Source: Periplaneta americana
Lineage: Eukaryota > Arthropoda > Insecta > Blattodea > Blattidae
DNA: 64,000 nucleotides
Reading direction: 5' to 3'
Assembly (NCBI RefSeq): GCF_040183065.1
Contig: NC_091131.1
Location: 104,684,830 to 104,748,829, forward strand
Part shown: piece by piece, positions 1-64,000 of the stretch
Layout of the letters: every line of letters begins with the position of its first letter
Position numbering within the stretch: the first letter of the stretch is position 1
Position numbers and translations under genes: made by a program
Notes under the pieces: generated by a model
Databases searched by the model: none
Told to the model about the DNA's origin: nothing
What the model saw: only the letters and a program-made list of their open reading frames with translations

Positions 1-138
1 GACATTTTTGCACTAAAAACTTAAACATGCCAATTTACATATACTAAAACTAGTACCTACATCTATCAGGCAGTAGGATATTTCGCTTGACGATATGTGT
101 CAGGGGAAGAACAATTGTTTGTATGCATCTGAAGCCTG

Positions 139-140
<2 letters not shown>

Positions 141-211
<71 letters not shown>
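141..211. repeat. (TTAC)n microsatellite, LINE 3' tail
   Basis: About 17 perfect tetramers lie at the 3' end of the - strand LINE. Their position shows they were added with the element and are not an independent microsatellite. Confidence 0.95.
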
Positions 212-1178
212 TGGCTTTTAAGGAACCCGAAGGTTCATTGCCGCTCTCACATAAGCCCGCCATCGGTCCCTATCCTGAGAAAGATTAATTCAGTCCTTAG
301 CATCATATCCCACCTCCCTAAAATCCATTTTAATATTATCCTCCCATCTACGTCTCGGTCTCCCCAAAGGTGTTATTCCCTCCGGCCTCCCAACTGACAC
401 TCTATATGCATTTCTAGATTCGTCCATACGTGCTACATGCCCTGCCCATCTCAAACGTCTGGATTTAATGTTCCTAATTATGTCAGGTGAAGAATACAAT
501 GCGTGCAGTTCTGTGTTGCATAACTTTCTCCATTCTCCTGTAACTTCATCCCTCTTAGCGCCCAAATATTTTCCTAAGAACCTTATTCTCAAACACTCTT
601 AATCTCTGTTCATCTCTCAAAGTGAGAGACCAAGTTTCACAACCATACACAACCAACATAACTTGTTTTATAAATTCCAACTTTCAGATTTTTTGACAAC
701 AGACTAGATGATAATAGCTTCTCAACCGAATAATAACAGTCATTGCCCATATTTATCCTGCGTTTAATTTCCTCCCGAGTGTCATTTATATTTGTTACCG
801 TTGCTCCAAGGAATTTGAATTTTTCCATCTGTTCGAAGGATAAATCTCCAATTTTTATAGTTCCATTTCGTACAATATTCTGGTCACAAGACATAATCAT
901 ATACTTTTTTTTCGGGATTTACTTCCAAACCTATTGCTTTAAATACTTGCTTCAAGTAGAATTTCCGTGTTTTCCCTAATCGTTCATGGATTTTCTCCTA
1001 ACATATTCACGTCATCCGCATAGACAAGAATCTGATGTAATCCGTTCAATTCCAAACCCTCTCTGTTATCCTGAACTTTCCTAATGGTATATTGTAGAGC
1101 GAAGTTAAAAAGCAAAGGTGATAGTGCATCTCCTTGCTTTAGACCTCAGTGAATTGGAAAAGCATCAGATAAAAACGC
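141..1178 (-). mobile_element. 5'-truncated RTE-type LINE with (TAAG)n tail
   Basis: Read on the - strand this is the 3' third of a non-LTR retrotransposon. Near 1150-1010 are reverse-transcriptase motifs [14 protein letters not shown] and YADDVN. Then come the thumb and connection region (900-640, with FKFLGATVTN) and the C-terminal tail GRPRRRWEDNIKM (about 590-290). Several stops and frame breaks show it is dead. The 3' end runs into about 17 copies of TAAG (141-211). The flanking CTGAAGCCTGAC (129-140) and CTGAAGTCTGAC (1179-1190) form a 12-bp target-site duplication with one mismatch, so 5' truncation happened at insertion. Confidence 0.88.
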
Positions 1179-1389
1179 CTGAAGTCTGACTAGTATAATA
1201 TATAACTAGTCGGCGATGTATGCAATGGAGGGGGGAAAGGAACTAGTCACCCCACCCCATTATCTCTTGGTCTAGTTGTCTCATAAGTGATGCCTTGTTG
1301 ATATCACTTGTGAGGTTCAGATCTGTCTTCGGACAGTTGACTAAACAACAACTAATTCTAGATACAATCTTTACAGTACCGGTATAGTA

Positions 1390-2890
1390 ATTTTTTTCGA
1401 ATGGTCGCACTTTGGCACAGTCTGTATGGACCCACTGTTTGTATTTCGTGCAGTGAATCATATCTCTGGCGCCACACTTAATTTGCAGTTTTTGCAATAC
1501 TATGTTGCTTCTTCTTCTTTTTCTTCTTCTTCTTCTTCTTCTTCTTCTTCTTCTTCTTCTTCTGGGACTACAATAAGCTTCTTTATTTTTTTGAGCTTCT
1601 GAACATTTTGTTTCTGCTTAAGAGTTTCCTTGTAAGGAGAACTTGTCAGAACAGAGCAGCAGGTGTTGAAACTATTCTCCTCTTTCTTTCTCCTTTAGGA
1701 GGAGGTGATATTATGTCTTTACAGACGTGAAGTGTCCTGTTTTCAGTGAAGGTCCAGGAGTCATATTACTTTCCGGAACTGTCTGTTTGAGGGTCTTCGG
1801 CGTCTTCACTTCAATTCTGCATACTGGAGACTGCTTCCGATGCTGAAAAGCCATTGTCGTTGAAGACTTCTGGATCAACTGGTCAAATTCCGCACTACTT
1901 GAAACTGTTAATGGCAACTTATATGCTTGACGATCTTACATATGCAAAAGAGTTTGGTAATGTCATTTCAGGGTGAGTGCGTATCCACTTGTTACACTTC
2001 TGGTAGAAATCTATCGATAAAGGTTTGAAGAAGCCAACATCCAGAGGCTAGCGTTTATGTGTGGTATGAACTGGGATCGATATCATTATCAGACCATTAT
2101 TCTTGGTTAATTAAATGCCTCTAGATTTTTGTGTGGGTAGAATGACGCTCCAATATCAAAAGAAAACTTTCCTCTCTTTTTGGTTGTGCATAATCAATAA
2201 AACGTTGCAACCATTGTACAAACACTTTAGATGTTATCCATCCATTTTCGATACAAGCAAATTTGGTACCTGGAGAAGCGCCTTCAGAAAGTGTCTGCTT
2301 AAATCGCAGCCTCTTGAAAATTAACACCGGTGAAACATATATTCCTGACGTTCTCATACAACACACGCAGATGGTGTTTGTTTCTCTTTCTCCACTTGTT
2401 ATTCCTCCAATCTGGTGTTTTTCTTTCATCCCTAGGATTTTCTGGGTTTCTGGATCGTTGACAGGACGGTCTCGTCCATACTGAATATTCTTGTGCCATC
2501 CAAATGATTGCTGTCAACAACATCTGCAATAACTTAAAAAATGTTGTCACACCTTCTCTATCGAAGCCCTGAGCCCTTGCTATGGAAGTAGCTTCAGGCT
2601 GCCATAGATTTCTGAATGACGATATATAAATTCATAATACCACTTATCTCCTGCCATTTTATTTTCTCTATTGAAAGGATATAGTATATTATTTGCTTCC
2701 GCAATCTGGTATGCTAAGCGTTTTAAGTCATTTCTTGTCAAGCCGGAAGATCTTTCTTCTAGAAGAAGTGCGTGCTTGGCCAGTTCGTCCTCAATTTCTT
2801 TCGGAAGGTCTAAAGTCCTACCGAAAGCCCGAATGTGGTGAACAAAATTCATGTTAGTGCCATCCAATCTTCTTTTCATTGCGCCTTTTG
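1390..2890 (-). pseudogene. Pogo/Tigger-like DDE transposase, decayed
   Basis: Fragments in order on the - strand are: an N-terminal CENP-B/psq-type DNA-binding part (2879-2580, with LPKEIEDELAKHALLLEERS); the first catalytic Asp in the block FSMDETVLSTIQKPRK (about 2500); the core MKEKHQIGGITSGERETN to GWITSKVFVQWLQRFID (2429-2160); and a C-terminal PHD-like cysteine-rich part (1490-1380, HCTKYKQWVHTDCA). The second catalytic motif, normally LDGH or LDNH, reads LERH, so its Asp is lost. At least one frameshift separates the first Asp block from the core. Family assignment rests on order and spacing of motifs. Inverted repeats were not located. Confidence 0.8.
1506..1562. repeat. (TTC)n microsatellite
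   Basis: A near-perfect TTC/TCT run of about 57 bp lies in the 3' part of the decayed pogo-like element. Confidence 0.95.
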
Positions 2891-2899
2891 GTACGTTTT

Positions 2900-3712
2900 A
2901 CGTTTTCGTAGCAGCATTGAGGCCGGGAACTTCATTCCTATATACTATTACAGTCTTACTAATAAACCGTGTATAATTTTTATACCAGACTTATGCAGAG
3001 TTGAGACAGAAAACTTTACTAATAAACCATGCAGAAGCGAGGGACGTATAAACAGCCTGTAACTATACAATGGGAATTGCTTTGCAGTAGTTATATACAC
3101 GAAACCCCTTGTTTAAGCGTTGTATATAGAGAAAAAAATGGTCGCCCCTCTAACAGCTGTTCGTATCGACTGTCACTTTATGATGATGGTTGCCTAGTAA
3201 CCAAAGAAGAACAAACCAAAGAGCAGAGAATAATTAGAATAATATTACTGTAGCTTGTATACTCTTTGACCAAAATATAGTATGGTAATCGATTAGAGCC
3301 AGTTGTACTAACGATACTTAACACGCCACACTAAAGCGCTCTACCGGATGCAATAGAGAACCTCAGATATTCTATTATCTTTCGTAACGAAGTAATGACG
3401 AAACTATGACGTAGCTGTGTAACAGTTGTACTGTTATACGCGACGTATGTAGTGATTATTAGTAAGGAATTTACACACTACGTATAAATGAGCTACTCAT
3501 TGTATAAGTACAACACAGTTAAACGTCTGTATATAGAGTTTTTATTAGTAAGACCGTTATTGTTCTCTTCATCATTCCTTCTTCCCAACTTTCATACTTT
3601 CCTCGTTTTGACATTTCCTGAAGTCCATAATTTATATTACGAATATTGTGTTACGCATATCTATACTATAAATTAATGAAAAGCAAATGCCAGCAGAAAT
3701 TTCAAATCAAAT
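2900..3712. other. Unassigned sequence
   Basis: A+T-rich DNA with no recognisable coding segment. A short phrase, GTATATAGAG, recurs near 3123 and 3530. It may include the 5' end of the pogo-like element and its terminal repeat, which I could not define. Confidence 0.5.
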
Positions 3713-4330
3713 ACATGGGTCATTCGAAAATTAGTGGCAACATTCCTAGTATTCAGCTCTCCTAGCAGTGACAAATGTGAGTTGGTAATATGAGATGTAG
3801 TGGTGTCTGACATATGTTATTTGTAAGTTGTAAGGTAAAAATCACATTTATACTTCATATGCAATGATTGCAATAATAAGACTGTCATCTGTAGTGACCT
3901 AAGGCAAAAAATGTAGACATGAGCAGAACCCATTGAATACCCATCCCATTATCCTTCGCAATGGTGTTCGTTGTCACGTGACTGCTCAAGTGATTAATTT
4001 ACTATCAGATAGAATTTGATAATTCTGGAGTATCTTCCGAATTCTCTGGTTATGAGTCCCAGCGCCTACGACTTTTTTCTCTACGATGAAAGAACCACTG
4101 ACAGGGATAAGTTTTAGAAATAGACAGGTCATTATAACAGTTGTAAAGTAGTCAATTAGAAGCTTAGAGGAAAATTACGCTTTGGATGGTATTCGTCACC
4201 TTCCAGAGACGCGACGGCGGGTACGTGATAATGGAGGAGATTACTTTCAATATCACAAGTATGCCAATCGTGAATAAATAAGCATTTGTTCTTAATTAAA
4301 GTGTTGCCACCAATTTTCGATGACCCTTGT
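3713..4330 (+). mobile_element. Mariner-type element, internally deleted, with ~30-bp TIRs
   Basis: The terminal inverted repeats are at 3713-3743 (starts ACATGGGTCATTCGAAAATT) and 4301-4330 (reverse complement starts ACAAGGGTCATCGAAAATTG) and match at about 28 of 31 positions. The interior holds only the transposase C-terminus. Near 4050 is a block reading SPSAYDFFLY, where the Asp fits the third catalytic residue of mariner-like enzymes. After a frame break, an open segment at 4161-4277 contains LEENYALDGIRHLPETRRRV and NGGDYFQYHKYANRE. The element lies just upstream of the IR exon at 4420. Confidence 0.82.
4161..4277 (+). pseudogene. Mariner-like transposase C-terminal fragment
   Basis: A 38-codon open segment ends at TAA (4275-4277) about 24 bp inside the right inverted repeat. 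The motif RVRDNGGDYF near the C-terminus is typical of mariner/IS630-like transposases. The upstream catalytic core is missing or decayed, so no protein is expected. Confidence 0.75.
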
Positions 4331-4419
4331 AGTTTGGTTCTGATTAATGTACGCCTCTTTGCACGTTTTTCTTTCAGCGAGTAGATATGCATATTATATG
4401 TTTCATTTTTTTCCTCCAG

Positions 4420-6857
4420 GAAGCTTCAGACAGGAATTTGCAAAATGTGTATGACAAGCTGATTAAAGACGACATTCAAAACTTTCCAAAAACAGAGAAG
4501 GAAGGCTTATTACGTCTATGCGGCACTGAGAAGTACGCGTTCATGACTGCTGACTTCTTCGTGAAGGTGTACAGAAATGATTTAACTTGTGAGATTGTAG
4601 AAATACCTCAGATCGGTGTGACAACATATGGAAGCGTACTTGTAGACAAGGAGTCGCCTTACATTCCGTTGTTCAATAAGAAGTAAGTATACCAATATTT
4701 CATATTCTCTTCCATGAGCCAGTCGTTTGGAAAACACTTCAAAATAGCATTGTCCTGGACCGGATACGGTAAATTGCCTCCCAGGTCAAATATTACGTAA
4801 ATTTCCTCCTAATTACATGCGCTTGCGGTACGTAAATTGCCTCCTCTTTACATGAGAAAGCTAACGTGCTTCCCATTTGTAAATACGCCACTATAACCTA
4901 CATTTTCTTTCCCAATTGCAGACTTAGAACTGTCAGTAATATACGTTTACGTGCATAATGCGCACATATTACTGGCAAGGTTGAAAATGTAGTTCAGTAT
5001 GATTATAATGTTTTACTTCTTCGGTTAGAGAAACTTCGTCATAAAATTGAAAATGGAAATAGCCCTTACAAACTCAAGTCGAGTAATCTGTTTTTGTCGA
5101 AGTGCAAGTAATTTTATTTCGTGAAAATAATTTTGTGTGCAAAACAGATTTATTTATTTCATCCAGGCTTCTAAGCGACACATGGGCGTTGCTCTATATT
5201 TGTTTTAAAACTTCAATGAAGTGATAAAAATGTTCGGATGGTTGGCGTTGAAAAGACTGTTAGGTTTTCTATGGAATGACGTCATTTCGGCGGAGGAATA
5301 AGTAGTAGGCCCCTACTGTGTGAGTTACACTCAAGGCGGATTTGATTATACGACTTTCTATGCAAATAGGAGGCAATTTACGTATTTATAAAAAGGTAAA
5401 CATGGAGGCAATTTACATTACCTACCTCTCCTGGACTTGTCGAATTGCACTTAGACCAGTGTTACCCACACAATATCATTCAAATTCTTGTACATAAGCA
5501 GAAGAATTCATGTAAAATAAATAATTAATATAGCCCTGCAATCTAACTTAGATAGCAATTTAAATGTTGTTAAATCTTGCAGATTGTTTCGCTCGTGTAC
5601 CAGTTCACTGCATTTTTATCGATTACATATTGTCACTTTTGTCTTGTCACCGATATAGGCCTACACCAAATAAATTTACTTTTACGGAATATCACTTCTA
5701 TAATACAGACTGAATAAGAACTATAGGGGCAAACTTCAGGAAGTGATTCCTGGAAGGAAAAGAAAGAAAAAAGTTCTTGTGAATATATGTCTGGAAATGC
5801 AGAGTCTGGAATACAGCATTATAATTGCATTACATCCCACTGCACGACACTAGCTGTTTAATTTCTGACAACTTTAGAATATATATTCGAAGTCTCCCCA
5901 TGAGCTTTAATGCAATCGCTACGCGTAGACGCACTCGTTCGAAGGATCGGGTTTGTATCCGAATAGCTTCACTGACTGCATTGACAAGTTGTTCAAGTAT
6001 CTGCACATCAGGAGCTGGCTTAGCATACACAGCACTTTATAGGATGCCCTCACAGATAAAAATCATGTGAGTTTAAGTCCGGTGACCAGGAGGGTCAAGT
6101 GATAGGACCTCGTCTGATCCATCTGCCGAAAATACTTCTTTACATATGTGGGTTACGGCTGTTCTAATTTAGATCCGTATCCATTAATAATACAAGATTT
6201 GTTAGTGTCACTGTACTTAGGCACTAATAAAAGACCAATTTATTTACAGTCGTGGTATGGTTTTGTCGTTAATTATACTGAGCAAACTTGGATGTCCCAT
6301 TACAACTATCTGCGATTTTTCGGGGTTCAACCTCAATCTAAATTTTTGCGCCCACAGATAAATATAATTTGTCTTCAGTCAGTTAGTTCATCAGAACGAA
6401 AGTGTACATAGATTTGTAAGTCGTCGGGAAACAAGTGGTATCTTGAGTACTGTATGGTGTTTGTCACATCGTTAATATAAAAAGTAGAGGTCTTAATATT
6501 CTGAAAAATAAATGCATAGTTGCTAGATAATCATACGCAGTAACCGAGTGATAATTTCAGTAGTGTATGTTTTGCCACACACTGTATATTACCATTACTA
6601 AAAGCATATTATTCTAAAATGCATTGTCTACTTACAGACTGAACGACATCACATCTTTTGGAATAATAAAGCGAATTCGAGAGCAATCTGCTCCGTCGAT
6701 AATACAGGACATCGCAGAATCTAAAGTGACGAGAGTCTCTCTGCAAACGGTCGCTCCTATCTTGTTCATCCTGGGTATCGGTGTCGTCACTGGTGTATCC
6801 TGCCTCGGCGTTGAGCATTTGGTTCATCACCACAAACGACGGCAACACACACAATAA
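4420..6857 (+). CDS. Ionotropic receptor (IR), last two exons (5' partial)
   Basis: Exon 1 is 4420-4682 and exon 2 is 6638-6857. Acceptors are TTCCTCCAG before 4420 and CTTACAG before 6638, and the donor is GTAAGT at 4683. Joining completes an AAA codon and keeps frame, giving about 160 residues. Exon 1 encodes the end of ligand-binding lobe S2 (EKYAFMTADFFVKVY, CEIVEIPQIG, and KESPYIPLFN just before the splice). Exon 2 starts with a helix (LNDITSFGIIKRIREQ), continues into a hydrophobic segment VAPILFILGIGVVTGVSCLG (the last membrane helix), then a short basic His/Arg tail and TAA. IRs are insect chemosensory cation channels derived from ionotropic glutamate receptors and act in sensory-neuron dendrites. 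The pore and S1 exons are not visible and probably lie before the window. Nothing is disrupted in the visible part. Subtype is not assignable. Confidence 0.82.
4751..5440. mobile_element. Inverted-repeat element in the IR intron
   Basis: The left end (TGTCCTGGACCGGATACGG, then AAATTGCCTCC repeated) is mirrored at the right end (GGAGGCAATTTACATTACC, then CTCTCCTGGACTTG). Between them is about 600 bp of non-coding A+T-rich DNA. The AAATTGCCTCC phrase occurs at least twice in each arm. This looks like a non-autonomous DNA transposon of about 690 bp. The exact termini and target duplication are not certain. Confidence 0.65.
5830..6130 (-). pseudogene. Mariner/IS630-like transposase fragment
   Basis: On the - strand, near 6110-6040, a frame-broken block resembles the SPDL...DFYLWG catalytic region. 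It is followed by VYAKPAPDVQILEQLVNAVSEAIR and RVRLRVAIALKLMGR (6030-5830), the usual C-terminal helices of these transposases. There are stops and shifts, and it lies in the IR intron. A relative with more of the protein is at 59008-60377. Confidence 0.65.
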
Positions 6858-6858
6858 A
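6853..6858 (+). terminator. Polyadenylation signal overlapping the IR stop
   Basis: AATAAA overlaps the TAA stop codon at 6855-6857. If used, the 3' UTR would be only about 10-30 nt long. A transposon begins at 6942, which leaves little original 3' UTR, so the true signal may lie further on. Confidence 0.4.
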
Positions 6859-7965
6859 GCGAGCCAGTCGGGTCAAAATGTTCCATGACAGAAGCTTTTC
6901 TTTCACATATCCCTCGGCGCGATACCACAGTCTAGTATATACAGTCGCGAAGCTCAATACGTAGTAAATATGCAAACATGAGGTAGTTTCTCACCACTAG
7001 GATAGCTAATATCGCCTCATTACCGGAGTCCGTGGATATCCAGAGTACCGCAATCGTTTGAGCCGGCAAATGCCGACAAATCCGCCATTGTTAGTCCAGC
7101 GCGCGCTATGCAGTATACAGTAGCATAGGGAAAGAATGTAATTTAAGTGCGAAAAAATGTAATGCTGCTGTGTTCAGAACTGCTCACAGAGAACTGAAAA
7201 AAGCGCACATTTGTTTTCTCTGTGACAAGGTGAAAGAAATAAGGAAAAAGGAAAGAAGTGACTATAAATATAAAAAGGAACGATCCACTACCTAAGCGAG
7301 CATACATTGTGAGATTAATGAATGACTGTATTTTGATATTTTTTTTTTAAATTGGGCCCCAAAATATTTTTATAAAACTAATCTAGAATTTAAGTTGTTT
7401 CAGCAATGATATTTCTACATAAAACAAATGAAAATCACATACCTATTAGGATCAGTGCCAAATTTTTACCATCTTCTCCCTTTCAAATCAAGCATTTCTG
7501 AATTTAATCCTATTTGCTATTTGCAAGAATGACATAATATATTTGTGAAGTTCTGAATTCATTCTTGAGACAAGATTGTATTGTTTGGCTCGATTGGAAA
7601 ATGCAGAGACCGTAGGAACTAGAAACCCTATTAAGATTAGACTGATGTGAAATTTCAATTTTCTAAACTATTCTAGGTAGATCTCTGAAATTTTGTACTT
7701 TTAATTTGCAATTTTAAATTGTATAAATTTAGGTTTTCAAAAATTGCTACTATTATAGCCAGAATTTTTGTCTACATAGGCTACTTGTCAGACCTTCAGA
7801 AACAAAACTTACTATACAATTTTCCTTTTATTTTACTAAAAAAATAATTAAAAATATTTAATGCACTAAAAGTGTAAAAAAAAAAGGAAAAAATTCAACT
7901 CGAGCGTAAAAAATAGTATTAAAAATACCTTTTATTAATATTCTGGCTGATATGCATATATAGTA

Positions 7966-8216
7966 TTATCAGGCAGTACATCTCACTTGACGATATGTGT
8001 CAGAGGAAGAACAATTGTTTGTACCGGTATGCATCTGAAGTCTGATTAGTGGAATATGTAGCTAATCGGCAAAGTATGCACTGGAGGGAGAAAGGAACTG
8101 GCCACCCTACCCCATTATGTCCTGGCCTAGTTGTCTCATGAGTGATGCCTTATTGGTGGTACTTATGAGATTCAAACATGTCTTCGGACATTTGACTAAA
8201 CAACAGCAACAACAAA
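7966..8216 (+). repeat. Interspersed repeat 'X', copy 2
   Basis: This is the uninterrupted copy of the ~240-bp family also at 63-1346 and 52762-53003. It begins near TTATCAGGCAGTACATCTC and ends GACTAAACAACAGCAACAAC. It lies inside the 3.6-kb element. Confidence 0.8.
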
Positions 8217-9397
8217 AAATATGAGTGTTAGGTATAATCCTGATAGTAAGTTTTGTTAAGAACATATTATTCAAAAACCTCTAATGATTATTGTAATACA
8301 ATAAACTCTATGTAAACTGTAAGAATTGTTTATGTATTTTCGTGATATGACTTCCTAAGCTAAAACGACATAAAATAAATAAATTAAAAAAAAAACTTAT
8401 ACAAAAAATCATGCACGTAGTACAAAATCTGTAGAAAGAGTAGAATTTTTAGCAATGAAAAATTTACAGTATATTAAAGTGGAGAAAATTCACTTCAAAG
8501 TTTTGGATGATGATAATAATGAACCAGGTATCTGTCTTTTTTATTTTCTAGGCATTTTGAAACATATAGACCTAGCATATTATTTTTTTTATTTTTTTTT
8601 TACCTTGGGGATTTGGTGAAGTGAATTTTAATGACAGGCAGAGTAATTATCTCATGCCCCCATGTTTTAGATTGCTGCCAGTGCACTTCATTAGAACCAG
8701 GTACCCAGCTTCGAAGCCGCTTAGCATATTATATACAGAACTTACCCTTATATATACTACCACGCTGTGCACACCTAACCTACACTAGTAAACAAAGGTG
8801 ACTAAAAAAACTATGTAAACTTACGAAAACACTATAATAGATCAATATTATTAACAAATCACTATAGACTGTAGACACTATTATAACACTAACAATAAAA
8901 CTGTTAGAAACTTGCAAATATTTCTTGTATCACAAACAGAAACCAAGCATGGAAAACACGTTGTTATGGCAACTAGCAACAGCGGAATTTTTCTTTAGAC
9001 AAGAGTTGTGTTCTCCTTTGTAACTGAATGTTTTTTAAAGGAAAGCAGCCTTTGAAGTAGGCCTAACACCTGTTAGATTCTATGAAGAAATATTTCGAGA
9101 AGTCGAGAAGCTACACTGGCTCAATCGGAAATCTAATATAATAAATAATGTATGAAATAGAGCGTAATTTCCAAAAATTGTCGCAGAATTCAGAGTGGAG
9201 GGCGTAGACGGAGCATTTAAATTAACAGTCAGAGCCCGCAGCCTTTTAAAAATGTGACCCTAAATAGCTGATAGACCGGTCGTATGGTCATGAAAATTGG
9301 CAGAGGGCATCTTTAGACCAAAAATGAATTTTTAAAGATAAAAACAAAGAAACGATTTTTTTGACCAAAAATGACAAAACCTCACGTCAGTGTATCC

Positions 9398-10073
9398 TTG
9401 GGGACATTATACTGAAATTACTAACTTGTATATTTTTAAAGCTAAATTCACAAAATATTTATCAGTAGTATATCTGGTTAGTAATAACACATGTACAAAA
9501 TTTCGTCTCTCTATAATAAGTGGTTTGCATTTTATTAATAACTTAATAGAATAATATTGTATTGCTTTATACAAAAAGTCCCATGCGTCACAATTTACAT
9601 TATTTTTAATTGATATTCACTTATATGATTCTTTATATACATTGGGACAAACATTACTATTGGAATTTTCTGTACAGCGAATGGGTAAATTACTAGGACA
9701 TTTTATGGCTATTAATTTTTTATTTTTTATAATAAAAATTCTAGTAATTTACTGATTAATTTTACAGCAAACCCTATAATAATCTTTGATTCCATGTATG
9801 TAAGGATCCATATAAGTAAAAATCACTTAAGAATAATGTCAATTGTAGTGCAAGCGCCTTTTTTTATATAAAGCGGTTCAATATTTCAATAAAATAATTA
9901 ATAAAATGCAAACCACGTATCATAGGCGGATGCAATTTTGTACACTTGTCACTATTAACCAGATATATCAGTGATAAAAGTTTGATGAAGTAAGTATGGT
10001 AGTTATGGATTTCGCTGTTGTGAACTCTTAATACTAATGAACTTCGCGAAATTTCAGTATAGTGTCCCCTTAT
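9398..10073. mobile_element. Foldback (long inverted repeat) element, ~330-bp arms
   Basis: The arms 9398-9720 and about 9745-10073 are imperfect reverse complements along their whole length. Outer ends are TTGGGGACATTATACTGAAA and the complement of TTTCAGTATAGTGTCCCCTT. Mid-arm, GTGGTTTGCATTTTATTAAT (9522) pairs with ATTAATAAAATGCAAACCAC (9898). At the centre, GTAAATTACTAG pairs with CTAGTAATTTACTG across a loop of about 40 nt. No coding content. Confidence 0.8.
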
Positions 10074-10668
10074 ATGCGGAAGCCGGAGAGTTCGCACGAG
10101 GAATGCAGTTGCAAATGTTTGCATTTATTGTTATTTTATTTGAAACATTGTTGTTTTAATTTGTTACCTGTAATTTATTAAGTTCTTGTTGCTGTAATAC
10201 CTACAACTGATACGGTTATGAAGGAGTGTATTGAACACTTAAATGTGTATTTATGCTATTGTAATTATTAAATGAAGTTTTTTTTACATTAGTATGTTGA
10301 CTGAAAATAATGTTCTATAATGTAAGAAGGTCCTTTAGAAGTTTATGCCCTTCAAATTAAAAATATCTGAGTTTTACTTTAAATATTCCTATCCCTAGCT
10401 TGTTGAAAAGGACTAACAATGGCGGCCGACTCGGTGATTGCGCTACTCTGGTATATCCACGGACTGCTCATTACAGGCAATGCAAAATAGTACCGTCACA
10501 GTCTATTGTTTCTAGCACCCTCAAAACTCAAACTTCGTGACTGTATATAGTAGAATGGCGATATCTTATAAAATATGATGCAAGGGATTGAAGTCTAGAC
10601 TTATATAATATTGTCTAACATATAACGAGATGGAATAAATTATTACGTTTATATTCTCAATTATTGTA

Positions 10669-10840
10669 ACCGCCACGGTGGATCAATGTTAGAGCGCTGA
10701 GCTTAAAATCCAGGAGGCCTGGTTTCAATTCCCACTCCACATGAATTTATAGCTTGTGTTGGATAAACCCGTGGCACAGGCAACATAGAGATTTTCTCCG
10801 GGCACTCTGGTTTTTCCTGTGACATCCCAACAATTCATCG

Positions 10841-10869
<29 letters not shown>
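10669..10869 (+). mobile_element. tRNA-derived SINE with (CAT)n end
   Basis: The head carries a box-A-like segment (GGTGGATCAATGTTAGAGCG) and a box-B-like segment (CTGGTTTCAATTCCC) about 35 bp apart, as in RNA polymerase III promoters. A unique body and a (CAT)n run at 10839-10869 follow. A diverged relative is at 52340-52530. It starts about 125 bp after the 3.6-kb element ends. Confidence 0.65.
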
Positions 10870-10871
<2 letters not shown>

Positions 10872-10899
10872 AATTCATTGCCAGTGTAATGTACACAGA

Positions 10900-11190
10900 T
10901 CACACACAATGTAGACCCACCATTTGTGTACTCTGGGTTGTCTCGGACGAACTAAGAGGTATACGCTTCTTGGCTCTAGCAACATCTATGAGCCGTGCTC
11001 GTAGAGTCGCGAAGAAAAATGGCAAGTTAAGGGGTTAGGTACAGCTTACAGGAATGTAAAGTTTTGGAAATATTCAACATTTTTTTGCTCCATTACTGTA
11101 TCTTGTACAGAAATGAAAATTGGTATGTGTGAAACACTGTCCTTCTGCTATATGAAAAAAATATATATATATATTTCTACGATTTAAAAA
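10900..11190. other. Unassigned sequence
   Basis: No gene or recognised repeat. A short (AT)n run is present near 11160-11175. Confidence 0.5.
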
Positions 11191-11192
11191 AA

Positions 11193-11728
11193 TTATTTAT
11201 GCTCGACCATGCCGAAATGTAGTAATTATACACCTGGTAGCAGCCCTTTAATGGACCTCACTAAAGTATACCTATTCATTAAATTTCAGGTGTTCCACCA
11301 ATCAGAAAATACCACTGTAGCAATATGAAAGCGCAAGTATCGATTATTCTCGGATATGCAATCGAAAGGCAACTAGCCAATTGCACAATAAATCACCTAT
11401 ATTTGAAATAAAGTCAGTTCTGTTACTATAATAATTAGCGTTAAATTGTAAATAATATTCAAATAAATTCAATTTGTCATCTCGTTTTTCAATATCTAAT
11501 TCAATTTCAAGGTTATATCAAGATTAATGTTTATTTTACTCTCTAGATTATATCAAGGTCAATGTCGACATTTGTTTCTCGGAAAAAATCAATATTTTCG
11601 CGTCTGCGCACATCTCACAATTTACGAGGTATTGCACAAGGTCAGTTCCGCTCCTCAGTCAGATAAGAATAACATGAATACTTATGAATAATTTCAAGTT
11701 AGAAATATGGTCGAGCATAAAAAGTCGT
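11193..11728. mobile_element. Candidate short-TIR element
   Basis: TTTATGCTCGACCAT at about 11199 is mirrored by ATGGTCGAGCATAAAAA at about 11708. The spacing is about 500 bp and there is no coding content. Only about 17 bp match, so this is a weak candidate for a MITE. Confidence 0.4.
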
Positions 11729-11740
11729 GTGAAACTTGAC

Positions 11741-11833
11741 TATAATGGTAATTAAGACTCTCGTAAGAAAATTATGAAACTCGCTTGCTCTCGTTTCATA
11801 AACATACTCGCGTCTTAATTACTACCATTATAG
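11741..11833. repeat. 93-bp hairpin (small MITE-like palindrome)
   Basis: CTATAATGGTAATTAAGAC at the left end pairs with GTCTTAATTACTACCATTATAG at the right. A second inner pairing, TTATGAAACTCG with CGTTTCATAA, makes a nearly complete fold. This symmetry is typical of miniature inverted-repeat elements. Confidence 0.7.
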
Positions 11834-11886
11834 GCTCGTTGCATAATGCACTATTATATTTTTTGTTCAAAATTCATAATGATGGT

Positions 11887-12233
11887 AGTTCACTGTGCAG
11901 TGATGAAGCGTTTCCCTCATAACTCATAAACTTGCTAACTTTTTCATGTTCTCTCTCTTTTATTTTATTGCTGAAACTCATGTTTACAATATCACACTCT
12001 TTCAACTACATCCCATAAAAAATAATACTTTTTATTTTGTGTTAGATGAAAATACTGATATTTGACCATTTTAATGAATTTATTTTTTATCAGACAATCT
12101 ATCAAAGGTAGAGAAGTGATCTTGCATCATATTATAGATATAACATGCATAAATACACACAAAACATTTCATCACAGAATGTTGGATAGTTTTTGAGTTA
12201 AGTGGGAAATGCTTCATCACTGCACAATGAACT
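11887..12233. mobile_element. MITE-like element, ~30-bp TIRs
   Basis: AGTTCACTGTGCAGTGATGA (11887) and the complement of the right end, AGTTCATTGTGCAGTGATGA (ending 12233), match except for one base, and similarity continues through GTTTCCC. The interior is about 280 bp, A+T-rich and non-coding. It starts about 50 bp after the hairpin at 11741. Confidence 0.72.
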
Positions 12234-12239
12234 GAATTA

Positions 12240-12914
12240 AAAAAATAATAATTTTTTTAGGACTTAACAAAAAATATATATGTAAGTACGTACATGTTCA
12301 TTATTTTTAACCTAACACCTACGGCCTCTTACGTCATCTTGGTCTAGGAGGTAAGTCTGAGAATATATAGAAAATCATCGAATTCAAACATACCTCCCGG
12401 AAGACTTACCGCCAGGTAAGTTCAGGTAAGTCTTTGCTCGTATGGGACCCTAAAGTAAACTAAAAAATAAAAGCGGTCATCAGCATAGAGCACTCTCGGG
12501 CTAGCGTCTCTTACCCGCGGATAAGAGACTGCACTATGGTGCATCCGTAGCTGCTGGCGGGTATGCTCTCTCCCTCTCTGACTGCTACATGACGGGGCAT
12601 ATTATGTTGCACTGAATACCCTTTACCCATTTCAGCGAGTGCTGACGACCACTGAACTAGAAGTTTATAAATGTGATATCAGGACACAGTGTTATCAGGA
12701 TTTCACAGTTTTTAACCTGATGTGAGTATATTAGATGATTTTACCGTGCCATAAATGGAGAATTCATAGCTTCGGGACTACGTAAGGCAAGGAATGGGAT
12801 ATTATCAGCTGGATAATTATTACGAGCCGTTTTATGCTGTATGAATAGCGCGGTTCTCTAATAACGGTGAAATTGGTGATAGGGAAGTCGTAATTTGGCC
12901 AGATATTGAAGCGC
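12240..12914. other. Unassigned sequence
   Basis: No gene recognised. The phrase GGTAAGTC / GACTTACC recurs in both orientations near 12350-12435. The stretch 12480-12600 is more G+C-rich than its surroundings. Confidence 0.5.
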
Positions 12915-13258
12915 CCTTAAGGAATGAAACCTGGCAGAGATATTGCGGTAGGCTGGGAATCCAGGAACGGTTGCGGAAAGGACCTCCCGTGTAAGTGGAC
13001 GAAGACATGCTTCTTGACCTGAATATGTCTATGGAATGAGATGAAGAAGATGAATGATATGAAATCTAAATTCTTTTTCTTCACGCGAGGGGAAGGGAAA
13101 TGGACCGTAGCAATGAAAATTCCAACCCGACATTTGCCTAAGTAACTGTAGAAAACCACGGAAAAACCACAGTCAGGTTGGTCGGCCCAGGAATCGAACC
13201 ACGGACCTCCCGAATGCAAGTCCCATGCGGAACGCATGAGACACCTCGCTCGGTACAA
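12915..13258 (-). mobile_element. tRNA-derived SINE
   Basis: On the - strand the head carries GAGCGAGGTGTCTCATGCG (box-A position) and GTCCGTGGTTCGATTCCTGG (box B). The body contains GACTGTGGTTTTTCCGTGG and a pyrimidine-rich 3' part. Length is about 340 bp. The open frame across it is incidental. Confidence 0.75.
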
Positions 13259-13577
13259 TAATGATAACTCTATTCTATGTTAATTCCTCCAGGCGAAAAT
13301 GTCCACTCATTAATGTCAATTTATGGGATCGAAAATATTATATTAAAATTAGATTTAAAAAAAACTCTTTCAGAAACAATTGCCACAGGAATTTATTAAT
13401 GATTATGGTTACATGGATATGTGGAAGTAGGAGAGGATTCTAGGAATGTGCAGGATTATTCCTTCTCAAGGTAAAGCGGGTCTGAAGGAGTGATGCTTAC
13501 TTTTATATGGTATACCTATCACATATACAGAATGAGTAAAACGTATAGAACAATGCTCGTAACTTTCTTATTTCTAA

Positions 13578-14801
13578 CTAGCCGTACCCGTGCGCTCCGC
13601 TGCACCCGTTAGAAATAAATATAAAGTAATTACATAATTAAAATAGGACATTTGATCCAGGGAACATTCGTGTTTGATAGAAGGATAAATCGTTTAATAT
13701 ATTACTTAATTTAAATTGTATTTAAATAATTAAAATGCGATCATTTTGGTCCAGAGACACTCATTTGGTGCAATGACAATTCCTTTAACATGTTTCTTAA
13801 TTTTTATTACATGCAACCATAGTTTAATGAACATTGACATCATTTAGATTTAATGTGTATATTTTATTTTACTTGTTATAGGTTTCCATTGAATTATGCT
13901 AATAACTTAATTTTAACCCTTGTTTTCTACGTATTCAGTAAATGGCGCTTGGCCCACTATGGTTCTGAACCCTTCAAATAAATAATATTATATAATATTA
14001 CATATTATATTATATTATATTATATTATATTATATTATATTATATTATATTATATTATATTATATTATATTATATTATATTATATTATATTATATTATAT
14101 TACATTATATCAGAAGTTACTGTAATAACAGTATAGCATAATGTCCATCTAGAAAAACTACACTTTCCAATGGTGAAATAATAATTAATTATACAAATCG
14201 GTTAATTTAGCTTCCGATATTACTTCATACAAACACAGAAACATTCTCTGTAGGCTGTCTTTCATAGTTTTCGATTGTTGCTGTCCAAGGCCCCTTATAG
14301 ACGAAGTCATTTGTTTTTTAATTCATTACACGGCCTTAGATGGCAGTTATTTTAATTTTAAAACTCATTTATCTCATTAAATATCAGCCCTATCAAACTT
14401 TTTCAAGGAATAAAACTTATCGGAAATTATTTTTAAAGAAACTTTTGTTATGTAACATTTTTCACAAAAATCAATAATTAGCGAGATATTTCGATTTATT
14501 TAATTCAGGCCCCCTTATAACCCCCCCTCTTAAATAAAGTATTTTGAATGCCATATAGCCTAAAATCTAAGTTACAACGAATTTAATTTATATTCCAATT
14601 TTCATCGAAATCCGTTCAGCCATTATCGCGTGAAAAGGTAACAAACATACAGACAGACAGACATACATACGAACAAAATTTAAAAAAAAAAAAGCGATTT
14701 TCGGTTTCAGGATGGTTAATTATATATGGTAGGACCAATTATTTTTGGAAAATCGAAAATTACCAGAAAAATTTCGGCTACAGATTTATTATTAGTATAG
14801 A
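13578..14801 (-). mobile_element. Non-autonomous Helitron
   Basis: Read on the - strand the element begins TCTATACTAATAATAAATCT directly after an A and ends GGGTACGGCTAG directly before a T. That is the Helitron pattern of 5' TC, 3' CTAG and insertion between A and T, with no target duplication. Just before the 3' end, GTGC and GCAC flank AGCGGAGC and form the expected subterminal hairpin. No Rep or helicase coding is present in 1224 bp, so it would need an autonomous partner. An ATATT microsatellite lies inside. Confidence 0.85.
13976..14104. repeat. (ATATT)n microsatellite inside the Helitron
   Basis: About 24 pentamers of ATATT/TTATA. It sits well inside the Helitron. Confidence 0.95.
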
Positions 14802-15430
14802 TTTCATAAAGAAACTATTTATACAAAAGTTGTAGGGTATCAAAGAAGGACTGTTTTGAGCATGTTTTCAAGTACTATGCTTTTCATTTATGATGGGTGT
14901 GCCAATCAGTCTGTTTTTTTTTAATGGCACCATGTAGTTATTTCCCCATTTTTGGATTCTTCAGGTCTCAGTGCGTACAAAATCATATTTTTTTTCGCCA
15001 TTTATAAATTATTGTTTTGTAAAAATTACCTCTTTTGATGACAATATCTGAACAAAGAGAATTTTTAATGCTTCATTACATCAATTTGAGGAGGCTTTGG
15101 ATTAAACAATTGCAGACAAAATCTAATAGAAACAAGTGAATACATTCTTAATTAATTTTTAAATTGATAACAAATTTCACATTACTCTGTTCTACATTCT
15201 ACTCCAGTGTTTCTCACCCTTTTGGATTATGTGAACACTCTTTTCCTCACATTACTTTAGTGCAACTTCCTGGCCTAAGGTGTAGAATATAGAACAAAAA
15301 TATGTAAAATTTCGTTGATTTTTTAAATATTACAATCGTTTAAATAAATTAGGAGTAGGTCATCACGATAGATCTGGAGTAACTCGTAATGTATTTTAAA
15401 TTGTTAATCATGCAAATAAATAAACAAAAG
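14802..15430. other. Unassigned sequence
   Basis: A+T-rich, no coding segment and no repeat recognised. Confidence 0.5.
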
Positions 15431-15439
15431 TATATATTT

Positions 15440-15677
15440 CAATTGGTTATTTGACGACGCTGTAACAACTGCGATGGTTATCTAGCATCTGAATGAGATG
15501 AAGGTGATAATGCTAGCGAGATGAGTCCAGAATTCAACGCCGAAGATTACCCAGCATTTGTTCTTAATGGGTTGAGGGGAAAACCGGGAAAAAATCTCAA
15601 CCAGGTGACTTGGTCCAACCAGGATTTGAACCTTGCTCGCTAATTTCACGATCAGAAGTGCTGTTACTTCACAGCGG
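15440..15677 (-). mobile_element. tRNA-derived SINE 'B', old diverged copy
   Basis: It follows the same layout as the copies at 17447, 23446 and 43343, with TTATTTGACGACGCTGTA at the 3' end and a head near CACAGCGGTGGAC. It is clearly more diverged, with a damaged box-B region. Target duplication was not found. Confidence 0.75.
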
Positions 15678-16733
15678 TGGACACAATATTATATTTAATT
15701 TAAACATTATTATTAGGCCTATAATATAAATAATAAATATAAATAATAAAAAATAATAAATGTCATTATTTTGTTACCGGCCAGCGGCTGCTTTTGGTCC
15801 CCCAGGAGGCCGCGGCCTCTCTATTGAAAAGCAATATTCTATTGTAATGGTAGGCCAGGGGGCCGCACTAAATTATTGTGAGGGAAAGAGGAGCCTCATC
15901 ATCATAAATAATGTTGAGAAACATTGCTGTAGAGTTCACATTGTCCCATTCCGTAACACCCTCTGTTGATTTGTTGCGTATTTCTTGTTTATTGGGCGTC
16001 TAACGCACAGATGAACAACCTGTGTTGCAGAACACAGGATCGTATTGTTATTGTAGGCTATATTAATTCTTATATATATTTGTTTCATAATGTTTCTTAT
16101 GTGTGAACATTTTCACCTTGTGGACGTTTTGGTATGAACTAGTTATCTTGTGGCCTTTTATGACAGATCAGCGGTGACCAAAACTCGAACGGCAGTGATT
16201 ACAAGCGAGAGACAGTCTAAGAAGTAAGGAGACGGAGGAGAGGTACTTGGCATGAAAACTACAACCAGTGGTTGTTCGTGCACTAACATTGATTTCTTCA
16301 TCAACTCCGCGAATAAAACTAGCAAACTTTGCTGTATCAGTAATGTCACTACTGTTATCAAGAACCAATAAAAATATATACAAATTTTCTTGCTTTCTTT
16401 TTTTTAATATTCCTAAATGAACAGAATCAGAAATTTCCTGTCTTCTCTTCTGGATATTTAGTCAATAAATGCGCAGTTTTTCAAAATTAATTAACAACTT
16501 TCATTGGGCAAATTATTTCAGCCACCTTGATCATTACGCTTTTATAAAACTCCCCTTCGTTGGAAGGCTTAAGAGAACGAGCTATTTCGTTCGCCACTAG
16601 ATAGCTGGCTTCCTTACGTTTATTTATGTCATCTTTCTCTTCATGACGATGATTGAAGGCTGATTTCAGTTCTTGGAGTTTAATAGCTCGTTTCATTACT
16701 ACACTAGCACGTAATATTCAATCAGTTTCTCTA

Positions 16734-16735
<2 letters not shown>

Positions 16736-16802
<67 letters not shown>

Positions 16803-16834
16803 TGCTGCTGCTACTGATAAAGCTATCAGTATTG

Positions 16835-16912
<78 letters not shown>
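16736..16912. repeat. Two (ATT)n microsatellites
   Basis: Runs at 16736-16800 and 16836-16912 flank a 35-bp unrelated spacer. The long isoleucine reading on the - strand is an artefact of the repeat. Confidence 0.95.
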
Positions 16913-16913
<1 letters not shown>

Positions 16914-17065
16914 ATCAATAACTAGTAAATAGCTGACAATAGTCATCAAAAGATTAAAAAATATATTAAAATGGAGATATAGCGTAGTAATTATTTTACA
17001 ATTCAAGGGAAGATGTAGGCCTGTATATTGAGGCACGTATATAAGAATTATGGTAACACTTGCTG

Positions 17066-17070
<5 letters not shown>

Positions 17071-17116
<46 letters not shown>
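17071..17116. repeat. (TAA)n microsatellite
   Basis: About 15 TAA/ATA units inside the decayed hAT element. Confidence 0.95.
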
Positions 17117-17118
<2 letters not shown>

Positions 17119-17446
17119 CTGTTATGCCTGTGTATTCAGCGTAATGCTTTGTAATGTCGCTTGTACAGTATATACTACTACTACTAATTGAATCGTTGAG
17201 CAAAGCAACATATTACATTTTCTCCGACAGAACAGCGAATAAATTCCTCTTTCCATTCTGTGCGAAACCTCTGTTCCTGCTCGTAGAGACAGAGGGTTTG
17301 TAGAGCGACATGGTACCGACACTGCTTACCATCAGTAAGTGAGCGAGACAGAGAGCAATATACAGGGAACTCCCCTTATTAGTATGAATGTCTTTGTTTA
17401 CACGATGTAATCACGATACCCAGCTTGGTCACCGCTGCATTAGACC

Positions 17447-17699
17447 GTCCACACCTGTGGAGTAATGGTTAGCGCGTCTGGCCGCGAAACCAGATGGCCT
17501 GGGTTCGATTCCAGATCGGGGCAAGTTACCTGGTTGAGGTTTTTCTGGAGTTTTCCCTCAACCCAATATGAGTAAATGCTGGGTAACTTTCGGTGCTGGA
17601 CCCCGGACTCATTTCACCGACATTATCATCTTCATCTCATTCAGACGCTAAATAACCTAAGTTGTTGATAAAGCGTCGTAAAATAACCTACTAAAAATG
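17447..17699 (+). mobile_element. tRNA-derived SINE 'B', full-length, 10-bp TSD
   Basis: The 5' head GTCCACACCTGTGGAGTAAT contains box A (GTGGAGTAATGGTTAGCG), with box B (GGGTTCGATTCC) about 35 bp on. The body contains GGGTAACTTTCGGTGCTGG and the 3' end reads TCGTAAAATAACC. GCATTAGACC occurs at 17437-17446 and 17700-17709 as a perfect target duplication. It is a non-autonomous retroposon that depends on a LINE. Confidence 0.92.
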
Positions 17700-17709
17700 G
17701 CATTAGACC

Positions 17710-19293
17710 TTTTGTGGTGGACATTACGGCGCTAAACAATAGGGTGCGAACATTTCTGTATAGTGGATATTAGGCCTATATACGCTCATCTTTTTCAATA
17801 ATAGTTCAAGAATATAAACTAGCCTATAAACAGTAATATCATTCTCAATATGATAAGGTAACTGAATTAAGAAACAATAGGCATGACACTATTGTGACAA
17901 TAACTTTTCTTAAATGGCTGACCGTTATATAGCCTAAGTTAATTTTGAGCCTTCCCTTCAAACCTTAATAATTTGGCGTGACTTGTTTTTAAGAGACTTG
18001 CGTTTTTCCTTGGTGTTCTCCCATTTCAAGTATTATCTTACAAACCCCCAAAGGTTTGTTGCGACATTGGTTATAGTAGAGTTCCAAATTACCAGTGTAA
18101 TTATAAGTCTATCCATCACACCAAACCGCGCAACGGCATTAAATCACCAGTAATAAGACCAGTCGAACACAGAGCAATACCGATTATAATCGCTAGGAAA
18201 AAAACGCACAAAACTCCTTTGTGTCGACACGCGATGAATTCATTAAATTTCAAACACAAACTGGTACTAACACAACATGAGGCTTGTCCAGAAGGGAAAA
18301 AGTATCATGCTAGCTAAGGCTAAGTAGGCCTACGCCTACTTTAGTCCCAAGTTATGAAATTATGGAGCGTTTACAATCATAAATTAGGTCAATTTAGTTT
18401 TTCATCTTACAATGAAAACATTACAGCAATATAATTCCAAACTAAATAAGCTATTACAGCTCTCCACAATGTTTATTTTTGTAAGATTAATTCAAACAAA
18501 CATTCCAGAATATACGCGATAATTACGACTCACAAACTTCAAAACATACGGAGTTTTCATGTAAATTCTTGATGCGGAGCTTGACAGTCAAGCTGTTATC
18601 TTATTTGTCTTTAAATTATGTTCGCGACATAACGTGCAGTGTGACTTAAAAGATTGCGTTTTATTTATACAACCATTTCAAGATGAAAAATAGGCACGAC
18701 GTATTCAGTAAATCGTTGATGACGGGTAATATTGAGAGATCTACGCACACCATAACTATTTTTTTTTTTTATTTCAACAACGAAGACAAGCTAATGTGAC
18801 AAATACTGTAGATCTAACTCTCTATGATCTTCATATGCTATAAAATGTTCTCTCGCCGCTTCAGAGGAAGAACATATAATAATATGACTTACTAATCCTT
18901 TACCTTCATTTTTCCGATATCCACAGTTTTATTGGAATTAGATGAAAATTCTTTTATTAAGTAATCAATGTTCTTAGGGTTCTTAAAAATAATGGAGGAA
19001 TGTCGATGCGGTAGGATATTTATTTATGATACTATTTGTTTCATTATGAAAATAATTTGTTTCCTAAATTTTCTTCTTCATACACAGATTGTTCACTAAT
19101 ATGTGGGAAACCTTTGTGGAATATTTTATAGAGAACCTAAAACAAGCAAAAAGTACATGTAAATAAACAGCCGATTTCACTTCGTTTCTTAATTACAGGT
19201 ACTTTCTAGTTCACACATGTTAAACTTTATTTTTACATCTTTGTTTACAAAGTCATGCATAACTCTACAAATAGTGTTCAAAATAACTATGAT
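17710..19293. other. Unassigned A+T-rich sequence
   Basis: I see no gene, no transposon protein and no inverted-repeat ends in this 1.6-kb stretch. Confidence 0.5.
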
Positions 19294-20995
19294 GAGTTCT
19301 ACAGAAATACAGGCGTCTAAGCGTCTTCTTCCCTTCCACATTCCAGGTGTCTCTTGTATCTACTATCTGCTAATATTCTTCTTAATTACGCTGGCAATTC
19401 TACAGAAATATAGGCGTCTAAGCGTCTTCCTCCCTTCCATATTCCAGGTGTCTCTTGTATGTGCTAATATTCTTCTTAATTACGCTGGCAGTTCTACAGA
19501 AATACAGGCGTCTAAGCGTCTTCCTCTCTTCCACATTCCATGTGTCTCTTGTATGTGCTAATATTCTTCTTAATTACGCTGGCAGTTCTACAGAAATACA
19601 GGCGTCTAAGCGTCTTCCTCCCTTCCATATTCCAGGTGTCTCTTGTATGTGCTAATAATATTCTTCTTAATTACGCTGGCAGTTCGACAGAAATACAGGC
19701 GTCCAAGCGTCTTCCTCTCTTCCACATTCCATGTGTCTCTTGTATGTGCTAATATTCTTCTTATTTACGCTGACAGTTCTACAGAAATACAGGCGTCTAA
19801 GCGTCTTCCTCTCTTCCACATTCCATGTGTCTCTTGTATGTGCTAATATTCTTCTTAATTACGCTGGCAGTTCTACAGAAATACAGGCGTCTAAGCGTCT
19901 TCCTCTCTTCCATATTCCAGGTGTCTCTTGTATGTGCTAATATTCTTCTTAATTACGCTGGCAGTTCTACAGAAATACAGGCGTCTAAGCGTCTTCCTCC
20001 CTTCCATATTCCAGGTGTCTCTTGTATGTGCTAATATTCTTCTTAATTACGCTGGCAGTTCTACAGAAATACAGGCGTCTAAGCGTCTTCCTCTCTTCCA
20101 CATTCCATGTGTCTCTTGTATGTGCTAATATTATTCTTATTTACGCTGACAGTTCTACAGAAATACAGGCGTCTAAGCGTCTTCCTCTCTTCCACATTCC
20201 ATGTGTCTCTTGTATGTGCTAATATTCTTCTTAATTACGCTGGCAGTTCTACAGAAATACAGGCGTCTAAGCGTCTTCCTCCCTTCCATATTCCAGGTGT
20301 CTCTTGTATGTGCTAATATTCTTCTTAATTACGCTGGCAGTTCTACAGAAATACAGGCGTCTAAGCGTCTTCCTCTCTTCCATATTCCAGGTGTCTCTTG
20401 TATGTGCTAATATTCTTCTTAATTACGCTGGCAGTTTTACAGAAATACAGGCGTCTAAGCGTCTTCCTCTCTTCCACATTCCATGTGTCTCTTGTATGTG
20501 CTAATATTATTCTTATTTACGCTGACAGTTCTACAGAAATACAGGCGTCTAAGCGTCTTCCTCTCTTCCACATTCCATGTGTCTCTTGTATGTGCTAATA
20601 TTCTTCTTAATTACGCTGGCAGTTCTACAGAAATACAGGCGTCTAAGCGTCTTCCTCTCTTCCACGTTCCATGTGTCTCTTGTATGTGCTAATATTCTTC
20701 TTAATTACGCTGGCAGTTTTACAGAAATACAGGCGTCTAAGCGTCTTCCTCCCTTCCATTTTCCAGGTGTCTTGTTATGTGCTAATATTCTTCTTAATTA
20801 CGCTGGCAGTTCTACAGAAATACAGGCATCTAAGCGTCTTCCTCTCTTCCACATTCCAGGTGTCTCTTGCATGTGCTAACATTCTTCTTAATTACGCTGG
20901 CAGTTCTACAGAAATACAGACGTCTAAGCGTCTTCCTCTCCCCCACATTCCAGCTCTGTTGTATCTGCTGACGTTCTTCTTCATTTCGCTGGCAA
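19294..20995. repeat. 94-bp tandem satellite, ~18 copies, with 376-bp higher-order period
   Basis: The unit contains TTCTACAGAAATACAGGCGT, CTAAGCGTCTTCCTC, a variable CCATGTG or CCAGGTG site, TCTCTTGTATGTGC and TTCTTCTTAATTACGCTGGC. Units start about every 94 bp, with a few 3-9 bp differences. A marked variant (TTTACGCTGACAG) recurs at about 19763, 20139 and 20515, that is every 376 bp or four units, showing a higher-order repeat. The first and last units are degenerate. The overlapping open frames of 66-123 codons are by-products: 94 is not divisible by 3, so each copy reads in a new frame. Confidence 0.95.
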
Positions 20996-21039
20996 AGTAT
21001 TTTAATGTGCTCAAAAGGTTTCGAATACACAATTGCTTT

Positions 21040-21139
21040 TAATTAATTAACTAGTGGATTTACTAGTGTTAATTATGTAAGAATTGTCCGGCAGGATTAC
21101 ATAATTAACACTAGTAAGTCCACTAGTTAATCAATTAAT
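21040..21139. repeat. ~100-bp palindrome just after the satellite
   Basis: The left arm starts TAATTAATTAACTAGTGG and the right arm ends CCACTAGTTAATCAATTAAT. They pair over about 41 bp around a spacer of roughly 15 nt (GAATTGTCCGGCAGG). Such near-perfect symmetry suggests a tiny foldback MITE or a recent local inversion. Confidence 0.8.
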
Positions 21140-21589
21140 TATATTCAAGTGTTAAAAGTAGTGTACGCAAGATTCAAAATGCTTTTAATTGTCCACTTCA
21201 GACAAATCTATGACACGGCTCTTATATAAATCTATATTAGAACTCATGATGGCCATTTTGAGCACCATCTGTAGAAGTATACATCGACCTTGTAAACAGA
21301 GAAGTAGGCCTAAATATAAAGTTGTAATAAGCAAACATGTAAAAACATATGAAATAAAAAGTACCTGTAATTAAAAAACAAAGCGTAATTGACTAGCCTA
21401 TATTTACATTAAATTTTTTACTTGTTTTTAGTGGCCCTGTCCATACCCGAAAGGTTCCCCACATACTTCTTAATACGCTGTACAACAATCTACCAGTGTT
21501 TTGTTATATCATTCATCCTAATATATTCTTTTGGTATATCTTTATGTTAACACCTTAATTCATTCATTCATAGTGTTCTGCCATAGCCC

Positions 21590-21750
21590 TCTATAGAGAT
21601 GGCTATGCTACAGCAAGACAAGAAAGTCAAGATCGCCTAAAGGTTAGGTAATTTTCAGAACAGTGTACAAGAATGTTTACACCAACGAGTTTCTAACTCG
21701 TTGGTTTACACTCCATGTCTGGATCAAGACTTTCTGTAGCACAGAGAAAT
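21590..21750. repeat. Small inverted-repeat cluster
   Basis: CCAACGAGTTTCTAACTCGTTGG (21684-21706) is a perfect 10-bp hairpin with a 3-nt loop. Further out, CTACAGCAAGACAAGAAAGTC (about 21607) is loosely mirrored by GACTTTCTGTAG (about 21728). A degenerate MITE is possible. Confidence 0.45.
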
Positions 21751-23445
21751 TGTCGTCGGCATTTAGGCCTACTCAGATCTGCTAACTCAAGTTAAAGAAG
21801 CTCTTCTTCAGAAGGAATGTGTGTTAGTCAATGTCAATGGCCAAGGTATTCTTTGGAAAGTCTCGGATTGGAAGCTATAGACAAACTTATGTACCTGTTT
21901 CCTAGATATTTCACAAATTGATTTTCTTTGTTTCACTGCAGAACCACTTAAGTTAATGCAAAGAGCATAACAAAAATTAAGTCACTCAACAACGGGTTAT
22001 GAGAAATTATTTCGCATTCAAAGACTCAGAGTTCTAGAGGAATGGAATTTATTAACTGCTAACAAGAAGGAGGAAAAACAAGATTCCATACACTAGCCGA
22101 CATTTCATGTAGTGCTGCTTATGATTAGGTTTTTCTCCGGAGCGGTTGTTTGTGCGCTTTCAATCGGAGATCTCCGGTTACCTCCGATTGATGCCGCGCA
22201 GGTTGTATATGTGCTGCGGCGCAGACATACATTTTCCGCTGAGCATTCCTTTAATCGGATCAGGTAGTGATTGGAGCCCGCTGACGTCCCGCGTATCTTT
22301 TAAAATAAGTGTGTAATATTTTGTTGTTTATTTTCTCTTTTTTATTTCTCTCTCTCTCTTTGAATCTTCTTTTTTTCTTGTTTTGCTTGAAGTACTATGT
22401 TAGCTGATTTTTTTTTTTTTTTTTTTTTTAATTCACAGTATATGTGGAAAGGCGTATTAGTTTTATGTCATTGATCAAATTAATAACATTAAAATTAACT
22501 GAAAACTAACGCAGAAGTGAAGCTTTTCAGTAGCTAATGTAAACATTTATAATTTTCCTAGAAACACTCGTTTATTCACAAACAGTTTTTGTCAATTATT
22601 ATTCTAATCGGTTTAGTTTAACGTAAAATATATTAAGAGAGTTTCAGAATGGAACAAAAGAAACGTGTGGTATCAATGGGTTAAAGTTTACAGTCCAAAA
22701 TAATTTATTAAGATTCTTCACCAGACAGGATTGTGATCATTGTGTTAAAAGGTGTCAGTATTTGAACTGTCTCTTCTAAAATGCATCACTCTTCCTCTGT
22801 AATAAAAAATATATGCGGATATCAACTTAAGGATAATAATTGTAATTATATTATTAATACATGTTTCTTTAGTTTCAGAATGAAACTCAATATTTTAATC
22901 TAATAACTCAAGTTGCCTTTTAAATATTCCATATAAGTTATGTATGATTTTTATTGCCTCGAAAGTTACGTTTTATAGAAATTTCAAGACTTTTTTTCTA
23001 GACTGTGGACCTTTGGAACAATAGCACTAAAGCAGTTAAAGAAAATCGTATCAAATGTTTTGCGTAATTTTAAAACTACGAAAACGATATCACTAATTAA
23101 CCGTCAATGTGTATCTGAATGGTAATAATTTATTTTTGACTGCAAGTACTAGTACAACAACCACGACTCTTAATGTTAGCCTAAACACTTACATACCTAC
23201 ATTTTAAAATTTAGAGAATCTATCTAACCTGGTCCACGCCATAGAGATATCCAAATTTGGACCTGTTAGCGTCCTAGGAGCGTTTGGCTTTTCTGGCAAC
23301 ACAATCACCAACTCATATTTCATTTCAAGTAAGCGGCTCATCACTGAAGTTTGGAGTTTCATATCGTAACAATATGCTAGATCAATCTCAGAGGGTCCTT
23401 TTTTGCTGAAATTCTTCTGCTTTTCAGTTTTTCATTCGCAATGTT
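21751..23445. other. Unassigned; perhaps the body of a dead hAT
   Basis: No clear gene. 22110-22280 holds phrases such as GATCTCCGGT that recur inverted near 24115-24135, so the segment 22120-24180 may be one element whose N-terminal protein fragment is at 23815-24128. On the - strand 23340-23220 reads a Met/Leu-rich segment that could be from the same protein, but this is weak. Poly-T at 22410-22429. Confidence 0.4.
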
Positions 23446-23702
23446 TATTTTATTTTATTGGGTTATTTTACGACGCTGTATCACCATCTCAGGTTATTTA
23501 GCGTCTGAATGAAATGAAGGTGATAATGTCGGTGAAATGAGTCCGGGGTCCAGCACCGAAAGTTACCTAGCATTTGCTCGTATTGGGTTGAGGGAAAACC
23601 CCAGAAAAACCTCAACCAGGTAACTTGCCCCGACCGGGAATCGAACCCGGGCCACTTGGTTTCGCGACCAGACGCGCTGACCGTTACTCCACAGGTGTGG
23701 AC
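23446..23702 (-). mobile_element. tRNA-derived SINE 'B', full-length, 11-bp TSD
   Basis: On the - strand it starts GTCCACACCTGTGGAGTAAC and ends ...GTAAAATAACCCAATAAAAT. Box B reads GGGTTCGATTCC. TTCGCAATGTT at 23435-23445 and 23703-23713 is a perfect target duplication. It interrupts or abuts the BED-type hAT fragment. Confidence 0.92.
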
Positions 23703-23814
23703 TTCGCAATGTTACTCTGCACACAAAACCACGAAATTATTTATTAGAACTTTTATATATAAATCAAAGTAAACACGCTTTTTAAAAGAGTTCAACAGTG
23801 TTTTGAACAGTTAA

Positions 23815-24128
23815 ATTTACTTACTTTCTTCAAGTTCGCGATTGTGCGATCGCTTCAAATGGTCTAACAAATTCGAAGTACCATCACCCTTAGAGTGAAT
23901 TCGCCCACAAAGTTAACAGCGTGCGACCTTATTATTACCTTCAACTAAATTCAAGAATTTCCATGCGACGGATAAACGATTTGGTGCCATTTTATTCCAC
24001 TCACAACTACCCTCACTCCGTACGCGCCGGTCGTCCCTGAGCTCTACGTACTCCAACTTAGCTTCGCTCCGAACCACCGCATCCCTCCGTATGTCCCCTG
24101 TTCCACCTACGATAGTACCGGAGATCAC
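23815..24128 (-). pseudogene. hAT transposase N-terminus with BED zinc finger
   Basis: The - strand reading contains RLSVAWKFLNLVEGNNKVARC, an in-frame stop, LCGRI and then GTSNLLDHLKRSH. This is the W...C..C...NL..HL...H layout of a BED zinc finger, the DNA-binding domain of many hAT transposases. The stop and absent downstream catalytic region mark it as a relic. Confidence 0.65.
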
Positions 24129-24648
24129 CGGTGGAGAGCTTTATTCATAATCTCCAATTCCTCCGCGGTAGTAGTCACTCCGATGAGCAGCACTAATTTC
24201 ATGAGAAAAACTTCCCCATGAAGAATCGAACTAGCGCTCATTCCGTAACGAATGACACCTTATAATACGACGCTACGGCGCGGGTCATATTACGAATAGT
24301 TTGTAATATTAAAACAGTATTGATCATGCTTTACTCATTTTATGGTGCGCTGCAGAAGAAGTTCAAAGTGTTTTGGTTAAAGCCTGTAAACAACGAAGTT
24401 GGAATTATCTTATACATTCGAAAATATAGACATGTTCTCTGATAATTACTACGGGTACTGCTTCTGCAGTATACTGTGATAAAGTATATTTCTCATGTAA
24501 ATCAGATTAGTGACCTCTGAGACCAGTAGGCCTACTACATATTATAGGTCCACTTGATAACAAGGGAAAGGATCATTACGACATCGTTACTTACTTCAAT
24601 ATGACATATCATCCCAAAAATATGTTCGAGATAATTTTTCGTGTCTAT
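24129..24648. other. Unassigned sequence
   Basis: No gene seen. It may include the end of the hAT relic. Confidence 0.4.
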
Positions 24649-24657
24649 AAAGAAATA

Positions 24658-25168
24658 CCGGCGGCCGGGTAGCTCAGTTGGTAGAGCAGCTGACTACGGA
24701 CTGGAAGGTCCGGGGTTCGAGCCCAGGTGGTGACAGGATTTTTTCTCGTTGCCAAACTTTCAGAACGGCCCCGAGGTTTACTCAGCCTCCTATAAAATTG
24801 AGTACCGGGTCTTTCCCGGGGGTAAAAGGCGGTCAGAGCGTGGTGCCGACCACACCACCTCATTCTAGTGCCGAGGTCATGGAAAGCATGGGGCTCTACC
24901 TCCATGCCCCCCAAGTGCCTTCATGGCATGTTACGGGGATACCTTTACCTTTTTAAAGAAATACCGTCATTTCCCATAACTATGGTCCTGGAACACAGCT
25001 ATAGTCCACGTTACAACCATTCAATATTTCTGCTGTACTGTAGTTCGAAGTCAAGTCACTGCAGCTATCTACGAAAAATCTATGCTACTTCTACAATGTT
25101 CTTTGAATGGTTGTATCGTGGACCATAGTTGTGTTCCAGGACCATAGTTACGGGAAATGAAGGTATGC
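24658..25168. mobile_element. MITE with ~60-bp TIRs, interrupted by a SINE
   Basis: TCATTTCCCATAACTATGGT and CCTGGAACACAG (24967 on) are mirrored by GTTCCAGGACCATAGTTACG and GGAAATGAAGGTAT (ending about 25166). The arms continue through TGGTCC, CACG and CAACCATTCAA. The SINE at 24661-24954 sits at the extreme left end. Confidence 0.75.
24661..24954 (+). mobile_element. tRNA-derived SINE 'A', full-length, 12-bp TSD
   Basis: The tRNA-like head contains TAGCTCAGTTGGTAGAGC (a near-canonical box A) and GGGGTTCGAGCCC (box B). The 294-bp copy ends CTTTACCTTTTT, a pol III-type T-run. AAAGAAATACCG at 24649-24660 and 24955-24966 is a perfect target duplication. An old antisense copy is at 34262-34490. 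The high similarity of the head to a tRNA suggests a young copy. Confidence 0.92.
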
Positions 25169-25169
25169 A

Positions 25170-26403
25170 GAGTGAATACTAAATGCCGTCTTCAAAGACA
25201 AGAGTGTGATAGAGGGTATTGTGGCGATGAAATACGAGATAAGAACCGTCATGGTATGATGATTAGTTATGGAGTTATTAGAGGCAATACCTAAAGTCAA
25301 ATGGGTCAAAGTTACTTTTGATCCATAGTGCGTAGTAACTGGAGTTAAATGTCAAGAACGTAACAACGATGTGATGTGTGCGACATGTCCCTGAAATGGT
25401 CAGATTTCTTGGTTTCAGTGCAAGAACTGCGAAGAAAATAACTGAATCAGAAATCGCAAAAACAGCACATGTCACTATTTGTGGCGAAATGAATTTATTC
25501 GAGTTTCATGGACTGTTGATATAGGGCTATCATTCCATGTAGAAACCACGTATGTCAGTATAGCCGTCTCACATTCGGAGACCTGTGAAATCCTGGAAGC
25601 GCGCAGAAACAACTCATGTCAAAGACATATGCCGATACATTGGTTCCGATTCCAGACGGCAGACATCTGCGACACAAGGATATAAAAATTGATCTCACTG
25701 AATGACAAATATCTAAATTCTGGTGGGGAATATGTTGAAAAATAACTCAACAATTGCTATATCTGTTCCAATAAAACTTTCCATGAAATTTTGTTCTCTT
25801 TCTGTAAACGGCCCAAGGGAAACTTTTTTTAAGGCCTTCGTAATTGCGCTCGAGTGGCCAAAATTTGTGTAAGCCCTTATTTTGACATTATTAAAATGAG
25901 TGGAAGAAAAAAGATTAATTTTTTATCTGCCCCCATGAGAATCTTTGCTTGTAAGTACAAAGAAGAATGCCATATTTACCTTCTTCATTGGCATATCCAG
26001 ACAAAATCGTGTCAATTCAAAGAGAGAAGCTTGACGATATACGCAAACTAATGCGTTAGACACCACACGAATATCAAGAACTTTACAATAATATTCTTCA
26101 GTGGCCTATTGTGGAAAAATAAGTTCATTTATATGCTGAACTTATGTATTAAATACACAGTAGGCCTATGCATATACTGTATTATATCCCTAATTTGACA
26201 AATAAACTTTAGTTGAACTGAAATTATTATACTACAATTTTGATTCCTTGCAGAAACACCACATGTCAAGCTAATGTATTATATTGATTTATTTCATTAA
26301 CAATTCATTAGATTCGAATAACTTTAGCATAAAACGATACATCTATTATAGACTTCTGTCTGAAGAAGCCAGTACTATAATCAATGAAGTGGTCTACCAC
26401 CAG
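25170..26403. other. Unassigned; between outer inverted repeat and MITE
   Basis: No recognised protein. The phrase ATGATTAGTTATGGAG with TATTAGAGG at 25255-25290 is mirrored at 30990-31021 and may be the end of an outer element. Open frames up to 68 codons show no family motif. Confidence 0.45.
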
Positions 26404-26643
26404 TAGGGTAAATTGGGGTCTGTTGGACAGTCGGGCATGTTGGACACTTTGTAGTTTAACGTGTTATCTCGCCACTTGTGGGCACCACATTCTGCTAGAA
26501 GTCAATGACGGAAGTAGCCCCACTCGTGCCTACTTCCGTCATTGACTTCTAGCAGAATGTGGTGCCCACAAGTGGCGAGATAACACGTTAAACTACAAAG
26601 TGTCCAACATGCCCGACTGTCCAACAGACCCTAATTTACCCTA
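26404..26643. mobile_element. Palindromic MITE, 114-bp arms with one mismatch, TA-flanked
   Basis: The arms 26404-26517 and 26530-26643 are reverse complements with a single visible mismatch, around a loop of 12 nt. The ends read TA-GGGTAAATTGGGGTC and the complement of GACCCTAATTTACCC-TA, consistent with TA duplication and a Tc1/mariner-type origin. Such identity implies recent activity or arm homogenisation. Confidence 0.9.
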
Positions 26644-27730
26644 ATACCGTTTTTTGTGTCTACTGAAAAATTTAGTTTTCGTGATATGTGCTGTTTCTGC
26701 AATCCCCGATTCAACTGTAGGCCCTACACAGCTGGTTTGTTTTTCAAGTAGGCCTACTGTACTATGAGTTCTCTGAGCAATGTCACAGTTTAAACTGATG
26801 TTAGAATACGTACAGTACCCAGTGGCGGCTCGTGATCATTTTTGTTGATGGGGCTAGATATTTCACAAATTTTTGCGGTATACGTTAAATAATGCACCAA
26901 GATTTTTTATTTAATTTTAGTTGCTTGTTTCTACTTAAAAACTAGTTCAGCACAACACAACTAAAACTATTAACAACGCAAATTCAACATTAAACTCGCC
27001 AATTTGCAGAATTATAAAGAAGGTGTGCTCGTCTTGTGCAGAGTAGGTCATTGCGTTTAGGTAAAGTGGAGAAGAATGTTGTGAATCCACTAATATTTGC
27101 AAAAAACAACTTCACTGATTTAATGCGTTTTGAACATGCACTTTTTATAACTAAATTAAGTTGGTTGGCGTAGCAGTGAACAAATTTCACATGAAGAAAT
27201 GTTTTCTGCATCAAAGTCTTAGACCCCACCCTGGTTTCCACTCATTACTGCAGCACCATCATATACTTCAGCTATGAGTTTATTTTCTAATTGAAAGGTT
27301 GTAGGCTTTGTTTTAGAACCTCGCTCAGACAATTAGCCATGCGATTGTTTACCTCTTTGAAAAAAAGAAACCTTTCCACAGGTTTAGAACCTTTTATGTA
27401 TCTCAAAATAATAACAAATTTATTGGCTTTTGCAGGTTATGTGTTGTTTCGTCAGAGTGCACAGTAACAAAATCTGTAGAATTAATGTCCTGCTTCAGAT
27501 CTTCGATGTATAGGCTATCTCATACATACTGTCTAATAATTCATTTTGTATAGTGTATGAATTAAAAACATTAGTACTGTTTAAGTGTTCATCACATACA
27601 TTATCAAGACTGGCAAGTAAAGATAGCAAGTCTAACAAATTTCCCCGATTTGCAGATCCCTGATTTTCGTTATGACCCCTCAGTGATAATTCGTGAGTTC
27701 CGCAAAATACTAAAGAATCAATTACTCTCC

Positions 27731-28843
27731 CTATACTTGTTTTCTTTGAAAGATGGGATATGACAGTTAAGCAGCCGAACTTGGAACTAGTATCATGTTG
27801 CCAATATGGACTACCACGCTGCCAGCTGATGGAAGCTAGCAATTGTCGTTAAGATGGCTGACGTTAAAACATTCATTGACAATTGACACGAAGGTAAGAA
27901 AACAATACAAAAATCGACTGAGAATCAAAGACGAAACGTACTGTGGCGCCATGCTGGAAGATTCTGGTAGCGTCAGGGAGTTGCGCACGCATCTAGCGAG
28001 AGGGAAGGCGCGTGGAAACGGAAACTCGAGCTTCGGTAGGAGCTGTAGAGCGGTGCGGAGCAAGGGGAGAAAAACTACTGTGGCTGGGCGAAGTAAGGAA
28101 GTGTCGAGACATGGTTCTCTCTCGAAGATTCTGTAAGCCACGCGAATCGAAGGTCCTAGAACATGCGGTTTAGTAATAAAAGCGCGAGCAATCTTCGGCA
28201 GAGTTAGTCTTCAGTCAGCCATCAAGTCTTGTCTTGGACAGCGGAGACGTATCCGGAGGATCTGAGTTCGACGTGCAGTGAACTTGTGTGAGTCCGTAAC
28301 TGTGGCAATGGCCAGACGAGGGCGACGTATCCGGAGGATCTGAGTTCGATGTGCAGTGAACTTGAACAGTGAACTAGAAGAACTAGCTAAGGCAAGTGAA
28401 TTGTGAACTGAGAACTGACAGTTTTGTTGTGCACTTAGTGCTTTGTGAACATTAATTGAAATTAGGAGTACATTGTTGTGATTCTCAAAAATACGTGTTT
28501 TGTCATTGTCATCGTGTGGAGTGCAATAACGACTATTGTGTTGATATGTTGAGTGGAGTATACCTATTTTTGTAGGGTGAATTATTAAGAATAAAAGTCA
28601 CATTGTTGACAGGTGTGGTTACAAAGTAAAAATAAACGTTACAGTACCAATGCTAACTTTGTGTGCACAATACATAAATGTCGTCAAGAGAGCTATTAAG
28701 CACTCGCCATGTGGGAACTGTAAGTTTGGCAACTCAATCGTTGTTACCATAGAAACAGACCTACCACGCTATGTGACATTCAGTTGTTTTTCCGATCGCA
28801 ACGCTCCTGTCACGTCCCATCTTTCAGAAAAAAATGAGTATAG
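27731..28843. mobile_element. TIR element inside the hAT, itself split by a solo LTR
   Basis: CTATACTTGTTTTCTTTGAA and AGATGGGATATGACAG (27731-27766) are mirrored by CTGTCACGTCCCATCTTTC and AATGAGTATAG (28806-28843). Without the LTR and its duplication it is about 407 bp and non-coding. It breaks the DUF4371 domain exactly between KNRHI and RVIDSLVFCG, so the insertion point in the transposase can be read directly. Confidence 0.72.
27942..28643 (+). mobile_element. Solo LTR, 702 bp, 4-bp TSD
   Basis: It begins TGTGGCGCC and ends AAACGTTACA, with GTAC on both sides (27938-27941 and 28644-28647). It shares its 3' two-thirds with the element at 50076-50855, including GAACTGAGAACTGACAG, the GTGCTYTGTGAACATTA region and TGTGGAGTGCAATAA. 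A TATA-like AATAAAAG at about 28174, followed by CAGAGTTAGT, suggests transcription on the + strand. An internal ~30-bp segment with GACGTATCCGGAGGATCTGA occurs twice (about 28245 and 28324). No internal region or second LTR: recombination removed it. Confidence 0.88.
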
Positions 28844-29411
28844 TATGCTATATGCCTGTTTTTTGTGACCTGTTCGTTGTTTTTCTGGCTCGAAATTTTA
28901 ACCGCGGAATGAATCTGTGCTGCGATATTTACTGTCCCAAATAGTTTAAACTTACAAGCATTTTCTAAATGTACTGACTGCACTTTCTTCATGTTTTTTT
29001 ATGCACTCACTTAAATGTTCTAGATCTTTTCAACCTGTCGATGTCCACAGCCCCCGCCATCAAACAACAATAAATAGAAACAAAATAAACTTTGTTTTTT
29101 CACCACTTACAGTTAGCCAGGAATTCTTTGTAAACCACGAGTTGCAGAAAGCTCTTTTTTTCTTGCCATCCGCCTGTGTAAAACTGAAGTCATTAGGTTG
29201 ATGTGTGCCTAATCGTTTAACTTCAAGTTTATCTTCTAATTTTAACGAAGAAAACAATGTTTTTAATAGGTAATCCACTTTATTCATGTTTTCACACTTA
29301 GCTTGCATGCACTGTTCAAAGTTCACACGGACACTTCTAGATTTAACTCACTACTCAAGTGGCACTGCGACTCACAGAACAACGAATAACCACAATCTAG
29401 TAGTTTATATA

Positions 29412-29564
29412 CATAGTGACGAAGCTTGAGTTGTTGAGGGTACTAGGAACAATAGACTGTGCCGGTACTATTTCGCATTGTCTGTGATGAGGTGATAGTA
29501 GCGATCCTAATGGTTAGCAACTATCTATGGATGCATATTCCCTATGTATTGAGCTTCGTGACTG
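29412..29564 (-). mobile_element. Short deletion derivative of the 6942-10543 family
   Basis: The right end reads AGCTTCGTGACTG followed by TA, and the left end reads TA then CATAGTGACGAAGCTT. The left half (ACAATAGACTGTGCCGGTAC, CATTGTCTGTGATGAG) matches the right end of the 3.6-kb element, and the right half matches its left end. It is therefore an internally deleted copy in the opposite orientation, inserted inside the hAT. Confidence 0.78.
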
Positions 29565-29898
29565 TATATACTCAACTAGACTGTGGAATAACTGCGAATG
29601 GCTTCCGTCTGGCAGGCGGGCCACGCTCGTCGGGCCCCAATGCGAAGCATTATAGCCTATTCGTAACGGCAACTTCGTAACACTTCGTGAATCTTCGTCG
29701 TAGCGAACATTGCATACCATGGCAGTTGAGCGCTAAAGTGATTCAAGTTGTGGAACCCTTTGACGCGAACCCAAGTTCACAATATTTAGGCTCATACAAA
29801 CTCTGACGTTTTACTGACACACACATCGCGTCATGTGATGAAATTTACTGTTATTATGAATCCAGTACACTGTCCTGAACAAAATTTACGCATTTTAA

Positions 29899-30604
29899 GG
29901 GGAGAGGATGGTATTTTTTTTTTAACTTTTTTCCTATTTGGTGTAAAATATTAATTTTTTGTATGTAGAGAGCTCATAGCTGTTGCAACTCAACCAAATA
30001 AAAATATTTTGAAAAAAAAATTGGGGGCCAAATTTGAAAAAAAATATACCCAATGCAGGATTGTACTAAAACCGATATATCTGAATCGTTTTTAAAGATA
30101 GATTCAAACAGTTATTTGCAATGTATTTGCAAAAGCATGTTCTACAAACTGTCAGTAACAGAATTTTGATATTAGTCCCTACGTTTGTAAAATAAACAAT
30201 TAAAATTTAATAACAATTTTCTGATTTCTTTTCTTGCAAACAAATGGACGTATTTTTAAAATGAAATCAATTAACAAAATTCTGTTACAGAGAAAAGTTT
30301 TCTAATAGTCTAAAGAATGTGTGTTCTAAATTTCATGCATGTATCTTTAATAGTTCAGAAATTATATCCATTTTTGTCTGGCAATGTAGCAAAAAAAAAT
30401 GAAGTAACTGGAAACCAATAAAAGTGGGTGTGTGACTTAAAAATCCATAGCACAGGAAGTTTAAAAATGGCGACTCAACATCCGATAAGGGTACAAATAC
30501 CCACAAAATGTTATGCTATGCATTCCACACATATCACAGGGTATTTTAAAGAATTTTTTTTTTTAATTTACTCATTTTTCACCAAAAAATACCATCCTCT
30601 CCCC
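29899..30604. mobile_element. TTAA-flanked element (piggyBac-type MITE)
   Basis: Perfect 21-bp inverted ends start GGGGAGAGGATGGTATTTTT. TTAA flanks them at 29895-29898 and 30605-30608. TTAA duplication is the hallmark of piggyBac-type transposition. The 706-bp interior is A+T-rich and non-coding. It is nested in the hAT close to its right end. Confidence 0.88.
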
Positions 30605-30698
30605 TTAAATGTGAAAAGAAATTTTCTGGGGAACGAAATATTGGTGGGGCACGGCCCCAGTGACCCCTAAGGACCGACAGCCCGCCCCTGACAGTATG

Positions 30699-31021
30699 TT
30701 TCGCATTGTGAAGATAAGCACGTGATATTTCCATTGCGTACGTCAAGCAGATGCTGGTTTTCAAAGCGTGCTGCTCGACACACCCATTGTCCGACATTGA
30801 ACTAAATTCTAGCAGACCTGTGTGTGCGATGTTTAGAGTGACAAAAGTGCAATTTGGAAGTGCGGGTTGCTCGACAAGGACATGTGGACGTTGCAGTCCG
30901 AGCTTAAACTCGTGAATAAAGAAGCGTTTCCCACGAAAATAATACTTGCCCCAATAGACATTTGGAAAAAATTGCAAGATAGATTTCTAGGTATTACCTC
31001 TAATATCTCCATAACTAATCA
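30699..31021. other. Unassigned, between the hAT and a SINE
   Basis: No recognised gene. The last 35 bp mirror 25255-25290, so this may be the right part of an element that the hAT entered. Confidence 0.45.
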
Positions 31022-31211
31022 TCTTGAATGGGATTTGTGATAGCGAGATGGTATTTCGCGAGATGAGGCCGAGGATTCGGCATAGATTACCTGATATTTG
31101 CCTTACAGTTGGGGAAACCCAAGGAAAAAACTCAACCAAATAATCAGCCCAAGCAGAAATCGAATCCACGTCCAAGCGCAACTTCAGATCAGCAGGCAAG
31201 CGCCTCAGCCG
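31022..31211 (-). mobile_element. tRNA-derived SINE 'C'
   Basis: On the - strand the head has GTAGCTTAGTCGGCTGAGG (box A) and GTGGATTCGATTTC (box B). The body has GAGTTTTTTCCTTGGGTTTC, and the 3' end reads CAAATCCCATTCAAG. About 190 bp. Its end abuts the outer inverted repeat at 25255/31021. Confidence 0.75.
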
Positions 31212-31230
31212 ACTAAGCTACACTAGTGGC

Positions 31231-31231
31231 C

Positions 31232-31269
<38 letters not shown>
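31231..31269. repeat. (TTA)n microsatellite
   Basis: About 13 units next to the 5' side of SINE C. Confidence 0.95.
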
Positions 31270-31270
<1 letters not shown>

Positions 31271-31699
31271 TGCTACTACTATATTATATAATACATTCTT
31301 TATACCATACAAAATATAACAAAACCATTTCTAAAGTACTGTCATTTATGTTCATGTTGTATTAATGTATTTACACTTATTTCTCTTTAAAGTGCTGTAC
31401 AAACTATAATACACAAGTCTTATACCGTACCGTAATTTGTTACAAATTTGATTACTGAATATTGATAGCTGCACTTAATGTATGACAGATAAGTCAGTAC
31501 TAAACTGGATGTTATGGAAATAAATACATTGTAATGAGAAGTTGTATTATTGCTCTCATCTAATTCTTCTTGAATGACTAATAATACTTCACATCTATGT
31601 AAGTTATTATGTTTTTTTTTCTCTCTTGTACAGAAGAGGAACCCGAATACTTGCACCTCTGCCTGAGGCTTATTTGCTTAGGTACCTCTCCTGTTTTGT

Positions 31700-31882
31700 G
31701 AATGACATTTGTAGCCAAATGGCCACGCTCTTGTACAAGTACAGCACACCAGGGTATGTTATAGACGTTGATGATATGTGAATTAATGATTGTGAAATGA
31801 ACTCAAGGTTCAAAGCCGAATGTACCCAGGATTTGAACTTGGGTCCATCAAACATGCTAACCAGTAACACATCAATCGACAA
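31700..31882 (-). mobile_element. tRNA-derived SINE 'D'
   Basis: On the - strand, GTGTTACTGGTTAGCATG (box-A-like) is followed by CCCAAGTTCAAATCCTGGG (box B) at normal spacing. About 180 bp. A different family from SINEs A-C by body sequence. Confidence 0.65.
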
Positions 31883-32189
31883 TTATTACGTTGAGTTACT
31901 TCCATTTCATTCTTGTGTAATCTAAGTTACATTTCCATATATCATATAAATCCATATTTAGTAAACCTAGATGCCTGTTCATGGAAATAAATATATTGTA
32001 CTGAGAAATTATATTATTGCTCTCATCTAATTCTTGTTAAATGTTATGTCTCCAGCTTTATTTTTACGTAGTCCTTATCTTGTTTGTTTACAGAATTATA
32101 ATGATATTTGAAAATGTCACTGGAAAAAAGCAGTATGTTCATGTTGTTCTGCATTTTATTACATATTTTACAAAATATATTTTTGGTCA

Positions 32190-32400
32190 GTGTATGGGAC
32201 CGGTGTCCAACGAGCATTGCGAAGAGTTGGGGAGCTATGATAGGTAGTGAAATCAAGTTACAAAAACTAGATATAATGGCTGGGGGGATCATGGTAACCA
32301 CACGACAACTTCGTTCTGGTTGGATAATCGTTCATCTCTGCTGAGGCATGATGCCAACAGTCGGCTTGTCAGCCTTGGCCCTTCATGGGCTGTTAATTTT
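32190..32400 (+). repeat. Interspersed repeat of unknown class
   Basis: The segment with GTATGGGACCGGTGTCCAAC, GCTGGGGGGATCATGGTAAC and the end GGCCCTTCATGGGCTGTT resembles a repeat I associate with cockroach sequence. Only one copy is in the window, so the boundaries are uncertain. It could be the 3' end of a LINE or a SINE. Confidence 0.45.
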
Positions 32401-33470
32401 CATTGTTAAAAATAACCTGGTACAATCAAGTTAAATTTACATTTTTTCACAAATATGTTAAACAACGAACAGTTAAATTGCTGTACCAAATCATAGCATG
32501 AAATACATTTCATTTCACCTCATCTTTTTCTTAGCACATATTTTTTTCTATGCTGTTACTTCAGAAAAAAAAGAGTGAAAATATAAATGAATACAACAAA
32601 AACTAGAATCATATCATACCATATTCTTCAGAAGCATTCTTAGCAAATAGCCAGCAATTCGAGTTTAAATCTTGGCTGAATCATGTTTGTTTTCTCTGCT
32701 ATCATTCCACGATCTTGCTTTCTCATTGTACGAAGTATATACAAATATTCCTTTGCAGAACGAAGAGTTACATCTCGGATCAAATTTCTGCACATTTAAA
32801 GGACAAAGCTGAAATTCTATCAATCATTTTTTATCATAATACACTGCTCTCTTAAATTAACTGAACATATTGGGAATTAAATCAATAACTTTCCCAAACC
32901 ATGCTATGAAATGTTTCATATACATTTTTTATCTCGAAAAGGAAGCAAAATCGAGCAAAATTGTGTTAAACTCTTTTGTTTGAAATATCTCAAAGAATAA
33001 CCACATGAAATTAATGACATTACTTATGGTTCACTCTGTATATATTTCCCATGTGTGTTGATTTCGTTGCAGTATATCGGGAAAGAGGTAATCTGCACAG
33101 AAAGTTACTGTCAAAAATTAACAACATAGGTATCGAGGAAGTCTTTTGCCCCTCCCTGATGAAAACCTGCTGGCACTCCTGTTACTTCACCTTGAAACAT
33201 TAGACATGACCTCGGTATAAAAGCAGGCAAAATATTCACCCAATTCACAGTAGTTCCTAGAAATGTTCTCTGCGTGAATCTAGGCACAACTGGTATCTCC
33301 TTTAAAAGTTCGAATTTACACGAAAAAGATCTTGCAAGTTTATGGAGAAAATTTTCTCCTCGAGTTCTTCCAAATTGTGAGAATTGTACTTGCACACGAT
33401 GGTCTTTGATAACAGGCTGTCACATCCCGTGGTTTTAAAATGGGGGAAAGCTGTAAATGTGAGCACACAA
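32401..33470. other. Unassigned sequence
   Basis: No gene recognised. A 94-codon open frame on the - strand (33395-33111) has no motif I know. Confidence 0.5.
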
Positions 33471-33477
33471 TATCACT

Positions 33478-33995
33478 GTGTATTTATTTGTATTATATGT
33501 CTTTCTCGTGTTAAATTTTACCGTACCTGGTTACATGTTTCGGCCTGCTATTGGCCATCTTCAGAACTGGTTGTTGCTGGTCTTGGTGCCTTTTGTTTTG
33601 TTTCCTGTGGGGGTGTGTTTGTGTAGTATAATGTGGAGTCAAAGAGTGTGTGTGTTCTGAAATTGAGTTGTGTGCTGAGATTTCATTTGGATGTGTTTGT
33701 GTGTGTCTGTATATTTCGTATTGTTCTAATGTGTTTAGTTTCTGGCTTTTTGGTTGGATGTGTAGAATTTCCATGTCTATGTTTATGTCTTTGTAGGTGT
33801 GATTAGCATTTGTGATGTGTTCTGCATATGTGGAAGTGTTTTGTAATTTTGTCACTACACAAACACACTCCCACAGGAAACAAAACAAAAGGCGCCAAGA
33901 CCAGCAACAACCAGTTCTGAAGATGGCCAATAGCAGGCCGAAACATGTTAACCAGGTACGGTAAAATTTAACACGAAAAAGACATATAATACATA
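33478..33995 (-). mobile_element. Penelope-like element 3' fragment with inverted duplication of its end
   Basis: On the - strand 33850-33640 encodes the linker after the endonuclease of a Penelope-like element (YAEHITNANHTYKDINIDME, KLNTLEQYEIYRHTQTHP). It runs into a 3' end with CTGAAGATGGCCAATAGCAG and CCGAAACATGTAACCAGG. The same ~145-bp 3' end is present inverted at 33848-33995, directly upstream. Inverted or tandem partial copies at the ends are a known trait of Penelope-like elements. A 188-codon open frame crosses the inverted copy antisense and is not a real protein there. Confidence 0.78.
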
Positions 33996-34102
33996 TTCCG
34001 AAGTGATATAGTATTAAAAGTTGTGTAATCAAGATGTATATTTTCATTAGTGTTAAAGTGTAGGTTAAGAATGACACTGTACGGTATATTACTGTAAACT
34101 AC

Positions 34103-34170
34103 TGCTGCTGCCGCCACCACCACCACCACCACCACCACCATCAAAACAACAAGAACAACAACAACATCAC
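34103..34170. repeat. (CCA)n / CAA-rich microsatellite
   Basis: A perfect (CCA)n core at about 34114-34140 is followed by imperfect CAA and ACT triplets. ATC-rich sequence continues to about 34630. Confidence 0.9.
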
Positions 34171-34261
34171 TGTCACTACCAGTACTACTACTACCATAAT
34201 CATCATTTAGTAGCCACTTACAATCGTCATTAATTTAGGTAAAGATATTCTCTACACACAT

Positions 34262-34490
34262 TCTCTAAGGCATTTTGGGGAATATGGAGGTAGAGCTCCA
34301 TGATTTCTTGAACTCAGCACTAGAATGGTGTGTCGGCACCATGATCCGACTGTCATTTTACTCCCGGGAAAAATACGATACTCAATTTGATAGGAAGCTG
34401 CATGACTCTTCAGACTGTTCTGGAAGTTTTGGCAATAAGAAAATTCTGTCACCACTCGGGATCGAACCCCACACCTTCTAATCCATAGCC
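34262..34490 (-). mobile_element. tRNA-derived SINE 'A', old 5'-damaged copy
   Basis: It aligns along its length with the young copy at 24661: CACTCGGGATCGAACCCC is the box-B region in complement, and TTACTCCCGGGAAAAATACG and GGAGGTAGAGCTCCATG are body phrases. Many substitutions. The box-A half of the head is lost beyond 34490. Confidence 0.78.
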
Positions 34491-34499
34491 AGTCTTGTA

Positions 34500-35639
34500 C
34501 TACTATAATTTTATCAATATTATCATCACATCATTATCACAACTACCATTATCATCACATCACAGTCATCATCGCCAATATCATCACAATCATCAACGAT
34601 AACAATGACATCATCATAATCATCAGAGCCAGAGACATAATCCATTTCCAGTGTGTAGGAATAATAAATCATCCCCAATTTCTTCTACAGGGTTTTACAT
34701 ATGTGTCCAACATGTTGGATCTAATAAGAGAAAAAAAAATGACATGAGAAATGTATTAAAGAAACAATGAATGCAAAGAAAAGTAGACTGACCAGAAAAA
34801 CCAAACATTTTTATTTTGATACAAAATTTGAGTTTATGCTACTGATCACTAAACATACAAAAAAATCTACTGGTCTCACAATAATATAACATTATAGTTA
34901 AGTAACACATATGAAGAATTTTCGGCCAATTCTTTTTGCTGTTTTCTGATCAGGAACATCCTTTACAAGTTTTGCTGTTTTTAGACCATTTTGTAACAGT
35001 GAATACGAAGAGTTCTTTGAAGATTTATTGTTGGGAACTTTTATAATGCATATATTTTAGGACTTTCACACATCTTATTCTTCACATTCTGCCATATTGA
35101 TGAAGGATGTTCACTCCGTTCATTGCTGCATAGGCACGATTTCTGGTCTGTGCAGCTGCTGAATGTCATTCGCGTAGAATCTGCAACACAAGAAAACGAT
35201 CACTGTGCTCAGAAATCTTTGCATGGCCTTGTGTTGTAACACTGAACAATCCTGCTCATGTTAGAGCAAAACGTATCTACAACTTCTGCCACATTCTCTA
35301 CCACTGAATGCTATAACAATTTTGACTCAATTTATAATTTCTCTTGGATTCAGATTTTAGATTTAAATTCCCAGCTTGTGAATACCAAATTCTGTAAAAT
35401 TAATGAGTTATAAGAGAGGGAAAAAAAAACACACACACACACACACAAGCACACGTACATTTGATCAAACTAATGCTCAACAATGCAGCACATTCACGTG
35501 TACGTGTGCGTGCATACTTATTTTGTGTAAAAATTGCTCATGTTGAGAGAACACTGAGGTCATTATTTTTTTAATTAAAAGAGAAACCGTTTTCAAGTTG
35601 GATGTATGAAACAAAATGTGCTTACAAAGATAGGAGATC
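34500..35639. other. Unassigned sequence
   Basis: ATC/ATA-rich simple sequence to about 34650, then A+T-rich DNA with a (CA)n run at 35430-35450. No gene seen. Confidence 0.5.
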
Positions 35640-36681
35640 GACAACACATTTGCATATTAAAATAGTGGATGGAGAAAAACAAAATAGAAAATTTCAATTC
35701 TCACGGTATGAGAAATATCCTGAGATATCAGTGTGCTCTGTGAGACAAATAAGTTACATTATTATACATATCTGTATTCTGATTGGGAGTGAAAATGAGT
35801 GGTCATCATCTTCTTATGGGGTCTGTGTCATAAAAAAAATTCTTGTAGAAAAGCCCAGAAACATCAGAGTTAAAGAAAACATCTTCAGAATGAATAGAGT
35901 TTTCTCTTGTTAGGTCGTGGAAGAACTGAACATGCAATTTCTGAAGAAACTAAGCTTCAAGCCAATAAACATAATGAAATTGTGAAACAAAATAAATTTG
36001 TAACTGAAAGACTTATCGAAGTTGTTTGCTTCTTAGGTAAGCAAGGGCTTGAAGATGAAAGTTCTGACAACAAAGGGAATTATCTTGAATTATTACTGGA
36101 ACTTCTCTCCAGACAAGAACAGTTTATACGTGATAATTTTCAGTGCTCTTCTGGCTTTAGAGTTACGTCAAGTGCAAATGACTGTACAAATGGAAACGCG
36201 TTTCGGAGATGTTGTAAAGATAAAATGTGTTGAATTCCTAGATCAAAATAACTTTGTGGGATGTAAGCTAAATTTTCCTGCTATGAAATTAAATAACCTT
36301 CTGTCCACATACCCATTTTTCAACAAATAAAGATTAGAACGTTAATTAAATAATATTTATGTAGATGAAGAAAAGCATTTACTCCCTGCAGACCTTCTGA
36401 AATTCATAATTAGCAAGGGTCTTCACGCCATCTATAAAGAGATAACACGACTTATCTAGTTGGTCTTGGCATTCGCAGTTACTACAGCTTCCTCCGAAAG
36501 GAGTATGAGTACACTGAAAAGGGTAAAAAATTATCTTCATAATTCAAGGAAGAATGAAAGATTAAGTTCTCTCAGTACAATTGCCATTGAAAAGAAACTG
36601 GTTAAACAACTTGCAATTAATCAGAGTTTCAAGGAATTGATACTTTTGCAACTAAGAAGAATCGATGCCTGGACCAGTTAA
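35640..36681 (+). pseudogene. hAT transposase (TTF/DUF4371), internally deleted
   Basis: On the + strand, 35690-35900 is a worn TTF zinc-finger region (EKYPEISVCSVRQ, IGSENEWSSSSYG). 35910-36160 is the start of DUF4371 (HNEIVKQNKFVTERLIEVVC, GNYLELLLELLSRQEQFIRD). Around 36165 the reading jumps to the C-terminal region (MKLNNLLSTYPFFNK), then HLLPADLLKFI, a stop, and the dimerisation domain (VTTASSERSMSTLKRVKNYL, RLSSLSTIAIEKKLVKQLAI) to 36681. The catalytic middle, about 1.2 kb in relatives, is gone. It resembles ZMYM1-like hAT proteins and is distinct in sequence from 26990-29326. Confidence 0.82.
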
Positions 36682-36719
36682 TTAAGTCACAGTACTAAAA
36701 TCAATAAGGAATAAAGGAT

Positions 36720-36950
36720 TAGACAGTACTGCAAGCAACAATTAAGACACAACCTTCGTGGCATTTAGAGACGAATGTTGTGGGTTTGAGTCCTGCCTAG
36801 AATAAGTCGACAGTTAGTGTGATGTCCTGTGTTGGCATTCTGGAGAATAAAATGGCGAAACCATGACAGAATAAGAAACTAGCCTACAAGAGAAAAAAGA
36901 AGTTATGTATTACTCGTATTTATTGTTACCGGTATACTGTTAATGATGGA
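36720..36950. other. Possible degraded SINE
   Basis: GTTGTGGGTTTGAGTCCTGC near 36777 resembles a pol III box B, and CATTCTGGAGAATAAAATGG follows, but no box A is clear. Confidence 0.3.
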
Positions 36951-36957
36951 TACTTAC

Positions 36958-37071
36958 TATTTCTTCCTTTTTCAGAGAACACATTAATTTCTTATTTTGG
37001 CAACAATGTGTTTCCTTAATAAGGGCATTATTCAACATCGTTGAAAGTCCATACATCTTCTTGAGTTTGTT
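36958..37071 (-). CDS. Coiled-coil gene, exon k (114 nt, tentative)
   Basis: The acceptor is ATCTGTCAACAG and the donor is ATA|GTAAGT. It encodes 38 residues, starting NKLKKMYGLSTMLNNALIKE and ending SLKKEEI. Leu 3, Leu 9 and Leu 13 fit the module pattern loosely. It is the most downstream exon found. No stop codon lies before the donor. Confidence 0.5.
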
Positions 37072-40000
37072 CTGTTGACAGATACATTAAAATACAGTTT
37101 ATTGAAAAAAGTTAGCCACAGCACATAAATAAAGATGTAACAATATAACTACATTTTGAATATTAACGAAAGTTTTCACATAAAAACAATATTGTACAAC
37201 TGTAATTAACATTCATACTTCTTCTAACTTTTAAAATATACAACATTCCTACATTATGTTCTTATATTATTTTATTGAATTACACACAAAAATCTTTCAC
37301 AAAACATAAATGTTACGGGGCACAGGGTCTACAGGAAGACAATTATATATAAAAAAAAAACCTTACATATAAAGAACAAAAGTAGTAGTAATATTCTGAT
37401 TACAAAACAGGACACGACTATCTTATCGAACATTTGTATAAAATAGAATTTTTGGATTCAACTACACACACTATAAGGAAGCTAACTACAATGAGAGCTC
37501 TGAACTTCAGACATGATCCACAGGACTGAAGACTTTTACAAATGCCTCCAAAATTAGTTTGAAGGGAGTTCTACTTCACAATGGGAATATAATGCCTTCC
37601 GTCCCAGTTGCCTTTGCTACTATTGTTAGAGAGTCATACGACATTTTGAAAAATATGCTTATATTAATTAAATACAATGAGCATAAATGGAAGATAAATG
37701 GCGATCTGAAAATAGTCGTCATCATATTAGCTATGCAACAAAGCTTCACCAAACATTTCTTATGTGCGTGGAATGTGACAGAAATTACCGTTACATAAGA
37801 ACCTAGATCATATATACTCAGATTGCTCGGCCTTATAGGCTTTGACGCTAACAACTTTTGTCTGGTTTACTATGCTGCCATCTAGTAGTTACATAAGGAG
37901 TCACGTCATAACTCCCATTTGAATTGCATTAGCGTCTGTACTGCCATCTCGTGTTCGTTTACGGCAGACGAGTGGCGATCCTGCAGGTTGTTCTCTTCAA
38001 AGTAATACCGATTTTAACATAGGGATGAGCAATCTGTTATATATGTGATCTAGGATAAGAAAGAATACCAGTACTTGGCCTCAACGAATTTGGAAAGTGG
38101 GAGAAAAAATATACAGCTTGAGAAACTGATAGCTAGTGAAGATGTGCTTCTTCCCCCTATTCACATCAAGTTAAGCCTTATTAAACAATTTGTAAAGGCA
38201 GCTGGAAGAAGGTCATATATGTTTCAAAAAAATGTTTATGTCTTTCAGCAGTAAACATAAAGGAGGAAGTATTTGTAGGCCCCCAAATTAGAGAACTTCA
38301 GCAGGATTCAAATTTCGAAGTATGCCTAGCACCGAAAGAAAAACGAGCATGGACATGTTTTAAGAATCTAACTGAAAACCTTGTGGGAAGAAGAAGAGCT
38401 CGTAAATATAAGGAATTGAAGGGTTTGCTGCAAAAAGGAGGTAGCCCCACTTTTCACTATGTAGAGTTACTTCTTTTTTGCAGCAAACCCTTCAATTGGG
38501 GAATCAGATGATTAATGCATATAAGGATTTACGATGCTTCACGCTCCTGAAAGTGCGCTTCTTGGACTCGCAACTAGATATTACCATGAAAAAGCAGCAC
38601 GAAAGAAAGTGGATGCCTACAAGCTTGCTGATTACTGCTGGAATATTCTGTCGAATAATGAATTTGATGTTATTTTACATACTTTTAAGTATGTCTAGAA
38701 CAGAATAGTTACAATTTTTGTCATTATCAATGTACAATGTGAAAAATATTAGAACAAAAAATTAAAACCCAATAACTAGAAAACTATGCCTGGCAGAGAA
38801 AATCTAAACACAGATTCAAATTCAGTATACAACTTTCTATAAGAATCACAACTGTTAACTCCAGAAAAAAAGAATTTCATTTTTTTGTAGAATAGTGTTA
38901 TTAGAGAGTCTATATTTTTGTTGTGTTTAATGCCGCAGGAATATCATTATAAGCAAAGGAATTGTGTCACCTACTGTATAAACAAATTACAGACTAATTA
39001 ACTTAGTAAAAGGCTTTTAACCCAATGGGAGTGTAAATGTAATAAGCATTACTTTGCTTGATAATAATTAGAGCCCAGATGTTTAGGCATTTATAACAGT
39101 TAAAATAGGCAGGCAAAAAAAGATAACAAAAAACGTAAAAAAAAAGGCACAATAAATTTTGAAAAAGGGCATAATATATTTTAGCAATAAATGAATTATA
39201 TCAATATAACTCACATTTTTACATCGTACTTGACACATGCTGACTTATAAAATGCTCCCCCCCCCCCCCCGTGATTAACTGTTTTTTCACAAACCTTACA
39301 TAACAAAATTATTCTACCAGTTGAAAACACATGGACACCAAATTCACTAAGCATAGTTTAATTTTCAATGGTTTCCCAAATTTAGGCATTCTATCTAACC
39401 AATCTTATATCTTCTGTCACTTGACAATAACTGTTCCACACTCAAATTTCTTTCTCCTACAACAATAAACACGTGTAGCACAAAACTGTAACAGTAAGAT
39501 TTGAAAATATGAAAGCAAACAATTGAAAATGCTACTTGACAACTTCTATGAGAACGGGCTTAATATTAAAAATTATAAAGCTGATTGTTCGTATCGTAGA
39601 GACATGGCATTATATTTGTAACTGTGGAATGTCAATCATTATTCATATTACACCAATAGTATTAAAGCACGATTATTAGCAGATTAAGCACCGAAATAAA
39701 TTACTTTTATTTACTATTGTTAGTAAAGTGAGTCATTATTTCATACACGTTACATAACAATGAATTAGAAAAATGCAAATAAACAAAAAATAATGCTTTA
39801 AAATGACAAAAAAGGCATTTATTATTGAATTAGTAAGAAACTCCTTAAAAAGGCAAAATAGGCAAAATAAAAATCGGCCCTATCACTTTGATTTACCCCA
39901 AAGAGCAAGCGAGAGCGTGCACGCACACACACATTTTTAATGAGTTTATTATCCATGTCTGTGCTTTTCAAATTTGAAATATTGTATCCAAAAAATTAGA

Positions 40001-43000
40001 TTATGAACGGGATTATTTTTATCTTCTTTCATTATTTTATATCTTGCAGAATATGAACTAGTAAGGCCATCTTCTTAACAGACATGTAAATTTAAATCCT
40101 TGCTTATTTAAAACTATTACACGCAGACATATTTTATAGTTAACTTTTTTATTGAAGAAAAGCAGTAAAAATAGCGGGATAAATATGTTTATTGTATTAT
40201 GGAAGATTCATGCCACATATTAAATGAATACGAAGAAAAGAAATGTGCAGGCCTACATCATTTTTAATATTACGATCATCAAAACGACATCGTATCATAA
40301 AGAAAAATAGATAAATTTATATTCACGGCACTTTTCACATGCAAAAATCAAGGATTATGTTATAACACATTTGAAAAACTACAAACTACAAATAAATATA
40401 TCTACAACTCTCATAATAGAATTATTTAAGTACTGTATAGTTCTTACCTGTAAGTGGTAAAATCTCGTTTCACATCTCCTTTTGCCAACTACACTTTCTT
40501 CCAAAACAGTAGTCATTATTTCCAAAGTACGACTTTTTTCATAATTAAGCTCCAACTGGAAAAAATATAATCGCATATTAAAATCATACCATAAAATATA
40601 GGTTATACAGAAATAAAATTAGTACTGGTACTCATACTAGCCATGACACAGACTACATTTCTCATTGAGGGATCACAACCTGAAAAGGAAGGTCATACTC
40701 AGATTTAACATTTATTATAGAACAAATAATACAAGCGAGATGAGAATTTAAGTTACCAATATGCATATTATTTATAGATTACGAGAAGGCCTTTGATAGA
40801 GTATCTCGTGAAAATATGTCGAAAAGAAGTTTTCCATGATATATAATAAAAACCATATAGAGCCTGTATTATAGAATAACCGCAATGCATCAACAAGGGA
40901 GCAGGAATAAACTGTAGAATACTGAGAATAAATTAAGTTATTAAACAATCTTGTCCAATGTCATTGGCTATTTTTAATACATATAGTGACAACATCATAT
41001 GACAATGGCAAGAAATTTAAAAAAAATTATAATAGGAAACTTTGTTTTAAATACTCTACCATTTTATTTGCAGATGATTACTCTATCTTGAGTGAAAAAA
41101 AAAATAAATCTACAAATTGCAGCCAATAAGCTGAATGAAATTGTAAAACAGCATAATATGAAAATATCTGAGACAAAACTAGTAAGAAGACAATAACATT
41201 TTTAGGAGAAAAAAACACATGAGGCACAAAGTAATGACAATCGCCTGGATAATAGTACAAGTACTAGAAACAATTTCGACTATTTGGGAGCAAACATATT
41301 GTACTGCCAAAAGGAAGATATAAACATTAAACTGAGCAAGTTTTATAGAATGTGCAGAACAATAAGATGTGCACTAAGGAAAAGAGATGGAAAGAGACTG
41401 AGATGAATTTTATAAATTTATGGCAGTATCAGGACTAACATATGGGTCTGAAAATTGGGCAATTAATATGGCGAACAGATAAAAAAAAATAGAGACAACA
41501 GAGATGAAACTCTTACATGTGGCAACAGTTGTAACCCCTCTAGATAAACAAAGTAGTGAAAATATCAGGGCACAATAGAATATCTTTTAATCTCACAGAT
41601 AGGATAACAAAAATGAAACACCTGAAGGATGCACAAGGAAAGAATCCAGAAGATGACACTTCGGCACCACCCACAGAAACGAAAAAAAATATTGGCCACT
41701 CATTGAAAAGATGGCAAGACTCATTCTCTTGATATGGAAACAGGCAAAACAGAGAATCAGGCCTAAATCCATGAAAGACGACGACGACGACGACGACGAC
41801 GATGATGATGATGATGATTATAAACATAAACACTCACCATTGTTGTTGTTTTCTAATGCCAGGCGTTTGACAATAAAGTCATTTGACCTCTTGCACTCCA
41901 ATATTTTTCAAAGATATTGTCATAGTCAGCCAATGAAGCACAGATTCTGAGGTGTTCCGAATCCATTTCTTGGTTTGATTTGCACAGCGGGCAGTTGACT
42001 GATATATTCCAATTCTATGCAGGTGCTTGGCTAAACCGTCATGGCCTGTTGCCAATCTAAATTTAGCTACAGACGATTTTCGTCGTAATTCGGGAATTAA
42101 CTGTGGATTATGATGCAGAGAGTTCCATTTTTTTCCTTGAGATTGTGTTATCAAATTTTATTTGTTGTAGTCTAAGTATGTAGATTTAATAAATCTTTTC
42201 ACAGAGTAACACGTAGATTTAGTAACAGGTCTGTAAGTAGCAGTGCTGCCCTTCTTTGCTAAAGCATCTGCATTCTCGTTACCCAGGATTCCACAATGGG
42301 ATGGTATCCATTGGAATATAATTCTTTTATTGAGTGTTATTAATTGTGAGAGCATTTTAGTTATTCTGCTGTTTGAGATTAAGATGTTTGTGTAGAGACT
42401 ATCGATAGAATAGCTGCTTTGGAATCTGACACTCACTCACTTATTGTACAGTAAACGAAGAAACATCCATTTCAATCACATGATCACCACAAAAGAAATT
42501 CTTAGTCGTAATGACTGCCATACCCAGCAGAAAATTTAACTCTGTTCCATAGAGGCTTAGTGAGTCCAATATTGTCTTGAGTTCATTCTGTGTTATCTTA
42601 AGAGGGGTTATCGTAAGACTCAGGTCTTAATCTTAGAATCTTAGCTGACTTAAAAGATTAATAAGCATAAATCTCTTGTCACCTTGATTCGTGGACCTAA
42701 TCCCTAATGTATTTTAACTTTAGTGAAGTATTACAGATTAAAATGTACTGGATAAATCTCCTGTCTCTGAAACAGCCGCAGGAAGGCATGTGCCGAGAAA
42801 TTCACTCTGCAACAAGAGAGTTTGCATTAGATACTAAGGGAATTTCCTTTTCAGAAATAAAAAATGTGTGGATGTCGGGACTCAACACTTTCAACATCAT
42901 CTTCTAGCTTGGTAAGTGTTCTTAAATAAAGTTATGTATTTCATTTTTATTTTTAATGTAACAACAATTAGTTGTAATGATGAGTAAGTGACTATGAGAG

Positions 43001-46000
43001 TCTCTTGCGAGCCACATGACAGAAGCTGATGACCCAACTGCAGGCAGTTAAAAGTGCTGCTGCTTAATGGTAGGCACACTGTAATAATGATTCAAAGGCG
43101 CACCATGAGCTGAATGACTAGAATGTCTGCTTTTCAAGCTGCAAACACAACCTTATATACCACCCAGAGCAGTAGCGGCTCGTAGTTAAAGGCTCTTAGG
43201 CGGAGACGCCCCTATAAAAATCTGCAACAATCTTGACATTTGTTTGTGTTTAATAGTAGAATAACAATTTTCAATAGAGGAGAAACATCGAAATTTTACT
43301 CAGCTCGTTCGTTAATAATGGTCAATATATTTGGAATTGTTGTTTTTTTTTTTAATTTTATTGGGTTATTTTACGACACTGTATCAACATCTCAGGTTAT
43401 TTAGCATCTGAATGAAATGATGATAATGCTGGTGAAATGAGTCCAGGGTTTAGCACTGAAAGTTACGCAGCATTTGCTCGTATTGGGTTAAGGGAAAACC
43501 CCGGAAAAAACCTCAACCAGGTAACTTGCCCCGACCGGGATTCGAACCAGGGCCACCTGGTTTCGCGGCCAGATGCGCTGACCGTTACTCCACAGTGTGA
43601 ACGGAACTGTTGGTATCGATAGATGTTTTTGGAATAGGTTATAGCCTATAGCCTAGTAATAACAGAGGCTCAGCCTTTTACTGTATCTTCCGCACAATAG
43701 AAACAGGATGGGGTGGCTTCCTAGTGGAGTCTGGCTAATAAGGGTACAGCTAAGGCGTAGAGATCTACGCTTTGAGTTGTTGCCAACATTTCCTAGCTCT
43801 GATTTTTAAAAAACTCTCTTGGAGAAGAGAAAAGAAACAACGTCTGACCCTCCATTCTTGAGGTTACATATCTGCTCTCTCATTCATCTTACGGTAGGTC
43901 ATAGGCCTAATTGGCATTTTAGGACAATATTGCGATGATACGATGAAGGAGTCATTTAGTTATTCGTTGACACAATTGGTATTCCTAGTATCCCATAAAG
44001 TGAAATTTTTTCAAACTCCCGTCAGGAACGGGAAAACAACACAACGGAAATTCTAACGCACGAATTAGTTTTGGCTTGTCCTTCGTAATACGAGTATTGG
44101 TATTGTATGCAGTTGTGAACCTGTGATTGTGAGAACCGTTTGAGAGTGTTTATTTGAGAACAATGAATTGTGTGTGTAACATATCGAAAGAGAGAAGGGC
44201 CGATTCTGTCTACAAGCAAATGAATTAAGGTAAGTCAAGTGCCCATTATATATATTATAATAACTTATTGTTAAAAATTCCCAGTTACGGAAATACACGA
44301 ATAAACAAATAAAAAATAAATAAACAAATACTAATGCTCGAGGCTCGACTGACCCATAGATTACAAGTGTAATCTGCAGTAGACTAAGATAGTGTTGGGA
44401 AATATCTTCTCGGGAGTACTTTCATTTCCTTTACAGTCAACATTACCAATTTCACTCGACAAACACTCTCCACTTAACTCCACTCTAAACCTCATCTAAA
44501 AGTATGATTTCACAGTGAAGTGTACGAGCTTCGGTGATTTTCAGAGGAGACAGCTAGTAGCAAAGAGGGACCACTAGTGTTGACACTCACTAGTTATCAT
44601 AGAATTATTATGTCAGTCCGAGGCTCACTAGTTGGCCAGCTGTTGCATGGGCAGTGATCTGTGTTATCTGGTGACCGTTATCGAACCATCTGTGTCATTT
44701 CCATGATATCTCTGGGATCGCAAAATCGTTCGTAGATTCACTTGGTCGTCTCATCTCTCCCTCCTGAATGTTGTACGACATCACAGACATACTTCTACAT
44801 ACAGTCTACATGTGGATAAGACATTCATCTGCCCTCTCTACATTTATACACACAGACAGTATTCGTTTCTGTCACGTATGTACATCGAAACTTACACTGA
44901 ATGGTCAAAATTGCCCTAAACTTATGTCATAAGATAAAATGTGCCTTCTGCTGAATAGTCGCCATTTTCTGATTAGTTATGGATATAACAAAAACACCAT
45001 AGTAGCGGTAGGTAAGTACTCCTAATAATGTGCATTAACAATTACTTTAACTTAACACTAGTCCTGTAAGTGTTTAATACAGTATATCTAACACATAATA
45101 ATTATGTACTATAAATTATATATATAAAGTTATATTTTAAATATCAATTAAGTTGATTATTACGAACACTTCATGCAAACAGTGCACCAATATTTTTAAT
45201 TTATATTTATCTACATATTAGTCGAGGGAAATGCTACGGTTTGAATAAATTTGATAAATTGAAGGCCTGGTGGAATAAGAATCTATCCCAACCTTCCATC
45301 AAATTAAATTTTTTTGCAAAACACACTGCTTCCCTTCTTGGTGAAAGAGGAATCGTTTTTCTCAGAAGTTTAAAAAGGTAGGATAGGCCCTTCTGCCAAC
45401 AAGCCCTTCAATTAGATGAATGTTTACATATCTTCGTCATTCCTGCAATAACCTCTTACGTGACATATTTATCGATTTTCAGTTTTTTGCTCTATTAAAT
45501 AACTTAAATAGTAATCCGGTACAGCAAATAATAAAATCTCCTGTATGTAATTATATTTCTTTGTTTCGAAAGTGTAAGAATTCACAGTCTCCTATGTACG
45601 GCTGTCATAGGATGAATAAATGTATTTTTTTTTTCTACTGAAAATTTTTACATTTTGCACATAGGAGTTCTTGCAGGAACAACGAGAATATAATTGTTAG
45701 ATTATCGAATTTCCCAATATATTAGCCATTAAAATCTCGAATTATTTTACGAAGATGTTGTACTACAGGTATATAAAATGTAAATAAATTTTATAGTAAA
45801 AAATTGTACTGTAGTACAGATCCAGAAACAAAATTTGGGTGGTGCAAATATATATTTTCTACATATACCTGCAGTTGTGCGTTCTCTTTCTGGTATCTTT
45901 CCTCTATGAGTGAAATGTCTTTCTTATATTCTTCAACTAAACCAATCATAATACGTTCCTTTTCTAATGTCTTTAAATAGTTTACTGTATCTTGATATTT

Positions 46001-48530
46001 TATCTGTAACAAATGAAATTAAAAATTCATTCTTAAAATGCATCACAAATATCAATTAAAATTTCGATTCAACTTCTTTTACCTGAAGTTCTTTAAATTC
46101 TTTTTTCACAAAAGACTGCATGTCTTTAACTTCATCTACGCTTTCATTGAAATTCTTTGCAGAGTCACATATTATCTTTTAAATTCTATAAAAAACATTT
46201 AGTTATAAAAGCATATACTACCAATGCCACTTTACATTAACAAAATGTCTCTTATTATACTTCTTGTACATTATTTTGTACTAATAAGGAAATAAAATTC
46301 GAGTTTCACAAAAATATCACAACAAGAATGTGTTATTTAAATGCATCAATCCATAAATATTTACCAGTAATGTATTCATTTCCTTCTGCATAAACCTGAC
46401 ATGAGCCTTCTCTCCCACCAAAGAATGTGATAACTGCTTTGCGATGTTTTTCTCATTATCCAGTTGTGACTGATAAAATAAACAAAAGTTACAATTTGCA
46501 GTCATTAAAAAAATTAGAACAATTGCAGACTATCCTTACAAATTAAATACTATGCTCACATATTTATTCATAAAATTCGTCATGAAAGATTGTACAGTTT
46601 CATGTGAATTTTATTCTTTACAAGTACATTAATTACTGGTATAATTTTAGCTTTAAACACCTTTTGATAAAGTAGAAAACTTTTCTACAATTGAAGGGTT
46701 TTCTGGAAAACAACTATAGTCCAAAAACATACATTTTCAGGAGAAACAAAAAACAATTTGACATAGGTGTTATTGACACTTACGTATGAAATTCTTCTTG
46801 CCATTTCTTAAGGTGTTGTAGAAACTTGGGAAAACTGAAATACATTTATAACTTAAATTGCCTCATAGAAATACATGTGTAAATGTAGGTAACTGTGGAC
46901 AATGGTTGTTTTAAGAAAAAATACTTTGTTGTGGCTGAAGTGTGCTTCTCCTTTAATCTTCTTTTTCTTTATTATATCCTCTTTCTTCTCCTTTCGTTGT
47001 TTACGTTTCTTCCATGGGGTTACTTCTGCACCTAAATATGACACCATAACTAATACAACAATTCACGACCTAAAGTATTTTTTAAACCACTGAAAATTTT
47101 CATTCTTATAACATAGGACTATGTTTTTTTTTCCACTAACGAGTAATTCAGTAGATGGTTGCTACAATACGCTTACCACATGTTTAATATCTCAAATTTG
47201 CATTTTTTGGACTATTGTTGTTGGGTTTTTTTTTATCTTCAATTTCAAGTGTCTAAATGTATGTCGTAAGAAGCAGCAGAATTAACAATCTTATTATCTG
47301 GTTTACCTGCAGTTCGTGAATTTCTGTCTCACATATTTCAGTTCTTCCATTTTTAATTTTCTCGTTCTCTTCAGTACATAATCGTTTGTTTTCTATTAAT
47401 ACTTCAATTAGCCGTTTCGAAAGTTGTAGCTCATTCTCAAATTTCATCTGAAAAATGAAATTGATTCACTAATTTAAAAATCTAAATGACTAATGACATG
47501 AATCAAGGCTGTGCTAAGTTGCGAAGTTATTCATAAATTTTTATACAAGAACCAAGAACTGATTGACAAATGTTATTCACAATTCATGCAATAAATTCAA
47601 TTAATTGTATGACAAACTATATAATCGGCAGGACACTAAAGATGTTTGTTTAAATGTCGCACCTTTGTACATCTTTTTGGAGTGGTTACAAATGTTGATT
47701 TAAGATAAAACTTCCATTACCTAATTGTACTCTAAAAGTAATGTCTCATTATAATGTATTTTATTTCATATATTAATATAAATATACTAATTTATAGGAA
47801 CTAGTTGATATATAGTGTACGTACTGGCTTGCACTTGTAGCAGCCTGGAGAACTTTGTACCTAGTTCATTAGCATCCTAGTATTCCTCTTTCCTTCCTCA
47901 AATGTTTCCAAATATAAAATATGGTAGATAAAATGCTCACCATGTTCGTCACTAATAACACGGAAATTTTGCATAAAGGAATATAAATGCGAGTGCACAA
48001 AATGAATCTGAAATAAAATATAAAATCCTACAATTTTCTGGTAGTTGTTTGATTTATAGTTTACCAGGAGAATACTTTCCATGCCAATGGTTCTACTTTA
48101 ATTAAAGTAAAGTCAACTGTTATCTCATGTGTCTCTTGGAAAGTCTCTTATTTATACCTAACAAAAATCGCTTTCTTTAGTTTTGTTTCACTTAAACAGA
48201 CAATTTTTTCTGCACATACATACTAGTGTCCTGCAATGTTCGAACATGAGAGAGGCAACCAAGACAAACTTCGTGTTACTTCATATGAAAAACTAATCAT
48301 AATATGTATTCTAAAATCTTTAAGTAATTAAAACATGAAGGGGTGAAAGTGGAGGACAGCGAATATTTTTATAACAAGGTGGAAGAAACATAACAAGCTT
48401 TCTTCTTCAGTGTTTTTTTATATGTATGTATGCATTTATTCACACTGCAAATGGGTATATACCCGGTGGCAGTGGTAACTAATTACACTCAATAATGACA
48501 ATTAATAATAAACACAGCTAATAAAAAACA

Positions 48531-48576
<46 letters not shown>

Positions 48577-51500
48577 TAATAATAATAAGGAGCATCCTAA
48601 ATTAAATGAAGCATGGTCACTTAAAATAACATTTAAAGTAAATCTAATTCGTATCTTAACCCTGAGTTCGAACTAAGACCCACGAATGTGACAGATTCAT
48701 ACCTGCACAAGTACATTTCGGCACTACACTTATTTCGCTGTCAACTCACTCACTGCACTGATTCTACCTGATTTCACTAACACTTCTAACCATTTCACTG
48801 TTCAAATACTTTGCACAGCCACTTCACTGACACCAACACACTTCACTTGCACAATAGACTTCACTTGCACAATAGACTTCACTGACACTACACACTTCAC
48901 TGACACAACACACTTCCTCACTGACAGAACACTTCAAATAACAAGATATCAATTACACACTTTAAGTAGTGTGTATAATGTACTACCGTCTATTAGTAAA
49001 GTCTTCTTTCAGGCAAAAATACGGTCAGATTGAAACATAATTCCTCGTTTTAAATGTTACTATGATTTAATTTGGCAAATGCTACTATACAACCATACAT
49101 AACATTTTCTTAATTTCCATAATAAGATGGTAATATAAAATTTGTTTTTATATTTGTTATCAGCTAAAATAAACTCTTATTGAAATAATGAAACACACAG
49201 TAGGGAACAAAATTGTGCATATATCAGTGTTTTTTTTTTTTTTGGTAAGATTTCATAATAAACCTTTGCAATATTATTATTTTCCTGTTTATTTTCATGC
49301 TTTAATTTAAATTTTTCTCATAAAAAAGGAAACATTTAAAACATAATTACTTACTTTATAAACAAAATGATTCAGAAGTAAAATGAAAACAATGAACTTT
49401 ATAACCGAATTTACCTTTGTTATTAATATTTTATCTTCGTAACTTTTTCCAATGTTTTTTAACTCCTCTTGCAAAGCAGCAGTGTTAGACTCGGTCTTAT
49501 TCAATTTCGCTGTAACTTCATTTAAATTACTTCTTTGAAGCTTAAGCATCACCTGATATAAAGAAATAACATTAATATATGAAAGTGATATTCCCTTAAA
49601 AATATAAAATTATGTACCGTACATAATTCATTAAATGACATTCTCTTCATTGTTATCACTGTTATTTGAGTCAGTTTCTAACCACTGTAATTCTTTAGTG
49701 ACAAATTTCTTCTGCGTCTCCAATACAAAGGACTACAATACAGTTTGTATAATTTCGTCATGATATGTAGTTGCACTGATCTATACAAAAAAAAGTGAGA
49801 AATGACCCAAGGTTTAACATGCACTGTATCTTAGGTCGCAGGCCACATAGCACTGCACCTTGTGATTATATTTAAGAATGTTATTGAAGAATGAGCTTAT
49901 ATTTGCCTTTCCTTTCTCACAATATTTGGCTGATACATCATAAATATATTTGCTATAGTACAACCAGATTTAAATATTTATAAATAGCAGTAATGTTGTT
50001 ACATTAATACAATTACATTGGCAACATGATGTGTGCTTAGATTATTAAAGCTACAAAAATACCGACTCAAAATACTGTGACAGTCGGGAGTCGATCGCGT
50101 CCCACAGAGGTCGGGGGCGCACGAGAAAAACGAGCGATACAGTGAAGGTTGCGGCCGCTCGGGTCTGGAGGGGACAGACGTAAGAGGGGGGCGCGAGGTG
50201 GCGGCGCGAACGCGACAAAGGGTGAGGAGAGAGTAAAGCAGCTGGTGACTGAGGAGAGAAATCCAGAGAAGCCTGGATAGGCGTTATCTTCTAGGCATCT
50301 GTCGACCGACCGCGAACTCTCCAGAAGCTATGGTTTAATTATAAATACAACACGCGAGTGAACTTGAGCAGAGTTGTTGTAATCGTTGGACAGCAAGCTA
50401 GCCTTGTGTAGCAGTGAAGCCAGCTTCGAGACCGGAGTTCGACTTGAGTTGTGTCCGTAACTGTGGAGCCGGAAGTCCTGAGTTTGAGTGCAGTGGACCA
50501 CAGTTGGGGGACCTGAGTTCGAAGTTCAGCAGATTGTCTCTGAAGGTCTGGGGTTCGAGATACTGTGAACTCGAGTGACTGAGCTAGAAGAACTAGCCAA
50601 GGCAAACGAACTGAGAACTGACAGTTCTGATTTGTAAATAGTGCTCTGTGAACATTAGTTAAGATTAACAGTTCATTGTTGTTCTCAATAATCCAAGTAA
50701 ATTGTCATTGTCGTCTGTGGAGTGCAATAATGAATACTGTGTTACAGTGTGGAGTGGAGATCCCATTGTTGACGGGAGTATTTAAAATAAATTATAGAAA
50801 GTAATTATTGTTGCTTTGAATAAAAGTTACATTGTTGAGTTGGAATAAATTTACAATACGATAATATTTTCAAATACATTCGGCTGAAATATTGTTTATA
50901 AATAAATCGGTCAGTACTGTAAGCTGTCCTTTCAACATTAATGAAATTATAAACTCAACGTTTTCCCTAAAAAAAAAGTGTTTATTAAATAGAACAGGAT
51001 TTTATTTTATTTTGTATTATTGTTATCTTCATGATTTTCATTTAAACTTATTCTTCATTATACTGTTCAAGATGCTAGATTAACTTCAACTTCTGAAGAT
51101 GAAGATTCCCTTTTCAGTTGCAGCCGATGCCTATCTACACAGAATGAACTTTTGGCCCTATTATTATCTTTCCTCGTAGCATATTAAGCTTCAATTTCGA
51201 CCTTCTCTAGTGTGTTAGTAAGAATTCTGGTTCTGCCACGTTTCCTTCCCCTGTAACAGAGTTTTTAGGTAGAGCCTTTGGATAAGGACGTATTTCTTCT
51301 GAAGGCCTGGTAATAGAAGTAATAGGCCTACATGAGCTGTCATAGCATTAACAGAGGTAGATGTTTGCGTGACAGGAGTTGGAATGCCAATTGATATACA
51401 TAAATCTACTGACCATGGTCAGTCACATAATGCACTTAAAATTGGTCATCGTAGAAACCATTCTGGTGCACAAGTCATATTCCTGTCACTTTAAATTCAT

Positions 51501-54500
51501 ATAGAATATTGCAAGGCACAAAGGTTTTGGGATAGATTTTGCCTACAATTTCAGCTACATCATAAATGATTATTTTACTTCCAGGATTAGAAAACATAAA
51601 ATCACTGCATGTTGAATTACAGTATTTTCCGGAGGACCTGTAGCTTGTGGCTGATACAGAGAGGAAAAGTGACTATCATTAAGTCACTGGTTGCTTCAAT
51701 TGTTAAGCGCTTTCCTACTTGTCTAATACTAACAGAGGCTTCTCATCTTGTGAAGGCTTTGCTTGGACGATAAAATGCTTAAAGAATGTCACAAATAAAT
51801 TCTGGCTGACCATCCATTTTGATGTGCTCCACCAAATGTTGCCAGAGAAGCTTATTTCAGCATAAGGTTTCTTCAAATGTAGACAAGTAAATATCATCAT
51901 GGGTGCTAATGCATTTTCAATGGCATTGACACATCCAATTATTTACATACCAAGTATATGAGTTAATTTCATATATCTTGTAAATAATAGTTAAAGAAAA
52001 TAAACTACAATCAGGAATATAATTAGCAGTATGATATAGAAATGAATTGTTGCAAAATGCATAAAACATGTAATAAGGAAGTATGCATCATCCCACTGAC
52101 ACAAATTTCTTCATCTAATAACTTGCAAATTCTTACTGCTATAATGAGTTCCATTTAGACATTGAATTTTTTTTAAATGTTCATTTATTTATTTTTTATT
52201 TTATTGGGTTATTTTACGACGCTGTATCAACATCTCAGGTTATTTAGTGTCTGAATGAAATGAAGATGATAATGCCGGTGAAATGAGTCTGAGGTCCATC
52301 ACCGAAAGTTACCCAGCATAAATGTTAATTTTCCCTCCCATTACCTAATCGCATCTGTTGCTCAATGTTAGTTCTCTGGTCTTCCATCCAGGTAGCCCAG
52401 TTCGACACCCGATCTGGTTGTGATTACAATTTGTGTTGTAGAGTTTTTCTCGGGATACTCCATTTCCCTCTATCATTCTACCAATACTCATCACCTCGCC
52501 CTTATATCATCTATCATCTGCAATAATAATTAAAAATAGGCTAGGGTTTTTTATGCTGATACAGGAAGGGCTTGGAGCTTGGATCCTGGGATGTATCAGG
52601 TACTCATCAAAGCATGGGATCTGACTCTTTTAGGCAGGATGACCCACCTGTCAGCATCAGGTTCACAGATACTACCCAAGCCATCTGTCGGAATTGAACA
52701 ATTATCACTTAAATAGGCCACACATTGCCTCTGATTGAGGTTCTGGGTGATATGTACATCTATTATCAGCCAGTACAGCTCACTTGACAATATGTGTCAG
52801 AGGAAGAACAATGTATGCATCTGAAGTCTGATTAGTGTAACATGTAGACTAGCTATTTGGTGATGTATGTAATGGAGAGGGAAAGGAACTGGCCATCCTA
52901 CCCCATTATCTCCTGGCCTAGTTGCCTCATAAGTGGTGCCTTGTTGGTACCACTTCTGAGGTTCAGACTTGTCTTTGAACAGTTGACTAAACAACAACAC
53001 AGGCCACACAATGGGCCAATGTAGCCTAAGTGCATGTAACCATTCCAGGTCCAGCACTTCAAAAAAACCACGTCATTCCCCATCACTTAAACCTTAGATT
53101 CTTATTATATTATATAATTTTATTTGTATCTTTCCTGGTTTCTTGTAGAGAATTTTTCTAATTATTTGCCTGTTTTATTTACGTATAAATTTATTTGTTT
53201 ATTTATTTAAGACATAATTTGTTTGCAAGGTAACAAATAATATATTGTTCTCCATAATACATATGTTACATAAACGCATTTTATTTTTATAACAGGTATC
53301 CAGACACATGCCAGTACTGGTCAAATTCGTTACTCTTTAAGCATCACATTTTTAATTTTGTGACTATTATCATTTTACTTACCTGCAATACCTGAAGTTT
53401 CTCTTGGCAATCATTTCCTGTATCTTTCTTCTTCTTAATCAATATGTCAATATTATGTTTTGCTTTATCAAGTTCTTCTTCCAGTTCCTTAGAAATATTT
53501 TTCTCAATGCCAATTTCGAGCTGAAAAAATGCATATAAAATCACAACCTTCAGTTGGAAAGATCAATGAATAAATTACAACACATTTACTAAATTTGTTA
53601 TTTGCAGTTCAATAGAGATAAATTCTGGTTAGAAGGTTGTTAGCAGTTTAATAAAAGTATAGTATCTATGTGAAAATTAAAAATGTTGATAGTATATGCA
53701 TCTTTCTTCTGGCATTTATTTTCCTTTTTACAGTAGTATATTTTCGACAATTCTGATCAAAGTTATTGTATGTATGTATGTATGTACGGTATCTATCTAA
53801 AGCTCTTGATTTAACAATGAAGTTATTCTCCTTCGTGCTTTCCAATATTTCCCTGTTTGACTTTGAGAGGGAAATGACGTTACAGCTAGTAAAATAGTTG
53901 AGGAAGAATGTCTTTTATTAATCATTGCAAAGAAGTGAAAGAGAATGCATAACCACGATGGAAAAACTACTGTCTACGCGTCTACTCTGGCCATCCATAT
54001 TATAATTAAAATTATCAGTTTTTACAGCAATAAAAATCGTGTACTGGTACTGTATTTGACTAAGTAATATTTTTGCATATATTCTGGGAAAAATTTTGTA
54101 TAAGAGCATAATTCTGTTACGTTACAGGAAAGTATTTCATAGAGAAAGAGATGTTACGAAAAATATTACACTGTATAGAAAACTAATCATGGAATTTTTC
54201 TACGTTTGTTTATCAGGAGACATGTTGAGGGAGAAAATTAAAGTTACTGTCAGAATTTCTCTGAGAAGAGTAATTTGTAAATACTACAAACATGCATACA
54301 CATACGTATAAAGAGCAAATTCTGGATTAAATGGATTAATAAGAGAGAATGAGAATACCATACCGGTAATTGCTGATTATTTGTAGTTTCTGGAGGACAT
54401 CTAAATAATATTAGTAGACAAAAAATCATAATAAATAAAATTAATCTAGCAAATAAATTATAAAATTACCGTACTTATGTCATACAAAACATAACAATGA

Positions 54501-54580
54501 GTACGAAACTACGCCCTATGAATAGATGACAAGAAAACTTTTTATAGACTAGAACAGTTCTTCTAGGATTATTACCTGTT

Positions 54581-54622
<42 letters not shown>

Positions 54623-55806
54623 CCGAAAATAATGTTAAATAGGCTGTAGTGAACAGCACTGAAATGTATAGCAGTGTTTCTATTACCATGATCTTTATCA
54701 ACCTTCCCTTCTTCCATTTCACTTCCTAGATTTCGCTACCTGCCCATTCTTTTACATTGAGTCTCTCCTGTCACTACTTCCCCTTTTCCTTTATTCTCCC
54801 GTCCTCTCCATCACGACCAGGTTCCCTGTCGAGCTCTGATCTATCATGTTGAAGCAAGTATTAAAATATAAGATCCACAAAAGCCTCAATAATTCAAAGT
54901 TATCAATTCCCCAATAACAATTCCTATATGAGCCACAGAAGAATAAGCAATTAAATAAAGACTTTAAATTGGTTTGACGTATACAAATTAAACTCGCAAT
55001 AATACCACGGAATGGGTGAGTGCTAGTTATTCTTTCTCTCGATGATCCTTTGAGTAGTGTTTCCTAAATTCAAAATTGCATGTGACCTTATACTCACAAG
55101 ACTGCATCATCATTCAGGGAATTAAAATATAACATTACATACAAAACACAAAACACACTACAAAAACATCTAAACATACAGACAAGACAAACAAACACAA
55201 TTTAACACAAGTTTACAAATTAACATGCAATAGTTGTAATGACTTCTATATCGGAGAAACTGGGAGATCTTGTCAAAAAATACAAGGAACACACCACAGC
55301 CATAACCAAATCACACAATACTTCTATCTACGGAGAACACATCAACACCAACCACAACTACAGCAACAGACATGGGAGTCCTATGCACTGAACCAAAAAA
55401 CCAGAAACTAAACATACTAGAACAATACGAAATATACAGACATACAAATATACATCCTCAACACAACAAAATTTCAGAACACACACCTTTTTGACACAAC
55501 ACTACCAAACATAAAAGCACCCCACCAAGGCACCAACAAGAAGAAATCGGAAACAAGTGCAGGGCCTCACTATAAATCTGACAATGGTGGAAATTAAGCC
55601 GAAACTTGTCATAAACTAAGGTAAAATACCATAACACCGTAATTATTTCGAGTAGGCTTAACACAGGAAAGTTAAAAAATTTAACAAATCATTAGAAAAT
55701 ACGATTTTCAAGTAGCTTTTAGAAATTACTCAACAGTGAATAGGACTATTAGGAAGGACAATAAAATGTAGAATATAAGAAGATATATAGAAAGATGTGG
55801 AAAGGA

Positions 55807-55838
<32 letters not shown>

Positions 55839-58800
55839 CGATGATGGCAATGATGACGGTGACAGTGACAATGATGACGACGATGACAACGACGACGACG
55901 ACGACGACGATGATGATGATGATGATGATGATGATGGTACCTTACAGAATAATGTCTACATCTAGTAAGAATTCTTAGCAAAGATATATTAAAACACATT
56001 TGAACTTATTTCAAGAGGAATACTGAAGAACTTAAGTGAATGTCCAAAATAACTGGAATTACCGTTTGCAAAGAAATCCGTACAACAAAAGGCTCCAGTT
56101 GGGGAGATTTTGCTAAATGTGTCTTAGTTAATAAGTCACTGATATATTTTACACTATGGAATTTCGTACAACAAACTTCAAATCTTAATTGTAATTATTC
56201 TTACCCGTAAAATGTTGTATTTCTCTTCAAAACGCTCTTTCATATTAACTATTCTGTCTTCAAGTTTACTGGTAGTATGTTCTGATCGAATCAGTTTATC
56301 TGCTAATTCTTCTGATTTATTTCTTTCGTTATCAAGTAGCAACTGAAAAATATACACATAACTTAATTCAAGAATGTTTCCTCAGTACCAGTAAGCAGTT
56401 ATTTAATTTTATTATTTTAATTTTATAACATTATTTATAGCTCTATGTAAAACATCAATCGAAGTTTGTAAAGGAGTCTACCTCAACATGATGCAACTTC
56501 GACACATAATACAAATATTTATGAACTCTAAGCAAATTATTAGCAGTTTGAACAACATTCTATTCTCGAGTCTTGATGTGAGTTTAACTACATAATAAGA
56601 GTACCAGTATATAACTACTCCTCCTAGTAATTTTAGTAAGTTTAGAATATTATGTAGTACCTATATATTCTCTTGCTTGGCGTCAGATCTTCTGGATTCG
56701 GACTCTAAATTATACTGATTAAATTTCCAACTTCTTTACCATGTTAATATTTGGGATTTACCTTGCTTGGTAAATCCTAAATATTAACACAGTAAAGAAG
56801 TTGGAAATTTAATTTACCTTGCTTGGTAAATCCTAAATATTAACACAGTAAAGAAGTTGGAAATGTAATCAGTGACATATAAGTGTTAAAAGTGTATATA
56901 GAAACATGAAGAATCATATCTAAATTATACAGGAAAGCTAGAAGGCGAATGGAAAACTTCCAAGTGCCTGGGCAATAGATACTAACTTACTACTATATAT
57001 TCTTCTGCTTCATTAACATTTTTAAGTAGCCTACTAACATAAAGGTTTTGAGATAAGGGATTCTTATCTGCACAAAAATTGCAATTCTTAAGTTCTCCAG
57101 TGTCCACTGTATTTTCTGGCATGAGAAGTGAAAGGCGTAAATTCCGAGATTGCTCTATGCAATGAATGAGGTCAATCCAGATAGGCAACATCAGTTTTGT
57201 GAGAGCTTTTTACAAATGTACGAAGAAAGAGAAGCTTTTCAAGATTTAATTGTTTGATCTGATGAAGCCATTTTTAAACTTAATGGTATTGTTAACCAGT
57301 GTAACTATGTGTACTGGGTATATACTTTCGTTCACTCACACATAACAAAGGGGTTTATGAAAAGGGATCCTTTCTATTTCTGCCTGAAGTATAAAAGGGT
57401 AGTGGCTAGCACTCTTAGCCTGGAGGTTGTTTGGACTTAGAATATTCACAACCAAAAATATTATAAACAGTTGTAACATTTAATTTCTCTTAAATAAAAG
57501 GGTATGGAGATAATTATACGAAAACGTTTATTTAACTTTTTTCGTCTCATGTAAGAAACAAAATTTTTTTTAATTTGTTTTGCTAAATCTTGAGTTCATT
57601 ATTACTTTTTTTTTTTATTTTAAATAAAGGACTTATTAATTAAAATTTCTGTGCATCATTCTCAGATTCGCAGATACGAACATGAACAAAATCTGTCCAA
57701 TAGTTTAGAAGAAATCACTGTATGCAGACGGCATACTGAAGCCACTTTTTCGATATCAGTGACACTGGAAACGTGATTTCCGCGAAAATCGCGAAATTGA
57801 TTTTTTACAGCATCACAACACTTTCTCTTTATACTTGGTAAAATCAGAAAGTAAAAATATAAGAAGAAAATTCAGATACAGTATAAATATTTACCTGTAA
57901 CGACTTTATTTCCTCGTCATATTGCTCTTCTATATCTTTCATCGCCTTCTCCAACACATTTGCAATATTCTCCGTTTCGTTAACTCTGAACAAACATCTT
58001 GAATAACTACCTTTCACGTTCTCTAATTTCACCTGGTTGAAATATACAAGCCATTTTGGTACTCTCTTTCTTAACAGTATTTTACATAACATTTTTTCAT
58101 AAAAATTTGCTTATAAAAATAACGAGGTACATCCAGGATTGCCAGATTCTCTCGTCAGAAATCCAGGACAGGTGATGATACTGCGTACATTAATGTGACT
58201 ACACGTTTGAATTAATTTAATTTTTAATAGGTACCATAACTGATTTTATTCGTTTTATTAGCTCAAGTAATTATATAGGGCCTAAACTTTTAATTTTGTT
58301 AAATTTTTGCTAAATTATGAAATTTTCTTTGAATTATTGATAAAGTCTGGAAAAATAATGTCATATTACAGCCTCATCTATACAGAAAAATGCATGATAC
58401 AATGTTTAAATTCTATCAATATTACATCAACTTCCAAAGAGAATAAAGAATAAAGATACTGTATAATACATCGTTTTTATTTCAATACAACCCAACAGTA
58501 GACACTAGGCAGCACTGAGCAAAAATTGTATTTTTCCAATCTTCTTGACATTCCGGGACAAATATAACTCAATACAGGACACAACATTAAAATCCAGAAC
58601 AATTCTGGAAAATCCAGGCCATCTGGCAACCCTGGTACATCACTGATGAAGCAAAACGAATAAAACAAAAAAGTTTAACATTCCTGCAAATATTCACATT
58701 CGACAGCTTTATTATAAGCTTAAGAATACATACATAAATGTTTCCCTTAAAACAATAAGCTATCTACAAGAACGGTACCTATACTCTTCTTTAAAACCCC

Positions 58801-58903
58801 ATTACAAGACATGTTTTTCTTCTCTGAATTTCAAATACTCTGGTGTTCCATATTAAAATGTACATTTTTATGAATTTTCATAGTATGTCCATCATGATCA
58901 TCA

Positions 58904-58939
<36 letters not shown>

Positions 58940-60763
58940 TATCATCATCACCATCACCATCACCACCTTTCACTAGACAAATTGTGCTACTTGAAAGCTA
59001 TATTATACAGAGGCATTCATATAAAACTCATGATCTTAATTATATGTTTATTTTAACAAGAAGGATGCTAGTGATGTTGTATTGCGTCTTAAATGTACAG
59101 AGTCCCTGGGAGATTACTTTACCTTTACAGTAAGTGCTGAAAATGCCCTCTGTCTGCCTCAAGGCACAGCTGAACACATCGTTCCATGTTTCTGGCCGTT
59201 TGCTGGAGCATTGAGTTGCCAATACCATTGATTTCGCTTATGATGTACTCCTTCAGTTCATTTAAAGTCCGAGGGTGTGTAGCATAGACTGTTCCCTTCA
59301 GATATCCACACAGGAAAAAGTCTGGTGAAAGTACCCTTGACGCAGCTCAATAACATCCAGTTGCTTAACGAATCCTATGAAAATGTGTCGGTACTGTGCG
59401 TTGTTCCAGTGGCGTATACTGGTTAAAGGGTTTGGGCTACCGCTGACCCTATTATTACACAAAATATATCTAACAATTACTTTAATTTTAATTACTATGG
59501 TAAAACTAATAATACAAAATTATTACATTATGTTATATTATAAACTTTTTCTTTTGTAATTTCCTTGGGCTACCGCCGGTAGCCCGGTAGCCCGCAAAAT
59601 ACGCCCCTGCGTTGTTCACTGTTCCGTCGAAAAAAATTGGATCCACTATTCTCTCTGCTGATAGTGCCCACCAAACTCCTACTTTCAATGGGTGCATAGG
59701 CGTTTCACGAATGCCAGTGGATGTTGTGTGGCCCAAATGTGTGTGTTCTGTGAGTTTACACAGCCACATATGTGAAACCATGTCTTGTCTGTGAACCATG
59801 TAATGGACACTATGCCAGGATTTTTAACAATGGTCAACTCGAACCACGACAATATTCCACTCTTTTAGCCTTACCTGGCTCAAGCAGCTCATGATCAGAC
59901 GTCAACCTATACGGTTTCAAGCTAGCCTTCTTCACAGCTCTCTGACACATCGACGAGTACCTGGTCTCCTGCGACAGATGCCTTAATGACTCATGGGGTG
60001 ACTGCTGCAGTCATTCCCAAACGTCTTCAGCAACTGCCGGAACTTTTGGCCACCAAGATCACCAGACTTCTTCCTGTGGGGTTACCTGAAGGGAACAGTC
60101 TATGCTACACACTCTCGGACTTTTAACTATGTGAAGGAGAACATCACATGCAAAATCAATGGTATTGACGACGCAATGCTCCAGCGAATGGCCAGAAACA
60201 CGGAACAACATTCAGCTGTGCCTTGAAGCAGATGGAAGGCAATTTCAACACTTAATGTACAGGAAAAGTAATCTCCCAGAGATTCTGTACATTTAAGATG
60301 TAATACAACGCTACCAGCATCCTTCTTGTTAAAATAAGCACATAATTAAAATCATGAGTTTTATATGAATCACTCTGTAGCATACAGATTCTCTACTATG
60401 CATTAGTGTAGGTTATGAAACTAATCCATGAAGTTACTGATGCTCCTACATTGAAATATTACCTCATATTTTAAAACAATTTCATAATGCAAAAACTATA
60501 AAATATAAAATGGTTTTAAGACAACACATTATATTGAAAAAATAATATTATAATTAATAATGAAAGTATTTAATGATCTAAGTAAATTATTTGATGAGAT
60601 CACAATTTTAAATTATTTACCATACCTGTAGTGAATTTATTTTCTTGTCACACTTTCCTTCCATGTGGTTGATCATATCGGCCAGTAAATCAGTTTTCTC
60701 CTCCAATTCCTTCTCTCTGTCTACGTATCTTGATTGATTAATTTTCACATTTTCTAATGATTT
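36958..60763 (-). CDS. Modular coiled-coil protein gene built from ~46-codon exons (partial)
   Basis: I do not recognise this gene. Exons in transcript order are 60626-60763, 57895-58032, 56205-56342, 53383-53520, 49415-49552, 47307-47447, 46365-46469, 46083-46175 (less sure), 45869-46003, 40448-40555 and 36958-37071. All introns are phase 0 with GT donors and AG acceptors, so any exon can be skipped without a shift. Together they give about 450 residues of charged sequence rich in Lys, Glu, Leu and Asn, predicted as a long coiled coil with no Pro or Gly clusters. Aligned at exon starts without gaps, positions 3 (Leu/Ile/Phe), 5 (Asn), 7 (Lys/Arg), 13 and 17 (Leu) recur, and most modules end in LQ. 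No start or stop codon is visible, so both ends lie outside or were missed. A structural, cytoskeletal or tethering role is only a guess from the coiled coil. Confidence 0.72.
37072..38089. other. Intronic, unassigned
   Basis: A+T-rich with no recognisable element. Around 37870-37990 the sequence is less A+T-rich (GCTGCCATCTAG, CTGCCATCTCGTG) but not identified. Confidence 0.45.
38090..38706 (+). pseudogene. Fragment of an arthropod transposon-associated protein family
   Basis: On the + strand, three frame-shifted pieces appear in order: NLESGRKNIQLEKLIASEDV then LLPPIHIKLSLIKQFVKAAG; VNIKEEVFVGPQIRELQQDS then KEKRAWTCFKNL; and KVRFLDSQLD and, shifted, LADYCWNIL. From memory, these blocks occur in the same order in a widespread but uncharacterised arthropod protein family that is probably transposon-borne, whose hallmark is SDEHGERFHQDI. 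That hallmark is deleted here but survives at 47865-48082. Confidence 0.55.
38413..38499. repeat. Hairpin MITE, ~25-bp arms
   Basis: AATTGAAGGGTTTGCTGCAA (38415) is mirrored by TTGCAGCAAACCCTTCAATT (38479) around a ~35-nt centre. It interrupts the protein fragment at 38090-38706. Its terminal AATTGAAGG resembles elements at 45257-45419 and 46687. Confidence 0.7.
38707..40447. other. Intronic, unassigned
   Basis: A+T-rich with short poly-C at 39257-39272. No protein or terminal repeats recognised. Confidence 0.5.
40448..40555 (-). CDS. Coiled-coil gene, exon j (108 nt, short)
   Basis: The acceptor is ATTTTTTCCAG and the donor is CAG|GTAAGA. It encodes 36 residues, starting LELNYEKSRTLEIMTTVLEE and ending RFYHLQ. 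The usual end motif is kept, so the deletion relative to 46 residues is internal. Confidence 0.7.
40720..41815 (+). mobile_element. Decayed LINE with (GAC)n(GAT)n tail
   Basis: Reverse-transcriptase motifs survive on the + strand: CILFIDYEKAFDRVSRENM (about 40770-40825, palm motif A) and ADDYSILSE (about 41072, the -ADD- motif C). Then come NKLNEIVKQHNMKISETK, FDYLGANI and NIKLSKFYRMCRTIRCALRK. Many stops and frameshifts. It ends in (GAC)n(GAT)n at 41775-41815, which I take as its 3' tail. Confidence 0.75.
41838..42620 (-). mobile_element. LINE 3' end with RNase H domain
   Basis: On the - strand, 42436-42200 encodes IIFQWIPSHCGILGNENADA followed by LAKKG, the C-terminal signature of the RNase H domain carried by I/Jockey-type LINEs. 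42154-41880 continues with FRLATGHDGLAKHLHRIGIY. The upstream RNase H half is frame-broken. The 3' end is a short (AAC)n at 41838-41850. Its tail faces the tail of the LINE at 40720 only about 20 bp away. Confidence 0.78.
42621..43342. other. Intergenic/intronic, unassigned
   Basis: No gene. CAGTAGCGGCTCG at 43173 resembles the terminus of the hAT at 26820, but no matching second end was found. Confidence 0.4.
43343..43602 (-). mobile_element. tRNA-derived SINE 'B', 10-bp TSD
   Basis: Same layout as the copies at 17447 and 23446. The head is at 43602 and the A+T-rich 3' end at 43343-43390. GGAATTGTTG (43333-43342) and GGAACTGTTG (43603-43612) are a one-mismatch target duplication. Confidence 0.9.
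43613..45256. other. Unassigned sequence
   Basis: No gene or repeat that I can name. 44620-44760 is relatively G+C-rich. Confidence 0.5.
45257..45419. mobile_element. Candidate MITE
   Basis: AATTGAAGGCCTGGTGG at the left and CCAACAAGCCCTTCAATT at the right are mirrored over about 17 bp with two to three mismatches. It is related at its termini to the hairpin at 38413. Confidence 0.5.
45869..46003 (-). CDS. Coiled-coil gene, exon i (135 nt)
   Basis: The acceptor is TTTGTTACAG and the donor is CAG|GTATAT. It encodes 45 residues, starting IKYQDTVNYLKTLEKERIMI and ending KENAQLQ. Only 79 bp separate it from exon h. Confidence 0.75.
46083..46175 (-). CDS. Coiled-coil gene, exon h (93 nt, uncertain)
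   Basis: The open segment ends EFKELQ with donor CAG|GTAAAA and contains SAKNFNESVDEVKDMQSF. The only in-frame acceptor is a weak TTTAAAAG at 46176-46180; the better TTTATAG just upstream would put stops in every frame. It is either a shortened exon using a new acceptor or a dying module. Confidence 0.45.
46365..46469 (-). CDS. Coiled-coil gene, exon g (105 nt, short)
   Basis: The acceptor is TTTTATCAG and the donor is CTG|GTAAAT. It encodes 35 residues, starting SQLDNEKNIAKQLSHSLVGE and ending NTLL. Its start aligns with the other modules and it lacks about 11 residues (one hendecad) near the C-terminal end. Confidence 0.7.
47307..47447 (-). CDS. Coiled-coil gene, exon f (141 nt)
   Basis: The acceptor is CATTTTTCAG and the donor is CAG|GTAAAC. 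It encodes 47 residues, starting MKFENELQLSKRLIEVLIEN and ending TEIHELQ. The first codon is ATG, but the splice acceptor and alignment with other modules argue that it is internal. Confidence 0.75.
47865..48082 (-). pseudogene. Fragment of the SDEHGER-type transposon-associated protein
   Basis: On the - strand the reading gives IHFVHSHLYSFMQNFRVISD followed by EHGEHF and YLETFEEGK. The pattern HFxHSHL...SDEHGE.F is the hallmark of the same uncharacterised family as 38090-38706. Only about 50 residues remain, in the intron between exons e and f. Confidence 0.6.
48530..48590. repeat. (TAA)n microsatellite
   Basis: About 17 TAA/ATA units with one interruption near 48575. Confidence 0.95.
48820..48935. 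repeat. Imperfect minisatellite, ~20-bp unit
   Basis: Repeats of CACTTCACTGACACAACA and CACTTCACTTGCACAATAGA alternate, with two perfect adjacent copies of ACTTCACTTGCACAATAG near 48840-48880. Confidence 0.8.
49415..49552 (-). CDS. Coiled-coil gene, exon e (138 nt)
   Basis: The acceptor is TTTATATCAG and the donor is AAG|GTAAAT. It encodes 46 residues, starting VMLKLQRSNLNEVTAKLNKT and ending DKILITK. It is one of the modules that does not end in LQ. Confidence 0.75.
50076..50855 (+). mobile_element. Solo LTR, 780 bp, 4-bp TSD
   Basis: It begins TGTGACAGTCGGGAG and ends AATAAATTTACA, flanked by ATAC (50072-50075 and 50856-50859). It has a TATA box TTATAAATA near 50338, followed by an initiator-like GAGCAGAGTTG at 50369. 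It is homologous to the solo LTR at 27942, mainly in the last two-thirds, with a more G+C-rich and different U3. TG...CA ends with a 4-bp duplication fit Gypsy-type or similar retrotransposons. It lies antisense to the coiled-coil gene, between exons d and e. Confidence 0.88.
50860..51079. other. Intronic, unassigned
   Basis: A+T-rich. No feature seen. Confidence 0.5.
51080..51910 (-). pseudogene. Pogo/Tigger-like DDE transposase fragment
   Basis: The clearest block on the - strand is 51840-51700: TSKWMVSQNLFVTFFKHFIV, then KPSQDEKPLLVLDK, a stop, and ES. This matches the pogo-type segment leading to the second catalytic Asp (usual form LLLDNH). The Asp is kept but the following Asn is Lys and a stop follows. 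Less clear pieces continue to about 51080. It is a different lineage from the copy at 1390-2890, judging by sequence. Confidence 0.65.
52196..52318 (-). mobile_element. SINE 'B', 5'-truncated copy
   Basis: Only the 3' half of the element is present, with TTATTTTACGACGCTGTATC and ACCGAAAGTTACCCAGCAT. The tRNA-like head is missing. AAATGTT on both sides (about 52180 and 52319) suggests truncation during insertion. Confidence 0.85.
52340..52530 (+). mobile_element. tRNA-derived SINE, relative of the one at 10669
   Basis: GTTGCTCAATGTTAGTTCTC (box-A position) and TAGCCCAGTTCGACACCC (box B) are followed by GAGTTTTTCTCGGGATACTC, which corresponds to the body of the copy at 10669. Well diverged. 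Confidence 0.55.
52531..52761. other. Unassigned sequence
   Basis: No feature recognised. Confidence 0.4.
52762..53003 (+). repeat. Interspersed repeat 'X', copy 3
   Basis: It starts near TTATCAGCCAGTACAGCTCA and ends GTTGACTAAACAACAACAC. Comparison with copies 1 and 2 fixes the family length at about 240 bp. Confidence 0.8.
53383..53520 (-). CDS. Coiled-coil gene, exon d (138 nt)
   Basis: The acceptor is TTTTTTCAG and the donor is CAG|GTAAGT (consensus). It encodes 46 residues, starting LEIGIEKNISKELEEELDKA and ending EKLQVLQ. Confidence 0.8.
53768..53787. repeat. (TATG)n microsatellite
   Basis: Five TATG units. Confidence 0.85.
53800..54580. other. Intronic, unassigned
   Basis: No protein, SINE or inverted repeat recognised. 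Confidence 0.5.
54582..54622. repeat. (GAT)n microsatellite
   Basis: About 13 GAT units. No LINE was recognised directly upstream on either strand. Confidence 0.95.
55190..55650 (+). mobile_element. Penelope-like element fragment with GIY-YIG endonuclease
   Basis: On the + strand 55212-55270 reads YKLTCNSCNDFYIGETGRSC, the start of the GIY-YIG endonuclease of Penelope-like retroelements with its conserved CxxC and FYIGETGRS. After a frame break, NILEQYEIYRHTQIHPQHN and ISEHTPF (55415-55490) match the linker seen at 33850-33640. The 3' end has AAGCCGAAACTTGTCATAAA and TAATTATTTCGAGTAGGC. The reverse-transcriptase part is missing. Confidence 0.78.
55808..55935. repeat. Compound (GAT)n/(GAC)n microsatellite
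   Basis: About 128 bp of GAT, GAC and GGT triplets, purine-rich on the + strand. It translates as poly-His on the - strand, which is meaningless. Confidence 0.95.
56205..56342 (-). CDS. Coiled-coil gene, exon c (138 nt)
   Basis: The acceptor is ATATTTTTCAG and the donor is CGG|GTAAGA. It encodes 46 residues, starting LLLDNERNKSEELADKLIRS and ending EKYNILR. Open throughout with a strong charge pattern. Confidence 0.78.
56716..56874. repeat. Palindrome plus ~64-bp tandem duplication
   Basis: TTCCAACTTCTTTACCATGT followed by TAATATTTGGGATTTACC (about 56727) is the inverse of GGTAAATCCTAAATATTAAC followed by ACAGTAAAGAAGTTGGAA (about 56769). That right arm is then repeated directly at about 56823-56868. 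A hairpin with one arm duplicated, probably by replication slippage. Confidence 0.85.
57215..57350 (+). pseudogene. Mariner-like transposase fragment
   Basis: The + strand reads FQDLIV, a stop, SDEAIFKLNGIVNQCNYVYW. The pattern SDEA.F.LNG.VN..N.VYW is the first catalytic Asp region (SDEA) of mariner-like transposases. Only about 40 residues remain. Confidence 0.6.
57895..58032 (-). CDS. Coiled-coil gene, exon b (138 nt)
   Basis: The acceptor is TTTCAACCAG and the donor is CAG|GTAAAT. It encodes 46 residues, starting VKLENVKGSYSR and ending DEEIKSLQ. It shares LENVK and the LQ end with exon a, which is direct evidence of exon duplication. Confidence 0.78.
58134..58634. mobile_element. MITE with 7-bp TSD (hAT/P-type)
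   Basis: The ends are CAGGATTGCCAGA (58134) and TCTGGCAACCCTG (ending 58634; complement CAGGGTTGCCAGA). GTACATC lies directly outside both ends (58127-58133, 58635-58641). CAGGGTTGCCAGA-type ends with a 7-8-bp duplication fit hAT or P-type non-autonomous elements. The interior is about 475 bp, non-coding, in the intron between exons a and b. Confidence 0.85.
58898..58945. repeat. (ATC)n microsatellite
   Basis: About 14 ATC units with later imperfect CACCAT triplets. Confidence 0.95.
59130..59990 (-). pseudogene. Mariner-like transposase, decayed
   Basis: In order on the - strand: KKASLKPYRLTSDHELLEPG then KAKRVEYCRG (59930-59840, DNA-binding/linker); a frame-broken block around 59800 with the WF..DE region; ETPMHPLKVGVWWALSAERI then VDPIFFDGTVN (59700-59620); a 203-bp MITE; then QYRHIFIGFVKQLD and an arm with the last catalytic region and MLQQTARNMERCVQLCLEAD (about 59225-59165). 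Multiple stops. Confidence 0.75.
59407..59609. mobile_element. 203-bp hAT MITE with perfect 8-bp TSD
   Basis: It begins CAGTGGCGTATACTGG and ends TACGCCCCTG (complement CAGGGGCGTA), the CAGNGGCG type of hAT terminus. CGTTGTTC is directly repeated at 59399-59406 and 59610-59617. TGGGCTACCG-like phrases are mirrored inside. It splits the mariner-like transposase within FDGTVN. Confidence 0.92.
60626..60763 (-). CDS. Coiled-coil gene, exon a (138 nt)
   Basis: The acceptor TTTCTGATTAG...CAG precedes AAATCATTAGAA, and the donor CAG|GTATGG follows. It encodes 46 residues, starting KSLENVKINQSRYVDREKEL and ending KKINSLQ. It is the most upstream exon I can find. It pairs best with the next exon, sharing LENVK at the same position. 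Confidence 0.75.
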
Positions 60764-61340
60764 CTGATTAGAACACATTATACAAAATTAATCAATTAAA
60801 AGTCATGTCTCAACTACTAAATTTACAATATATCCAGGAACAAAAATTTACCGAAAAATGAAAAATGTGAACTTATTCATTAATTATTATGTTTAAACTT
60901 TAACTTATTGCCTTGGTTACGTTTCATAATACATACTATATTAACAATATTGCTATGTTATCTCCTTTTATAGCTGTTCAAATATTCCTATTATTTCATA
61001 TAGCACATATTATTGGCAATATATAACTGGTACAACAATGTATGTAAGTTTTACTTCTTATTACAGTATTTCGTATTTAGTCGAGTTATACAATGAAAAC
61101 AGTTCTTTTTTCCATTATTTTTATGACATTAACACCCATAATCACAAATTGGCAGGTTGCTTGCATTTCTTGAACATGTAAATGATGTATTGTATAATTT
61201 ACAATAGCTCTTCCATGAAAAGAGAGAGATTCTAAGCTACTATAAAATCTTCTCTATTCTTTCATTCGGAAGCATTTTCATTATTCTTTCTTTAATTATT
61301 TATGTGCCTGTACCACTGTTATAATTTTATTACTTTTCCT
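60764..61340. other. Unassigned sequence
   Basis: A+T-rich DNA upstream of exon a. No further ~46-codon exon was found here. Confidence 0.5.
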
Positions 61341-61344
61341 TACT

Positions 61345-62845
61345 TACTTACTGGCTTTTAAGGAACCTGGAGGTTCACTGCCGCCCTCACATAAGCCCGC
61401 CATTGGTTCCTATCCTGAGCAAGATGAATCCAGTCTCTACCATCATATCCCACCTCCCTCAAACCCATCTTAATATTATCTTCCCATCTACGTCTCGGCC
61501 TCCCCAAAGGTCTTTTTCTCAGATTTTCTATCGCAATTTCGACTTCAGAAAGTGTGGGTTCCGGTATAAATGGCTCAGCAGTTTGTATTTCAATTTTGTC
61601 CCGATCATTTCTACTTGGCCTATGTATATTTAGTAGTTCCCCAAAATAGTTTTTCCACCTGTTAAGGATTGAATGAGAGTCTGCAAGCAAGTCATCATTC
61701 TCATCCTTGATCACGTTTACCTTTGGCTGATATCCATTTTTAAATTCCTTTATACCCTTATATAAATCTCGAATGTTTTTATTCTTACTATTTGTTTCTA
61801 CCTCATTCAGTTTTTCCTTCAAGTAATCTCTCTTTTTATTTCTAAGTGTACGACTTGCTTCCCGTCTTTCATTGAAATAATTATCTCTATTCTCCTCAAT
61901 TGGATCCTGTAAGAATTTCAATTTTGCCTGTTTCCTTCTATCTACTGCAATGGAACAATCTTCATCAAACCATGGTTTCTTTTTCTTAGTTTCATGATAA
62001 CCTATGCTCTGCTCAGCTGCAATTTTGATATTATCTCGGATATTGTCCCACATGCTATTAACATCTAACTCTTCCTCAGCTTCGTCAGAAGTTGCTAAAG
62101 CAGCAAACCTATTCGAAATTTCAACCTGATAACGTTGCTTAGTTTCCTTTCCTTTAATTTCAGAATCTACTAATATTAGCTTGTTGCTCTATTCGCTTGG
62201 CTACTGATAGTCTTTTTCTTAATTCTCCAATTACTAAATAATGGTCAGAATTACAGTCTGCCCCCCTGAAAGTTCGAATGCCTACTATACTAGTATGTCT
62301 CCGTTTATCTATCAAGATGTGATCTATCTGGTTGTCTGTCATTCCATCTGGAGAAGTCCAAGTATATTTAGATATATCCTTATGGGGGAATATTGTACTC
62401 TTGACAATTAAATTTTTTGATGTGACAAAGTTCACTAACCTAACTCCATTGTCATTACTACTTACGTGCAGGCTCTCTTTTCCAATTGTTGGTGTAAAAA
62501 TATCCTCCTATCCTACTTTAGCGTTGAAATCCCCCAATAAAACTTTCATGTGATATCTAGGTAACTGATCAAAAGTGTGTTCCAATTCCTCATAGAAGCT
62601 ATCCTTTATATGGTCGTCTTTCTCTTCTTTAGGGGCGTGAGTATTTATAACTACGATATCGCACCATCTACCCTTAAGTACTAAATACGATAACCTTTCA
62701 CTGACAAATTCGACCTTTTTTACTGCTGATTTTATTCTTTTATGTACAAAGAATCCCTCCCTAATTGGTGATTAATGTTTCCTTCCCCATAATACAACAA
62801 GTAATCGCCTATTTGTGATATAATGTCTTTATTTCTTCTACAGAA
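61345..62845 (-). mobile_element. RTE-type LINE with endonuclease kept and RT core deleted
   Basis: On the - strand 62840-62160 is an apurinic-type endonuclease (GRWCDIVVINTHAPKEEKDD, MKVLLGDFNAKVG then an in-frame stop, MTDNQIDHILIDKRRHTSIV, SDHYLVIGELRKRL). 62053-61507 is the pre-RT linker (KKPWFDEDCSIAVDRRKQAK, LNRWKNYFGELLNIHRPSRN, EVEIAIENLRK). Next comes the C-terminus GRPRRRWEDNIKMGLREVG to 61360. A short TTAC tail is at 61338-61350. Confidence 0.88.
61358..62053 (-). pseudogene. LINE ORF2 fragment: linker fused in frame to C-terminus
   Basis: A 231-codon open frame. Residues 1-183 match the region between endonuclease and RT of RTE-type proteins, and the last ~48 match the extreme C-terminus. 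The join is at about 61507 (NLRK / RPLGRP), and the whole RT domain, about 1.5 kb in relatives, is absent. The frame is preserved across the deletion, but upstream stops make a working product unlikely. Confidence 0.85.
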
Positions 62846-62977
62846 TTCAAAATTAATTTCAATTGGAAACTAATTGCACTAAACAACGATAATCACGAAC
62901 CATAAGACTCTGCAGTTGCTTGTGTAGCAGTGACTGAAATAATTCAGTTAGAGATAGAAAACCAAGAGCTTTGTATT

Positions 62978-63947
62978 AGGGCCTACTCCCACTTAGCAGA
63001 ATCGAACCGAATCAAATCGAAACAAAACATCTGCCACTACTCACATCTAGTGGAATCGAACCGAAGCATGTTGTAGATTAAAATGGATCGCATAATGGCT
63101 TTACCACAGTCATGTAAAGAGGAGGAAAGAGAAGAGATAAATATAAAAAACAAGAAAAGGAAATACCGGTACTGAATTTTAACTAGAGATAACATGGAGA
63201 ATTTTTTCTTTATGTGACTATATTCTGAGAAATAAAGCAAAATTTCGTTCTGTAGTGCTGTTTGAGATGGGCAGGGCATGTAGCATGTATGGACGAATCC
63301 AGAAATGCATATAGTGTGTTAGTTGGGAGACTGGAGGGGAAAAAGACCTTTGGGGAGGCCGAGATCTAGATGGGAGGATAATATTAAAATGGATTTGAGG
63401 AAGATGGGATATGATGATAGAGACTGGATTGATCTTGCACAGGATAGAGACTGATGGCGGGCTTATGTGAGGGCAGCAATGAACCTGCAGGTTTCTTGAA
63501 AGCCATTTGTAAGTAAGTGCTTCTTTGGATTTTAATTTTTACCTGATGTATCCATTAATTTACTTATTTCTCTTCAATAATTATCACGGGAATAATTATT
63601 ACAGCAGTACTTTTATGTTTGACATACAATAGTGGATAATTCTGAACATTTATTAATTTTTCTTCGTTCATATTAATGAACTGCAATTTTCTGTATATAT
63701 ACTATTTCAGCAATAATTTTCAATAATCAAATTACACTACCAAATATGGATATGCTCATTTGTTTTTTCACGAAGGCTTCACGCGAACATAGCATCATAC
63801 CCGAAACAAGAAATTCTGTTCCGGTAGTGGAATAAATGTTCTACCTCCTGAATTTTATTCGATTTGATGTGCCGCTTTCTTCTACCTTCCATTTAAATAT
63901 ATGTGAAGAGAAATTCTGCTCGATTTGATTTAAGTGGGAACGGGTCT
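62978..63947. mobile_element. TIR-bounded element containing a LINE fragment
   Basis: GGGCCTACTCCCACTTAGCA and GAATCGAACCGAATCAAATC (62979 on) are mirrored by the right end, whose complement begins GACCCGTTCCCACTTAAATC and contains TCGAGCAGAAT. Subterminal phrases with AATCGA recur in both arms. No transposase is present. The interior holds the LINE piece at 63262-63520. The target duplication is unclear. Confidence 0.62.
63262..63520 (+). mobile_element. RTE-type LINE, 3' end only
   Basis: On the + strand it encodes LRWAGHVACMDESRNAYSVL and, after a shift, GRPRSRWEDNIKMDLRKMGY and then DWIDLAQDRD, the same C-terminus as at 290-592 and 61358-61500. It ends GAAAGCCATTTGTAAGTAAG with a very short TAAG tail. 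It lies in the opposite orientation to the larger copy 420 bp away. Confidence 0.82.
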
Positions 63948-64000
63948 CTACATGGTGGAAATTTGTCAGAAAAATATATATGGAAACTACTTGTCACACA

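Follow-up and report, generated by a model that had tools for sequence, protein, structure and literature searches.

The window analysed here, a stretch of 64,000 nucleotides of Periplaneta americana (C15:104684830-104748829 of a 3.23-Gb assembly; coordinates above 64000 denote flanking sequence outside the window), holds part of a coiled-coil gene on its minus strand. Ten segments at 36958-60763 (minus strand) are exons of one real gene. Its coding region runs past both of these borders, with six exons upstream that lie outside the window and a stop at 35166. The exons, together with one unannotated segment, are as follows.

72333-72476, minus strand: exon, outside the window, phase 0, part of isoform X1
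70800-70973, minus strand: exon, outside the window, phase 0, part of X1
69773-69922, minus strand: exon, outside the window, phase 0, part of X1
68162-68251, minus strand: exon, outside the window, phase 0, part of X1
67310-67435, minus strand: exon, outside the window, phase 0, part of X1
64127-64264, minus strand: 138-nt module exon of the core family, outside the window, phase 0, part of X1
60626-60763, minus strand: 138-nt module exon (46 aa) of the core family, in X1-X4, phase 0, register f to e
57895-58032, minus strand: 138-nt module exon of the core family, cassette skipped in X3 and X4
56205-56342, minus strand: 138-nt module exon of the core family, cassette skipped in X4
53383-53520, minus strand: 138-nt module exon of the core family, present in all four isoforms
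49415-49552, minus strand: 138-nt module exon of the core family, cassette skipped in X2
47307-47447, minus strand: 141-nt coiled-coil exon, only weakly tied to the module family
46365-46469, minus strand: 105-nt coiled-coil exon (35 aa), register f to e
46083-46175, minus strand: unannotated 93-nt open segment with a weak acceptor (AAAAG) and the donor GTAAAA
45869-46003, minus strand: 135-nt coiled-coil exon, without ungapped offset-zero kinship to the 138-nt family
40448-40555, minus strand: 108-nt coiled-coil exon, phase 0, part of X1
36958-37071, minus strand: 114-nt coiled-coil exon, phase 0, part of X1
35166-35180, minus strand: coding part of the last exon (ILRE and the stop codon), preceded by the acceptor ttgcag; C-terminus of X1-X4

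The 16 exons that precede the last one (2115 nt) are all open, in phase 0 at both ends and bordered by splice sites, and when joined they give residues 70-774 of RefSeq isoform X1 (778 aa) letter for letter. The last exon contributes four codons and the stop (35180-35166). Its acceptor followed by ILRE and a stop is the sole such site in the 6 kb below 36958, and it fits the C-terminus of all four RefSeq isoforms. The first-pass annotation had proposed one unrecognised gene of ten or eleven phase-0 segments on this strand. Its ten segments have AG and GT sites, are in phase 0 and free of stops, and are all found in X1 in the same order with identical boundaries, so that the single minus-strand gene agrees exon for exon with RefSeq. 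Beyond 60763 and below 36958, where it had suggested looking for further modules, lie the six upstream exons, one of them the 138-nt exon at 64127, and the last exon at 35166. The word unrecognised has to be withdrawn, because RefSeq already predicts the gene with four isoforms.

Isoforms X1-X4 are Gnomon models, and several Gnomon isoforms at one gene would in general imply RNA support. According to the account of the genome annotation, Gnomon was supplied with RNA-seq data and transcriptome assemblies of P. americana (PMC12774602). The exon design seems to have gone unremarked so far; the gene itself is in the databases. In topic searches (not by accession) of the literature on coiled-coil exon duplication, heptad register at exon borders and cockroach SYCP1, the gene was unnamed among the matches listed.

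Residues 1-69 of X1 have no match in the visible sequence of the locus. A run of exactly 5000 N (72501-77500, outside the window) lies directly upstream of exon 72333, and these residues probably lie within it. When X1 was compared with the whole genome, 19 places were found: its own 16 exons, one plus-strand place in its own intron, and two weak places (E 0.89 and 1.65). At 67461-67523 (plus strand, outside the window, in an intron), the DNA codes for 20 of 21 (95.2%) of protein residues 11-31, and we favour reading it as a local inverted copy of the otherwise unseen first exon. A DNA query gave no genomic copies of its matching part beyond the locus; copies appeared only from query position 105 on. 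An origin of the N-terminus from a LINE or another transposon was considered and dropped, as the genomic copies cover only the later part of the query and not the part that matches the N-terminus. Elsewhere in the introns, the minus strand at 61358-62507 carries, as judged by eye, open frames in two frames that resemble endonuclease and reverse transcriptase pieces of a non-LTR retrotransposon.

A family of 138-nt exons

Five exons in the window are exactly 138 nt long and others are 135 and 141 nt, as the first pass had noted, and the exon at 64127 adds a sixth of 138 nt. These six exons are clearly copies of one exon. Their summed ungapped BLOSUM62 score is 486, against means of -380 for shuffles (z 15.4, 0/2000) and -380 for free shifts (z 10.9, 0/2000). 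Shifts by multiples of 7 preserve the heptad pattern, and their mean is -66 (z 6.3, 0/2000). The best ungapped register is offset zero in 11 of their 15 pairs. For the ten window exons, aligned from the left without gaps over 34 residues, the comparison with shifts by multiples of 7 gave z 4.3 (1/2000). The 141-nt and 135-nt exons have little or no kinship with the module and are not clearly the same module, because offset zero is best in only 1/7 and 0/7 of their pairs, respectively. The earlier view of all ten segments as one duplicated module thus holds for the 138-nt exons, which are clearly one family, and not for these two.

The residues that the first pass had listed as shared are real, but they are looser than described: over the ten exons, Leu3 and Lys/Arg7 are each found in 7/10, Leu13, Leu17 and the LQ end in 6/10, and Asn5 in 5/10. 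The final Q of an exon partly reflects the splice consensus CAG/GT, and the last residue was therefore dropped from the right-anchored tests. When both strands of the window were scanned for open AG..GT segments of 129-147 nt that had at least four of the six shared features, seven rows, representing five distinct exons, came from the minus strand and none from the plus strand. Pairwise identity among the six 138-nt exons is 11-37% (mean 21%), and the DNA that flanks the module exons shows no shared stretches in a repeat scan of 36000-62000. The copies are therefore old or fast evolving. The introns do contain two 83-nt copies (43345-43427 and 52188-52270), 92% alike and outside any exon, which resemble an interspersed repeat.

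The count of ten or eleven segments stands for ten; none of the RefSeq isoforms X1-X4 contains the eleventh (46083-46175). This segment sits between exons 46365 and 45869 and has 31 codons, phase 0 and an LQ end. Within 264 kb, 545 open 93-nt segments precede a usable GT[AG] donor; in likeness to the module it comes seventh among them, next after the six modules, which are favoured in this ranking as part of its reference. Of the 25 segments listed, it also scores highest as a coil. The segment would be an unannotated cassette or else a relic module.

Coil periodicity and register at the exon borders

The X1 protein has a non-coil head of approximately 117 residues, followed by approximately 657 residues of predicted coiled coil and almost no tail. 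In the block of six modules, the hydrophobic period is 3.535 (46/13 = 3.538), with a power of 5.39 compared with a maximum of 2.25 in 500 shuffles. Residues 117-297 and 573-778, outside this block, showed no significant hydrophobic period, and the periodicity is therefore claimed for the six-module block only. The core falls at module positions 3, 13, 17, 27, 31, 38, 42, and 45 (five or six of the six copies) and at position 34 (4/6), whereas positions 6, 10, 20, and 24 are weakly hydrophobic (2-3/6). The spacing 31-34-38-42-45 displays an extra four-residue step at 34/38/42. Each 138-nt copy can thus be described as 13 core layers, five heptads plus one hendecad, running from heptad position f to e. 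This 13-layer pattern agrees with the coiled coil proposed at first, and the period and the extra step agree with its division of the 46 residues. The shift of register expected at each module is present as a regular step. It does not disturb the coil, because the stutter inside the 46-mer (approximately 34-42) returns the register to f at the next exon, making the junction between modules register-neutral.

The same positions recur at the exon borders of the gene. When each exon was fitted singly, the last residue was at heptad position e in 13/16 exons and the first residue at f in 10/16, a number of f-starts that was reached by one of 5000 random border sets. In the ten exons outside the 138-nt family, there are four f-starts and seven e-ends, and much of the register symmetry stems from the shared ancestry of the six exons. 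We scored junctions as the heptad score over the 10 residues before and the 17 residues after each join; the heptad score table and the splice-site weights were set by hand from general consensus patterns and are not trained predictors. Artificial joins between every exon end and every non-adjacent exon start gave a mean score of 8.37 (n = 210), compared with 8.55 for the native junctions (n = 15), of which five score below 6. Random cut sets gave a mean of 5.47 (sd 0.53, maximum 7.15 of 2000), which places the non-adjacent joins at z 5.5. Any exon end joined to any exon start therefore continues the coil about as well as the native junctions do, because so many exons end at e and start at f. 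The junctions created by the annotated skips score 6.7 (X2), 10.9 (X3), and 9.2 (X4). For the exons outside the 138-nt family alone, the junction score was still above random cuts (z 2.7, 6/2000). The exon borders are thus neutral for the reading frame and, mostly, for the coil register.

As a control, we used a myosin-tail gene (PF01576) of the same genome at C6:123092896-123119156. The 11 coil exons examined there are also in phase 0, so phase 0 alone is not unusual for coil exons in this genome. These exons represent 11 of 16 C6 places (27 matches overall); the other five, which lie later in the gene, were left out because their best sites did not give clean phase 0. Their junction score did not differ from that of random cuts (z 0.3, 767/2000), and the registers of their exon starts were spread over five heptad positions, although the borders were called by hand and, with one control gene, the comparison does not give the rarity of the property.

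Identity of the protein

RefSeq describes the four isoforms with the names 'synaptonemal complex protein 1-like', 'DDB_G0290503' and 'uncharacterized'; the first is that of X1, whereas X2 and X3 share another name and X4 is unnamed. Long fast-evolving coils receive misleading automatic names, here three for four isoforms, and neither the duplicated exons nor their register-neutral borders are reflected in any of them. Database searches with a 736-aa join of the protein (7990 scored candidates, E <= 0.01) found only the four isoforms, as did searches with residues 1-125 (52 candidates, E <= 10) and residues 655-778 (236 candidates, E <= 10); these searches relied on exact matches to at most 100 words of five letters and covered proteins whose length was 0.55-1.75 times that of the query, a design that can miss diverged orthologues. 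No Pfam family (hmmscan), PF05483 included, matched X1 up to E 10, and no PDB chain matched it up to E 1. The ten-exon join had given sub-threshold Pfam matches to USHBP1_PDZ-bd (E 0.031) and MtrB (E 1.9), neither of which recurred with full X1. In the whole genome, PF05483 found one place, on C7, at 22.1 bits and below the 23-bit cut-off, in an exon-by-exon search that is weak for split genes. All four isoforms end in SLKKEEIILRE directly after the last coil exon, and a non-coil C-terminal domain is absent.

It is improbable that the gene product forms the transverse filaments of the cockroach synaptonemal complex, as an analogue of SYCP1 or C(3)G would. A transverse-filament protein needs a non-coil C-terminal domain toward the lateral element, whereas the coil here reaches within a few residues of the stop. 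A rod of variable length would also be odd in a filament that fixes a set width, and the differing names of the isoforms look like coil noise. SYCP1 and PF05483, as well as Drosophila C(3)G, do share with X1 a non-coil head followed by a long coil, and their class evolves fast in sequence; unlike them, the cockroach protein has neither a profile match nor the C-terminal non-coil domain. The SYCP1 name, judged by these features, is unsupported. Besides the RefSeq label, this improbable reading has in its favour that a cockroach filament must exist and would look roughly like the present protein. Ecdysozoa are considered to have lost SYCP1, a protein with the conserved N-terminal motif CM1 (PMC5803294), and another protein must therefore do its job. 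Rather better, yet still clearly short of even, are the chances of a structural or scaffold coil of the sperm, cilia, centrosome, or Golgi, all of which commonly contain long coils that evolve fast. A long coil without a Pfam domain and without relatives in the limited searches would fit such a protein; nothing positive indicates any of these structures, and Pfam reports no targeting or GRIP-type domain.

Isoforms and rod length

The four isoforms are 778 (X1), 732 (X2), 732 (X3), and 686 (X4) residues long. X2 lacks exon 49415, X3 lacks exon 57895, and X4 lacks exons 57895 and 56205; each shorter isoform thus misses either one or two complete 46-codon modules, all from the 138-nt family. With a coiled-coil rise of 0.1485 nm per residue, the coil would span approximately 98 nm and one module approximately 6.8 nm. 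We consider it likely that the gene encodes a rod of up to 778 residues whose length is set by splicing, with modules skipped or kept. The helices would pair into a dimeric (or tetrameric) rod, and splicing would keep or drop whole modules. Rod length would then change by 46 residues (approximately 6.8 nm) per module with the helices staying in register, and the protein could serve as a tether or spacer that can be tuned in length to a maximum of approximately 98 nm. The length and the register of a coil are important in such proteins, and arbitrary skipping normally breaks the register. Where exon borders are so placed that skipping spares it, as in this gene, nature offers a case for testing how splicing controls length.

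How far such skipping has a function is another matter. With a probability that we place not far below even, old exon duplication alone explains the register symmetry and the skipped isoforms are functionless splicing noise: the shared ancestry of the six exons accounts for most of the symmetry, skipping keeps the frame so that such transcripts survive decay, and the isoforms stem from prediction. Against this, the exons outside the family are still weakly symmetric, and the phase-0 myosin control lacks the symmetry. Selection for the dual neutrality of frame and register is a more speculative and rather unlikely proposal, in which the gene would be a splice-set ruler, any subset of modules would form an unbroken coil growing in steps of approximately 7 nm, and, if meiotic, the protein could be the missing cockroach transverse filament with an adjustable width. 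A decaying pseudogene or chance open segments are scarcely credible. Such an origin could be read from the lack of an orthologue in the limited searches and from the poor acceptor of the orphan segment 46083-46175, but the 16 open phase-0 exons and their letter-for-letter match to the annotated protein refute it for the present assembly.

The proposed rod with splice-set length can be compared with known coiled coils. It shares with the tail of myosin II a long coil and phase-0 exons, which are the majority in the part of the myosin gene examined; in the myosin tail, however, the borders fall at mixed heptad positions with no register symmetry. Tropomyosin is likewise a coiled coil with alternative exons. 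Its exons are swapped, so that its length is kept, whereas the cockroach gene drops whole modules and its length changes; no homology was found. The alternative exons of tropomyosin are exemplified by exon 2a or 2b of TPM1 (PMC5441184). The closing statement of the first-pass annotation, that common families show no coils of this size with one module per exon, holds for the 46-residue size but does not extend to other sizes: in the chicken BG genes, the cytoplasmic tails are described as 7-residue repeats encoded by 21-nt repeat exons, and BG1 alleles have 13 to 21 cytoplasmic exons through expansion of a four-exon repeat (PMC5043582). As far as that account of the BG genes goes, both systems build a coiled-coil repeat from short repeated in-frame exons, but the BG unit of 7 residues varies in number mainly between alleles, whereas the cockroach unit of 46 residues includes a stutter and would vary in number between the predicted isoforms. 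In the cockroach gene, the repeated in-frame exons that each hold a whole coil repeat are the six 138-nt phase-0 exons with their common 13-layer pattern. Duplicating such an exon of 46 residues and 13 layers would be a simple route by which long rods can grow.

Repetition of a different kind is seen near the other end of the window, on the plus strand at 19193-21042, where the unit IFFLITLAxLQKYRxLSVFLxSxFQ recurs several times in open frames; this is probably a tandem DNA repeat.
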